From Symbiodinium sp. CCMP2592 (lineage: Eukaryota > Sar > Dinophyceae > Suessiales > Symbiodiniaceae), in assembly GCA_905221615.1 (NCBI GenBank), contig CAJNDT010000607.1, forward strand, positions 1-64,000: a stretch of 64,000 nucleotides of DNA. Direction: 5' to 3'. Of the stretch, positions 1 through 64,000 are shown piece by piece (within the stretch, counting starts at the first letter, position 1; every line of letters starts with the position of its first letter). The position numbers and the translations under genes were made by a program. Below the pieces are notes generated by a model, which saw nothing but the letters and a program-made list of their open reading frames with translations, searched no databases and was not told the origin of the DNA.

Positions 1-2
1 CA

Positions 3-528
3 CCATCATTCGGTGGAGGTAAAGCCGATGCACAAGATTTCATGGATTTCAAGGAACAATTGTACAACATTCTTGCGTATGTGGAATCCAAGTATTGGGG
101 AACCTGGAGAGATTAGAAGACATGAGGTATTACCAGCTACATTCGCGGATGAAACGCAGCAAGCCATGTCTACGAAGCTGTTCTCATTACTGTGTTCTTG
201 TTGTCAGGAACCACCATGCACGAGATCCCAGTATTGCTGGATCCAGGAACGGATTTGCTTTGTGGAAGTTACTGCTGATCATGTATCAACCTAGTACTCG
301 AAGCAGGAGTTTTTAGCTTTGATGCAGGCGATTCATGGGTATCCAAACTTTTCACCCGGACTAAGTGCTGTAGCACAGATTTCCAAGCTGGAAGAACTAG
401 TAAAGGATTACGAGAGATGCAGTGGACAAAACTACCCTCGAGAGATTCTCTTGTCTACTCTCTTGAGATGAATTCCTAGTCCTTTGAAGGAGCACATCCA
501 TCTTCAGCTTACGGATAAAACGACGTAC
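3..528 (+). pseudogene. LTR-retrotransposon gag, N-terminal part, decayed
   Basis: Reading across frames gives a gag-like protein: residues such as GKADAQDFMDFKEQLYNIL at the start, then ALMQAIHGYPNFSP, KLEELVKDYERCSG and REILLSTLLR, ending LKEHIHLQLTDKTTY at 528. This order (edge-of-domain helices, a leucine-rich segment, an 'ATLLR-IP-LK' segment) is what I know from copia-like gag proteins of dinoflagellates. At least three frameshifts and several stops are needed, so it is dead. The protein continues at 4103 (MEDIKRW) after the 529-4102 insertion. It runs off the left edge of the window. Family assignment is by eye. Confidence 0.55.
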
Positions 529-578
529 AGGGGAGGCCCGCTCAAGCGAAGCCAGAATTGCTGGACTTTTCCAGCCCT

Positions 579-1892
579 ACATTTGGAGTCGCGAAGCTTG
601 CGATTTCACCAACAGTGCAAAGCCTCTTGAACCGTCATTTGTGGGGTTTCGAGACAGAAACTTGAAGCCTTCCAAAGCCTTCCTTGTGGGTTCGGAGCTT
701 ACAATCTTACCGTAGTCTCTGCACTCTTCTGGTCTGTAGTTCCTGCAGCTTGCAGCTGTCCCTGTTGTCTTGTGCTTCACGTTGGTAGATTTCTCGGCTT
801 GCGCGTGTCATCCTTGCGCAGGGGCCATGCTAATCTTCTCTATCTCGTTTCTCCACCTTCGGAAAGCACACAGCAAACGAGAGTGCCTCAACTGCTGAAG
901 CAGTGCGAGCTTCGCGAGAGCATGCTTTGATTCATGCATGCTTTCACTGAAGAAGTGTTGACACCGTTTGGGACATGACCTGGACTGCAATGCTAAAGGC
1001 AGCTCCATGCACAAAAACCGTGCATGGGTCCCGCCTCGCCGTTCATTTAAACTTTTAAAACCTAAACGGGGTGTGGGACCCGGCCCTAGAAAAATGGGAC
1101 CCGGGTGGACCCGGGTGGACCCAGGTCGGACCCGGATTCGATCTGGCTAGCAAAGTATGGGACATGTGACAACCAAATGAAACTTCTTGTGTGGGAAACA
1201 TGGGACCCGGTGACACCCGGATAAGACCCAGCGAGCAAAAAAACGGGATTCGGTGACGCAGAAGGTGGGACTTGGATGGGCCCGGGGGGACCCGGTTGGG
1301 ACTCCTTGCAAAAAGCGGGACCTTGTGACCGCTCAGATGATGTGGCCTCAAAATCACACGTTGATGTGGCTTGAGAACCACACGTTAAGTGGCCTTGATG
1401 TGGCTTCAAAACCACACGTTTGTGGCTTATGTGGCTTCAAAGCCACACGTTTGTGGCCCGGATGTATTAAAGGGGTCACCAGAAGCCTCGGACCTGAACG
1501 AACACGTGGGCTGCCTTTCTTCTTTCTTTACTACAGAGAATTCTAAGCCGGAGCTGGCTCCAAGTCCACTTGCTGGAGCTAGAAAAAGGCTTCAACAAGC
1601 TTCGATGATCTTGCAAGCTATTGGCTATTGCTGACTCCATAGAGCCATAGATCTTGGCAATCCTAGACAGGAGCTTCGATGATCGTGTCGCAGCGATGCA
1701 TCCTAATAAACGTCAAAGATCTCGATTGGCTTAAAAAGATCCTCGAGATACCTCGATGACATTGCAAACTGACACTGATCTCCAGTGGATATAGAAGCAG
1801 GATGAGCCCAAGAAATGATGCTGCGGACGACCCCGTTTCTGGGCCCACGAAACGAAAGCAATTCTGGCTTCGCCACAATGGGCCTCCCCAGT
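579..1892 (+). repeat. 1.2-1.3 kb repeat unit, copy 1
   Basis: Starts at ACATTTGGAGTCGCGAAGC and ends at the CGCCACAATGGGCCTCCCC end sequence. It is nearly identical to 2927-4102, but that copy lacks about 100 bases around its positions 3010-3050. It contains GGGACCCGG tandem motifs (about 1070-1140) and a cluster of short hairpins built on GTGGCTTCAAA.CCACA (about 1330-1460). No gene seen. Confidence 0.85.
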
Positions 1893-2191
1893 TGCAAATC
1901 CGCTGGTTGTGGCATTTAAGGTGAGCGTGCAGCTGCTTTGGACAAGACTTCTGGCTTTTCAATCTTGCGTCTGCATGATGCCCAAAACTGCGGGAACAAA
2001 GGCAGGCAGGCGCACGCCCGAGATCCAGCTGGTTGGCCCCGAACATTTGCGATTTGCGACCCCAAAAATGGGGCCGTTTCGCGGCCCCGAAAACAGGGCT
2101 GCGACATGCGCCCGGCCTCATTAAATATATAGTTTGAGCATGAGTTGGAGGCTTGGAACCCCGACCCCAAAAATGGGGCCGCCAAACGGCC

Positions 2192-2918
2192 CCATTTTGG
2201 GGGGTCGCGAATTCTTCTACTTTGAGGCACGTCCGCCTGACTGCTACACAACAGGCGACTGTGGCACACAGGCGCGCGTCCAGCTTGGCTTGGAAAAAAA
2301 CAAGCTTTCAGGATTAAGGCTTCCAAGCCGAGCCTTGCTTTCTTATAGAACTACATTAAATCAACATGAAAGAAACAGGCACAGTTGCAAATCCGCTGGT
2401 TGTGGCATTTAAGGTGAGCGTGCAGCTGCTTTAGACAAGACTTCTGGCTTTTCAATCTTGCGTCTGCATGATGCCCAAAACTGCGGGAACAAATGCAGAC
2501 AGGCGCACGCCCGAGATCCAGCTGGTTGGCCCCGAACATTGCGATTTGCGACCCCAAAAATGAAGCCGTTTCGCGGCCCCGAAAACAGGGCTGCGACGTG
2601 CGTCCGGCCTCATTAAATATATAGTTTGAGCATGAGTTGGAGGCTTCGAACCCCGACCCCAAAAATGGGGCCGCCAAACGGCAGGGCTGGAAAAGTCCAG
2701 CAATTCTGGCTTCGCTTGAGCGGGCCTCCCCTTGCCCGTTTCTTTCATGTTGTTTTAATGTACTTCTAGAAGCAAGGCTCGTTTTGGAAGCCTTAATCCT
2801 GAAAGGTTGTTTTTTTCCAAGCCAAGCTGGACGCGCGCCTGTGTGCCATTGTCGCTTGTTGTGTAGCAGTCAGGCGGACGTGCCTCAAAGCAGAAGAATT
2901 CGCGACCCCCAAAATGGG
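2192..2918. repeat. Inverted repeat, ~183 bp arms
   Basis: Bases 2192-2376 are the reverse complement of 2738-2918 with a few differences (left arm begins CCATTTTGGGGGGTCGCGAA, right arm ends TTCGCGACCCCCAAAATGG). The 360-base loop carries a second copy of 1893-2190, a stretch that starts GTTGCAAATCCGCTGG. The two arms plus loop could form a long hairpin. This is the core that separates the two 1.2 kb repeat copies. Confidence 0.85.
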
Positions 2919-2926
2919 ACATTTGG

Positions 2927-4102
2927 AGTCGCGAAGCTTCGATTTCACCAACAGTGCAAAGCCTCTTGAACCGTCATTTGTGGGGTTTCGAGACAGAAAC
3001 TGAAGCCTTCCAATCTCACCGAAGTCTCTGCACTCTTCTGGTCTGTCTTCTCTCGTTTCTCCACCTTCGGAAAGCACACGGCAAACGAGAGTGCCTCAAC
3101 TGCTGAAGCAGTGCGAGCTTCGCGAGAGCATGCTTTGATTCATGCATGCTTTCACTGAAGAAGTGTTGACACCGTTTGGGACATGACCTGGACTACAATG
3201 CTAAAGGCAGCTCCATGCACAAAAACCGTGCATGGGTCCCGCCTCGCCGTTCATTTAAACTTTTAAAACCTAAACGGGGTGTGGGACCCGGCCCTAGAAA
3301 AATGGGACCCGGGTGGACGCGGGTGGACCCAGGTGGGACCCGGATGGGACCCGGTGGGCCCGGTGGGACCCAGGTCGGACCCGGATTCGATCTGGCTAGC
3401 ATAGTATGGGACATGTGACAACCAAATGAAACTTCTTGTGTGGGAAACATGGGACCCGGTGACACCCGGATAAGACCCGGCGAGCAAAAAAGCGGGATTC
3501 GGTGACGCAGAAGGTGGACTTGCATGGTGGGACACCTTGTGACCGCTCAGATGATGTGGCCTCAAAACCACACGTTGATGTGGCTTGAGAACCACACGTT
3601 AAGTGGCCTTGATGTGGCTTCAAAACCACACGTTTGTGGCTTATGTGGCTTCAAAGCCACACGTTTGTGGCCCGGATGTATTAAAGGGGTCACCAGAAGC
3701 CTCGGACCTGAACGAGCACGTGGGCTGCCTTTCTTCTTTCTTTACTACAGAGAATTCTAAGCCGGAGCTGGCTCCAAGTCCACTTGCTGGAGTTAGAAAA
3801 GGCTTCAACAAGCTTCGATGATCTTGCAAGCTATTGGCTATTGCTGACTCCATAGAGCCATAGATCTTGGCAATCCTAGACAGGAGCTTCGATGATCGTG
3901 TCGCAGCGATGCATCCTAATAAACGTCAAAGATCTCGATTGGCTTAAAAAGATCCTCGAGATACCTCGATGACATTGCAAACTGACACTGATCTCCAGTG
4001 GATATAGAAGCAGGATGAGCCCAAGAAATGATGCTGCGGACGACCCCGTTTCTGGGCCCACGAAACGAAAGCAATTCTGGCTTCGCCACAATGGGCTTCC
4101 CC
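2927..4102 (+). repeat. 1.2-1.3 kb repeat unit, copy 2
   Basis: Second copy of 579-1892 in the same orientation, including the GGGACCCGG tandem (about 3280-3395, here with extra units), the CCACA hairpin cluster (3540-3670) and the same terminal sequence. Copy 2 has more GGGACCC units, showing that the short tandem changes length independently. Confidence 0.85.
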
Positions 4103-4680
4103 ATGGAGGACATCAAGCGATGGAAGTCAACCGAGAAGAGTACAAAGGAAAAGAATGGAAAGGAAAAGGTGCCGGAAAAGGCAAAGGTAAGAAAGGTTCA
4201 AAATGTTTGGAGGATTTGGAGCCATGCAGGCAGGTCGAGGTTTCAGGTTTGGTCATGGACGAGGCAAAGGCAAAGGTCGAGGTAAAGGAAAAGGAAAAGG
4301 TAAAGGAAGGTGGAAAAGGCAGAAAAGGAAAAGGAAAGAGTAAAGGAAAAGGAAAGAAAGGCAAAGGGAAACGGCTTGGAAGGACAGTTTGTAGACTTTG
4401 TCACCAAGAAGGACATTGGGGAAACGAATGCCCCAATAGACATTCTGTTCGTTATGTGGAAGCCGAAGAACAACCCCAAGCGGAAGTGTATCCCAACAAT
4501 CCACCTAACCAGGAACCTTACCCAAGACCTAATGTTGGCGAGACTGGTAGTATTCGTCAGACGACGAGTCGACCGGACCTAAGGATTGTTACCCGGAGAG
4601 TTGGAGCGTCAAGTGGATCAAGTGGATTCAACCCAAAACCCTTTTACCACATAGCTACGCCACGAGAAGAATATGAGACT
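4103..4680 (+). pseudogene. LTR-retrotransposon gag, C-terminal part with zinc knuckle
   Basis: Continues the gag of 3-528: MEDIKRWKSTEKSTKEKNG, then a very lysine/glycine-rich linker, then a textbook CCHC knuckle C-x2-C-x4-H-x4-C (CRLCHQEGHWGNEC, about 4396-4437) and a tail ending YHIATPREEYET at 4680. The linker changes frame twice: the glycine-arginine stretch near 4203-4300 (MFGGFGAMQAGRGFRFGHG) is in another frame than the knuckle. Retroelement gag knuckles bind RNA. At 4681 it is interrupted by the left inverted repeat of the KDZ-type transposon and resumes at 11720. Confidence 0.75.
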
Positions 4681-4710
4681 GGTACGCCGTGGCGGCGCGT
4701 ATTTTCGAGG
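4681..4710 (+). repeat. Terminal inverted repeat, 3' end of KDZ-type element
   Basis: Pairs with 11690-11719 at 28 of 30 positions; begins GGTACGCCGTGGCGGCG and ends TATTTTCGAGG. Confidence 0.85.
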
Positions 4711-5053
4711 AATTCCGTGTTTTTCCTCGAGTTTTTTTTAGAAATGTCTTCATCATACTCCCCAGAATACACCAGCAAACATTTGCATGACGTCTTAACG
4801 CAGTATTATTCTGAACAGCTGAACTGACGCCCACTTTAATCCTGTTATTCTCATAGCCCGCCAAGGGCGCGGAGACAGCAATTCTCAGTTTGCACAGAGT
4901 TATCAGCTGCTTCGCTCACTCTTCTTCTTCTTCTTTGGTCACCCCTCGGACTTGTCGCAGCAAGAGACAGTCGACTAGAAATCAAAATTTGTACACGTAT
5001 GTCAAGCTTCTTTCTTCGATGAAGCAGACTGGCATGTTGTCGGATCGAGCTTC

Positions 5054-5590
5054 CTACTTCGAGGACGCTGGACGCTTCGCCATGCAGGCTGCTGGCCTCC
5101 GCAAGCAAACCTTTGCAGTTGGACAACGGAAAACTTTCGAGGCGAATGATTTGCTGCAACTGTACGGCTGAGAACAGCGGCGCTTACGGCCTGAACTGAA
5201 TGGGCTGAGGTGACTCACACTGTTCTTGCGGATCAACTCGTTATGCTTGTGCACGAAGAAGAGAACATAGAAGAAATGCGTCTGCGGGGACATGGTATTG
5301 AATGTTCTGGCATAATTGCGAAACCAAGCGAAGGTTTGCTCAGCCACAGAGGTGTTCACCTCATCTCTTGTCCAGCTTTTTGTGCACCAAGGGTGAGCAC
5401 GGACAAGTTGTACCATGACCATGTGCGTGGAACTTATCGACGCAGAAATACTTAATGTCCCGGAGCATGTCCGACCTTCGCACTGCTTGCAAAGCGCAGC
5501 ACATGCGGTCATAGATGATACAATCTAAGACAGGAAGAATTTCAGCCGCATCTTCAAGCATCCTAACTGCCAGGTCATTGTTCTCCAGGG
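5054..5590 (-). pseudogene. KDZ-type transposase, C-terminal half, frameshifted
   Basis: Directly continues the 1486-residue ORF after a one-base insertion near 5588 (the sense strand reads CCT-GGAGAACAAT where HPENN is expected). It reads MLEDAAEILPVLDCIIYDRM, then KYFCVDKFHAHGH and C..C. A second one-base insertion near 5395 leads into VNTSVAEQTFAWFRNYA and HFFYVLFFVHKHNELI. The YD..C, VD.FHA.GH and EQTFAWF blocks match my knowledge of Kyakuja-Dileera-Zisupton (KDZ) transposases; the E of EQTF is the likely last catalytic acid. With two frameshifts this copy should be inactive unless the shifts are sequence errors. Confidence 0.7.
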
Positions 5591-8500
5591 TGGATCATCT
5601 CCTGCACACCAACGATGAGGCCGGACTCTGGATGAATAGCCATAAACCACCCATTTGTGCGCTTTTTGACTGTGCCGTCCTTCCGTGGCCGTCCGCCATG
5701 GGCAGGAGTAATAGTAGAACACCTGGATGAAACCTTTTCATGGCCATCGATCACGAGCTCGTACATAGACTTACTCTCCTTAACAGTAATCTCATTGGAT
5801 TGGAACCACTTGTGATATTCCTGCACGAAGTTGTCAGCAAGCGGCTTCTCCAAACAGATCGACAGGAGTTTCTTGTCGGTGTCCTGGTCCGACAAGTCGC
5901 ACCACATGAGCTCGCCGACCTGTAGGACATTGAGATACAACTGTGCGGTAGAGTATTCTAGCCGCCATCGAGCATGCTCATTTTCGTCTTTCCACATGAC
6001 TTCCTTTTGCGCAAAGTTGATAGCATGGACACTGATATGCCCACGAAACTGCAGCATGCCATGATAATCCAGGAAAGATCGAGTGAAGACCGTCTTGGGA
6101 TTCACGAAAACAAATTCCAGATCACTTGCATGAGAGCTGTTGATCTTGTTGCCGCCCACCCAACGGTAGTTGTAGTGGTGCAATGTTGCACAATTGCGAT
6201 TGGAGCATTTCTTTGTCAAATGTTCCACATGATGTACCCCGTCGAGTGCATATAAGCGTGCTTCGATCACACGCTCTTTCCGAATAGAGGCACCACACTC
6301 CAAGCACGTCTGCAGGGGTGAGGATAGCACCAGTCTATCTGGACAGTGTACATCCACTTTCATTGTGATTGAGGCTTGCGACGCAGGTCGTTTGCAAGGT
6401 CCTGATCCACGAAGGTCATAGGCTGCGTGATGATCCAGAGCAACATCGTGGGTAAGCGTCTGAAGACGAAACCAAGACAGATTCTCCATGGAGGACACAA
6501 TCTGAGACAGGATCTGGAAGGTGGTGTGCAAATGACGCCCGCTAGACTCAGAATCCACGACACATACTGTCGAGTCGCCCAGGAATCGGATGCCACTCCA
6601 ATGTCCACCACCTGGAGCTGCTTGATGGACAATGAGGTTACCGTTGAGGGTATTCACCTCGCTCAGATCCACTTCCTCCATGTAGATCATGCGGTATGCG
6701 TCTTGCGGAGCGCGCTGCGAACTGTACCTCATGTGCTCGTTGAATTCCCTAGCGGAGATATCACCTTCATCTTCCGTAACCTCCAAGAGGTCAGTGTCGC
6801 AGTCAGGCTGGAGCACAGCAATCACGTAGTGCAAGCAAGACGAGGTTGGCCCTTGCAAGCTAGCCCGGCAGATACTCCAAAGTCCAAGATCCTTGCGAAT
6901 CAACAGCCTTGCTATGCTTGACAGCTCCGTGCCGGAAGGCCACGACTTGATGGCCATGGGAATCACACTCTCTTCACATGCCCGACACGCTTCGACGACA
7001 TCCAACTCTGCAGCAAGACTGTCGCATTCAACATAGCACCCATCGAAGAGCAGCATTTGCACAGAGTCTCCCATGTGCTCTGACATGATGTGCATGAGCT
7101 TCGCCTCCTCAAAAGACAGGAGAGCTGAGAGCCGACTGAACTCTGGATTAGGACGATCTTCATAAAGATCAGCGAATACTCTGGCAGTCGGCATCTTCAG
7201 TAACAGCATAGCGGCACGCTGTACCTCGTCACAAAGCTTGAGCAAATATGGGATTTCAACGGAAGGCCGGCCACCGTAGAAAATGCGAATAAGCTCTACC
7301 TTCGCTTCCTCAACGGTACACTCCGAATACTGTGCCAGAGATTCTCTCCACTGGTTGTAGAACTGCACGACCTTGTTCAGCATGGGGAACTTGTCCTCAT
7401 CCCAAAGTTCAGATTCGCGCAGCTTCGAAACTAATAGACGAGGATGGCACGAAGGAGCGTCGACTTCGGCGCAGTGAGAGCCGAAGGCAATGAACCTTGC
7501 TTCACGCGTGAGCTTTTGACCAGAAGGTCCTCGCGACAACAAGCGTCCATAATGAGGTCGTCTGTAGTAGGCGATGTCAATGCTGGAGAAGTCTCCATTA
7601 ACCAATCCGTCTCGACGATGCCGAGCAATGTAAGCTTCCAGGAGATCTGGACGACGATCATTGCCAGCTTGCGCGTAGGCGATGAGCGCAGTCAAATTCA
7701 CTTTCTCCTGCAAGCGGAGTGCACTATTACGCCCGAGCGCACTGAGATCTTCGACGATAGTTTTGTTTTGTCGGATAATTTGTGCGTCATGGTGAAAGGC
7801 TGCCCCTGTCCACTTCTCCTGCGTGTGCAGCAAGTCAAAGGGATCGCCCCATTCCGTCCAGGACCCGTACTTGTCGATGCCGCCGTGATTGTCCATGGCC
7901 AACTGTAGTTTTGTCCAATCCAGAAGGAGCTTGTGGAAACAACCATGATCCACTTGCTTCAAGAGGATCACGTCAGCGTTGTCCGCGGCCTCGATAAGAT
8001 AAGAAAGTTTAGTCCGCTTTCCTTTCGACGAGTATATGGCTCCTGGCAAAGCCTCAATCTTGTGGATGAGGTACTCCTTCGACACTCTTTTCCAGGGCGT
8101 CTGCGAATGAGCAGCAATGACTAGTCTATTGAACTCATTCACATCATCCGTCTCGTCTCCAGGAGGCGGAGCATTGCCGCCCGCAAGGCGTGAAGCTCGC
8201 CACTTGGTATCACGAACAAGATCGGCATGAACACCGGCGAGGTCGAACGGAATGCAGTATTCCCGTAGGAACAGGGCGGCCGTTATCTCATGTGATAGGA
8301 AAGCAGATAGTTCGTCCTGTGGAATCAACAGGAAGACGCCGTTGTCTGTGTCCACCTCATTGACATCACTGACGAGTTTCCCCTTCCCCATGCGAAGACA
8401 CACGATACGTCTCTCCAGCTGCTGGCAGCATTTGTTGCGATCGCGAGCTTCCTCAATTGTGGGTATGTTGTCATAATTTAACTCCTGCACCTTCAAGCTC

Positions 8501-10035
8501 TCACCAAATTTGCGCTTAGTGGTGAAGCCGTAGTTGACCCGACAGTCGATGTCTTCGTCAACTACGAATCGCTTCCATAGGTCGGCATGGAAGGAAGACT
8601 TATGATCCATCTCTTGGATGCGAACATTGGCCATGTTCCATGCCAACTCCGCAGATTTGCGGAATTCCGACCGGTCCAAGAAGACCCCACAATCCAATGT
8701 GGAGGAAGCAAGGTCCCCGAACAAGGTGCGATCCAATATTGCCTCCATTCCTTTACCATCGCCACCTTTGCCGATCTGGAAGATCATTTTGGAAGTGCAT
8801 ACTCGCTTGAAGGCTGCGTGGAGGAAGCACAACTTGATTTGGAATCCATGTTCGTTCTTGTAATACAGAGACTTGAGGAAGAGACGAAGCCTGATACGGA
8901 AGTTGTTGACATCAATGTTGGGGTTCTGTGCGATCACATGTTCATACAGGTAGCGGTAGTTCAGTTTCAAGTAGCAATTCCGATCACGTGATTTCGGAGC
9001 CACATCCCAATTCTCGTCGAGGTACACGTCTGTGAAACAGACGCCTGTCGATCTAGGCATAGGTGTATCCCACTCCAAGAGAAACAACTTTGTTAGAGGC
9101 TTTGAGGAGATTTCGCTTTCCCATGTCTTCCGATATTGAGCGAGCATATCGGCGACACGGCGAGACCATTTCGCATGCCACGCCTTGTTTCCTGTAGCTT
9201 TGCGAAGATGATCACTGTTAGCCTTGGCGACGCCACATAGCTCTTTAATCACATCCACGGACTGTTGAAGAAGATGTCGAATCACATTGAGCACTTCGGC
9301 GCCGGCAGCTTCCCAACTCCATTGGGACTCTCGCTCTGCCGCCGCCAAGTCCAGAGAGACTTGAACAAACAAGCCCTCCAAGGCCATCAGCAAATCCCAT
9401 GCATCGATGGACAAGTTCTCACAGCGAACCCAAGCACCGTCCTCGTACCGAAAAGCTTGTCGACAATGAGCCCTCCAGTTATGGCCATCAATCAACATAG
9501 CCAACATAAGCTTCTGTTTGTTAGACATGCAATAGTTTGCGGCATCCATGTCACAGATGTAGTTGGCAATGGAGACGAGTTTGCAGGTCTCCGGAGCGAA
9601 GTCTGGAAAGGAGTTACGACCCCACTGCATGTAGTGCTCGTACATGGCTGGCATTGTGATCGCGTTCGGGTTGACGGGTGCCGGCGCCAAGATATGTGGG
9701 GCAGGAGGGTCGATCTCCAAATCAGAGAAGGCGCGAAACCTCATCAGGACACAAAGTAAGAAGTACACACATATATGCTCGGACCTGCATAACATTGCAT
9801 GGGATATCTGCGTCTGAGACCCCAACAGATTTGCACCTCTGAGACGTTTCGCTGGACGAGGTGAAGGAGAAGACCCCGCCATGTGAGGATACTCCTCCTG
9901 CATGAGATGTTCCAACTGACTCTCCAAAGAATTGGACATGTCAGCACTGACGACAAGGGACGCGCGAATGAAGTTGTAGCTTGAAAGCTCGAGAAATGCT
10001 GAGGCATTAACAGACAGCAAGGATGGAATGTCCAT
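5575..10035 (-). CDS. SF3 helicase / TV-Pol-like polymerase / protease / KDZ transposase N-part
   Basis: A 1486-residue ORF. About 395-560 looks like a superfamily 3 helicase: Walker A GKGGDGKG (422-429, K428), acidic QEMD (474-477), an N..P.I sensor-like LNYDNIPTI (519-527) and RR (542-543). About 800-1010 resembles TV-Pol, a family-A-related polymerase: motif A EVDAPSCHPRLL (D859), K912...YGG (920-922) and LFDG (D998). About 1050-1170 has C1067, HW (H1145) and VVDSES (D1161), a possible Josephin/OTU-like cysteine protease. C1244/C1247...C1277/C1282 is a CxC-type zinc cluster, followed by VIDGHEK (D1430), the first acid of a KDZ transposase. The start is uncertain: M33 is an alternative, and residues ~72-100, hydrophobic and out of character, may be an unspliced intron. 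The fusion suggests an element that helps replicate itself. Confidence 0.65.
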   Translation of the reverse strand: MDIPSLLSVNASAFLELSSYNFIRASLVVSADMSNSLESQLEHLMQEEYPHMAGSSPSPRPAKRLRGANLLGSQTQISHAMLCRSEHICVYFLLCVLMRFRAFSDLEIDPPAPHILAPAPVNPNAITMPAMYEHYMQWGRNSFPDFAPETCKLVSIANYICDMDAANYCMSNKQKLMLAMLIDGHNWRAHCRQAFRYEDGAWVRCENLSIDAWDLLMALEGLFVQVSLDLAAAERESQWSWEAAGAEVLNVIRHLLQQSVDVIKELCGVAKANSDHLRKATGNKAWHAKWSRRVADMLAQYRKTWESEISSKPLTKLFLLEWDTPMPRSTGVCFTDVYLDENWDVAPKSRDRNCYLKLNYRYLYEHVIAQNPNIDVNNFRIRLRLFLKSLYYKNEHGFQIKLCFLHAAFKRVCTSKMIFQIGKGGDGKGMEAILDRTLFGDLASSTLDCGVFLDRSEFRKSAELAWNMANVRIQEMDHKSSFHADLWKRFVVDEDIDCRVNYGFTTKRKFGESLKVQELNYDNIPTIEEARDRNKCCQQLERRIVCLRMGKGKLVSDVNEVDTDNGVFLLIPQDELSAFLSHEITAALFLREYCIPFDLAGVHADLVRDTKWRASRLAGGNAPPPGDETDDVNEFNRLVIAAHSQTPWKRVSKEYLIHKIEALPGAIYSSKGKRTKLSYLIEAADNADVILLKQVDHGCFHKLLLDWTKLQLAMDNHGGIDKYGSWTEWGDPFDLLHTQEKWTGAAFHHDAQIIRQNKTIVEDLSALGRNSALRLQEKVNLTALIAYAQAGNDRRPDLLEAYIARHRRDGLVNGDFSSIDIAYYRRPHYGRLLSRGPSGQKLTREARFIAFGSHCAEVDAPSCHPRLLVSKLRESELWDEDKFPMLNKVVQFYNQWRESLAQYSECTVEEAKVELIRIFYGGRPSVEIPYLLKLCDEVQRAAMLLLKMPTARVFADLYEDRPNPEFSRLSALLSFEEAKLMHIMSEHMGDSVQMLLFDGCYVECDSLAAELDVVEACRACEESVIPMAIKSWPSGTELSSIARLLIRKDLGLWSICRASLQGPTSSCLHYVIAVLQPDCDTDLLEVTEDEGDISAREFNEHMRYSSQRAPQDAYRMIYMEEVDLSEVNTLNGNLIVHQAAPGGGHWSGIRFLGDSTVCVVDSESSGRHLHTTFQILSQIVSSMENLSWFRLQTLTHDVALDHHAAYDLRGSGPCKRPASQASITMKVDVHCPDRLVLSSPLQTCLECGASIRKERVIEARLYALDGVHHVEHLTKKCSNRNCATLHHYNYRWVGGNKINSSHASDLEFVFVNPKTVFTRSFLDYHGMLQFRGHISVHAINFAQKEVMWKDENEHARWRLEYSTAQLYLNVLQVGELMWCDLSDQDTDKKLLSICLEKPLADNFVQEYHKWFQSNEITVKESKSMYELVIDGHEKVSSRCSTITPAHGGRPRKDGTVKKRTNGWFMAIHPESGLIVGVQEMIHPGEQ

Positions 10036-10354
10036 GCATAGGCTACGATACTACACGGACATGCCAGGTCGTTGGTGTGCGACAAGAGACTGAACTGAGT
10101 CGAAGACAAATAGAATGATGATCAGGAAGAAGATGGATGACCTTCCAGTAGCAAGAAAAGCATGATGCAGAAGGGCATCCTTCGTGAAGAATTACCTTCC
10201 TGCGAGAAAAAGACGTGCGTATGTACAATGCCGTATTACAGCCTTCCTATTGCTGCTGTACATCCTCTTCCTCATCGTGCGCCCTGTACCTTGTCTCTAT
10301 TGTTCCCTCAGTTCCTATTCTCTTGTTTCGTGTCTGTCCCCTTCGCCCCTTGTC

Positions 10355-10482
10355 CCCTTTGTCCCCCTTTGTCCCCCTCTGTCCCCCTTTGTCCCCCTTT
10401 GTCCCCCTTTGTCCCCCTTTGTCCCCTTTGTCCTCTTCTGTCCCCCATCTGTCCCCCTTTGTCCCTCTCTGTCCCCTGTCCT
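10355..10482. repeat. GTCCCCCTTT minisatellite (G-runs on minus strand)
   Basis: About a dozen imperfect 10-base units GTCCCCCTTT. On the minus strand, which is the coding strand of the transposon, it reads GGGGGAC repeats, i.e. closely spaced G5 runs able in principle to form G-quadruplexes. It lies in the 576-base gap between the two transposon genes. Confidence 0.85.
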
Positions 10483-10611
10483 TGGCTTCTGTCTCTCCTC
10501 GGCTTTGTAAACTAGAACATATAACAGTAATGTACACATCGTCATACGCCTAGATTGCCGTCACAGTGCATACTGACCGACAGATTTTTCTGCCTTTGCT
10601 CGCAAGCGTAA

Positions 10612-11151
10612 CTAGTTGCAGCCATCATTATATGCACTCAACTCGGCCTCATCCCACATGAGACCAGGAGGCGGAAAAGTTGACTCGGGAAAGGCTACTG
10701 CGCTGCAGCGGCTGCGCTTCCAGTTTGGCTCTTCTCCTTTGGAGAACCAACTGTGCTGAGACCAAAAAGTATTCGACCAGGATTCGTTGCGTCCTTTAGA
10801 CGACCAACGCCCCCCGCTCCAATACTTGGTCTTGGCGACACGCGCGGCGATTTCCTCTCTCTCGGCTTTACGTGCTCTCTTTCTTGTAGCTTTCTCACTC
10901 TCCAGCCGCAACCGTTCTACACGAGTGCGCTCCAACTCGAGCTCCGTAGCTGTGGAACTTTTCCGTGGAGTCGACGGTTTATTAGACTGACGGGATGCCT
11001 TTGATGAAGTAGGCCGCGTTCGGCTAGGGAAAGATGTCGGCTGCCTATGCGGTGACTGTGGCTTCGGAGACTCGCTGGACTTCGGCTTCGGCGGGCAGGT
11101 GCAGCGATCCCGCCCCCACTTCTGACATCCAGAGCATTTCGTACGAACCAT
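10612..11151 (-). CDS. Small basic zinc-cluster protein of the KDZ-type element
   Basis: 179 residues starting MVRTKCSGCQKWGRDRCTC at 11151. N-terminal cysteines C6, C9, C17 and C19 form a compact C-x2-C...C-x-C cluster. A serine/proline-rich linker follows, then a charged helix rich in E/R (TELELERTRVERLRLESEK, likely coiled coil, about 80-120) and a W/S-rich tail ending in acidic residues. It is the first gene of the transposon in reading direction. I do not recognise the family; a small DNA- or RNA-binding partner of the big protein is only an inference. The frame stays open upstream of this ATG into the poly-G hairpin, which I do not consider coding. Confidence 0.5.
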   Translation of the reverse strand: MVRTKCSGCQKWGRDRCTCPPKPKSSESPKPQSPHRQPTSFPSRTRPTSSKASRQSNKPSTPRKSSTATELELERTRVERLRLESEKATRKRARKAEREEIAARVAKTKYWSGGRWSSKGRNESWSNTFWSQHSWFSKGEEPNWKRSRCSAVAFPESTFPPPGLMWDEAELSAYNDGCN

Positions 11152-11366
11152 GGCGCGCGCGTGAGATAGGAACACGATGGATAATAGGAAAAATCTGCGG
11201 CAAATATGTGTAAGCTTACGGTAAGTGCAGTACATATACGGATAAAAAAGCCAAGCACCGCCAACGCTGAAGTTGAGGTCGCGACCTGAAACGCTATTAT
11301 TTAGGGTATATGTGAGGATACAACAGCTCGGATACAAGGATTTGCCGGGCATGACAGGGGTTTCTT

Positions 11367-11462
11367 GGGGGGGGGGGGGGCGCCAAAAAGAAAAAAAAAA
11401 TAAGGATATGCTTATTATTATTATTATTTTATATTTTTTTTTTTGGCGCCCCCCCCCCCCCC
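11367..11462. repeat. Poly-G/poly-C terminated hairpin
   Basis: Fourteen G (11367-11380), then CGCC and an A-rich run; mirrored by a T-rich run, GGCGCC and thirteen C, ending 11462. Arms are about 30 bp with a TTATTA loop. It lies in the leader of the KDZ-type element. A real cruciform or an assembly or sequencing artefact are both possible. Confidence 0.85.
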
Positions 11463-11689
11463 ACACCGGGGGCCCTTCTAGCTCGGCCTGAACAGCCGTA
11501 CGTGGAGTATTATATTGTAACTTCTTGCATTTTCAAACACGTAGCTCACAAGATACAAACGCTCATACGAAAGACATACCTACAGGCATACAGTAGAGAA
11601 TAACATTGCCAGCACAACGAAAGGCGTACCTAGAAGCATGCAATGGAGAAGAACAAAGTCAACATCCTGAAAACGACTAAAACCTGCAA

Positions 11690-11719
11690 CCTCGAAAATA
11701 CACGCCGCCAGGGCGTACC
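11690..11719 (-). repeat. Terminal inverted repeat, 5' end of KDZ-type element
   Basis: Reverse complement of 4681-4710 with two mismatches; ends GGGCGTACC, after which the interrupted gag/protease frame resumes. Confidence 0.85.
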
Positions 11720-14152
11720 ATACTGAAGAATATCCGGAGACTTTCCCGATCAACTCGGAGGACGAGTCCGACATCGACATCACGTATGTCAACACCATCC
11801 GTATGGTTCGAGAAGTTGCAGATGAAACTGTAGAAGGTGAGGAAATCACCAATCCATTTTTCGGTGAACTACCCAGTCCCGGTTTTACAGACTCAGAGGA
11901 GGAGCTTGGATCTGAGGAACCAACTGGAATCTGCCAAGGTTGTGGTACACGCCTGGAACCAGTGTGCAAGCCAGTTGCACCACCAACAGAGTCTGGAATC
12001 CCACGAGTACCAGAACATTATCCAGGAGAAGAACACTACCTGAGGCAACAGAGGAAACTGAAGAGTGAAGGAAAGCCCTACGACAAGAAAGCCATCGAGG
12101 ATGCGGTGAAGCGAGAGAACGAGTGGATAGAGTCTCACCTCAGAGCGATGGAGGAGAAAAAGAAGACCGAAACTGAGAAAGTTCGAATGGTTCGTGAAGA
12201 GTTCCATGATGTAGCAGAGTGGTATGAGATGGATGCCACGGATGAAGATGGCGAGTGGTCTGTTATAGACACCCACGAAGTAGTTCGAGCAGTTCAAGCA
12301 GAAGAGACAGTACCCGAAGAAGCACTCGAGATTATCATTTTGGATTCAGGATCGGATGCCAGTTTGTTACCTAGTTCACATCCGCAGGCTACACGCATGA
12401 ACACAGGAACAACGGGTATCATGTTGGAGGATGCCCAAGGGAATGCAATCAAGTCAGCAGGAATGGTCACGGCAGTGATCTCAGTGGAACAAGGAGAGGA
12501 CTGTTGGACAGCCCCAAGTATTTCGGAAAGCTTCATTGTAAGCGATGCGACAAACATTCTGTTGTCGATGGGAAGACTGCTGAAGAATGGCTGGAGACTG
12601 GAGTACCAGCCCGAAGTACCTGAGGGTGAAAGAGCTCTTAGTGCTCAGTGGAACCTTACAGTGTCGTCAATGGTTCTGGTTAGCCCAGATGGAAAGGCAA
12701 ACGCGAGGATCTTTTACAAACGGAACAGTTGTTGTTTGTTAGGTAGATTATCTGTTGTCGGAAGTGATCGTAACACCCGTTGGACGGGAACAAGTCGGAG
12801 CGATGGAAGCTCGCGAGGAATCACTGACAGTCGGACTGCAGTGGAGAGAAGCGTCACAGTACGTATTCCAAACTATTTACGGGAACTGTTGGACAGTACT
12901 CCCAGTGGTAATTGGACGATCATGGATGACGGTACACCTTTTGTTTTGTATCAAGGAACGACTTATATGGATCCTAAGGATGCTTTCCAGGATGGAAGTA
13001 TAGGACGACAATGGTGTCAGAAGGAGGAAGTGAATGGTCTTTGGTCGAGTTGTACTCGGACTATGGTTCTATCAGGAGCCACAATGTGGAAATTGCAGAG
13101 TGCTACTCGCAGCCCCGTATGCCATCAGTATGTGGAAGAAGTGTATGCGCACGGTGGACCAGATCAAAGGAGTCGGTATGGTGAAAATATCGACAGGGTC
13201 AAAGGCCCGTGTGTTTCACAAGGGAACATGTTGGCACGTTCAAGGAAGCCATATGCGTTCTGGCAAATGGATCTGGAAAGAAGAAAGTGAAGCTGTAGCG
13301 GAGGGCTACAGACACTGTTGGGTTTGCTTCCCAGAGACGAAGCCGGAAGGTAGCATGAGAAAACGCCGTGGACGTGTGGAGCCACCAATGCCAGACGAAA
13401 GCGACTGGGAGGTAATGGACCTTGAGTATGAAGTAGAGTCTACCGGAGGATGCACGAAGCTATGCTACTGGTGCGGAATCAGGAAGTGTACAAGGGAGAA
13501 AGAGAATCACCAGAAATGCGCCTGTACACCGTGTATCAATGAATATGCGACTGCCCAATGGCGAAAGAGTTACGACCGTATGAAAGCAGAAGAAGCTACT
13601 GGAAAGAGTTCGGATGAACCCCGCGGATCGAAAGAGACAATGCATGAATGGAATGCAGGAGTTCAGAAAAGTAGCACAGGGAAAGGAACCCTGAAGAGAC
13701 GTGGAAGAGCAGCGATGGGAACGCCAGCAATTGTACATACGGACGGGACCCGTATGCCCATCACAAGTGAGGAAGACTACCGACGTGGTGGAAGAATCAC
13801 ATCTGGAAGAATCACGCAGGATGCGGAGACAAGCGATGAAAACTACGTTCGTGGAATGGAAGCCTTGAAAGGAGTCGTCTCACCGGAAACTCAGGAGCCG
13901 ATTCAGAAGGAACCAGAGAAGATCGAGTTCCGTGGAAGGATGGTAACCGTAGAAGAAATGGGAAACACGGTAATGTCACAAGAGTGTCAGGATTCGTATG
14001 AAGCGTATTGTGAGCAATGCCAGGAGACGTATGAGACACCTGGAGAAAGCTCCCAAGGAGCAGGATTGGATCTGTTTGGAAGCCCAAGGCAAGTAGCGGA
14101 TCCCAGTACGCCAGACAGCACGGAGGAGCGTACGTTGTTCGGAAGTCGTTAA
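11720..14152 (+). pseudogene. LTR-retrotransposon protease region and C-terminal zinc clusters
   Basis: Resumes the interrupted polyprotein as TEEYPETFPINSEDESDID (11724 on). The frame to about 12975 carries an acidic linker, a CQGCG pair, a charged helix, and the aspartic-protease core IILDSGSDASLLPS (about 12337-12378) with NILLSMGRLLKNGWRLE downstream, typical of retroelement proteases. Frame then shifts (WKYRTTMVSEGG, about 12980-13160) and shifts again into 13150-14152, with FHKGTCWHV...GYRHCWVCFP and CTKLCYWCGIRKC...CACTPC zinc-like clusters and a glutamate/serine-rich tail. No integrase or reverse transcriptase follows, so the element is truncated or is a gag-protease-only type. Two frameshifts make this copy inactive. 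Confidence 0.65.
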
Positions 14153-14595
14153 GCCCTACATCGTGGACGAGCATGAGACAGAGCAGTGAGTGTAGGCAAG
14201 ACTGAAAAAGTTTCACCTCGGAACACACAGCAACAAAAGCACAAAAAAAGAAAGAACACTAACGCAAAAAATATATAAAAGTTATTTCACTAGGACGAAG
14301 TACTTGTTACTGTACGAATGTCAGGACATGGACGGTCTGACACACCTCCCTAATTGGGGGACGGTAAAAAGGTGGGTTGCACGGAGTGTTTAACCCAAGG
14401 ACTTGCAATGGCAAAGCCTATGCAGTCACGGGCGGAGGTATGCCCGACCGCAGACCGATCGAAGTACAGCACAAGGACTTCGAGGCAGGGTGTTGAATTC
14501 TGTACATAGGAACGCCCCACACCTTTGGTGAGCCCAGGCTACGGTATAGTTGTATGTACGTAGGACCTTTAGGGTCTATTTGACGTATGGCTTTG
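14153..14595. other. Non-coding 3' flank, possible LTR remnant
   Basis: No gene. A block beginning TGTCAGGACATGGACGGTCTGACA near 14319 could be one LTR of the preceding element, but no second copy is present in the window to prove it. Confidence 0.3.
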
Positions 14596-15395
14596 CTTTG
14601 TTTATCAATACTATATCAATTCAGGTTTTTTCAATCTTTAAAATCTTTAAAATTTAAAAAACCTGAGCTTTTCAGGTTTTAAAGATTTTAAAGATTTTAA
14701 AAGCTTTTAAAATCTTTAAAATCTTTAATTTTTGAAAATCAAGCTTTTCAGATTTTAAAGATTTTAAAGATTTTTAAAATTTTAAATAGGTGTCGGTGGC
14801 CTGGAGCCCAGACCTAACGATTTAAAATTTGAAAAATCTTTAAAATCTTTAAAATCTTTAATTTAAAAAACCAAGCTTTTCAGATTTTAAAGATTTTAAA
14901 GATTTTTAAAATTTTAAATAGGTGTCGGTGGCCTGGAGCCCAGACTTAACGATTTAAAATTTTAAAAATCTTTAAAGTTTAAAAAACCTAAGCTTTTCAG
15001 ATTTTAAAGATTTTAAAGGCTTTGAAAATCTTCAAAATCTTTAAAATTTAACAAACCTAAGCTTTTCAGATTTTAAAGATTTTAAAGATTTTAAAAGCTT
15101 TTAAAATCTTAAAAATCTTTAATTTTTGAAAACCAAGCTTTTCAGATTTTAAAGATTTTAAAGATTTTTAAAATTTTAAATAGGTGTCGGTGGCCTGGAG
15201 CCCAGACCTAACGATTTAAAATTTGAAAAATCTTTAAAATCTTTAGAATCTTTAAAATTTATAAAACCCAAGCTTTTCAGATTTTAAAAATTTTAAAAGC
15301 TTTTAAAATCTTTAAAATCTTTAATTTTTGAAAACCAAGCTTTTCAGATTTTAAAGATTTTAAAGATTTTAAAGATTTTTAAAATTTTAAATACT
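14596..15395. repeat. A/T-rich palindromic satellite with conserved spacer
   Basis: Alternating runs of AATCTTTAAAATCTTTAAA and TTTTAAAGATTTTAAAGATT form repeated palindromes. Between them a 37-base G/C-containing spacer starting TAGGTGTCGGTGGCCTGGAG recurs at about 14788, 14921 and 15181. No coding sequence. Confidence 0.85.
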
Positions 15396-15679
15396 GGCCC
15401 TCAGCTTCCAGCCTCTAGCTCCCCCCTGCCGACCCAGCCAGCTCCCAGCCCAGCTTCCAGCCCCAGCCAGCTCTCCCGCCTCTGCCCCCCCTCTACCCCC
15501 TGCCCCTGCCCTCCAACCCACTGATGCTCCCCGGTCCCGCCCAGTTCCCCAGTGCTAAGACTCCCACCCCACACCAGCCCCAACCCCCTTTTCCAGAACT
15601 CCAGAATGAGGCCCAGCCCGCCCGAAGCCGCCACCAAGAGAGAGCCGCCCCAGCCGAATCCTAAAAGCGCTAAGTTGAA
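15396..15679. other. C-rich low-complexity stretch
   Basis: CCAGCCCCAGCCAGCTCCC-like sequence with no supportable gene. A similar block is at 16223-16505. Confidence 0.6.
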
Positions 15680-15875
15680 GAGCAGGGGTTTAGCAACTTT
15701 GCGTGACAAAATTTGGTGCGATCGGGCTGCGACCTTGTCAACGTGCTGTAAATACCACACTAAAACCGAGCAGGGGTTTAGCAACTTTGTGTGACAAAAT
15801 TTGGTGCGATCGGGCTGCGACCTTGTCAAAGTGCTGTAAATACCACACTAAAACCGAGCACGGGTTTAGCAGCTT
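15680..15875 (+). repeat. 88 bp tandem repeat, ~2.2 units
   Basis: Unit starts GAGCAGGGGTTTAGCAACTT and ends GTAAATACCACACTAAAACC. The end resembles the 89 bp unit that follows (GTAAATACCGCGTTAAAAC), so the two are probably diverged relatives. Confidence 0.8.
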
Positions 15876-15887
15876 TCCGTGGCAAAA

Positions 15888-16222
15888 CAAGGGCTAGGGA
15901 TTTCACACATGCGCTGGTAAAATTTGGCGGAAGTGATCCGTGATCGAGCAGAAAGCCTGTAAATACCGCGTTAAAACAAGGGCTAGGGATTTCACACATC
16001 CGCTGGTAAAATCTGGCGGAAGTGATCGGTGATCGCGCAGAAAGCCTGTAAATACCGCGTTAAAACAAGGGCTCGGGATTTCACACATCCGCTGGCAAAA
16101 TCTGACGGAAGTGATCGGTGATCACGCAGAAAGCTTGAAATACCGCGTCAAAACCAAGGCTCACATCTGCTGGCAAAATCTGGCGGAAGTGATCTCTGAT
16201 CGAGCAGAAAGCCTGTATAATC
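15888..16222 (+). repeat. 89 bp satellite, forward array (~3.8 units)
   Basis: Unit of 89 bases starting ACAAGGGCTAGGGATTTCAC and ending GTAAATACCGCGTTAAA, repeated almost perfectly and decaying in the last unit. The same unit recurs reversed at 16752-17285. Confidence 0.9.
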
Positions 16223-16509
16223 CGCGAGCCCCCAGTTCCAGCCCCCAGCCCCAGCCCTCAGCCCCAGCCCCAACCCCGGCCCCACAAGCCCCCCCCAGCC
16301 CGCCTCCACCCCGCCTGCCCCATGGCCCGGCCCAACCAGCTCCAGCCGCCCCCAAAATTTCAGCCAACAGCCTTGCCCAACCCCAGCCCAGTGCCCAGCT
16401 GGCCACGAATTCCAAGCTTACCAGCCCTGCCCAACCCCAGCCCAAGCCCGAAAAAGGGCCCCAGCCCCCTGCCCTTAACCCCATGCCTCTCCCCCGCTTC
16501 TCCCACCCT

Positions 16510-16740
16510 GCCTTGCGGTGACACCCCTTGCGATTTGTGATTTTGGAACCTATTTGTTGAAAAAGCCTTTAGGGGGACACTCATTGCGATCTGTGATTCT
16601 AGTAATGGAGTTCTTACAAAACCTTAATTAATTAGGGGGACACCCCTTGCGATTTGTGTTTTTGAAACATATTTATTACAAAAACCCTTATAGGGTGACA
16701 CCCCTTGCGATCTATGGTTTTCGGATCTGAGTTACAGGTG
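16510..16740 (+). repeat. ~60 bp repeat, forward (~4 units)
   Basis: Units contain GGGTGACACCCCTTGCGAT followed by TTGTGATTTTGGAAC-like sequence and a run to the next TTAGGGGGACAC. Inverted counterparts lie at about 17590-17790. Confidence 0.75.
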
Positions 16741-16751
16741 TTTTGGTGGAC

Positions 16752-17285
16752 CACAGATCACTTCCGCCAGATTCTGCCAGCAGATGTGTGAAATCCCTGG
16801 CCCCTGTTTTAGCGCGGTATTTACAGGTGTTTTGCTGGATCACAGGTCACTTCCGCCAGATTTTGCCAGCAGATGTGTGAAATCCCTAGTCCTTGTTTTC
16901 ACGCGGTATTTACATGTGTTTTGTTCGGGCACAGGTCACTTCCGCCAGATTTTGCCAGCAGATGTGTGAAATCCGTAGCCCCTGTTTTAGCGCGGTATTT
17001 ACAGGTGTTTTGCTGGACCACAGGTCACTTCCGCCAGATTTTGCCAGCAGATGTGGGAAATCCCTAGTCCTTGTCTTCACGCGGTATTTACATATGTTTT
17101 GTTCGAGCACAGGTCACTTCCGCCAGATTTTGCCAGCAGATGTGTGAAATCCCTAGCCCTTGTTTTCATGCGGTATTTACAGGTGTTTTGCTGGACCACA
17201 GGTCACTTCCGCCAGATTTTGCCAGCAGATGTGTGAAATCCCTAGCCCTTGTTTTAGCGCGATATTTACATGCTTTCTGCTCGGT
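16752..17285 (-). repeat. 89 bp satellite, inverted array (6 units)
   Basis: Exactly six 89-base units (534 bases) whose reverse complement is the 15888-16222 unit. Each contains CACTTCCGCCAGATTTTGCC. Alternate units carry GCTGGACCAC or GTTCGGGCAC variants, hinting at a two-unit higher-order repeat. Confidence 0.9.
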
Positions 17286-17589
17286 CGCGGCTCGGGCAGG
17301 GAAGGCTGGGCGTGCGGAAGCAGGCAGCCGTGCCCACCCACCCCGTCCCATCCCACCACACACCTCACTCCACCCCACCTCTTTCTTCATCATCTTCACT
17401 GTCTTCCTCCTCCTCATCCCTCGTCCTGCTCCATACCCCTCCCTCCCTCTCCCTATCCCTCCCACTACCCCCTCCCCTCACCTTCCTCACTCTCCCCCAC
17501 CTCCACTCCCTCTACCGCTCCTCTTCCCCTTTCTCTCTCCTGGAATCTCCACCCTCCCCCACCCTCCCTTCTCTCCTTCTTAAATATCC

Positions 17590-17790
17590 CCCTAAAGTTT
17601 TGTGAAAACTCAGATCCCAAAACCACAGATCTTAAGGGATGTCCCCAAAAGGTTTTCATGACAAGTAAGTTCAAAAATCACAAATCGCAAGGGGTGTGCC
17701 CCTCTCAGGCTTTGTAAGAACTCAGAGCCAAAAATCACACATCGCAAGGAGCGTCCCTCTAAAGGCGTTTGTAAATGATCCACCCTGTCC
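17590..17790 (-). repeat. ~60 bp repeat, inverted
   Basis: About three units containing ATCACAAATCGCAAGGGGTG, the reverse complement of the 16510-16740 units. Confidence 0.7.
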
Positions 17791-22100
<4,310 letters not shown>

Positions 22101-23906
22101 CTCATAAACTCCAAACCTTAGATCTTCCATAGTATACTGACCCCGGTAAACCATAGTTAGGAGCTAAGACCCTAGACCCGTAAACTCCTGTCGAGACCTT
22201 TACACTGTACACGCTTCGGCCTCCCGATGTAACCGTCGTGCCAGACCTTGTCGTCGCCGTGCTGAACCCAGTCGTCGTCGTGCTAAACCGAGTCGTCGTC
22301 GTCCTTGTCGCCGTGGTGTTGTTGCAGTTTAAGTGCAAAGCCCAGCAGGATTGCCAAATAGACCCTAGAGGTCCATGCCACATAGTTGTATAGTGTGTGA
22401 CCTATGCAGCGCCTTTGGTTCAAGAGGAAAAGCGTGAACGCTCAGGGTTTTACAGTTTAACTGAACAGTCTTCAAGTCTCCCTTGAAGGGGGTCTGAAGG
22501 GTCGGACTCTTGAATGAAAAATTCCAATAGCGTTTTGAAATTTTGAGAATCTCCAAATCAAGCAACGACAATCAAACAGAAATCTCACTCTGCTCCAATG
22601 CAATCACTCGGTCTCAAACTTTTGTCTGGATGCAATGAGCCAGTCTGGAGCCAATGCCAATTCGTGCGAATGTAGGCTAAGTCTGTATGTCGCAGCCACT
22701 TTGTTTCACTTTGTACAGTCGATGGTTGCTTTTATGTTCTTGTTTTCTTGCTTCTTATAGACCGAGCGCAGCAGCCGCTGTCACCGAGGCCCAACCACGC
22801 AAAAAAAAAGACATTGAGTCTGTGATGTCGTGAAAGAAATCGTCAGATTTGATGATCCGACAAGAACTGGCAGTTTGATTGTTACGAACCGTTCTGTTCG
22901 GGCGATTTATCATGATATTGTGATTCGTTATCTGTTGTGTTATTCATTGCTCTGAACAATATTGCTGTAACATGTTTCACTGTTTGTTTTGCCCACTTCT
23001 TGTCTACTTGTGATGTGTCCTTTTACATCGAACGCTCAGTACCTTGATTGTTGACAAAGTCCTTATTGCTGGTCTTACTGCTTTTTTTTGCTGCCGATTG
23101 TCCTTTTTGACTATTACTTTCACGTCCATTGGGCTCTTTGAGTGTGTTGTGCACAGTCATTGTTGCACCGGAGAGTTTATCTTGAAGTCGGTCATTGTGC
23201 TTACGACTTCCCATTGAGTTCACGATGCGGAACAGGACCCATTACCTTACTTTGCTTCGGCAGTTGATAGTCTGTCGCTCTGCTCTTGATCATTTCTATT
23301 CACAGATTTGTTGCAACCTTGAGACCCTCATTGTCTGCCACGAGTTGATCTCGACTGTGATTGTTTTCTTCATGTTTCACAGGAGTTTCGAAAATCTCAT
23401 TTGAGGGACCGCCAGCCTAAGGTGATTGTACGTGACAGGTACATGTCTGTGCCTTAGTACGGTGCAGCAAAAGAAAGAAGAGGTGAGAATTGAGAGAATT
23501 TATTGAGCGCGGCATGTGCATTCGGTAGGACTTTCTTATTGAAGTGTTTGAACAGGAAATTTAAATTGGAGGTGAGACCCTCCGTTTTCGGTTGCATGAA
23601 ACAAGAATTGTCTGTTTGACGCTCAGTCGTCTTTTGAACAGTGATTGTGAAAATTGTACATAGTCTTGGCACTGAGAGCCGAACATCCATTGTTCCGAGC
23701 TCTACCGAAATGATTTGGTTGAACATTGCCGAAATTGTAGATAGCATGATTGGAAGCAGTTTTGAGAAGATTTTAAAGTCTGGAGTGTGCGCTTGTGTGA
23801 ATTGTTGAATTTTTCGATTGCTCCCGCTTGCGATTTCTAGCTTGTTCATTGAACGATTGCAAGAAAGATTGCAAGAAGCACCCGCGAGACATTGTCTGTG
23901 ATTGCC
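22101..23906. other. Non-coding stretch with short GTC-rich repeat
   Basis: No supportable gene. Bases 22225-22320 carry a ~27-base repeat built on GTCGTCGTCGTGCTAAACC. From about 22860 the plus strand becomes very rich in ATTG. A minus-strand frame at 23454-24017 is open for 187 codons but overlaps the better-looking plus-strand ORF and shows no recognisable motif. Confidence 0.5.
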
Positions 23907-25046
23907 ATGGCAGCGGCAGCATTGATTCCTGACTTCATTGTCGGACCACCTCCGACCGGACAGCAGGGATCTCCATTGTTCCAGTTTCAAGAAACTGCCG
24001 GTCAAATTGGCGCCCACTCATTTGCGCCTGGACACCAATTGCGGTGGAGCGAAAGAACCATTCTTTCGCGATTGAAGGATGCATTGGCTCTCTTCTACAC
24101 GCACATTGCGATGATTGGGTCAGTATTGGAACTTAATCGATGGAAGGTGACATTGATTGAGACTGCTCAGGCGATTGTTCATTACGGAGAAGTTATATTG
24201 GCCGAAGGCTTGGTGCACATGGGTTGCGAGGCCATGTTGCAGATTGCTGACTCATTGCAAGCCGCCATCACGGCATTGTGCAAACAATTGTCAAAGTGGA
24301 ATCAGCGTATTCCAATGTTCGAATTGCCACTGGGCTGGTTCCCTCACAATCGATTTGTGAAGGTATAGGTCCCAGATGGATATTGCGCGAATTGCGGAAT
24401 GGCAAGCACTGTCTTCCTGAGATTGATCGAGAAGGCCAACGCCTGCATTGCAGCCATGACAGGCATTGCTGGAGACGAAGACATTCCGATTTTCACCACG
24501 GATTTGTCATTCATGATTGTTGACAGAGCGATGGAGTGCTATGAGGCATTGAGCAGGATCTTTGCGAAGAAGATTGCCATCACATTGTTCCGCGCAAGAA
24601 ACTATGCCGAGATTGACACATTGGCAGATTGGCACGTTTGCCTCGCACACCCCTCGTCGTTGATTGAGGGATTGGCTTCCGGGGAAACTATCATTGTGCC
24701 CACTCCGATGGGACAGCTCAACCCGATGTTCACCATTGAGAGCTCTTTGAGGAAATTGGCGCATTGGTATCGCCAAGGACGATTCAGCCGAACCCAGATT
24801 GCGGAAATTGTCAAGATCATTGTCTTTCGTCCTCGACGAACAATGATCACAACTGAATTGAAAGCAGCAAATGGGATTGGCGGATTCCGAAAGTACCACA
24901 GTTGCTCGGACATGGGTCATTCTTGGTGCCTTACCATTGATCCCGATTACGAGCGTGCCGACGAGCACAGGTATTGTCTGCCAAGAGAGATTCAACGAAT
25001 TCTTGTTTCATCAGTGTGTGATTGTGATTATACCGCATTAACATGA
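23907..25046 (+). CDS. Unknown protein, one in-frame TAG
   Basis: From ATG 23907 (MAAAALIPDFIVG) a frame runs to 25046, broken only by TAG at 24366-24368. The protein looks globular: helices such as LIETAQAIVHYGEVILAEG, then across the stop VPDGYCANCGMASTVFLRLI with a C-x2-C pair. A C-terminal part rich in H/C follows (HSCSDMGHSWCLTIDPDYE...HRYC...CDCDY). I do not recognise the family. Isoleucine is nearly always ATT and leucine often TTG, matching the ATTG excess of the whole block, so composition may inflate the open frame. Either a gene with a premature or read-through stop, or chance. Confidence 0.35.
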
Positions 25047-25489
25047 GCTAAAATTGCACAGTTGTGATTGTCGAAAGGGATCGTCGCAATCAAGGGACCG
25101 TGTTAGATGGCATGGTCATTGTTCAGCTCATATTGGACCCATGGACACAATGCCTACCAATTGGCATTGGCTCAAGACTGGCTCATTGCCTCGAGGCAAG
25201 AGTCTGAGACCGAGTGATTGCATTCTGGAGCACATTGAGATTTCTTGCTTGATTCTTGTTGTTTGAATATTGCGCACTCCTGACGATTCTCAAAACGCTG
25301 TTGGAATTTTTCATTCAAGCCCTCCTTGAAGCCTTCTTCCAGCCCCCTTGCCCTTCGGCTTCGAAGCCCTTGAAGCCCTTCAAGACTTTCGAAGCCCCCT
25401 TCGAAGCCCTCGAAGCCCTTGAAGCCCTTGAAGCCCCCTTCGAAGCCCTTCAAGCCACGTCGTCTCCCCCTTCGCAACCCTTGAGGCTA
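25047..25489. repeat. Non-coding, with GAAGCCCTT tandem repeats
   Basis: Bases 25310-25460 consist of imperfect 9-base GAAGCCCTT/GAAGCCCCC units. The rest holds no gene. Related AAGCCCCCC-type sequence recurs at 53575-53620 on the far side of the retroelement nest. Confidence 0.7.
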
Positions 25490-26017
25490 TATATATACAT
25501 GTATGTCTTTAGCTTTCTACATGCATAAGCTTCCTAAACATGCACGGCTTACAGAAAAGAAGCGGGAAGTCCGAGGGGCGCAGACCCCGTAGTGTCTTAT
25601 TGATAAGAAAAGGTATGTAGCGTGCTTAAGTGCAAAGATGAACAAACAAGTACAAGCACGCACACATATACATATATATACATTACATAACTACATGTAT
25701 GTCTTTCGGTTTCTGCGCATAAACTTCTTAAGCATGCACGGCTTACAAACAGGACGCGGGAAGTTCGAGGGACGCAGACCCCCATAAAGTTTTGTTGGTA
25801 AAAAAAGGTATGTAGCGGGTTTAAGTACAAAGATGGGTGGAGGGGGGGCACCTTTCAGCAGCTAGCAGTTGCGAGCCGAAATAAAGACAGAGATTTGTCT
25901 ATGTTTATATACATATATATATATACATGTATGTCTTTAGCTTTCTACATGTATAAGCTTCCTAAACATGCACGGGAAGTCCGAGGGGCGCAGACCCCCA
26001 TAGTGTCTTATTGATAA
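25490..26017 (+). repeat. ~190 bp tandem repeat, left part (~2.7 units)
   Basis: Units contain CATGCACGGCTTACA, a GGGAAGTYCGAGGGRCGCAGACCCC block, then GGTATGTAGCGTGCTTAAG and a TATATA run. The last unit stops at TTATTGATAA (26017), where element E1 begins. The array resumes at 53098. Confidence 0.9.
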
Positions 26018-26307
26018 AGCCACCTTCGCAGCCAGCCTGGGTACGGTATTATTTTCACGGAAATGATTTTTTGGATTTTGTAGCTTTGCTTCAAAATCCT
26101 GCTCGATTTCAGTTTTTACCTTGCCACTTGAAAGCATCACGCATGAATGTGTTGAGACAACTCGATGTGATGCCGCAAGGTTCGTGCTCTGAGGTAGGGC
26201 ACCTGCTTCTTGAAACTGTTGAGCCTGGAGTCCACAGAGGTCCTGAACAGGTCCCCACTGACGTTGCTCTTAGAGCGCTGTGCACGCCAGCCTCGTGTGG
26301 CTGGTAG

Positions 26308-26571
26308 ATGGACGTTGGCCCGGCCGGACCGGGTGCGGCGTCAGATTCTTCGTCTGACTTCGAGGCTCTGCGTTCTCACTTGGCAGAGCTCCAACAGCAG
26401 GTCGACCGTCTGCAGGCTCGTGTGTCTGCAGCTGAACTGGAGCTTGGTGCTGCCTTGATCGCGCAGCGTCAGCACGACATTCGTCTAACTTTCTTGGAGC
26501 GTTTTGTGCATCGCTGCAGACAGATTCTAATTTCTCTGTGTGACCCTCAGCCTGAGGGTGAGCCGCTCTGA
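26308..26571 (+). CDS. Short coiled-coil ORF of E1
   Basis: 87 residues (MDVGPAGPGAASDSSSDFEAL...), with a heptad-like stretch FEALRSHLAELQQQVDRLQARV and a second helix. It ends 17 bases before the recombinase start. Could be a separate small protein or a frameshifted leader of the recombinase. No family recognised. Confidence 0.35.
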   Translation: MDVGPAGPGAASDSSSDFEALRSHLAELQQQVDRLQARVSAAELELGAALIAQRQHDIRLTFLERFVHRCRQILISLCDPQPEGEPL

Positions 26572-26588
26572 GTTCCCAACGGGCCGCC

Positions 26589-28659
26589 ATGTCCGGCTCT
26601 TCCGCTTCATCCGGCGCAGGGGGTGTGGGTTCAGCTGTTGAGCCTGACTTGTCGCGATTAGAAGAGACAATCCGTGAAGCTATTTACTCTTCTAGTGAAC
26701 CTCAGGTTTTGAAGCTGCCTTGGGAGATGCCAGGGTTGGATTTGATTTTCGGGAAGGGTGCTTTGGAACAGATGTTGCCTTCGGAGCCTCCAAAAATCGA
26801 ATTTCCTGTACCTTCGACGGCTGAGGCGTCGATTGAAGAGCAAGCCCGTGCGGCTAAGAAAGTCAAAGTAGCTACCTTCCGTAGACCTTGTTTCGTAGGT
26901 CCGTAGGTTGTGTTAACTTCAAGAATCAAGCGTCAGATGCCGAGCTTGAAGCGGCTGCATGGCAAAGGTCCCTTGAAAAGTGGCATTTCCTGTTGACTCT
27001 TGATTCCTCTGTTTCCTTGGTCGGATCGTCTCTTGCCGGGATGAGCCAGGCAGATGATGGTATGCAGGCACTGCGGGAACTCTTTGGGAGAAAGAAGGAA
27101 GCTACAGTGAAGAAGCGTGCTGCTTCAATGCTCAAGTATGTGAAGTACTTGCAGGAGCACAGGCCCTTTGCCTCGAGAAGGCTGACGAGTATATAAGGCA
27201 CTTGCGGTCCATCAAGGCAAAGGCTGGCACGATTGATTCCCCTTCACGGAGGCAGTAAGGTTCTCCATTCATGTGGTTGGCATCAGTTGTGCGGGAGAAG
27301 CATCCAAGCTCTTCAGCCCTTGGTCTGTTGGACTAAGGGGCCTCATGCAATCGCAGAAGCCGGAGCGTGTTTCAGCCTTGGGCTTGACTGTAGACCAGGT
27401 CGCTTTTCTTGAATTTTGCCTGGATGATGCTGACTTGGACCTGCAGGACCGATATGCAAGCGGGGCTTTCTTGTTTTGCACTTTCAGCAGAAGCCGCATC
27501 AGTGATGTAAAGAAGGTTCGCAACTTCATCATTGATACTGTCGTGACGGGGTCCGATGTTCAGGGATACCTTGAGTGCGCCACCAGGGCACATAAGACAG
27601 CCAACCAGGCGGCAGTGCAAGGAGTGTCAATGCCTCTCGTGGCGCCCATTTGCGGTGTGCGGCATGAGCCCTGGGGGCCGAAATTTGGCGGTCGCCGAGG
27701 CTGCAGGCTTGCCGTTGAGTCCTGACAAGAATGGGCCGTTGCTGCCAGTCCCTCTTGAGGCAGGTGGCTGGAGTGAGAGGGCAGTAACGACTGACGAGGC
27801 CGGTGGCAGGCTTCGGGCTTTGCTTAGCCGAGGGAATAAGTGCACTGATGGTGTGACCGGTCATTCCCTCAAAACAACTACACTTGATTGGTGCGGTAAG
27901 TTTGGCGTCAATGAAACCGCCCAGACCCTGCTGGGCCATCACGCACTCAAAGGTTCAGCTATGTATGCGTACATGCGAGATAAGCTTGCAGCTCCCTTAA
28001 GAATCTATGAGCGTATGCTCAGAGCAATCAGAGACAGCTTGTTCATTCCTGATGCCACGAGATCGGGTCTCATCAGGAAGGATCCCCCTCCTGCGGAAAG
28101 CTCCTTGGGTGAGCCGAACAGCGACCGATCGTGGCAGCCTGTTGAGCCCATGCAACCTGGACTTGGCGACCCTGCAGGCTTTGGGGTAGTTGAGTCGGAA
28201 GGGGAAGACAAGCACTACCGTGCAGCTGCGCTAACTCCTGAGGAAGCAGCTGAATCAGTCCTTGATGATGCGTTCCAGGACGACGGCGCAGAGTCCGCGC
28301 AGGCAGGTGACGGTGAGGAGCATTCGTCCTCGTCCTCATCTAGTGAGTCCGAAGGTCCAGAAGGCTCTGACTGGGTAGACAGTTTGAAAGACGGGTTTGA
28401 CTGTACAGTGGAGAAATCAAATCTTGCTGAGCTTGATTTTGTGTATTGGAGACATGATAAAACAATGACCATTCACTCGGTAGCTGCTGGTTCTACGGGT
28501 GAGACGTTCACCTGTGGGCGTAAGCGAACGCCTGACTATTCCAGGATCACGCAAAGTGCCTTCGCAGAAACGCGGCTATGTACGAACTGCAGAAAGAGCC
28601 GACCTCTGCGAGATGTGGGGGCTCTGAATGCAGCTTTGGCTAAAAGCTTGAAGCGCTGA
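26589..28659 (+). pseudogene. E1 tyrosine recombinase, frameshifted
   Basis: Pieces in three frames: 26589-26906 (N-terminal, MSGSSASSGAGG), 26888-27196 (QRSLEKWHFLLTLDSSVSLVG, RAASMLKYVKYLQ), 27273-27725 with the first catalytic box FCTFSRSRISDVKKV, and from ~27690 to 28659 the second box TGHSLKTTTLDWCGKFG, then LLGHHALKGSAMYAYMRD. This follows the tyrosine-recombinase order R...HxxK...H/W...Y; the K in place of the second R recurs in E2. The C-terminus has a CTNCRK pair. The enzyme would integrate the circular element DNA. At least three frame changes, so inactive. Confidence 0.75.
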
Positions 28660-28704
28660 TTTCTATGCCACGGTCCGAGGTGGGACCATGCAGGTAGTTC
28701 CACG

Positions 28705-28860
28705 AAGAGTGGTTGCCGGGATGTTCCGGCCACGCCTGCAAGTTTCGAGTTGCGAGGTGCAACTTGAGCGGTGGTTCTATTTTCGACCAGAGAGCGTGCT
28801 GGGAGGTTCCGGCTACGCCTGCAAGTCTCGGGTTGCGAGGTGCAACTTGAGCGGTTTTGA
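28705..28860 (+). repeat. ~85 bp direct repeat between E1 recombinase and gag
   Basis: Two imperfect copies of GGTTCCGGCTACGCCTGCAA...GTTGCGAGGTGCAACTTGAGCGGT. The inner GTTGCGAGGTGCAAC is itself palindromic (GTTGC/GCAAC). Lies in the 340-base non-coding gap 28660-29000. Confidence 0.75.
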
Positions 28861-29000
28861 GCAACCTGCGAAGGGGCGTGAACAATGTGCAAGTGCCGCG
28901 TCCTGCCGTGGGCAAGTGCTAAGTGAGTGACTTGGTGAGCGAGGTGCCTCTTGCGATAAGGTTTTCTCTCGAGCCTGCTTTTTATCAGGTTGAACTAGCC

Positions 29001-30205
29001 ATGGCTGGTGTCCCCGCTGCGACCTCCTTTACTGAGTCGAAGCCGGCGTTTGTAAAAAGGGCCTTGGAAGTGGGGTTGGCCCAGCCAGAGGTTGACCACC
29101 TGGTCGCCAAGCATGTGGACACTCTCTCCAAGCTCGCGTTTGTGCTAGTCCCTCCTGGAAAGGTGCCGGAGGATGAGGCTGTCACGGCTCTGCTCCCAGC
29201 CGGATCCAGTCAACGGGCCATTGCAGGTCTCAAGCGACTCCTCTTCGAAGCTCATACCCTGATTGTTTCTGCTCTTATAAGCAAAGGGTGGAGCGAACGG
29301 ATGATAATCTGCCAGCATCTCTTGATGTCGCAGAGCGTGAGGACAGACTCGCGAGCCAGAAGGCCCGTCTCGGGGGATTGACCTTTCAGGCCGAAGAGGA
29401 GGTTGCCCATGGGGCGTACGACGTTGTCTTCGCAATGGCTCAGAAAAATGAGCTGGTGTGGCTGGCTCCAGAGAAGTTCGGAACCCGTCGAGCGGAGATC
29501 AGCTCTAAGAAGAATCAGAAAGAGCTTGTCATTGACGGCACAGGTGTTGCAGTCAAGGAAAAGGCTCAATCAGTTCACTGCGCGATCAACAGCGATCTTG
29601 ACCTGGTGCTTGCCCTCAGGCGCAGAGCCTTGGCCTTTGACCTAGTGGGCATTCTGTCGTTCGACGTTGCCAACCGGTACCATCAAGCGCTGGTGCAGCG
29701 GCTTCGTGAATCTCCGCCCCCGGATTATGCAAAGGTCTCACTCGCCCAGGTCATCCGAGCTGACCGTCCCGCCTTCTTGAAGATGGCAGAGATTTTGACA
29801 ACGCTTCGCAGGAGTGGCACTGGTGTTTTACCGCTTGATTCGATGCTGCCAAACATTTTGCTGGACCCAAGCGTCGCATATCATCTGCTGCCTTTGCATG
29901 CGGGTAGCTCGTCCAGTGGCGGTAAGGCCGATAACCCTACGACCGGCGCGCCGCCGCCACCCAAGAGGCCATTCACTCCGAATCCGCGTCAGCCCAAGAA
30001 GCCGACCAAGCGCACTAATTTTTCTGTGCCAAAAGAGTTGATTGGCAAGACACACCAGACTCCTAAGGGTCATAGATTGTGTTGGGGTTTCAACCTGCCG
30101 TGCGGTTGCCAAGACGCCAAGCCCGGAGGCAAGTGTGCTAAAGGCCTCCACCTGTGTGCTGAGCCTGGCTGTCTTAAACCCCATAGCATGCAAAATCACT
30201 CGTGA
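29001..30205 (+). pseudogene. E1 gag, one frameshift
   Basis: ATG at 29001 (MAGVPAATSFTESKPAFV) to about 29285, then a frameshift into 29288-30205. The central part is helical (LRRRALAFDLVGILSFDVAN), followed by a P/K-rich linker (PPPPKRPFTPNPRQPKKPTK) and a C-terminal cysteine/histidine cluster LCWGF...CGC...GKCAKGLHLCAEPGCLKPH. The same position holds CCCH-like fingers in E2 and E3 gag. The final TGA (30203-30205) is in frame with pol, with no other stop until pol. Confidence 0.7.
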
Positions 30206-30454
30206 CTGCTGTCACCCACAGTAGGCTGCAAAGCTTCTGCCGCCGTGGACAGATCCGCCCTTGACGAGGCCCATCTTCATAAGTTAGAGGGCCTGTCACT
30301 TGAGGAGGTAGTGGTTGTGGAAGTGTTTTGCGGATGCGGGAGACTTAGTTCTTCTTTGAAGCGTGAGGGTTTTGACGCATTTGGTGTTGACCATGTCGTT
30401 TCAAAGACTGCATGTTGCTCTGTTCTGAAGCTTGATCTTACATGTCCGGATGCG
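30206..30454 (+). pseudogene. E1 pol part 1: methyltransferase-like N-terminus
   Basis: Follows gag in the same frame after a single TGA. Contains VVVVEVFCGCGRLSSSLKR and AFGVDHV. These resemble motif I (F-x-G-x-G, cofactor loop) and motif II of cytosine-C5 DNA methyltransferases. The frame stops at CPDA, where E2 is inserted, and continues exactly in frame at 40391 (VQHLWSILKDP). Confidence 0.65.
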
Positions 30455-30584
30455 GTATGTGTGCTTGCTCACGAGTGTTTGGTAATGTTTTGCATGCTTG
30501 CTGCATTTCATGACACTTCATGTACATTGCAGCAAGCAGGCTCGCAGCTGCCAGCTCGCCTGCATCGCAGGCTGAAAATTTTGT
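30455..30584 (+). repeat. E2 repeat A1 (copy A2 at 39850-39979)
   Basis: 130 bases starting GTATGTGTGCTTGCTCACGA and ending CTGAAAATTTTGT. I see no mismatch to 39850-39979. After A1 the sequence runs AGGCCAACGGGCC; after A2 it runs CCCACCCACC. Confidence 0.95.
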
Positions 30585-30756
30585 AGGCCAACGGGCCTCG
30601 CCGTGTAAGCCCTCTAGAACAGTTCTGGAGGCTCCCAATCTTTGTGGATTTAGCTCCACTTCATTCCTCTCCCGCTCGCGATAGGGGGAGGAGTGCATGG
30701 TTTCAGGCCATTTGGCGTTTGCGATTTTACAGTGCATTTGGTATTTCATTTGCATT

Positions 30757-33337
30757 ATGGATCAGTCAGTGCCTGTGAGTGATTTGTCAGTGCCTGAGAT
30801 TGATGCATCTGCTTCACTTGGAACAGACATTGCGATTTCTGACCAGACTCGTTGCATTGTCAAGCGATTTCAGAAGCGGACTTCATCCCAGCAGGAAGGT
30901 TCGCCTACCTCGGAGGCCTCGCCTTCTGCCGTCGTTCTTGATGCAGTGGTTGCTTCTTCTCAGGGTGACCTGGAGGTGGATCCATTGCCCCGCTTTGGCC
31001 TTATCTGCACAGGACGCTGATCATGAGGCTCCATTACTCCCGGAGGTGGTCATCGCTGGAAATGATGTTCTGCAGGGGCCACAGCTGGACCCTGAAGGTT
31101 TTTCATTTGGGTCGCGACCCCCTTCACCAATATATGACCCCGATTTTGAGCTGGTAGATCCATTGGAAGCGTCTTTGGCACAACCTGTGGCAGCCTCTGC
31201 AGTCCATTCGGGGTCCTTTTCTTGGGATTTGATTTCGCCGGTGCCCGAGAAGACTCCTGCATTTTGCTCTACGGTATCATCTAGCTTCTCCCCACTTCGT
31301 GTGGGCCGTCTCTCTTTTGCGGAGACTGACAGGGAGATGGAGTCACCGTTGCTTCCGGCAGTCTCGCAACAGGAGCATTCATTTTCTCAGATGGAGGCCA
31401 CTTTGCATCCCAAGCCGGCTCCCTTAGCTCGGCCAGCCACACTCAGTGCTGGATGTGTTCGTGCTACAAGCTTGCATCCCATGGGTGCCAGGTCGACAGA
31501 ACATGCAAAATCGAGGCCGATTTTTCCACTTAGGGCCTCCATCGGGGTGCCCAGGACTGAGCCCAAGCCTCGTCCGGTTCCCTCCTCTCGAGGGGCGTAT
31601 GCTCGGTACCCATCTGATCATTTGCATTCTGCTTCTCAGGTGTCGGGGGCTCTCTCGAAGAGTTCGCCTCCATTTCAGGCTACAGGGTCCTCACCCCCTT
31701 CTGGTGGGGCCCCAGTGCAGCCACTTGGTCCTTTGCCGACCAAAGGTCCTGGTGCCAAGAGAGGAATTGATCTCCTTCATTCTGGCACCACCAAGGGAAG
31801 CTCCAAGGTGGTCAAGCAGTCCGAGGTGCATTCCAATCAGTGGTCACGGGCCCTTCAGTTGTGGTCGGAACTCTGCGAGTTTGCATTGTCATGTTCTGCA
31901 TTGCTCTGTGAAATTTTCCACAGCTCTAACAAACATTCCCTTTTGGAGCAATTGCTCCGCCGAGTGTCGGACACGACGGCGCTGCGATACATTGCAATTC
32001 TGTGGCAGCTGTTGCATACGATTCGCGACCTGGGTTTTGACATTACATCACTGTCTCAGGTTCAGCTTATTGACTCAATTCATACATTACAGAGATCTCG
32101 CAGCCATCACTCTTCGGTACATTCCATCAATGTGCTCAAGGCGGTACGATGGTTCTCTTCCACAGTGCAACCCTCGGGCTTTCCTTCCTTATACGATGGC
32201 TTGTTTCATGCCAGGTCATGGCAATCGCAAGGTGCCTCTAAAGAGGCTTTACCTCTTCCATTATCCTTCGTACTGTGGCTGGAGACCCAAATTGTGTGCG
32301 GCCACTTTACATTGGAAGAGACTGCTTTCGCGGGGTCAGTGCTAGTTTGCATTTGGTGCAGCTTGCGGTTTGGCGACTCCCAACACATTCAGTTGTCGGA
32401 TCTGTGCATTGACTTCGATAGCTTTAGAGGTGCATCTTACAGAACGAAAACACAGAAATTTATGGCTTTCGGCTGCCTTTTCTCAGGACTCTTGCGGCTG
32501 CCACGCACACAATGCTGGCTTTTGCATTGGCTTTTGGCTCTTGAGAAACTTATGGATTTACATTCAGATCCTTCGGACATACCGGACTACATTTTCTTCC
32601 TGCTTGACAAGGAGTGCATTAGACCTTTGACTTACGCAGAGTGCCTTTCGAGGCTCAGACGATTGTTGGTCATGTGGAACCAGCTGCCATCGGGTCAGGA
32701 ACTCCAATATACATTGCATTCCATGAAAGTTACATTGCTTTCTTTCTTCAGGCAACTGAACATGTCGCTTGAGTCAAGGCACCTTCAGGGCCACCACAAG
32801 CACTCTGCCTCTTGTGCTTTATATGGGAGAGACGACGTCTCTCCATTACTTCTGGCTCAGGACAGTTTTATTGAGAAAGTTAGAGGAGGCTGGCGACCAC
32901 GAACTCCATTAATGCGTGGGGTCACCTTTATGCCTCTTGAGCCGGCATTGCATTGGCCTCCGGACCTAGGGGCAGTGCTGTCTGCTGCATTGCCAGTTTT
33001 CTTCAGGTTGGATACTCTTCCACCGCCCTCTATGCCCTCGACCGATGTACCCTCAGCTCAGTCTGCATCAGCTGCACCGGTCAAGGATGTTGTTCCTTCT
33101 GCTTTGCCTGAAAAGGTTCCTGAAGAAGCGGAAACGAGCAGCTCGGAGGGCGAGCTGGGCGAGGCTGAGGAGATTGCATTCCTTAGTGCAACCACCAGCT
33201 CCATCATACACGCTTGCATTGAAGGCAAACCGGCTTGCGGCTGCCGGGGAACCTTCCATTTGGTTTCGCACCCACCTGCGGGCTCGCGATTTTGCAAGTC
33301 AAAGCCTTGCATTTCCATTCTCACGAATCTGGCGTAA
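30757..33337 (+). CDS. E2 tyrosine recombinase (one frameshift)
   Basis: ATG 30757 (MDQSVPVSDLSVPE) reads to about 31010, where a one-step frame change joins the long frame ending 33337. N-terminal third is low-complexity S/P-rich. A SAM-like core-binding region follows (LLRRVSDTTALRYIAILW). Catalytic boxes: CSLRFGDSQHI (R, ~32365), LHSMKVTLLSFF (HxxK, ~32713), LQGHHKHSASCALYGRDD (H and Y, ~32785-32837). A Cys-rich tail (CGCRGTFHL...CKSKPC) may be a zinc ribbon. Function: integration of circular cDNA by strand exchange. The frameshift lies in a non-conserved linker and could be a sequence error. Confidence 0.75.
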
Positions 33338-33627
33338 GCTGCCTCGGTTCTGGCGAAAACACTGCATTCAGTGTGCCTCGCGACTGGGATCATGCCATTT
33401 CATTCTGTGCCTTTAACTTCTGAGTGCGGGCGATTGCATTCTTCTTACTCTGGCAGCGGAGTGCTCAGCAGCTGAACCGTGTGAATGCTTTTCACATGCT
33501 CTACTTGCATTTTGTGCCAGGCATGACATGTCACTGCCACACAAGCCTATGCACATTCCTTTAGCAGGTTCACTTTTACATGGCTGTTAGGTTTGCTCTG
33601 ATTTTCGCATTCCGCTCCTTTTGCATC

Positions 33628-34344
33628 ATGGAGAATATCCGCCCAACTCAGCAGATCAGGGACGCTCTGAGTTACATTTACAACTCGGATGTCCACCAAG
33701 TGGTCAGCTGCATCAGAGGAGGACCGGCGGCAGGGCAGCGAAAGTTGCTGATGGTCGCTGCCATGAGTTTCCAGGTTTCTTCTGCATCTTCGAGTACATC
33801 TGCCCCTCCTGAGCAGAAAGAGGACAAGACTTCCATTCAGGAAGATGCACAGGGCAAGAGTACATTGGATGCTGATGCGCCAAAGGGGTCCGATCCATCA
33901 GCCCCAAAGGGTACCACTACATCAGCTGACGATGGACCTCCTGCGGATAAAGTTCCATCGCCTCCACCAGCCCCGAGTACATCTCCGGCTGCACACAAAG
34001 CTGAGGCACCGCCGATAAAGCCGATCCACGACCCTACATTCCTCGACGACAATGTGGCGGCGGATGCAAAGTGCCCAGTGGCCACACGCCAAGTCGTGTG
34101 CTGCAGGGCCGTTTGTGACACGGTCGGCTGCATTGCCTTATGCGGGTATAGCAGCGAGATCCCCAATGACAGTCACTTCATTACATCCTCCACTCGTCAT
34201 GCCTGTAAGGCATGTTACCGCAACAAGGTCCATTCCAAGGAGCCCAAGTCGTCGGATGCATCCTGGGATACTGAGTGGAGTGAGTGGGGCGATGATGATT
34301 GGCACGGGGACTCTTGGTCCTGGTGGAAGCGCAGCGGGTACTAG
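33628..34344 (+). CDS. E2 accessory Cys/Trp-rich ORF
   Basis: ATG 33628 (MENIRPTQQIRDALSYIYN), 238 residues. After a short helical head comes a long S/T/P/K-rich linker, then eight or more cysteines (CPVATRQVVCCRAVCDTVGC, ALCGY, HACKACYRN) and a W/D-rich tail (EWGDDDWHGDSWSWWKRSGY). E1 and E3 have only non-coding sequence between recombinase and gag, so this gene is specific to E2. No family recognised; a zinc-binding nucleic-acid protein is possible. Confidence 0.55.
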   Translation: MENIRPTQQIRDALSYIYNSDVHQVVSCIRGGPAAGQRKLLMVAAMSFQVSSASSSTSAPPEQKEDKTSIQEDAQGKSTLDADAPKGSDPSAPKGTTTSADDGPPADKVPSPPPAPSTSPAAHKAEAPPIKPIHDPTFLDDNVAADAKCPVATRQVVCCRAVCDTVGCIALCGYSSEIPNDSHFITSSTRHACKACYRNKVHSKEPKSSDASWDTEWSEWGDDDWHGDSWSWWKRSGY

Positions 34345-34821
34345 CCTCTTTATGGTCTAGCCTGCCTTTTTACATTTTGATCGGGGCTGCGCTTGTTTTC
34401 CATTGCCGGCCCCACCTTCGGACTTTGGTCCTACATTTCTCGAGCTTTCGGCTGCCACTCGGCGCCAATACTGCACCTCCCGGCGAGGGAGTGAAAAAGC
34501 CGGGCCTTTCGCCTGCTTTTGCATTGCTCGGCTTGCGACTGCTGCAATTCAGACCCTTGTGGTTTGCTTGATCGACCCCTCTGTGTTGATCGTCTTTTGG
34601 CTCAGCGATTGGCAACATGCAACATTTGCAATCACTGTCACTATGCAGAACACTTCCAGGCTACCTCTGGCAGGTCACACCTCTTCTAAGAGGCTAGATT
34701 TTGCAGCCATCCGCAGTTTGGCGACCGGTGCATTTGGCACCTTCTTTTACAGGCCCGAGGCTTCTGCTTCGTGTGCACTCTTTGCTTTGCACCCCGCCAG
34801 GTCGCGATATTCCTCTGGATC

Positions 34822-36024
34822 ATGTCGGCCCTCACTCTGGCCCAGATCCTCAGGGAAGAAAAAGTCCCGGATCTTATTGCGAGCCAACTTTCGTCACAGC
34901 TGACGATTCACTCATTTCCTTGCATCTGCGAAGGAGTCGAAAACTTGCAGGACTCCATCAAAGATGTGCTTGATGCACCGGGACAGGCCATGCTGAACCC
35001 TGTTATTCTGGCATGTCTCAAGGCTTCGTATCATCGTTGCATTTCTTCAGTTATATCGACTGCCCCTGCGGCCGGCACTGCATCTGTTGCATCTGGGAGC
35101 GCGGTGCCTTCTGCATCGTCTTGGACTGAGCCTTTTCCTGCGAAGTTGAGCATTGAGCGAGTGAATGCCATGAAAGCTACATTCGAAGCTTCATATCCCT
35201 CCGAAATTCTCGATGCATCCAGCATGCCCTCGTCAAGGCTACTTGCATCCGGCAACAAGCAAGTGCAGGACAAGCACTATTCTTACATTGCATGGAAGTT
35301 TCGACTCAGCGAAGAGAAACAGGAAGACGTTACATCATCCAGACCGAAAAAGGTCGCACGTCTCGACGACTTCATTTTTGACGACGTGCCCTGCAGGGAT
35401 ATAGCTGATACTGGCGTGTCGCAAATGTTCCTTTCGCATTTGTTAGACTTGATCGCCTTTGCATTTTGTTTGCTTGAAATCGGTCACCTCAGTTCCTTTC
35501 GTGCATACAACAAGCTTTTCATAAAGCTTGCATTCCATCGTCCGCCACCGGAGTCAGGGCTGCGAAGCCCTAACGTCACGGAAATGCAGGCGGCGGACCG
35601 CGAAGCTTGGAAATGCATTTGCGATTTGGTGAACAAAGGTTGGTGCATGGATGATGCATTACACGAGATCGTGCAAGTCCGCTGCATTTTGCAGAGTCAC
35701 CTGCAGCCGCGTGTTTTCATTCAGAAAACCAGGAGGCCCAGCACCGGGTCAGGCAACACACCTCAGCCTGAAAAACCCCACCCGAAGGGCAAAGGCGGCA
35801 AGGGCAAGGGCAAGAATGGTAAATCCAAGGACACCCGCGACCAGAATGGCCCCAAGTGGATGGTTTCATTTTATGAGAACGGAGTTCAGAAGCAGATGTG
35901 CAAGCGATGGAACCTTCGTTCTGGTTGCAAGTTGGATGACTGTACATTCATACATGGTTGTGCTATTGACGTTGGCGGCCGACCTTGCGGCAAGGATCAT
36001 CCCGCTTACATGCACAAGTCCTGA
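34822..36024 (+). CDS. E2 gag with CCCH finger
   Basis: ATG 34822 (MSALTLAQILREEKVPDL), 400 residues. Helical N-terminal two-thirds (LNPVILACLKASYHRCISS; FLSHLLDLIAFAFCLLEIG), a basic K/G linker (GKGGKGKGKNGKSKD) and a C-terminal finger C-x8-C-x5-C-x3-H (CKRWNLRSGCKLDDCTFIH), which is exactly CCCH spacing, followed by CG-x2-HPAYMH. CCCH fingers usually bind RNA. It ends with TGA (36022-36024), in frame with pol. Confidence 0.75.
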   Translation: MSALTLAQILREEKVPDLIASQLSSQLTIHSFPCICEGVENLQDSIKDVLDAPGQAMLNPVILACLKASYHRCISSVISTAPAAGTASVASGSAVPSASSWTEPFPAKLSIERVNAMKATFEASYPSEILDASSMPSSRLLASGNKQVQDKHYSYIAWKFRLSEEKQEDVTSSRPKKVARLDDFIFDDVPCRDIADTGVSQMFLSHLLDLIAFAFCLLEIGHLSSFRAYNKLFIKLAFHRPPPESGLRSPNVTEMQAADREAWKCICDLVNKGWCMDDALHEIVQVRCILQSHLQPRVFIQKTRRPSTGSGNTPQPEKPHPKGKGGKGKGKNGKSKDTRDQNGPKWMVSFYENGVQKQMCKRWNLRSGCKLDDCTFIHGCAIDVGGRPCGKDHPAYMHKS

Positions 36025-39000
36025 AACAGCCCGAAACCTGTGGAGGGACAGTTTTCAGGGCTTGCAACACATGCACCCTCACCTGTTCCATCGGCAGGTC
36101 ATACATCTACCTCTGATGCTGACATTCTTGACTTGCTTCAGCAGTCCTTTACATCAACAACTGTGAAGTACAGATGGCAGGCTATTGAGGGCGACCGTGC
36201 AGATGCCGCCTACTTTAACCTTGGTGGTTTCTCTCAGTCGGTGCGTTTTGGATTGACACATCATACATTCCAATACCAGCATATCTTGTGCCGACTTAAT
36301 GCCTGGTTATGCATGCTTTTTCCATTGGGTACATGGACTTCTCTTTGCATCTCTCACAACGAGGTGCTCAAAGTTCATCGCGATACATCCAATGAGCCCG
36401 GCACCCTTAACTACACTGTTGCCCTGGGCGATTTTTCGGGCGGAGGTTTACTGCTGGAATCTTCATCGGGCGAGAAATCCTTGCGAGTCGAAGCCTTACA
36501 GAAGTGCATCAACTTTTCATTGGTTGACACCAGGTCTTCTCCCCTTGCATTTGATGGTGGTCTTTGGCACGCCACTGAGCCCTTCGTGGGCGACAGATGG
36601 GTCATCACTGCCTACACCTGCAGGCGTTTGGCAGAATTTCAGTCATCGGATGTTGATGCATTGCGCATGTGGGGGTTTCCCCTACCTGGCGAATCCTTAC
36701 CTCGTCGTTTGCCTCAACCTCAGGCGGTCGAACTGCCTCAGCCGGTTCTTCCGAAGAAATTCTGCCTTTTGCTGGCTTCACAGCACTCTGAGGTACTTCG
36801 TGCTGGCCTCTCAACTGCTGGGGTTCCTCACGTTTGCATTCAGTCTCTGGATCAGGAGCATGCCAGAAATTGCATTTTTCGTTGTGCGGGAGAAGGTGTT
36901 TTTCCTTCCATCTTCATTGTGTACTCTCCTGACTGGAGCGAGAGTCACACTCGCTGGGTGCTGCAACTCTGCAAAGTTGCTTATTCGGCAGGCTCTGCAG
37001 TGCATCTTGATATTTCTGGTTGGACCCAGTGCTGGTCGGATCAACTGTTCCTTCACTGCATTTGTACTGGTCTGCAACACATCGTGCAGGTGCCGGTGTG
37101 TGCCTACAAGGGGGTTGGTGGTTGCCCCTGGATCATGGTTTCTTCTTCGCCTTCCTTTTCTGCATTGGGGCACCCATGCTCATGTAGTAGGTGCCGTTCG
37201 ACTTCCACGATTTCTGACTATCCTCCTGCATTCGTGGATGCTCTTTGCGATATCCTGCTGATATCCAAACTTCGCAAATGCTCAGGTCAATGTGAGTTTT
37301 CCATTGATGAGGCTTGGTCTTGCATTCCAGAAAAGCCGACTGACTCTCCACCACATGCTTGGGTGGATGGTGGCGGCCTTCAGAGCCGTCCCGACTGGAG
37401 TGGCCATGAGCGGTCCACTGATGATATTTTCAAATCGCTCCGCCATGCCTTAATTACTTGGTGTGGCAAAGCTTGCATTCCGTCCAGAGTTCGTCACAGA
37501 TTGTTGCATCCCTCAGATTCCCATCTCTTCTCGGAAACTGAGGTGAAGGAAATCCGTGGTCTTTTCAGCACTTGGCTGGAGTCCCAAGGTTGCAACTCCA
37601 TTGACTGGCAGGTGAAGGATGGTCAGCCATACTGCTTGCATTCTCTGGCTGCATTGTCTTCGGCTCTTAAAGATGCTGATATGACTCTCTTCAGTGCATT
37701 ACTCAGTGGCGTTCCTACTGGCTTCAAACACGATATACCCATTTCCGGGGTTTTCGCTCCCTCTGGTCGCTCAGCTTCAGATGATGCATTGACTGTCTGT
37801 CAAGAAAATTGGCAGGGGGCTGAAGACGACCCAGTCCTCCTGGAGGAGCTAGTGCAGATCGAGGTGGACAAAGGCTGGTTACGTTGCATTGAGTCTTTGG
37901 AAACTGCACGCCAGATCTGGCCCAATGTTGCTGTTGGCAAGTTGAATATTGTACATTCCGAGGGCAGAAAACCTCGCTTGGTGGTTGATTCTTCCATTTG
38001 TGGTACAAATGCCTGCTGCCTCATTCCTGAGCGCTCTGCATTACCTACACTACAAACTATCCAAGCCTCCTGGCCAATACTGGGGAGACTCGAGCCTTTG
38101 GCAGCTTGGTCCATTGATGTTCAGGCCGCACACAAATCCATTATGGTGCGAGACTCGGAACAGGGGCTACTGGGCATTCGAGTTGGTCCCAAGCTCTATT
38201 TCTATACAGTTTGTCCCTTCGGTGCAGCTTTTTCAGCTTTCTGGTTTGCTCGCCTTGGTGCATTTTTCGTTCGCACACTTCATCGCTTGATCTTCATTTC
38301 TCACTGGCTGGCCATGTATGTGGATGACTTACTTGGCTTTCAATCTGCATCAGTTGCAGAGATGAGCTTTTGCATTACTTTATGCTTTTGTGGGGCCTTT
38401 TCCATCCCCTTGTCCTGGAAAAAGTTACAGTTTGGCTGCTCCATTCGTTGGATAGGATGGGAGCTAAATTTCAGTATGGGCTGCGTTTGCATCCCATCTG
38501 ACAAGCTTGAAAGGTTGCATTCGGTTATCGTGTCTGCACTCCGTGGCAAGTACACTGATCGGGCTACATTGAGCAAGTTATGCGGCATGTTGCGATGGCT
38601 TTTCAAACTTTTTCCATTGGCTAGGCCATGGCTGAGGTCTCTTTATCAAGACCTCAACACTCCACGTGCAACCAACTTCAGTGTTCGACAGAACGACTGG
38701 CAATCATTCATTTCTTGCTTGAACGACAATTTACATTTGGTCAAGTTACCTCCTGGATCGGCGATTACGGTGGGCAGCCGTGTTCTTGCTGTGAGACATC
38801 ACAAAGTTGCCACAAAGCGCGAACTTTTACATTGCAACCTTGGTGATAAGGATATCTGGCTTCGCATTGCGGACTCTGCATCCAAGCGTCGTGCATTGAG
38901 TCCATCCTCCAGAAGTTTGTTGCAGTTCTGGCTTGATTGGTCTGCATTGCCTCCAATTTGGCGATCGCTTCGCCCTATGGAGCATTTACAGGTGGAGGCA

Positions 39001-39576
39001 GCAGCTGATGCCATGGGCAATGGCCGCACTTTCGCTATAGGCGGCTACATTGCTTTACCAGGTGGCGAATTTTGGTTTTCAGAATGCTTTACTGTGGAGG
39101 ACTTTGCATTCGCAGAGCTCCCACTGAAGTCCGAGGCGCACAAGGACATTACGTGTTATGAGTGCCTCGGTCAGATTGCATTAGTTTGGCTTTTGAGTGC
39201 ACTAAGCCCAGGTTGCAAATTGTCGGTTCGCATGCATTCCTGGTGTGACAACAGTGGGGCTGAAGCCACTGCCAACAAGCTTTTTACTACGTCCTGGCCT
39301 CTCGCTGCATTTGTGCAGCGACTGGCTATTTTAAGCAGTTTTACTGGCGTCCACTTGGATGTACATCACATTGCAGGTCCAAAGAACACTGAAGCGGACT
39401 TTTTGAGTCGCTGGCTTCCACCGGCTGCTTTGCCAGCTCGTTGGAGCCTCTCCCGACGGCGTCGCATTTCATTGAAGGCACTTTGGAATGCCTCGCCTTC
39501 CATTTCGATTTCGCCTCCATCTTGGAAGCCGTCTTTCTGCATTCCGAGTAGCTCTCCTTTAGGAGCAGCACTCTAA
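36025..39576 (+). CDS. E2 pol: 2OG-like, methyltransferase-like, RT, RNase H
   Basis: In frame with gag after one TGA; no ATG near its start, so read-through is expected. Residues counted from the GTG at 36040. 2OG-Fe(II)-like jelly roll ~60-200: HRD (H113, D115), WHATEPFVGDR (H177, R186). Methyltransferase-like fold ~238-390, with VPVCAYKG and a C/H-rich end matching E1 and E3, but the catalytic PPC is replaced by YSPDW, so probably not active. RT ~600-860: SIDVQAAH, CPFGAAFS, AMYVDD (760-763). RNase H ~985-1125: EAAADAMG, YECLGQIA, WCDNSG (D1070), HIAGPKNTEADFLSR. Domain order differs from E1/E3 (2OG first). Confidence 0.8.
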   Translation, partial: NSPKPVEGQFSGLATHAPSPVPSAGHTSTSDADILDLLQQSFTSTTVKYRWQAIEGDRADAAYFNLGGFSQSVRFGLTHHTFQYQHILCRLNAWLCMLFPLGTWTSLCISHNEVLKVHRDTSNEPGTLNYTVALGDFSGGGLLLESSSGEKSLRVEALQKCINFSLVDTRSSPLAFDGGLWHATEPFVGDRWVITAYTCRRLAEFQSSDVDALRMWGFPLPGESLPRRLPQPQAVELPQPVLPKKFCLLLASQHSEVLRAGLSTAGVPHVCIQSLDQEHARNCIFRCAGEGVFPSIFIVYSPDWSESHTRWVLQLCKVAYSAGSAVHLDISGWTQCWSDQLFLHCICTGLQHIVQVPVCAYKGVGGCPWIMVSSSPSFSALGHPCSCSRCRSTSTISDYPPAFVDALCDILLISKLRKCSGQCEFSIDEAWSCIPEKPTDSPPHAWVDGGGLQSRPDWSGHERSTDDIFKSLRHALITWCGKACIPSRVRHRLLHPSDSHLFSETEVKEIRGLFSTWLESQGCNSIDWQVKDGQPYCLHSLAALSSALKDADMTLFSALLSGVPTGFKHDIPISGVFAPSGRSASDDALTVCQENWQGAEDDPVLLEELVQIEVDKGWLRCIESLETARQIWPNVAVGKLNIVHSEGRKPRLVVDSSICGTNACCLIPERSALPTLQTIQASWPILGRLEPLAAWSIDVQAAHKSIMVRDSEQGLLGIRVGPKLYFYTVCPFGAAFSAFWFARLGAFFVRTLHRLIFISHWLAMYVDDLLGFQSASVAEMSFCITLCFCGAFSIPLSWKKLQFGCSIRWIGWELNFSMGCVCIPSDKLERLHSVIVSALRGKYTDRATLSKLCGMLRWLFKLFPLARPWLRSLYQDLNTPRATNFSVRQNDWQSFISCLNDNLHLVKLPPGSAITVGSRVLAVRHHKVATKRELLHCNLGDKDIWLRIADSASKRRALSPSSRSLLQFWLDWSALPPIWRSLRPMEHLQVEAAADAMGNGRTFAIGGYIALPGGEFWFSECFTVEDFAFAELPLKSEAHKDITCYECLGQIALVWLLSALSPGCKLSVRMHSWCDNSGAEATANKLFTTSWPLAAFVQRLAILSSFTGVHLDVHHIAGPKNTEADFLSRWLPPAALPARWSLSRRRRISLKALWNASPSISISPPSWKPSFCIPSSSPLGAAL

Positions 39577-39644
39577 TCACCTTGTCGCACGTTTTTCATT
39601 TGGGGAATTGATGCGCGACTTCGGTTCTCTGGCAGATTGCATTT

Positions 39645-39848
39645 GGGGGAAACATGCAGATCAGTTTCACTGCAAGGTCCATCCCTTGCTCGGACAGCAT
39701 GATCTGCATTCCCGCCAGAGAACAAAGGAACGAGTGCTTTGCGAGTGACTGCATCAATTCCATTTGAATATTTTCCATTTGCTTTATATGTATATGCTTT
39801 ACATATAAAGCTGCACATAGGAAGCAGCTGCGAATACATTAACCGAAC
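39645..39848 (+). repeat. E2 repeat B1 (copy B2 at 40186-40389)
   Basis: 204 bases beginning GGGGGAAACATGCAGATCAG and ending ACATTAACCGAAC. One mismatch to B2 was seen (AGCTGCG versus AGCTTCG). It carries the palindrome described separately and abuts A2 with a single G between. Confidence 0.95.
39781..39811. promoter_or_regulatory. 12-7-12 palindrome in B1 (repeated in B2 at 40322-40352)
   Basis: GCTTTATATGTA, TATGCTT, TACATATAAAGC: perfect 12-base arms around a 7-base centre. Tyrosine-recombinase core sites (lox, FRT) have arms of 11-13 bases around 6-8 bases, so this may be the recombinase binding or crossover site. A hairpin terminator-like role is the alternative. Confidence 0.5.
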
Positions 39849-39849
39849 G

Positions 39850-39979
39850 GTATGTGTGCTTGCTCACGAGTGTTTGGTAATGTTTTGCATGCTTGCTGCA
39901 TTTCATGACACTTCATGTACATTGCAGCAAGCAGGCTCGCAGCTGCCAGCTCGCCTGCATCGCAGGCTGAAAATTTTGT
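39850..39979 (+). repeat. E2 repeat A2
   Basis: Second copy of 30455-30584, directly after B1, followed by the 206-base spacer starting CCCACCCACC. Confidence 0.95.
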
Positions 39980-40185
39980 CCCACCCACCTCTTCCCTTTG
40001 TTTGGGGAGTCCAGTGCTGGCATCTGCATTCTGGTGGTCGCAATTTTACTTGCATTGCTGGCTCCTGATGCTTGCATCTGCATCCAGCGATCCTTTTGTG
40101 GCCATCTTCTAAGAAGCATGACCTTTCTGCATTCCTTCATCGGTGACAGGTCGGTGCCTTTTGATGCACCTAGATCTCACCGGAT

Positions 40186-40389
40186 GGGGGAAACATGCAG
40201 ATCAGTTTCACTGCAAGGTCCATCCCTTGCTCGGACAGCATGATCTGCATTCCCGCCAGAGAACAAAGGAACGAGTGCTTTGCGAGTGACTGCATCAATT
40301 CCATTTGAATATTTTCCATTTGCTTTATATGTATATGCTTTACATATAAAGCTGCACATAGGAAGCAGCTTCGAATACATTAACCGAAC
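40186..40389 (+). repeat. E2 repeat B2, right end of E2
   Basis: Second copy of 39645-39848. E1 pol resumes just after it (GTACAGCACC). Confidence 0.95.
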
Positions 40390-40390
40390 C

Positions 40391-42078
40391 GTACAGCACC
40401 TCTGGAGCATCCTTAAAGATCCTGCTGTCAAATTCGTTCATTTTGCCCCTCCTTGCGGGACCGCAAGCCGAGCTCGTGACATAAGGTTTGAAGGTGCGCC
40501 GCCTGTTCTCCGAAGCGAGTTGTGCCCTGAAGGCGTGGATGGTCTTGAAGGAGTCCACGCCATCAGGGTGACCAAGGCAAACCAGTTGTACCGCCTCACA
40601 CTTGAGTTGTGTACCTTTTGCATTCAGCATGGGAAACATTTTTCTTGTGAGAATCCCGCTCGGAGTTACCTATGGCTCCTGCCACTGCCGGACTCGAAGC
40701 ACTTCCTTCAACGACAGGATATTTTCCAAACTCTTTTTCATCACTGTGAGTATGGTGGCATGCGTCGCAAAGAAACACGTCTTGTGCACAATGTTCCAAA
40801 GTTCCGTGATCTCCAGCGAACTTGCTCCGGAAAGCATGTCCATTTGGGCTGGGGCAAGGTCGGGCCCCAATGGGCCACAGCAACTGAGACCGCTTATCCG
40901 TGGGGCCTTTGCAAGCTTATGGCCAGTTTGCTTGAGGAGCACTTCCTGACTCTCGGGTGTGCTGCGCCCCCGTCTGACATTACTGGTACAACCAATGCAG
41001 TGCAAGCTTCGCGAGCCTTCGCAGGTATCCAATCTCGCAAGCGGGTGCCCCCGCTGCTCAGCGAATTTGCTTCCGTACATTCTGTTGTTTTGCCTTCCAG
41101 ACTCGCAAATTCCTTTCTTCGTCCCGGCCACAAGCTTGCCTCGGATTGGTGCCCCGGCACCCAAGTTGCTTGCACTCCAGCGCTGCAAAAATTTCCTGCC
41201 GGCAGCCGCGTTCTTCGTGCCCATGTGTTGCCCAAGGGGTGTGATGAGGACGCTAAGCCCGCGAGTACGGTTGAGCTCAGGGTCCCCCCTAGTTTTGGTT
41301 TAGGCCCTGCCCCGCCTTCTGGGACCTCCAAAAAGAGGCGGCAACACGATGTCAGTGTCGATCCACATAGCCGCTTTGGTTTAGATCCCGATGCGCCCAA
41401 AGTTCGGGAAGCTATGAAGTCCGGTTGTGCTGAGAGTGTGGCCAGATTGATAAACGAAGGACATCGTGTCCATCGCAAGGACCTGTGTCTTCTGCTTGAC
41501 CTGCTTCCCTCAGAATCCTTGAGGTGGGAGGGAGACTCGGGAGCAAAGTCATTCCAAGCCGGCAGCTTTGTGCATGGACCCCTGAATGGGGTCCGCTCTG
41601 TGACCGAGCAATATCCCGAGTCGGTCAAAGCCATGTGCTCGTATGTAAGAGGCCTTTTTCCCGGATTGGTCTTTGGCACCGTGGGTTTGTTCAGGGACCT
41701 AGCCGCCTTGCCCCATAAGGATGCAAACAACGAGTCCTTTACGGACAATGCACTGGCAGCCCTTTCGGACTTCGAGAGGGGATCCTTGTGGATGGAAGAC
41801 CCAGAAGGAAATGTTGAGCAAGAGTTCCGTGGCCGGTCGGTCAAAGGGGTTTGTACACCTGTAACACCGGTTTGACGGTAGGAGGTTGCACGCTACAATG
41901 CCTTGGGGCGGCCGGAGAGACGTGATCGTGGCATACATGCCCCGAGGACCGGAGAACTTGAAGTCTGAACATGTCAGGTTCCTGGAGGGTTTGGGGTTCG
42001 TCTTAGATCGCTCCAAAGCGGCAACGTCCGAGTCCAGTGATGGGCTTGCCAAGGCTGTCATTGGCGTGTATCGGACTC
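40391..42078 (+). pseudogene. E1 pol part 2: methyltransferase-like and 2OG-like
   Basis: Continues 30206-30454. First FVHFAPPCGTASRARD (like motif IV PC) and FSCENPARSYLW (like motif VI EN), then HHCEYGG...LQRTCSGKHVHLGW, which also recurs in E3. These blocks together with FCGCG and GVD support a C5-methyltransferase-like fold. Then FVHGPLNG and the 2OG-like segment LPHKDANNESF (HxD) and DFERGSLWMEDPEG. A frameshift near 41850-41880 moves the rest (HATMPWGGRRDVIVAYMPR: distal H and R; then EHVRFLEGLGFVLDRS) into 41886-42078. E3 is inserted after VYRT. Confidence 0.65.
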
Positions 42079-42300
42079 ACCGTTTGGGTTTCCCAAAAGG
42101 ATTGTCTCGTAGTTTGAGCCGGGCGGGTGGGCCGGGGGAAAAGTTGTGTAAGAAAATGAAATGGAATTTTCTCGTTTGCACTTCGCTTATTCCTTTGCTT
42201 GCATTCGGTTGCCAACGGCCTTGAGTTTGCACAGCTGGGAGTTCTGCCGAACGAATGATTCTCCTCCGTGGCCAATTCGGGTCCGAGACAATTTTGTGAC
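42079..42300 (+). repeat. E3 repeat A1 (copy A2 at 50247-50468)
   Basis: 222 bases, starting ACCGTTTGGGTTTCCC and ending GACAATTTTGTGAC. Both copies appear identical. As in E2, the A repeat ends in AATTTTGT and A2 is followed by CCACCCAC. Confidence 0.95.
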
Positions 42301-42350
42301 TGGGGGGCAGTAGACCGTTGGCTCAGCGATGGGCTGGGCTTCATGCCAGC

Positions 42351-44426
42351 ATGCCTCCGGAGAAGAGGCCAGCCGACTGGCGTGGTCTAACTGCTGTTAG
42401 TGAAGAACTGGCTTGCGAAGTTCAGAAGTGCTATCATTCTTTGGTACAGTTCGACGGTGCTTTTGAAGATGAGGCAGGTGCAGCAGTGATGGTTGCCGAA
42501 TTACTGGGAGATAAAAAGCCTTCAGCAGAGGTGGATCGTATCTCTACATCACTTTGGCAATGGCGAGAGAAAAGGCAGCGGAGGGAGCCGCCGACATCTC
42601 GTCTGCTGCAGAGAGCATTGCCAGAATTGCCAGTTCAGGTGCCAAGGCCTGGGGTGAGCATGCAAGATGTCTTTGATGAAGTCGTAAGCACGACGCCAGC
42701 TGTGGCAGTCGCCTTGCTTCAACGTGCAGTGCGGGTGAGCAAAGCTGGTGGGAATCGCGAGGAATTGGAAGCCCGGCTCAAGGAGCGGTGGGCGCTTGAA
42801 CTCGTGGGCTACATCAAGGAATCTAAGCTACCATGTGCGGCCCGGATGGAGGCATTGGGCGACGGAAATCAACAGTGGCTGCGAGTGTTCGGAAGTCGCA
42901 GGGGAAAGACCTTGCGTAATCGTGCGAGGGCGTGGAAACCACTCCGGGACTGGCTGATGACGTCATATGGCAAGACTTGGCCCGATTCGGCAGCGATGGT
43001 CTTGAAGTACCTGGAAGAGAGGCATGGCACCGTGCCGCTGGGGAAGACTGTGCCGAATTCGATCATGGCAAGTTTATCATTGCTGGAGACAGTGGGAATG
43101 GTTGCTTCTGAAGAACGGCTCAGCGAAGACCCCTTGCTAGTCGAGAGCGTGAGATCATGGACGGCCGAGCTCGAGGCAGGGGGCCCAGCCGTGAAGGCAG
43201 CACCGCTGTTGCCGATTGCAGTGATCCTTGCATGTGAGATGGTAGTCTGCAGACCAGTGTATGAGCTAGGGCTTCGCTTCACTGCATTTGTCTTGTTGCT
43301 TATGATCTGGGCAAGCATGCGCTGCGATGATGTTCAGAACATTGACCCCGAAAGCTTGAAACTTAGCCAAGTGGGCCTGCGCTTCGTGCTTCGCAAGACT
43401 AAGACGAGCGGTCCTGGCCGGAAGATCGGGGAACTTCACGGGTTTGTTTCTCGGCTTGCTGGGCTTAGTGGATTTGATTGGCTAGGGGAGGGAGTGAAGC
43501 TCCTGAACAGCGAATTGCTCTCTTGGTCGCGTGACTTCTTGTGTCCCGCATTCAGCAGCGAGTGGGATCTGCCCTCGAGGGGCTACATGGATGCAGAAGG
43601 CCTGGCATTGCAGCTGCGACGGCTCCTTCAGCATTTGCCCACTCCTGTGCGGCAGCAAGGGGTTTGGAAGGTTTCCCGTGAGTTGCTTTTCCAAGGGGCT
43701 GTTGTCTCCTTTTGGACAGGGCATAGTGCGAGGCATGTCTTGACTAGCATTGCTGCAGCGCTCGGAGTTAAGAAGGACCAACGTGATTATCTCGGGCGCT
43801 GGGCCTATGCGCAGCATGGATCCCAGGATTATGTGCTGACCTCTCGCCAGGTCGTTCAGGGGATTCAGAACTTCGTGTGCAAATGCTTACTTGCAGGCAG
43901 AGCCGAGGGGAGTTACTCCGAAGAGGAACTGTTCTGCGAATTGCATGCATTTGCAGAAGCGTCTGGACTAAGTGGTGACTCGGTGGTTCGGGCTTGCTCT
44001 GTTCTTCAATGGGACGATGCCGAGGGCACTTGGAAGCTGGGCGGTGCATTTCCCTGCTTAAGTGTGTCGCCTGAGAGAGTGCGGGCTGCTGCAGGCGACA
44101 TGGAAGCATCGCTGCCAGGAGCATACCAAGAGTTCGATGCGGAGGTGGATCAGGACGAGGCACCTTATTTCATTACGGTGTCCAGAAAGGGCTTTCGTCG
44201 CTTGCATCTTTCGAGAAAGTGCGCGGTGCGGCGCGAGAATTGTCTGGAGACCATCCCGATTTTCAAGTTGTCGGAAGGGATTGCCGATGCAATGTGTAAG
44301 CTCTGTAAGCCGAGGGCGGATCAAGCAGGAGATTCATCAACCAGCGGATCGGAGGAAACACAGGCCAATCCAGGGGAGCCGGGAAGCCGCGGGAAGCCCT
44401 GCTGCGGAGCTCCCAGATTTCCATGA
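42351..44426 (+). CDS. E3 tyrosine recombinase
   Basis: ATG 42351 (MPPEKRPADWRGL), 691 residues, uninterrupted. N-terminal helical part; core-binding-like region around WKPLRDWLMTSYGKTWPDSA; catalytic domain with IWASMRCDDVQNI (first R, about residue 323), RKTKTSGPGRK (the beta-hairpin lysine region), TGHSARHVLTSIAAALG (HxxR, about 457) and YLGRWAYAQHGSQDYVLTS (W and Y, about 480-495). The C-terminal LHLSRKCAVRREN...CKLCKP is a likely zinc-binding tail. Unlike E1 and E2, this enzyme keeps the canonical HxxR and W. Start chosen as first ATG after A1; the frame is open slightly upstream. Confidence 0.88.
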   Translation: MPPEKRPADWRGLTAVSEELACEVQKCYHSLVQFDGAFEDEAGAAVMVAELLGDKKPSAEVDRISTSLWQWREKRQRREPPTSRLLQRALPELPVQVPRPGVSMQDVFDEVVSTTPAVAVALLQRAVRVSKAGGNREELEARLKERWALELVGYIKESKLPCAARMEALGDGNQQWLRVFGSRRGKTLRNRARAWKPLRDWLMTSYGKTWPDSAAMVLKYLEERHGTVPLGKTVPNSIMASLSLLETVGMVASEERLSEDPLLVESVRSWTAELEAGGPAVKAAPLLPIAVILACEMVVCRPVYELGLRFTAFVLLLMIWASMRCDDVQNIDPESLKLSQVGLRFVLRKTKTSGPGRKIGELHGFVSRLAGLSGFDWLGEGVKLLNSELLSWSRDFLCPAFSSEWDLPSRGYMDAEGLALQLRRLLQHLPTPVRQQGVWKVSRELLFQGAVVSFWTGHSARHVLTSIAAALGVKKDQRDYLGRWAYAQHGSQDYVLTSRQVVQGIQNFVCKCLLAGRAEGSYSEEELFCELHAFAEASGLSGDSVVRACSVLQWDDAEGTWKLGGAFPCLSVSPERVRAAAGDMEASLPGAYQEFDAEVDQDEAPYFITVSRKGFRRLHLSRKCAVRRENCLETIPIFKLSEGIADAMCKLCKPRADQAGDSSTSGSEETQANPGEPGSRGKPCCGAPRFP

Positions 44427-44749
44427 ATGAGCAGTGTGATTGTGCTGCGTGTGATTCGAAAATGAAGGTTGCGTTCAAGTGTGAAGCTCACGCTGCGGGT
44501 GGAATGCAGCAGTAGAGGTTTGAGGGGCTGCGGGTGGAATGCAGCAGTAAAGCTTTGTTCAGGCTGTCGGTGGAGCACAGTCACATGCGATTGAGTGAAG
44601 ATGCCGGTGGAGTGCATCGAGTGATGAATCCGGATCTCGCATGTTGTTCAAGTGAGAGAGCGAGGATGTGATGTCATGACTAAATTTCTCTGGAACATGT
44701 TTCATGCTGACATGTGCTAGGAGCTCGCTCTTTCTTCCTCTGCGCGATC
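44427..44749. other. Non-coding gap of E3 with short direct repeats
   Basis: Contains GCGGGTGGAATGCAGCAGTA twice and degraded GGTGGAGTGCA-like versions, i.e. a ~35-base imperfect tandem. No ORF; E2 carries an accessory gene at this position. Confidence 0.6.
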
Positions 44750-46084
44750 ATGGCAACCGGGCTCCCAACGGGAGTCGATCAAGCTGCGACAATGGACTTT
44801 CTTGATAAGAATGTCAGCTCCGATTTGGTGCACATCTTTCAAGAATGTGGTGTGCCATTGGGGCTGCAGTACCGGCTTTCCCAGAATTTCCAGTCAGTGA
44901 AGCGTTTCTCGACTTATGCGGATTCGAGAGCAGATGTGCGGACTGCACTCAAAGACGATCACACTTTGGAGGCTACAAATCAGGAGACGCGGGCGGCAGT
45001 CGCTTCAGTGGTTTCGGCCTGGGAGACTTCAAAGGAGTACGCGAGCAAAGAGTCGGAGCTGAGGGCTGAGGCCCGCATGTTGGGAGTGAACAGGCCTGTC
45101 ACTCAGACTGAGAAGCAGGCCATGAGAGTAGCTTTTGAAGCAGCGCATGGGACCTTGGAGGAATCCTTCGAGCCGTCAGATGATTACATTTCGGCAAAAT
45201 TAGAGGAGATCGAGAATGGGGAGGTTTCAGCAAGTTCACTCTCTGAAGTTACTTCTAAGAAGCGGGTCAAAACAATGGGCATCCAGACCACCGTGGACAC
45301 CGGCGGGCATGTGCGGATTGTCAGGCAACGGAACAAGGGTGTGATGCCGCAGCACACAGAGGAGTTGCGGACTGTCTTGCGTGTGGAAGGAAACATGTGG
45401 ACTATGCTTGCATCCAAGTTCAAGAACAAGCCATTCTTTGCGCAGATGACACCTGAGGTGTGGTTGAGCTATGTCAACTTCTTGTTGGGCGAGAAGGTGT
45501 ACCTTATGCAGGTTCCTGCCGGAGGAAAGGGTGGAAAGCTGGACCAGGCCCCTTTGCGGCCACCTTGGGTGGTGGTCCTGAACTTTGAATACGAAATGCG
45601 AAAAGAAGCGATCAAGCGTGCTTTCCGGGATTCTCGCCCTCTCCGTGATACCCTGCGTGAGGTGACCGAGGATGCACAGATCAAGGAGCAGTATTTTACA
45701 TCTCCCATTGCTTTGCAGAATCGCGGGAAGCGGGCCACCGAGAGCTGGGAACCTTGGGATGAGAGCAACAAGTGGAATCGCAATGCCTGGAAAGGCAACT
45801 CTTGGGCTCAGCGAGGCGAGCACGATAAGGGAAAGAAAGGCAAGAAAGGCAAAGGGGAAGGAAAGAAAGGGAAGGATGGAAAGGAAGGCCCGGGAAAGTC
45901 TCAGAGCATCACATCGTCACGGACGCCCGATGGGCGTTTCATCTGCTTCGCGTACTCAGGGCCGGGATGTGATGGAAACTGCGGTATGGTGCATTGCTGC
46001 CAGGTCAAGGGCTGCTTTGGAGCCCACCCGACGTGGAAGCATTGGCAGCTTCAGCATGAAGGGAAGAACGAACAGAAGAGCTGA
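44750..46084 (+). CDS. E3 gag with CCCH-like finger
   Basis: ATG 44750 (MATGLPTGVDQAATMDF), 444 residues. Helical N-terminal half, a central conserved-looking block (MWTMLASKFKNKPFFAQM; VWLSYVNFLLGEKVY; FRDSRPLRDTLREVTEDA), a basic K/G linker (KGKKGKKGKGEGKKGKDGK) and a C-terminal finger CFAYSGPGCDGNCGMVHCC...CFGAHPTWKH, the counterpart of the E2 CCCH finger. It ends with TGA at 46082-46084, followed by CTT and in frame with pol. Confidence 0.8.
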   Translation: MATGLPTGVDQAATMDFLDKNVSSDLVHIFQECGVPLGLQYRLSQNFQSVKRFSTYADSRADVRTALKDDHTLEATNQETRAAVASVVSAWETSKEYASKESELRAEARMLGVNRPVTQTEKQAMRVAFEAAHGTLEESFEPSDDYISAKLEEIENGEVSASSLSEVTSKKRVKTMGIQTTVDTGGHVRIVRQRNKGVMPQHTEELRTVLRVEGNMWTMLASKFKNKPFFAQMTPEVWLSYVNFLLGEKVYLMQVPAGGKGGKLDQAPLRPPWVVVLNFEYEMRKEAIKRAFRDSRPLRDTLREVTEDAQIKEQYFTSPIALQNRGKRATESWEPWDESNKWNRNAWKGNSWAQRGEHDKGKKGKKGKGEGKKGKDGKEGPGKSQSITSSRTPDGRFICFAYSGPGCDGNCGMVHCCQVKGCFGAHPTWKHWQLQHEGKNEQKS

Positions 46085-49000
46085 CTTAGCGTGCTGGTGG
46101 TGTCAGATCGTGAGGTTTTTGAATCAGTGCATGAGTGTTTACAAGAATCCGTGGAGAAGAACGGGATCCAGCTTAAGGTTGATCACTTCTTCAATGATAA
46201 TGAACTTGGTGACTGGTCGAGCCCTGATGCTTGGGCTTCCGTTTCCGGTCGATTAGCCACCGGAACATGGCAGGCCGTGCTCATGTTCCCGCCGTGCAAG
46301 ACTTTCAGTCGCGCCAGGCATCACAGTGGCCCCTCGCGCAGTGGGCCGAAGCCTTGCCGGAGCAATAATTTTCCTCATGGGTTCCCTTGGTTGTGCAAAC
46401 AGATGTCGGAAGCCGTTGCAGCCGAGGACTTTCTTGTCACTCAGTGTTTAAAGTTGCTGCAAATTTCTTCAGAGATTGGGTTGGGTTGGTTGTTGGTGCA
46501 TCCCGAGGACCTAGGGAAGCTGAAGTCACTGGATGTGCCTGCTAGCATTTGGCAGTGGCCTGAGGTACGGGATGCAATCCAGGCTTGCGCGAAGGCTTCC
46601 ACACGGGCCGTGCATATGTGTACGTACGGTCATGCTGCACCACATCCCACGCGTGTTGCATCAAACCTGCGTGTGGAACCTTCGGGCCTCTCCTGGCCCA
46701 CTTTCGACTTGCAAGGGTTTTACATAGGGCCTTTGGGCCGATGCCCGCATGTTCATCATAATGCTGTGGGCCGCAAAGGTGCTGCTTGGGCCACCAGTCA
46801 GCCCTTCCCAAAGCCTTTCTTCCAGGAACTTGCTGATTTGGCGTGTGCATGTGCTTCGGACCACCGGTCCACTGACCAAGGTTTTGCAGGCGCCGAAGCT
46901 TTTGCTGCATTCCTTCTTGAACGAGATTCGGGCATCACAACCCATGATGCCGAGGCCCTCTTCCATTTGCTGCCATTGGAGGCACCGCATCCAGCTGCTC
47001 AAGGTGAAAAGGTTTCTTCAGGACAGGCTTTCTTCGGAGGGGCCTTCCGGAAAGGCCCGTTCCACGGTTTGCGGCATAGCTGCGCGGCTTTCCCAAAGTC
47101 CTTGCAATGCTTCACCAAATTGCTGCGTTCGTCCTTCCCGGGCGAGGTTTTCAGTTCTTTCGCGATTTTCTTGAATTGCAAAGCAGAGATGCATCGTGAC
47201 AGCCGGAATGCCCCCTTTCCTAACTTGCTCCTCGCCTTGTCAAATTTCGATCAGGGCCACGTCTGGGCCGAGGATCCCAAAGGACTCGTCTTTCGTGAAG
47301 TGCGCGGTGAGCTCCGCCCGGGCTGCTTGTTGGACGTTGCACAACAACCTCAACGTCTCATGGCTCACACGTGCTTTCATCAGACCGAGCCGTGGCAGGG
47401 TGACCGTGTCCTGCTGGTGGGTTTCACGGTTCGGGACCCGTGCGATCTCAGCTCGGAACATGTCCACACCTTGCACACTCTGGGCTTTGTGCTGCCATCC
47501 TCTGCTCCGCTGAAGCAAGGGGGTGAGAATGATGTCGCCGATGATTGCAGCCCCCTGTCTCCTGATAGCACCCCCCGTGAGGTGCCCTCCGGGGCCCTTG
47601 ACCCCGGTAGCACCCCTCTGGGAGGGACCACCCCGGAGGCTCCAGATAACACCCCGGCAGAAGGGCCCACTCTGCCGGCACCCGACACTAGTCACAGTCT
47701 TCCCGCTTCCCCAGGTCGTGCCGTTGTGACAGATGACGATGAAGCGTTTGATCCTACAACCAGTCGGTGTCGGGGTCCTCCCATTAGGTGCCGGCACACT
47801 CCTGACTGGAGAGAGTTGATTGACGGTTTCGGCTTGTGCTCGCCGGGTCGATGGCGACCGGTGGCAAGGAACGCTAAGGCTAGTTCGGAGGAATGGGACC
47901 ATGCACAGGATCTTCGGAAGATCCTCCAACGTGCTGTGCATGCGACCATCCCAGACCTCCGAAAAGCTGCTTACCTCTTAGCAGCGGGACGGATGCCATC
48001 TTCACCTTTCAGCAGCAAGCTGATTGAGGACACGCGTGAACAGATCGCTAAGACCCTGCCCGATCCTGAACAGGCCATGTGCCAACCGGCAGGGCAGCCT
48101 TTCATGTTGCACATGATGTCCCAATCGCTTAAGCTCCTAGGGGATCCGGACTACGAAATCCTTGACCAAGGGAATGAATGTTTCGCCGAGGGTGTTCCTT
48201 TGGGGTGGGATAGACCAATCCCCCGCACTCCTCAGGTTTTCCCTAAGCGCACGCACTTCAAGAAACTGGATGAGTCTGATTTTGATCCGTCGATGTTGAA
48301 TTACCGCTCAGCCGAGCTGAATGCTGATCAGCTGGAGGAGAAGTTCCGCCAGGATGAACAAGCTGGCTTAATGCTTTGCACTACGGAGCTGGAAGCTCGC
48401 CGGAAGTACGGCGAGGACTCGGTACTCATCGCGGCCATGGGCGCCGTCACCAAGGCAAACGGTGACGTGCGCCCATTACACGATGGGACCCACGGCATCA
48501 ACTTGAATAACTCGATCAAGATCCTTGACAAGCTGCAAGTCCCAGGACCGGAAGATCTTCAGGAAGTTGCCTCCCGGGTCAAAGAAAGTAAAGAAGCCCC
48601 TTTCACACTTTGTGCCGACATTAGTCAAGCCCACAGGAATGCAAAAATCAGGGAGTGCGACTGGCCCCGGTTAGCATGTAAATCTTCTAGCACTTCCCGT
48701 GTCTTATGGCTCAATAAAGTTGGAACTTTCGGGGTCAGCTCGGCGGCTTACTACTGGACGCGCTTGTTCGCCACTGTGGGAAGGTGGACCTTCCGCGTGC
48801 TGCATCTTGATAAATTTTACATGCTAATTTATGTCGATGACCTTCACGTGGTGGTGTATGGTGCAGACAAATTTGAGACGCTGTGGCTCCTCTTCTTGGC
48901 GATGGAAGTCTTGGGGACACCCTTCTCCTTCCACAAGTTCAAAGGGGGTGTCAACGTGGATTACATCGGCTACCACATCAGTTACTACGACTGGGCCGCC

Positions 49001-49933
49001 GGGATTTCCGAGAAGCGTGCTGCTTGGATCGTCGAATGGGTGGACCGTGCGGAAGCCGCGAATTGGGTGGTGACCGGCCGGGCACTGTCTGAGTTCACGG
49101 GTCGCTTGAGCTTTGTGACACGGCTCCTCACATGGTTGAAGCCGTTCCTGGCCCCGCTTTTCGCTTGGGGCAATGCGTTGAACCGGAGCACCGCGGCTCA
49201 GGCTCCTGAGATGGTGATCCACGTGCTCAGGTTTTACCGCTGGCAATTCTTGAATGGAGCTCGGTTGGATGCTGTTCACATGTGCTGGCCTTCCCACGAG
49301 CGGCAAGCCTTCAGGACAGATGCCAAATGCGAGGCGGGACGGATCGTGCTGGGTGGATGGTCTCTTGACCATGGCTTGGACACCCGCCGGGCACCTTGGT
49401 TTGCGCTGGAGGTCTTCCCTGCGGATATGCCGGCGTTGTTCAAGGAAGATGGGTCATCCGAATGGGCTTCGACAGCTGCGGAGTTGCTGGCTTCTTATGC
49501 AGGCTTGGTTGCATTCAAGCACTTGGAGCCGGCCGGGGGTCGCGATGCACTTCGCTTGCAGGTCCATGCTGGCACGGACAATTCAGCCACGCCAGCCGTA
49601 CTTGAGAAAGGGATCAGCAACAAGTGGCCTGTGCAGGGCCTGCACATGCAGCTGTCGGTTTCGCTGCGACATGCCAATAAGGTGTGTAAGTTGTCATGGC
49701 GCCCGCGCGAGGAGAACCAGGACGCTGATGATCTGACGAATCTCAGACTTGACAATTTCGATCCCGCCTTGCGGATCCCGCTTTCGCTATCGGCTATCCC
49801 GCTTGATCTTTTCAACCGCCTTCAGGACTCTCATGCGGGCTTCTTGTCTGAGAAATCCAGGTTGTCAAACTTGAAGCGGCATGAGCCGAAGGCAACGAAG
49901 AGGCAGAAGCTTCTTGATAAGACCAGCTGGTAA
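46085..49933 (+). CDS. E3 pol: methyltransferase-like, 2OG-like, RT, RNase H
   Basis: Open from the gag TGA to 49933 in the same frame; residues counted from 46091. Methyltransferase-like ~1-235: LVVSDREVF, MFPPCKTFSRARH (PPC 67-69, like motif IV), LVHPEDLG (137-142), HMCTYGHAAPHPTRV, RCPHVHH. 2OG-Fe(II)-like ~310-450: MHRDSRN (H368, D370), CFHQTEPWQGDR (H430, R439). P/T-rich linker ~485-550. RT ~720-960: FTLCADISQAHRN (D843), VGTFGVSSAAYYW, LIYVDD (914-917), HKFKGGVNVDYIGY. RNase H ~1060-1240: FRTDAKCEAG, TAAELLASYAG, TDNSATPAVL, DADDLTN. This intact copy is the best material for testing the modifying domains. Confidence 0.85.
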   Translation, partial: LSVLVVSDREVFESVHECLQESVEKNGIQLKVDHFFNDNELGDWSSPDAWASVSGRLATGTWQAVLMFPPCKTFSRARHHSGPSRSGPKPCRSNNFPHGFPWLCKQMSEAVAAEDFLVTQCLKLLQISSEIGLGWLLVHPEDLGKLKSLDVPASIWQWPEVRDAIQACAKASTRAVHMCTYGHAAPHPTRVASNLRVEPSGLSWPTFDLQGFYIGPLGRCPHVHHNAVGRKGAAWATSQPFPKPFFQELADLACACASDHRSTDQGFAGAEAFAAFLLERDSGITTHDAEALFHLLPLEAPHPAAQGEKVSSGQAFFGGAFRKGPFHGLRHSCAAFPKSLQCFTKLLRSSFPGEVFSSFAIFLNCKAEMHRDSRNAPFPNLLLALSNFDQGHVWAEDPKGLVFREVRGELRPGCLLDVAQQPQRLMAHTCFHQTEPWQGDRVLLVGFTVRDPCDLSSEHVHTLHTLGFVLPSSAPLKQGGENDVADDCSPLSPDSTPREVPSGALDPGSTPLGGTTPEAPDNTPAEGPTLPAPDTSHSLPASPGRAVVTDDDEAFDPTTSRCRGPPIRCRHTPDWRELIDGFGLCSPGRWRPVARNAKASSEEWDHAQDLRKILQRAVHATIPDLRKAAYLLAAGRMPSSPFSSKLIEDTREQIAKTLPDPEQAMCQPAGQPFMLHMMSQSLKLLGDPDYEILDQGNECFAEGVPLGWDRPIPRTPQVFPKRTHFKKLDESDFDPSMLNYRSAELNADQLEEKFRQDEQAGLMLCTTELEARRKYGEDSVLIAAMGAVTKANGDVRPLHDGTHGINLNNSIKILDKLQVPGPEDLQEVASRVKESKEAPFTLCADISQAHRNAKIRECDWPRLACKSSSTSRVLWLNKVGTFGVSSAAYYWTRLFATVGRWTFRVLHLDKFYMLIYVDDLHVVVYGADKFETLWLLFLAMEVLGTPFSFHKFKGGVNVDYIGYHISYYDWAAGISEKRAAWIVEWVDRAEAANWVVTGRALSEFTGRLSFVTRLLTWLKPFLAPLFAWGNALNRSTAAQAPEMVIHVLRFYRWQFLNGARLDAVHMCWPSHERQAFRTDAKCEAGRIVLGGWSLDHGLDTRRAPWFALEVFPADMPALFKEDGSSEWASTAAELLASYAGLVAFKHLEPAGGRDALRLQVHAGTDNSATPAVLEKGISNKWPVQGLHMQLSVSLRHANKVCKLSWRPREENQDADDLTNLRLDNFDPALRIPLSLSAIPLDLFNRLQDSHAGFLSEKSRLSNLKRHEPKATKRQKLLDKTSW

Positions 49934-49980
49934 ATCGGTGCGTTCACTGGGGCCGCCTTGCAACGGGTTCTTCTAAAGTC

Positions 49981-50246
49981 GGGGGATGCTTCGGAACCGG
50001 TTGCTGCTGCAACCCCGTTCTGCCGTAAGTGCTGTGGCTCCCTCACTTGTGCCTGTAGGCTGAGAGGTTGAATCCAATGGAGCGGTCCCAACACACATCC
50101 GGAAAAAGATCGAAGCTGTCCGAGAGTGCGTGCATCACACATGTTCGGGAGTTCGTGCGGTCCTGCCTTTTGCGATTTGATTCTTCCCTACACCTTATGC
50201 CCTGCCACCCTAGAGCCGCTGCCTTTTGGTTCAAACGACGGGACAA
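49981..50246 (+). repeat. E3 repeat B1 (copy B2 at 50584-50849)
   Basis: 266 bases starting GGGGGATGCTTCGGAACCGG and ending CGACGGGACAA; one difference from B2 (TTGATTCTTCC versus TTGATTTTTCC). Abuts A2 directly. Confidence 0.95.
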
Positions 50247-50468
50247 ACCGTTTGGGTTTCCCAAAAGGATTGTCTCGTAGTTTGAGCCGGGCGGGTGGGC
50301 CGGGGGAAAAGTTGTGTAAGAAAATGAAATGGAATTTTCTCGTTTGCACTTCGCTTATTCCTTTGCTTGCATTCGGTTGCCAACGGCCTTGAGTTTGCAC
50401 AGCTGGGAGTTCTGCCGAACGAATGATTCTCCTCCGTGGCCAATTCGGGTCCGAGACAATTTTGTGAC
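50247..50468 (+). repeat. E3 repeat A2
   Basis: Second copy of 42079-42300, followed by a 115-base spacer starting CCACCCACGCC. Confidence 0.95.
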
Positions 50469-50583
50469 CCACCCACGCCACCCTTGGTTCTTGCAAAGCA
50501 AATCTTGAAGGCTACAGTGTTTAACGTATCACTTATGTGCATGTGCCCCTCTGGATGTGCAGATACGCGTGACGTCCTGCAGT

Positions 50584-50849
50584 GGGGGATGCTTCGGAAC
50601 CGGTTGCTGCTGCAACCCCGTTCTGCCGTAAGTGCTGTGGCTCCCTCACTTGTGCCTGTAGGCTGAGAGGTTGAATCCAATGGAGCGGTCCCAACACACA
50701 TCCGGAAAAAGATCGAAGCTGTCCGAGAGTGCGTGCATCACACATGTTCGGGAGTTCGTGCGGTCCTGCCTTTTGCGATTTGATTTTTCCCTACACCTTA
50801 TGCCCTGCCACCCTAGAGCCGCTGCCTTTTGGTTCAAACGACGGGACAA
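50584..50849 (+). repeat. E3 repeat B2, right end of E3
   Basis: Second copy of 49981-50246. E1 pol resumes at CTGAGCAGTTTG. Confidence 0.95.
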
Positions 50850-52815
50850 CTGAGCAGTTTGTTGAACAAGCTGCGCGCATCGGCCATCCCACTCAGCTGT
50901 CCTCTCTTCTCCCGCAAGAGATTAGGTCTGCAGTTCAGAAAATCCACCGCCAAGGCGAGGCCAACGTGGCGTTGGAAAGGACCGAAACTCTTCGCAGGTG
51001 GATTGCACTTGCGTCTGAGCTTGAACCAGTTGAGAAGGCTTTGAAAGCCGATTTGCCTGAGTTCCGGAAAGATGTTCTTTCGACCAAACGCTTGGCCTTG
51101 TTCCGAACCCTCTTGAACGAGGTTCAGCATGAGGACGTCACGCTTGTGGATGATATCCTTAAAGGGTTTGATTTGACTGGTAAGCTGCCCTTATCCAATG
51201 TCTTCACCCGGAGGTTCAAACCAGCGGAACAGTCCGAAGCTCAATTGAGGTCTGGCGCCAAGCGGTTGCGGGACGGCTTAGTGGCTACTGTCAAGGCCTC
51301 CGACGATCCCGTGATTGACCAAGGGGTCTTGAAGGCCACTCACAAAGAACTTGAGCGAGGGTTCGTGGAGGGACCCATTGCTTTGAGTGACGTCCCCTCC
51401 AATGCGTCGCTCACGCACAGGTTTGGTGTGCGCCAAGGGGAATCCGAGGATGGGCCTAAGATTAGGCCTATCGACAATTACTTGTCGTCGCAAGTGAACT
51501 CGGCCGTTTCGCAAAATGAGCAGATAAGTGTCCACACGATCGACATCGTCGCTGGCCTGTTGGGGTGTTGGTTAAATGAGTGGTTCCTTAGTGGTCGCTC
51601 CGAGCATGCGGCCCCTGTGTGCAAAGCATGGGATCTGCGTACTGCTTACAAACAACTCCCGCTATCCGACTCTTCGTACGAGCTTGATAGCTACTTCATC
51701 TTGTTCAACGTCGAAAAGGGCGAAAGTGAGGTCTACAAGCAGCGAGTTCTTCCTTTCGGATCAACCGCAAGCGTCACCAGCTTCATCAGGGCAGCATACG
51801 CGATTTGGAAGCTTGGGGCAGTAGCCCTCACGCTCGCTTGGAGTGAGTATTTCGATGATTACTTGAACGTTTGTGGGGCAGCCTTTGCCAAGCATTGTGA
51901 TTTCGTGATCACGATGTTTTCAAGTTGATCGGCTGGGAAGTATCCCGAGACAAGGAACTGAGTTACAGCTCCATGTGTGTGGTCCTTGGGGTCCAGATCA
52001 ATCTTAGGGACGCTAAGCTTGGTCTCATCTTCCTTGAAAACACTACCAAGCGACGGTCAGAGGCCTTGAAGGACATTGATCGCGCCCTTGCCACGGGCCA
52101 GCTTGACCCTAGCGAAAGCGAGAAGCTGCGTGGTCGGCTTCAGTTTGCAAGCTCTCAGGTTTTCGGCCGCCGCCCAAAAGCAGCGCTTAAGCTTTTAGGA
52201 CAACACTCTCGTCAACGCAAGTGGGAGCTCAGCCCACTTGCTCTTCTTGGGTTAACTCAGCTTAAGCAGTTTCTTGAGGCTTCGAAGCCGAGGCCAGTGC
52301 GTGCTAGACGGGATGAATATGTGCACATCTACGTGGATGCATCCTTCGAGCCCGGTGGCTACTGCGGGTTAGGAGGGCTGATTTTCAACTCATCTGGTGC
52401 CGCCCTGAGTTGGTTTGGATACAAGCTGCAACAGTGCCATGTGAACAAGCTGCTCAAGGATGGAGAGCGTGAAAAGGAAACTGTAATCTTCGAACTTGAG
52501 GCGCTTGCTCTGGCCATTTCCTTGGAAGTTTTCAGGCCGCTCGTAGGGCGCAAAGGCGTGGTGGCTTTCACTGACAACGAAGGTGTGTTTGGAAGCTTTG
52601 TTCGAGGACACAGTGACAATTCGGTCTGCGCATCGTTGATCGATTTCTTCGCTCGCAGCGAGGAGGATCTTGAAGTGATCTGCTGGCTGGATCGTGTCCC
52701 ATCGCTGTCGAACCCAGCGGACAATCCGTCCAGAGGACAACAGATCTCAGGTGTGCCCAGGACCGAAATATCAGCTGCTTTGCTCGCTCGTGCTCTCCCT
52801 TTGGTCTTCAAGTGA
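50850..52815 (+). pseudogene. E1 pol part 3: reverse transcriptase and RNase H
   Basis: Resumes as EQFVEQAARIGHPTQLSSLL. RT motifs: GPKIRPIDNYLSS, AWDLRTAYKQLPL (motif A), LPFGSTASVTSF (motif B), WSEYFDDYLN (motif C, FDD variant). A one-base frameshift at about 51925 (MFSS-stop versus KLIGWEVSRD) leads into RNase H: VHIYVDASFEPGGYCGLGG, FELEALALAI, VAFTDNEGV, WLDRVPSLSNPADNPSRG. Together with 30206-30454 and 40391-42078 this completes the E1 polyprotein. Confidence 0.8.
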
Positions 52816-53097
52816 ATGGGGCACTGGTGCTCAGGGGGTTGCGGGATGTGCCGCATTCACTTGGAAGTCAAGTCAAGAAGTGTATCCTGAGACATCTTTC
52901 GAATGCCCCATGCGACCTCAAAAGAAAACAGTCGGAGTGCGCGAGTGTGATTCACAGTGCATGTTACACTTGATTGAGTTTTAAATATTCTATAAGACTG
53001 GACTTATTTCGAAGTGGAACAAGCCAGATTTCATCGTTTGCGAAATACGTCATGCCTTTGAGTATGTTTCGAGCTTTTAACATTTCCAGTGAAAATA

Positions 53098-53400
53098 GAA
53101 AAAGTATGTAGCGTGCTTAAGTGCAAAGATGAACAAACAAATACAAGCACGCGCACATATATATATATATATACATACATAACTACATGTATGTTTTTCG
53201 ATTTCTACATGCATAAATTTCTTAAGCATGCACGGCTTACAAACAGGACACGGGAAGTTCGAGGGACGCAGACCCCCTTAAAAAAAAAGGTATGTAGCGT
53301 GTTTAAGTGCGAAGATGAACAGACAAATGCAAACACTCACGCAATTTTTTCATACATACATCAGATGTGCTTGTGCATCGATGAGACAAGCTCATCCGAG
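53098..53400 (+). repeat. ~190 bp tandem repeat, right part
   Basis: Continuation of the 25490-26017 array: TATGTAGCGTGCTTAAGTGC at 53104 and a second start at 53290, with the CATGCACGGCTTACAAACAG and CGAGGGACGCAGACCCC blocks between. Marks the right edge of E1. Confidence 0.85.
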
Positions 53401-53617
53401 AACGCAAGCATGCGCGGCGTAAAATCTGGCGCGGGGGTTGGGGGGGGCGCAGCCCCCCCCCATTTGCAAGCACAACATCCAAGCTATCATTTCGGGCCGC
53501 ACTTGCGGCACAACTTTCAAGCCTCCCTTTGACGCCTCCCCTTGAAACCTTTTTTGGGAGCGTTGTTTCACAGCTTTCACGCCCACTGAAGCCCCCCTGC
53601 AAGCCCCCCTTCAAGCA
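53401..53617. other. Non-coding stretch with poly-G/C run
   Basis: Holds GGTTGGGGGGGGCGCAGCCCCCCCCC (a short G/C hairpin near 53435-53460) and CTTGAAGCC-like sequence; no gene seen. Confidence 0.5.
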
Positions 53618-55012
53618 GGAACCACCAGGAATCGCCGACCTGCAAAGTGATTCCGACGCTGTCGTATGGACAGGTGAGACGTCTGTTCGTCCTGACCAAC
53701 AGGGCCTCCTCGTTTTGGGCACCCCGCTTGGGAGCGACGCTTTCGTGCAGCGGCAGCTGGAGCTCAAGCGAGCTGAACACGACAGACTGCGCACGCGCAT
53801 CCCAACTGTCGAAGACCTGCAGGCCGCCTGGCTCCTGTTGTGCTGTTGCACTTGCCCTCGGGCCACTAACCTTTTCCGCATGTTACCACCTGCTACCACC
53901 TTGCCTTTTGCTGAAGCGCACGACGGTGCTGTTGACAGGTGCGTGTTTGCCCTGCACTGCCCTGCTCGGCTTTGCGGACGCCCCGCTGCCTGAGCTTTCC
54001 ACGCGCAGCGCCCGTCTGCCACTGCAATGCGGCGGGCTCGGCCTGCGAGCGGCCACGGTCGACCGGCATGCCGCGTACTGGGCATCCTGGTTTCTGGTTT
54101 GACACGTTGCCCGTGCTCCGGGACCGCGCGCCTGCAGCCGTAGCGTGGTTTTTCGCCTTGCTCGCGGACCCGGAGGCCGGCCGTGTGCCAGTCGTCGCAG
54201 AAACGGCCCAAGCTGCAGCTCACCTTGTCAGCCAAAATTTTCGCACCCCTGCTTGGGACTCCGCCCTAGGCAACGTCGCTTTCCCACCTGACACGGCCAT
54301 CGAAGACGCCGATGGAGTTGGCTACTTGCGGGGCTGGCAACGCCGGGCTTGCCGAGCCTGCGACGAGCGCACGCTCGAGACGCACTTTACGTCTCGCGCC
54401 CTGCTGCTCTCCCAGGCCGGGTACACTCTGGCCGTGTGTTTACGGTATCTTACGGCCTTCCCCACCTCCGACGATGTCATGATTGCCAGTGCGCAGTTCC
54501 GTGTCCTGCTGCGTCGACGGGAGTTGCGTGCAATGTTCGCGTCGCTGACATGAACATTGATGTGCCGGTCAGCGACCGGGAGGATCGAGGTCGTGTGCAA
54601 TGAATGGCTTGCCCCTCTGGCACGGAGCTCGGTTCGCAATTGATGCGACTCTGGCCTTCCCGCTCACGCGCCACGGCCTGCCGCAGCCTACGCCCGATGC
54701 GAAACCGGGCGTTGCGTCGGCCCGCGCGGCGCAACGCAAAGTGCCCGGAGTTGCTTCGCCGCTGCCGCCTTATCGTTCTTGGCATTGAAACTGGTGGGCG
54801 CTGCAGAAAGGAAGCCGCCATAGCCGCCTTCTTCCGACTTCTCGCGCAGGCCCGCCCAAAGCTTGGTGCTGCTGGTGACCCAGGCACCCGCTTTGCACGA
54901 GTTCGTGGCTGATGCACGTTGGCTGCATGCACCCGCCGCCAGCCGCCTCCCAGCCCGCCCCCTCGTAGACTGCAGCATGCGCAGGGACCGGACCATGTAT
55001 TTCTGGCGCTGT
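53618..55012 (+). pseudogene. LINE fragment A: RT thumb to C-terminal endonuclease
   Basis: Translated pieces follow the main LINE (58546-62781) in order: PPGIADLQS, LLVLGTPLGSDAFVQRQLE, VEDLQAAWLLLCCCTCPRAT, LPLQCGGLGLRAATVDRHAAYWASW, LETHFTSRALLLSQAGYTL (53618-54553), then FAIDATLAFPLTRHGLPQP and LIVLGIETGGRCRKEAAI (54600-54910), the endonuclease core. Several frameshifts and a missing CCHC segment make it dead. It ends in ATGTGCGGAAAAAGAATG, like the LINE 3' end. Confidence 0.7.
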
Positions 55013-55593
55013 TGTTAAAAATGTGCGGAAAAAGAATGAAATACCTTGGACTTGGGTAGGTACTTCGAACTGCCTGGACCCTTGTCATGCAAGCAGAAAA
55101 GTTTGTGTCAGACAATGAAGGGGGCCGCCAGGGTTCGACCCAGAAGGTGCGCGACGGCATGCTCGAGAGGTGTAGCAAGTCAATGATCACCCGGTTATTA
55201 CCCATGCAGAACGTGGAATATCGTGGATTTGCTGATGACAAGTGCAACTGCGCGGCGCTAACGGAGGTGGGCGCGACGTGGATGGCTCGGGTAGTTACAG
55301 GCTATGGTTGCGGAAGCAGCGAAACACAGGCTGCAAAAAACAGTTCAAAAAACGCAACCAGTACCATCACGACTTGCGAGTGCGTACTGTTTCCATCCTT
55401 GTCGCCGTCCGACCAGGTGGCGAGCCTGCATGCTGGCGCCTGGCTGGTTGCTGTACCCTTCGAGCCAGCATTCACAATGGTGCCCTTGCGGAGATGTAGA
55501 CCGGTTCGCTGCAAAGGCTGCGACTCCCGTTTCCTTTGCCACCTCGACGCTGCGCCGGCAAGGATCAAGATGGATGCGGAATGATGCGGAACG
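55013..55593. other. No gene seen
   Basis: An open plus frame spans 55087-55584, but its protein shows no family resemblance and the region lies between two LINE fragments. Confidence 0.4.
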
Positions 55594-56605
55594 GAGATTA
55601 GTAAGCTTGTGCGGACGAAGGGATCCAAGTGGCGCGGGAGGCAGTCAGACCGAGTGGCACCGATTGACAGCCCAAGAGAAAGACTCAGACTTGAAACTGT
55701 GCGCTTGCTCTACCCACTTCCGAGGAACCGAGTTGCTACCGGCTCTGCCAGCCACTGCCCAGGCCATGCTCCTTTCGTAGTTCGGGGCCGCATGCCGCCG
55801 ATTGGCTCAGCGCCACCCCGTGCGAGGCTGGCACCGCTTTGCCGCCCGACCGCATGTTCACAGCCTTACGGCGACGGCTGCGGCTGCCTTTGCCAGTCGC
55901 CCCGCACAGATGCGGCGAACATGGGGTGGCCTTGTCGATGCATACGGTGACCACCATGCCGCCTGCCCACGTACAGGCCTTCTTGCCCGCAGAGCCAAGC
56001 CCTGGAGCACGCCTGGGTGCGCGTTGCTCGTGAGGCTGTCTGCTGACCTGAGGGCCAGGTCATACCGTAGCAACGGCTCGCACGCACATCGGCCCCGGAC
56101 GTCGATCCCGCCGATCGCTGTCGCCTCGACTTTGTAGCATATGGGGCTACCCCGTTCGGAGAAGCTTCTTGCTGCGACGTCACTCTCGTGTCCCCGCTGA
56201 CACGCGACGGGCGCCCTCAGCCTTCCGCCGTGACGTGTGACGGTGCCATGATCGCTGTCGCTGAGCGGCGCAAGCGCGCAGCGTGCCCCGAGTTGCTGCG
56301 CCCGGCAGCCCCTGTGCATCCTCGCGTGCGAAGCCGGCGGACGCTGGCGTTCTTAATCGCACCGCCTGGTCTCGCAACTGGTGCGGCTTCGCGCCCAGCG
56401 CACTCCTGCTGCCCTGCGCGGTGCCGCTACCCCGGGCTGGCTGGTGGTGCTTTCTTACTGTTGCCTTGCAAAGCATGCTGCACCACTGCGCGGCACGCCG
56501 TACATCGCTGGGGCATGCCTGGCTCTCAGCTCCCCGCGCTCGGGGACGTCCTGCACGACGCAGCCCCCCCCACCCCGAGCCGCTTGCCGTACTTTGCAGC
56601 GCAGA
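55594..56605 (+). pseudogene. LINE fragment B: C-terminal CCHC and endonuclease
   Basis: Pieces in several frames match the end of the main LINE: CACSTHFRGTELLPALPATA, DRMFTALRRRLRLPLPVAPHRCGEHG, DAYGDHHAACPRTGLLARRAKP (the CCHC finger), EASCCDVTLVSPLTRDGRPQP, AVAERRKRAACPELL, and ALGDVLHDAAPPTPSRLP as the C-terminus. Four or more frame changes. Confidence 0.7.
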
Positions 56606-56639
56606 GAAGTCGGGCGGGAGGGTGGTTGGCATGTGGCGA

Positions 56640-56880
56640 GGCATAATAAGGCACACATGGCGAGAAGAAGCCACGCGCACTGAAGGTCAGGCCGCACGGG
56701 GAGTCTCGCGTGCATCCCCGCCCCACAAGCCCTCTCCGAGCTCGGCGACACCAGGAGGTGCTGTCCGCCCGCGCGGTTGTACACCCGGGTTTTGCTGAGA
56801 TTGGCGGCGACGCCCGCCAGGGTCTCGATGGAAGTGGTAACGACATCCAGTGACTCGCGTGCCCGAGCGAACGGAAAAAT
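56640..56880 (-). pseudogene. LINE fragment C, minus strand: RT motif D region
   Basis: Minus-strand translation ESLDVVTTSIETLAGVAANLSKTRVYNRAGGQ, then PDLQCAWLLLAMCA, corresponding to LDLVTGAVETHAGISANLGKTRVFNYEGG and PDLQCAWLLLSFCA of the main LINE. Opposite orientation to fragment B immediately to its left. Confidence 0.75.
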
Positions 56881-57419
56881 TTGAAACGGAGCCGCACGTC
56901 GCAAGCGCCATCAGCCTTATCCGAGCCTTATCCTGAGCTGTACGTGCCCGTTGTTGTTGTTGGTGTCGACGTCGGCGGCCGTTTTGGCACTGAAGCAGCC
57001 ACCTGGGCCTTGGAGGTGCCTGTGCCACCGCGGGTGGCTGCACGCTCAGCTTGGGTTGTTGGCATGTGGGCGCCGTTTGCTTGTGTGGCTTCGGCGCACA
57101 CCTGGAGCGGCTGTCGCGGGCGAATTGGGCTGTGAATTGAGGTTCGCCGTTTGCAAATCAATTTATTCGGCCGGCTATGTGCTGCTGTAGCACAACTGAC
57201 GTGCGTACTTTGGCTCTCCTCGGGTGTTCCATTTTGCTGTGCACTCGTCAGGGTCGTGCGCTCACGGCGTCAAACTGCAGCTACAATTTAGTGGCGGTTA
57301 GCTGCTGGCTGCTTGTGGAGTGGTGTCAGGTGCGCTGGCGGTATAACTGCAATGGAAAAAGTCAGTTGTCTGGCCTCCCGTGCAATGTGAAGCATTCGCG
57401 CAGTACCACTCAAAAGTTG

Positions 57420-57744
57420 TGACTGTGTTTTCCTTCAAGCATTTTTCTTTTTACGCACCTTTTTCCGCCAGCCGGGAGGAGTCTTCTGGTTCCTCTGTCA
57501 CCTAGGACCTACTGGGCCGAGGCGCAGGGCTTGCCGCGGACCATCGCTAGGACCGCAAGGGCAAGCGGCTCTGGCCCTCAGGAGCGGCAAGCTGGAGGAC
57601 TCCGTCGACCGGCGGGCCTTCGCCGGCCTCCGGTTGCAGCGGTGGCAGCCAGGCGCCGCACAAGGCCGTGCCTGCTGCATCGCAACTGAAAGCAGGCTCC
57701 ACCAACGCCTGGCGCATCCCGCGGTGGCGGCCGCGCGTACGCAT
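57420..57744 (-). pseudogene. LINE fragment D, minus strand: C-terminus and 3' end
   Basis: Minus-strand reading ends VDGVLQLAAPEGQSRLPLRS, matching LDEVLHLADPDGPSRLPLR of the main LINE. Downstream on that strand GGAAAAAGGTGCGTAAAAAG matches the LINE 3' UTR before poly-A. The span 56881-57419 to its left holds no clear gene. Confidence 0.7.
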
Positions 57745-58029
57745 GGCGCATCATCCGTATTTTGAGTGTGATATGAAAGTGCATGGTGCTAGGCCGCCGA
57801 TGCAAGTTACACGCGCATGGACTGTGGCTCTGTGTGTGGGCATCATCCGTTCCCAAATGGGCTCGGCGCACGTCACCATGCTGGGGAGGCTGGCGCGCCG
57901 CGTATGATAGTGTCTGTGCGGCAATCCAAACTGCAATCTTCGGCATGGGTTGAAAAAGCGCTCAAACGAGAATGTCTGTCATTGCCACGACATCCGCTTA
58001 ATACAAAAAATTTGTTCTGGCAGCGGGGC

Positions 58030-58455
58030 CCAAATCGCGGTTGACACGACGTTGGTCAGCCCCGTCCAGCGCGACGGGCGCGCGCGACCCGGGGCCGATG
58101 CGAGGCCAGCGCTGGCACCTCACCAAGCCAAGACGCGCAAGCTCTGCACGTACCCCGAGCTCCAGCCATGCGGGCACAGCCGTTGTCGCTTGGTCTTCGG
58201 ACTCGAGGTAGGTGGGCGCTTCGACAGCCAAGCGTTGGCGACTCGCTCGGGCTCGCGCTAAGGACCGAGCACCGTGTGCGCGGGCGGCCCCGGAGGCCGC
58301 GCTCACACGACGCTGGACGGCCCTCGCGGCGCTCGCGGCGTTGCGAGCACACGTCCAGAGCTTACTGGAGATTTGCGACGCCAGCGACTGCGCCGAGCTG
58401 CCGCTGGGCGAGCTCCTGAGCAGTGACAAAGCTGTGTAGGAAAAAGAAATGCTCT
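58030..58455 (+). pseudogene. LINE fragment E: endonuclease and C-terminus
   Basis: IAVDTTLVSPVQRDGRARPGA, KTRKLCTYPEL and LVFGLEVGGRFDSQAL correspond to CCDATLVSPLTRDG, QATYSEL and CVLGCEVGGRWN. The end GTGTAGGAAAAAGAAATG resembles the LINE tail. Bases 57745-58029 hold no gene. Confidence 0.7.
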
Positions 58456-58545
58456 ATTGTAGCAATAAGATTTAATGAAACATTCGCGCTTGCTTGTTGA
58501 TGTATTTTTTACTTCTACTACTAAGATCTACTAAACATCCGGGAC

Positions 58546-61500
58546 GTGGCAAGGGCACTGGTGGCAACTCAGCAGTGGACATGGAGTTGGTGCGCTCGGC
58601 CGCCCAAGCGGCCGCAGACGCGACCGCGGCCGCATTGCGAGGCCGGTGATTTTGTGCAGGGCGACCTACTGACAGCATTCCGTGTTTTTGATGTACAGAC
58701 ACCGTCGCAACAAGCTTCTTGGCGCGGACCTAACAAGCAATGCAGCGTGTTTGCACTGCCGACTGAGCTTGCAGAGCCACCCCAGCACCCCGCCCTCGGC
58801 GTGCGCATTGGCGAAGCTACCAACCCGGGCCCGCCAGACGACGCAGCGAGCCGACGCGAACGCACCCTGCACGCTCTCGCCCAGATGGGTCTTTGCCGCC
58901 CTGCAGCGCCTCCGGTTTCGGATGCGGAAACGCTCTCGGACACTCTGAGTGCTCACACGCCCTTTGCTTCGCCGCGGGATGACCTAGCCGCACGGCCCTC
59001 TGTCCTCCCGCAGCCGGCTCCGCCAGGGGACGCACCCCCCACGGTGCCTGACCACAGGACGCCGGGCTATTCTTCTGCCAGTGAGGACCCTCCTCGGCCT
59101 GAAGGCGCTCTGCGAGCTGCCGAAACCGCCGTGGGTGCCCGATGTCCGTGGCACAGCCGGGGCCCGCCAGAACAGCCTGAGGCACGCTACAGAAACTCGT
59201 GGTTGTATGTTCCCTTGCTGCATGCGGCTGCGGGCACGCTGTCCTCCGAAGCGGCATCAGCTTGGAGCCAACACCCGCATTGTGGCGAGCGCTGGTCCAG
59301 ACTGGTGCGTGCCCTCGCCAGTTCCCAGCCGTTGCAGGTCGATCGGCTTGCTGCCCTGCTCCACGCGTTGGCGGAAGCTGAAGGTGAGGGGACTGTGGAT
59401 GCTGACGCCTTCGGCTGTGCTCTTCGCAGGGGCGGCGCTGCAGACCTCTCTCTTGGGCAGGCACTCTCTCGCTTGGTGGACGGCGATGGCTACACCCCCG
59501 CATTGGCCCAGGCCGCACTGCTAGAAGCGTACGGCAGCCACACTGTCGCAATCGAGGCCGCAACCCTAGCGGATGCATTTCGTGACTACGCGGTGGAACA
59601 GCCAGCCCCCAACCCAGCCCAACCACTGCGACCACGCCGCCCGCGGAATGCACGCACGCGCCGTCGCGCCCGTACTGCAAGCCAAGCTCGCTGGCAGGCC
59701 GACGACTTGCCTGATTCCCCAGCCTCGCAGGTGCTTGAGTGCCCCGCGTCTTCACTCCCATGCAGCCATCCGAGGCCTCCCACGCTGCACGCGCTGGACG
59801 ACGTCGACCTCATCGACGAGCTCCGCCATCCCGTCCCGACGCTGCAGTCAGTACCCGTGTTTGTGCGAGCTGGCGTGCGCCGGGCGCTCGCATACAGCCT
59901 CCAACACCTCCGCGATGCCTACAGGGGACCGCCTGATGATAGCATCCGAGCACGCGCGTGGAAGCTGTTCTTGCTGACGCCCCGCATGCTCCTCGCGCGG
60001 CCGGCCGAGCAGGGTAGTGATGGACGCCGCGTCCTCTTGATGCGACTGCAACACTACGAACAAGGGCTCTGGCCCGGGCTCCTAGCGGCCGCACGCGCCA
60101 CGCGTGCTCCGCTCAGGCCAATGACCGACTTCAATACGGAAGCAGCCGCCGAGCGCCGGAGAGAAGCGGCTTGTGCGCGTGCACGCCGAGGCGAGCTTTC
60201 ACGCGCCCGCCAAGTGCTCACTGCCGCCGAGCTCGCGCCTGGCGATGAGGCGACCCGGGCCGCGCTGACCGACCCGGCTAAACGGCCGCCACAGCCACGC
60301 GAGCCCATCCCGCCAGAGGTGTTGCAGTTCCAGCCGCCGACCCCCGTGCGCCTCACTTCCACCGCAGTCCCCCGCAGCCTGCGCGAAGCCAAGCGGGGGA
60401 GTGCACCCGGACTGTCCGGCGCTCGAGCTGAGCACTACAAACTCCTTTTGGGCCATGCCGATGACCTGGAGCTGCTTACCGAAGCAGCCAATCTGCTGGC
60501 GCAGGCCGCGATCCCGCGTGCAGTCGCGGAGGGGATCGCGTTGACCCGCATGACGGCGATTCGCAAGCCCGGAGGAGGCGTGCGAGGCATCGCGACGGGC
60601 GACATGTTCCGTCGGCTCGTCTCGCGCTCGCTAGCTGCTGCGTGGGCGCCTGTTTTCGATCAGGCTACCAGGCCATACCAGTTCGCGCTTCGCACTCGAG
60701 CGGGAGTGGATGCGTTGTCGGCCCGACTCCGCGCGACCCTGGAAAACGACGCTCGAGCCACCGTTGTTTCCCTGGATGGGCGGAGTGCTTACGACTGTAT
60801 CTCCCGGGCGGCGTTTTTGCGCAAACTGTGCGAGGTGGCACCCGCGCTCGTGCCCTTCGTACGTGTTTTTTACGGCCAGACGTCGGAATACCAATGGTGG
60901 GACGCTGACGGGGTCCGCCACGGCATACGCCAGGCAGAGGGCTGCGAACAGGGCGACCCCCTCGCCCCTGCCCTCTTCGCCCTTGGCCAGCACGAGGCGT
61001 TGCGCTGGGCAGACTCGCAGCTGCAGCAGGGTGAATCGCTCATGGCTTTCCTCGATGACCTGTACGTTCTCCTGCCTGAGCGCAGTCGTGCGCGAGCCGC
61101 CCTGGATCTGGTAACAGGAGCGGTCGAGACGCATGCGGGCATATCCGCCAACTTGGGCAAGACGCGTGTCTTCAACTACGAAGGTGGGCCGCCGCCGCCA
61201 GGGATCGCGGATCTGGGTTCCGAAGTCTGCGCGGCAGCTGGCCCCCACAGCAGCATGGCTTCGTCGCACTCGGCACCCCCATTGGCACGCCAGACTACGT
61301 CCGCGCCTGGGGCGCCGAAAGACTCGAAGCGGAAGACGCGTTGCTGCGCCAGCTGCCTAAGTTGCCCGACCTGCAGTGCGCATGGCTCCTCCTCAGCTTC
61401 TGCGCCGCACCCCGCGCTAACCATTCGCTCCGGACCGTCCCTCCCGACCTCATTGCGCCATATGCCGCCGCACATGACGCAGCCGTATGGGGCACCCTCC

Positions 61501-62781
61501 AGGCTTGTCTGGGCGCCACCGCGGAGGACGAGTCGTGCCCTGCAAGGGACATCGCTTTGCTCCCTGCCAGCCTGGGAGGTTTGGGACTGTCGCAAGCCAC
61601 GCGCACCAGTCCCGCGGCGTACTGGGCGGCTTGGGCCGATGCCCTCACAGTGCTCCGCGAACGGTGCCCGGCCTTTACGGACTGGGCCGTCCGCTGCCTC
61701 GCTGACGCGCGTGGCCCAGCATGCCTTCGAACAGCTTCTGCGGCCCGTGGGCTGCTTGCAGCCGAAGGCTGGACGGACGTGCCTTCCTGGGAGTGCGTGG
61801 TTCAGGGAGCCCGCCCACCCGACCGACCTGACGGGATCGCCGAGCCCGGTGAATGGAGGCATGGGTGGCAACACTCTGCGTCGCGTACACGTAACCTTTT
61901 CTTCCGCGACCACGTGCTGCTGCCTTCTCTGCCACCTCCTCACCGCGCGCTCTTGCGTTCCCAGGCCGGTCCGCATGCCGGTGCATGGCTGCAAGCAATC
62001 CCCAGCGATTCCCACACGTCGCTCACGCCGGCTCCGGCTTCCACTCCCGCTCGCGCCTGGCCGTTGCGGGAGCGCCTCGGAACCTGGGTGCGGCCACCGT
62101 GCAGATGCCCTTGGAGACCATGCACTCGCGTGCCCTCGTACTGGCCTCCTGGCGAGGCGAGCCAAACTTGTTGAGCGGGCCTGGTGCAAGGTTGCACGGG
62201 AAGCCGTGGGGCCTGAGGGACACGTAGTGCCCCAACAATGGCTCGTCAACACCACTGCGCTGGGCGTCGCGCCCGACGACCGCAGGCGCCTCGACCTCGT
62301 CATCTACGGCGCCGCGCCACTGGGTGGCGCGCTCTGCTGCGATGCGACCCTAGTTTCGCCTCTCACGCGCGACGGCGAACCCCACCCAGGCGCGGCCGCA
62401 CAGGATGGAGCGGTTCTGCGCACCGCCTATCGGCGCAAACAAGCCACCTACTCCGAGCTCGCGGCAGGTGGCGCACAAGCCCTCTGCGTGCTCGGCTGCG
62501 AAGTGGGTGGGCGGTGGAACGCTGACGCAGTGAAGCTGGTCCAACGCCTCGTCGCACTCCGTGCGTACCGAGCCCCGCCTGCGTTGCGAGCCTCCGCAAA
62601 GACAGCCTGGGCCCGCCGTTGGTGGAGCGTGCTCTCCGTAGCGGTCCAGCAGGCCGTTGGTCACACGGCGTTAGGGCGCGCCCGGGCCATGCCGGGACCG
62701 GCACACACCGATGCGCCGGCCCTGGATGAAGTCCTCCACCTGGCCGACCCAGACGGGCCGAGCCGCCTGCCGCTGCGCTGA
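58546..62781 (+). CDS. LINE polyprotein: RT plus CCHC finger and restriction-like endonuclease
   Basis: A 1411-codon frame from a GTG; the true start is unclear. The conserved GVRIGEATNPGPP lies at residues ~92-104. No APE endonuclease. RT: RKPGGGVRGIATGDMFRRL (~670), VVSLDGRSAYDCISR (motif A, ~742), AEGCEQGDPLAPA (motif B, ~798), AFLDDLYVL (motif C, ~835), SANLGKTRVF. Near 61230 the true frame shifts (HGFVALGTPIGTPDYVRAWG) and returns near 62030, so residues ~895-1160 of the nominal frame are not the real protein. C-terminus: CGSASEPGC...H-x3-C finger (~62070-62140) and a PD-(D/E)xK-like core RRLDLVIYG, CCDATLVSPL, YRRKQATYSEL, GCEVGGRW (62265-62520). A CCHC finger followed by a restriction-like endonuclease is the arrangement of R2-type LINEs. 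Confidence 0.8.
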   Translation: MARALVATQQWTWSWCARPPKRPQTRPRPHCEAGDFVQGDLLTAFRVFDVQTPSQQASWRGPNKQCSVFALPTELAEPPQHPALGVRIGEATNPGPPDDAASRRERTLHALAQMGLCRPAAPPVSDAETLSDTLSAHTPFASPRDDLAARPSVLPQPAPPGDAPPTVPDHRTPGYSSASEDPPRPEGALRAAETAVGARCPWHSRGPPEQPEARYRNSWLYVPLLHAAAGTLSSEAASAWSQHPHCGERWSRLVRALASSQPLQVDRLAALLHALAEAEGEGTVDADAFGCALRRGGAADLSLGQALSRLVDGDGYTPALAQAALLEAYGSHTVAIEAATLADAFRDYAVEQPAPNPAQPLRPRRPRNARTRRRARTASQARWQADDLPDSPASQVLECPASSLPCSHPRPPTLHALDDVDLIDELRHPVPTLQSVPVFVRAGVRRALAYSLQHLRDAYRGPPDDSIRARAWKLFLLTPRMLLARPAEQGSDGRRVLLMRLQHYEQGLWPGLLAAARATRAPLRPMTDFNTEAAAERRREAACARARRGELSRARQVLTAAELAPGDEATRAALTDPAKRPPQPREPIPPEVLQFQPPTPVRLTSTAVPRSLREAKRGSAPGLSGARAEHYKLLLGHADDLELLTEAANLLAQAAIPRAVAEGIALTRMTAIRKPGGGVRGIATGDMFRRLVSRSLAAAWAPVFDQATRPYQFALRTRAGVDALSARLRATLENDARATVVSLDGRSAYDCISRAAFLRKLCEVAPALVPFVRVFYGQTSEYQWWDADGVRHGIRQAEGCEQGDPLAPALFALGQHEALRWADSQLQQGESLMAFLDDLYVLLPERSRARAALDLVTGAVETHAGISANLGKTRVFNYEGGPPPPGIADLGSEVCAAAGPHSSMASSHSAPPLARQTTSAPGAPKDSKRKTRCCASCLSCPTCSAHGSSSASAPHPALTIRSGPSLPTSLRHMPPHMTQPYGAPSRLVWAPPRRTSRALQGTSLCSLPAWEVWDCRKPRAPVPRRTGRLGPMPSQCSANGARPLRTGPSAASLTRVAQHAFEQLLRPVGCLQPKAGRTCLPGSAWFREPAHPTDLTGSPSPVNGGMGGNTLRRVHVTFSSATTCCCLLCHLLTARSCVPRPVRMPVHGCKQSPAIPTRRSRRLRLPLPLAPGRCGSASEPGCGHRADALGDHALACPRTGLLARRAKLVERAWCKVAREAVGPEGHVVPQQWLVNTTALGVAPDDRRRLDLVIYGAAPLGGALCCDATLVSPLTRDGEPHPGAAAQDGAVLRTAYRRKQATYSELAAGGAQALCVLGCEVGGRWNADAVKLVQRLVALRAYRAPPALRASAKTAWARRWWSVLSVAVQQAVGHTALGRARAMPGPAHTDAPALDEVLHLADPDGPSRLPLR

Positions 62782-62870
62782 ACCGGCCCTAACTCGGGAC
62801 CGTGACCGTACTCCACTAGGAGCGGGACCTTCCTGCTGACGGAAAAAGGCGCGTAAAAAAAAAAAAAATT
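62782..62870 (+). other. LINE 3' UTR and poly-A tail
   Basis: About 75 bases of 3' UTR (CGGAAAAAGGCGCGT before the tail) and a run of 13-14 A ending near 62870, marking the target-primed end of the copy. The same AAAAAGG(C/T)GCGTAAAAA motif ends fragment D. Confidence 0.8.
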
Positions 62871-63115
62871 ATGTTATCAGAGCCATTAAAACACAATTAC
62901 CACCAAAATTAACACTACCGCCACCTGTTACATTTAATCTCGTAGTTCCTCCCGCTATTGCTCCAGATCCTAGATTACTACAATACACAGCACCACGTGC
63001 GGTAAGCTGTATTCAATGATAATAACGACTGACCGTCGTTAGATATATCATAAGCATTACCTTGTGCGTTCTCAACTTGTGAAACAGGCGATGCATCTAT
63101 TATATATATATATAT
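62871..63115 (-). other. A/T-rich insert with coherent minus-strand translation
   Basis: A/T-rich island in GC-rich DNA. On the minus strand, from about 63105: DASPVSQVENAQGNAYDISN, then after one frame step (near 63010) IQLTARGAVYCSNLGSGAIA and GGTTRLNVTGGGSVNFGGNC, ending MALIT and TAA at about 62869. It looks like the C-terminal end of a low-GC gene. I do not recognise the family. It ends in (TA)n near 63100-63116. Bases 63117-63350 show nothing. Confidence 0.35.
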
Positions 63116-63354
63116 ATTCTCGATCTTCGGTTGCAGCTCATGTGTATTTCAATATTTCTTTTCTTCTGTGTGTCAGAGGCAACAACGGCGTTCCAAAGAT
63201 TTGTTAGCCTGAGGCCGAAGGCTGCCTTGACGCCTGCCGCCGCAAGTGTGCTGCGTCTTTCCGTCTCACGTTGACCGGAAACGGTTGTTTTTTGGTTTTT
63301 TTTCTTTTCTTACGAGTGCGCAAGAGAGTCCGGTCCCGGTGCACTTTGGCGATG

Positions 63355-64000
63355 CCTCCTCGCGCTGCTTGGCGAAGAGGATGACACTGACCCCGAGCTC
63401 GCCGCCGCGCCGCACCGCCCCCGCTGCATACTTAAAGGATCGTGGGACTTAGTAACTAGGGTTATAATTAGGGTAACTATACTTATAACTACTTATAACC
63501 CCAATTAAGGTACTTATAACCTTACTTACTAAGTCCCATGATCCTCCAAGTACTGGGCTGCTTGGGCCGACGCTGCCTGTTTTGCGCGCTCGCCGCCCCG
63601 ACGCGGCAGCCCGCTGCCTTGCCGAGCTCACCCATGGTCCCGCTTGGGCCGCCGCGTGTCTGCGCCCTGCTGGAAAGGCCGGCCGCACGCTCGAGCGTGC
63701 CAATTGGACGGGCCGCCCGTTATATGGAGCGACCTGCTCAACGACCTACGCCCCGCACAATGCGAGCTGCAGAGGTGGCAGGGCTGGCACCATCACGGTT
63801 CACGCACTTGCTCTACCCATTTTCGCGAAACCGAGGTGCTGCCCGCTTTGCCACTTGCCCATGGCGATGCGTGCGAGGCTGGCACCGCTCTCCCGCATGG
63901 CTTTGCGGCGGGGCCCCAGCGCCTCGGCATCCTTGCGTGCGAGGCTGGTGGGCGCTCCAAATCGATCCGCCTCCCCAGCGCGCTCGGGGCACTGCACGAC
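63355..64000 (+). pseudogene. LINE fragment F, interrupted by a MITE, runs off window
   Basis: LLGEEDDTDPELAAAP before the MITE and YWAAWADA directly after it (63551 on) match the YWAAWADALTV region of the main LINE. Then CSTHFRETEVLPALPLAHGD and GILACEAGGRSKSIRL (63810-63980), from the later endonuclease part. Large internal deletions; truncated by the window end. Confidence 0.65.
63431..63550. mobile_element. 120 bp MITE with TA target site
   Basis: Terminal inverted repeats of 25 bases (63431-63455 and 63526-63550) with three mismatches; outer sequence CTTAAAGGATCGTGGGACTT. TA flanks both sides, and removing the element plus one TA restores the LINE reading YWAAWADA. The A/T-rich interior has GTTATAA/TTATAAC repeats. 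TA duplication is typical of Tc1/mariner-related elements, but the family is not proven. Confidence 0.85.

Follow-up and report, generated by a model that had tools for sequence, protein, structure and literature searches.

Tyrosine-recombinase (YR) retroelements of Symbiodinium sp. CCMP2592 encode within Pol, next to reverse transcriptase (RT), a module that is very likely a divergent 2OG-Fe(II) oxygenase related to the TET/JBP group. The module occurs in a multi-copy family of elements and often lies beside a C5-methyltransferase module. The reading that we favor as a whole, with somewhat less confidence, is that Pol of these YR retroelements combines a TET/JBP-group oxygenase, RT and often the methyltransferase module, and that it is involved in base oxidation of DNA. 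The analyzed window, i.e. the whole stretch of 64,000 nucleotides, is part of contig C607, and the genome searched for relatives comprised 1,098,105,373 bases.

Nested arrangement and class of the elements

Three plus-strand retroelements, E1, E2 and E3, were found within 27.5-52.8 kb of the window (Table 1). They had been introduced as three independent tyrosine-recombinase retroelements. There are indeed three, with split repeats in E2 and E3, but they are nested: both E2 and E3 reside inside E1. The repeats of E2 and E3 follow the order A1-ORFs-B1A2-B2, an arrangement typical of YR retroelements. Since the repeat copies are 99-100% identical, both insertions are probably recent. When the flanks of E2 are compared, the E1 frame can close across the methyltransferase-like module with no target-site duplication; the point of joining is ambiguous by a few bases. 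E1 itself is decayed, as its oxygenase module is broken by a frameshift. In all three elements the gag-like ORF ends with a TGA stop codon directly in frame with pol. The order of Pol modules differs among the elements, the oxygenase being the first module in E2.

Table 1. Features of the three nested retroelements (positions in the window)
Feature	Position	Strand	Details
E1 element, carrier of both insertions	27547..52815	+	coding extent, based on frames
E1 recombinase-like ORF	27547-28659	+	
E1 gag-like ORF	29177-30205	+	
E1 pol pieces	30206-30452, 40394-42072, 50850-52815	+	last piece assigned to E1 from its position and frame
E1 methyltransferase-like module, part 1	30326..30451	+	motif I FCGCG 30326-30340, and GVD; 5' of E2 insertion
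E1 methyltransferase-like module, part 2	40394..41020	+	PPC 40448-40456, ENP 40649-40657; 3' of E2 insertion
E1 oxygenase module	41498..42014	+	HKD 41714-41722, distal His 41889-41891, Arg 41916-41918; frameshift between 41869 and 41871
E2 element	30453..40393	+	inserted in E1 pol; split direct repeats, ORFs, E1 frame closing across flanks
E2 repeat A1	30453-30584	+	100% identical to A2
E2 recombinase-like ORF	30779-33337	+	
E2 gag-like ORF	34690-36024	+	
E2 pol	36025-39576	+	
E2 oxygenase module	36193..36690	+	HRD 36376-36384, distal His 36568-36570, Arg 36595-36597
E2 stretch after oxygenase	36742..37284	+	under purifying selection; by eye only, resembles the last part of the methyltransferase module; non-significant
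E2 repeat B1	39644-39852	+	99% identical to B2
E2 repeat A2	39848-39979	+	
E2 repeat B2	40185-40393	+	
E3 element	42073..50849	+	inserted in E1 pol; split direct repeats, ORFs
E3 repeat A1	42073-42300	+	99% identical to A2
E3 recombinase-like ORF	42300-44426	+	
E3 gag-like ORF	44711-46084	+	
E3 pol	46085-49933	+	
E3 methyltransferase-like module	46085..46864	+	PPC 46289-46297; without GxG motif I; HPED at ENP position
E3 oxygenase module	47006..47500	+	HRD 47192-47200, distal His 47378-47380, Arg 47405-47407
E3 repeat B1	49981-50246	+	100% identical to B2
E3 repeat A2	50241-50468	+	
E3 repeat B2	50584-50849	+	

The Pfam RT family RVT_1 matched pol of all three elements, each time below the curated cut-off (0.0018 for E2, 0.029 for E3 and 4.3e-6 for E1, the latter within 50675-51928). 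The RTs of E2 and E3 can be aligned (6e-14), and the RT of E1 could be aligned with neither of them at E 0.1. Thus, provided that the RT piece following E3 belongs to E1, the cassette common to E1 and E3 precedes very different RTs. As for RNase H, a Pfam match (RT_RNaseH, 0.11) was obtained for E1 only among the three. The recombinase-like ORFs of E1 and E2 (9e-5) and those of E2 and E3 (0.002-0.005) match each other; no match was obtained between those of E1 and E3, nor between any of these ORFs and Pfam recombinase families. Motifs that we take to be those of recombinases were recognized in them by eye. Judging from their sequences, we class E1, E2 and E3 as YR (DIRS/Ngaro-like) retroelements. 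A U6 snRNA was also found, which together with the genome size indicates eukaryotic DNA, and a sequence search for the spliced leader within the window returned none.

The oxygenase module and its probable assignment to the TET/JBP group

The modules of E1, E2 and E3 share the motif HxDxxN...HxT...R. The residues HxD...H...R, on which the initial proposal of a 2OG-Fe(II) dioxygenase was based, are present. Counted from the frame start they are H370/D372/H432/R441 in E3 and H118/D120/H182/R191 in E2, so that the residues had been named correctly, with numbering too low by 2 (E3) and 5 (E2). Both E1 motifs, HKD and HATMPWGGRR, are also found, but a frameshift near 41870 separates them. In BLASTP comparisons the E3 module is 38% identical to that of E1 over 102 residues (1e-18) and 28% identical to that of E2 over 173 residues (4e-11). 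A profile made from E3 and E1 detected E2 pol at 5e-16 (best of 2000 shuffles, 1.1), and with a profile made from ten E3-type rows the scores were 2e-25 for E1 and 2e-20 for E2 (best of 3000 shuffles, 0.38). These scores place the homology of the three modules far above chance. At 29016-29147 the E3 module also has a short match (E=0.005), which we discarded as chance after reading the frame.

Searches of the genome gave at least 39 matches to E2 pol, at least 91 to the first 472 residues of E3 and at least 96 to the E1 pol piece; these are lower bounds and count some fragments of a single copy separately. Identities descend stepwise from 100 to about 33%, and many open frames of 1180-1360 aa are present. 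For E3 we sampled 50 of the 91 matches, namely the 30 best and 20 chosen for lower identities, which favors open frames. Together with E3 these made 51 sequences (one locus being E3 again), of which 49 were aligned and two failed the filter. D372, N375, H432, T434 and R441 are each retained in 48/48 of these rows (one of the 49 has a gap) and H370 in 46/48, the other two having Pro, while position P436 is variable (P in 35, S in 7 and D in 6 rows). The E2 sample consisted of 20 exact-length, stop-free rows from 28 loci, with E2 counted twice. There H118, D120, N123, T184 and R191 are found in 20/20 rows and H182 in 19/20, the exception being Arg. For the E1 family, six of the 96 matches were fetched in part, and HxDxxN is present in all six. 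In two of them (L148 and L150) it reads HRDLHN, the identical six letters found in PDB chains of TET2, which read HRDLHN and LHATTP. Hence, the relatives sampled in this genome have not lost HxD...H...R (46-48 of 48 E3-type rows and 19-20 of 20 E2 rows). Across families with identities as low as about 27-35%, almost all rows have the four residues predicted to bind the metal and 2OG.

The dN/dS values are low throughout. Between E2 and the 8 rows most distant from it they are 0.05 for the oxygenase, 0.06 for the next module, 0.04 for RT and 0.07 for the RNase H region, where dS is near 1 for RT and the RNase H region and saturated in the linker. The comparison of E3 with six rows of the 85% type gave 0.11-0.12 for the oxygenase, 0.12-0.13 for the methyltransferase-like module and 0.01-0.02 for RT. 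The oxygenase and its neighboring modules are therefore under purifying selection, which in E3 is less strict than that on RT.

The assignment to a particular family rests on another Pol encoded in the genome, homologous to those of E1-E3, which the Pfam family Tet_JBP (PF12851) matches, if below the curated cut-off. Over the whole genome Tet_JBP hit 4 places (2.2e-4 to 3.0e-4 among 150 scored candidates; 27.5-29.6 bits against a cut-off of 34.9), all of them in open frames of 1231 or 1283 aa. None of the 14 control genomes had a match. One of the four places was fetched in part (L154, L155). Its frame matches Tet_JBP at 2.1e-6 (27.5 bits), and this is the sole family up to E=10 among the 24,736 in Pfam. 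Within the single open frame Tet_JBP is followed by the methyltransferase-like module (VEVFSGT, PPCGTASRAR, ENPANS, TRLLTNC) and then by RVT_1 (0.0034), i.e. the oxygenase comes first, as in E2. In BLASTP searches the frame matches the oxygenase modules of E3 (3.3e-22), E1 (2.4e-16) and E2 (1.1e-9) as well as the methyltransferase module of E1 (1.6e-25). The corresponding profiles score it at 5.2e-44 for the oxygenase (best of 1000 shuffles, 0.083) and 1.4e-30 for the methyltransferase (best shuffle, 1). The proposal of a 2OG-Fe(II) dioxygenase is thus supported and, through this intermediate relative, narrowed to the TET/JBP group.

In direct searches the oxygenase modules of E1, E2 and E3 matched neither Tet_JBP nor any other 2OG family in Pfam, NCBIfam and PHROGs, and six E1-type and seven E3-type relatives likewise had no such match in Pfam. 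The oxygenase profile did not single out AlkB or YbiX among 20 E. coli proteins, and hhalign probabilities were under 1%; the link to the superfamily therefore rests on Tet_JBP. Among 177,635 PDB sequences, the sole match to the profile of the distal core up to E=10 was a TauD/TfdA-like protein (E=0.8) with His and Arg in register. PDB searches with the single E3 sequence and with queries labeled A1, A3 and A5 gave no match, while the matches of the single E2 sequence (unrelated proteins) and of queries A2 and A4 were attributed to chance, as was a Pfam match of the E1 piece to DUF7769 (0.005). Structure prediction, which had been recommended together with a fold search, gave two AlphaFold models of the oxygenase module (E3-first and E2-first, 4 rows each) of low confidence, with a mean pLDDT of 38 and no fold match. 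Two scans of prokaryote genomes found no relatives, and scans of viral contigs produced no usable match. Two phage matches proved on reading to be unrelated proteins. Phage Nigel, presumably a TET/JBP carrier, showed no HxDxxN frame in the stretch examined and no match in the ten proteins tested.

The methyltransferase-like module

A methyltransferase module had been described in all three elements. Those of E1 and E3 are homologous (profile E=7e-10; best shuffle, 0.078), whereas in E2, which lacks PPC, the methyltransferase profile finds nothing. We do not claim a dead methyltransferase in E2 from a likeness seen by eye. The E1 motifs FCGCG, GVD, PPCGTAS and ENPARS are all present, split across both sides of the E2 insertion. 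In the 49 E3-type rows the PPC Cys position is occupied by C in 37, A in 5 and S in 4, with gaps in 3. Those A/S rows that were displayed represent the 40% and 47-52% identity types, whose frames measure about 1290-1320 aa. The Glu of HPED is present in 49/49 rows, and no GxG motif I is seen in the rows displayed. Five of the six E1-type loci have a motif I, reading FCGSG, FCGTG, FSGSG, CSGAG or SPGSG; none was seen in the partly fetched L148. The PPC Cys is present in two of the six, L145 and L147, both of which also have ENP and FCGSG/FSGSG; L146, L148, L149 and L150 have W, S, A and S, respectively.

The Pfam DNA_methylase family (PF00145) matched only one locus, L133, at motif IV (E=0.34). 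E1, E2 and E3 had no C5-methyltransferase match in Pfam, NCBIfam and PHROGs, and the methyltransferase profile did not recognize Dcm among the 20 E. coli proteins. Pfam matches of SAM-methyltransferase models to E1 part 1 (0.2) and L146 (0.15) were judged to be chance, and so were all 63 stretches from a PPCGT pattern scan, by frame reading and tblastn (best 0.04). The E1 methyltransferase piece also gave a weak phage match (E=3).

Taken at the level of motifs and profiles, the E1 and E3 module is supported as a relative of C5-type methyltransferases that is degenerate in E3 and several other subfamilies: it looks intact in some subfamilies and like a pseudo-enzyme in others. As the Cys is lost and the rest retained, the Cys-less module is probably kept in some subfamilies as a DNA-binding partner or a structural part. 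At the other end of the range are L145, L147 and L154, in which PPC, ENP, the distal His and HxDxxN are all retained; L145 and L154 also have the Arg, and the sequence obtained for L147 stops short of that position. It is conceivable, if doubtful, that in these subfamilies one Pol methylates cytosine and oxidizes the product, acting as a self-contained writer and oxidizer.

Possible function and relation to known elements

The oxygenase likely acts on nucleic acid. A family of the DNA-acting type and a C5-methyltransferase as partner suggest that the substrate is DNA, of which the cDNA of the element is the nearest; for the element's own DNA as the actual target we consider the case evenly balanced. 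Gag-Pol would probably be made by readthrough of, or restart after, TGA. As the module is within Pol, it would travel with the element's cDNA, and the oxygenase could be found in the particle or the nucleus together with RT and cDNA. The oxidized base may be either thymine, giving 5-hydroxymethyluracil, or 5-methylcytosine made by a methyltransferase of the host or by the one fused to the oxygenase. Oxidation could lift or alter methyl marks put on cDNA and could keep newly made cDNA or integrated copies from being recognized or silenced. In this sense the term 'mobile DNA-modification cassette' is plausible.

Retroelement Pol is in general packaged together with the element RNA, and the oxygenase might act on RNA instead, be it the element transcript or host mRNA. 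The AlkB-type m6A demethylase of orchid Ty3/Gypsy elements offers a precedent with measured activity (PMC9289625). However, the intermediate relative is matched by Tet_JBP, not AlkB, HxDxxN is as in TET2, and a C5-methyltransferase-like module occupies the same frame, all of which make an RNA substrate unlikely. A role on protein, or a non-catalytic or structural role (e.g. a nucleic-acid-binding or hydroxylating particle module), also appears improbable. The adjoining methyltransferase-like module has lost catalytic residues in a number of multi-copy subfamilies, and in E3 it is still under purifying selection, so that non-catalytic use of these modules is evidently tolerated, yet a purely structural role would not need the four predicted metal/2OG residues to be near-invariant down to such low identities. 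That HxD...H...R is coincidental and the module is no 2OG oxygenase, as the missing direct library matches of the window's own modules and the lack of a confident fold might suggest, is very improbable given that the Tet_JBP match in the homologous Pol spans the stretch with these near-invariant residues.

Among the closest known systems is SymbioDIRS-Dnmt3, the Symbiodinium retrotransposons with a C5-methyltransferase in a DIRS-like Pol (de Mendoza et al. 2018, PMC5890265). The preliminary description held that arrangement and pairing differ from those known; the 2018 report predates it as regards the methyltransferase. SymbioDIRS-Dnmt3 likewise has A-coding-B-A-B repeats, a separate recombinase ORF, C5-methyltransferase and RT in one ORF and two domain orders. 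The C5-methyltransferase domains of two such Symbiodinium copies methylate CG in yeast, and methylation of element cDNA upon retrotranscription was thought likely (PMC5890265). Unlike here, the excerpted text makes no mention of TET, dioxygenase or hydroxymethyl. The key residues of the SymbioDIRS DNMT domains are reported as conserved, whereas here the DNA_methylase match is confined to L133 and the Cys is missing in several subfamilies. DIRS elements with a DAM-like adenine methyltransferase, named in the same report (PMC5890265), also have an accessory DNA-modification domain in Pol, but the enzyme is of another type and the excerpt names no oxygenase with it.

TET/JBP dioxygenases in mobile elements are known from fungal DNA transposons (Kyakuja, Zisupton, EnSpm, hAT, IS3EU, Helitron and others), where they have moved between unrelated element types and are believed to work against silencing or mutation imposed by the host (PMC12730594). 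In contrast to those, here the oxygenase is in one frame with RT. The orchid elements resemble ours in being retrotransposons with a 2OG oxygenase and differ in belonging to the LTR order, in carrying it in an additional ORF and in its AlkB type with reported RNA demethylase activity (PMC9289625). In the open-licence literature searched, we found no report of a retrotransposon Pol that contains TET/JBP, whether alone or together with a methyltransferase. Apparently, the oxygenase is thus the unreported part, the methyltransferase part being already known.

The near-invariant oxygenase next to a decaying methyltransferase shows which half selection favors. One can now test whether the base marks on retroelement cDNA are written and rewritten by the elements themselves, and whether elements contribute to dinoflagellate 5-hydroxymethyluracil. 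Should copies combining writer and oxidizer be real, numerous and expressed, they could account for a visible share of the oxidized bases of the host genome, e.g. 5-hydroxymethyluracil, for which enrichment on repeats has been reported in dinoflagellates, amounting in Breviolum minutum to about 2-fold in multimapping reads (PMC11071213).

Gag-pol junctions and nesting of the retroelements

In each of the three tyrosine-recombinase-type (DIRS/Ngaro-like) retroelements, E1, E2 and E3, the gag-like ORF terminates with a TGA directly preceded by a Ser codon, and pol continues in the same frame directly after this stop. TGA followed by CT is often a leaky stop context, and CT is found directly 3' of the TGA in E1 and E3. 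Judging from sequence, Gag-Pol is likely made by readthrough of the TGA. E2 lies within E1, whose reading frame closes once the E2 flanks are compared; target-site duplication is not evident from this comparison.

Features of the window
Feature	Position	Strand	E-value
U6 spliceosomal RNA, full length	776-885	-	1.3e-13
1491-aa open frame	5575-10050	-	
TGA ending gag-like ORF, E1	30203-30205	+	
E2	30453-40393	+	
TGA ending gag-like ORF, E2	36022-36024	+	
TGA ending gag-like ORF, E3	46082-46084	+	
1418-aa frame with RVT_1	58525-62781	+	1.5e-14 (Pfam)

The U6 gene marks the host as a eukaryote. The 1491-aa frame had no match in a Pfam search up to E=0.1. The RVT_1 frame sits where GC is 61-67%.

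Predicted oxygenase modules in the host genome

The first His of the Pol oxygenase module (H370 in E3) is replaced by Pro in two of the 48 aligned E3-type copies that have a residue at this site. One of them, L106 (1270-aa frame), reads PRD at the HxD site. The two copies possibly represent a small subfamily with a damaged predicted iron site.

Pfam Tet_JBP (TET/JBP oxygenases) recognises four frames elsewhere in the genome, below its curated cut-off, on contigs C485, C113, C1308 and C1371; reading covered part of C485 only. On C113, an E1-type copy (L149) lies ~19 kb from the Tet_JBP frame.
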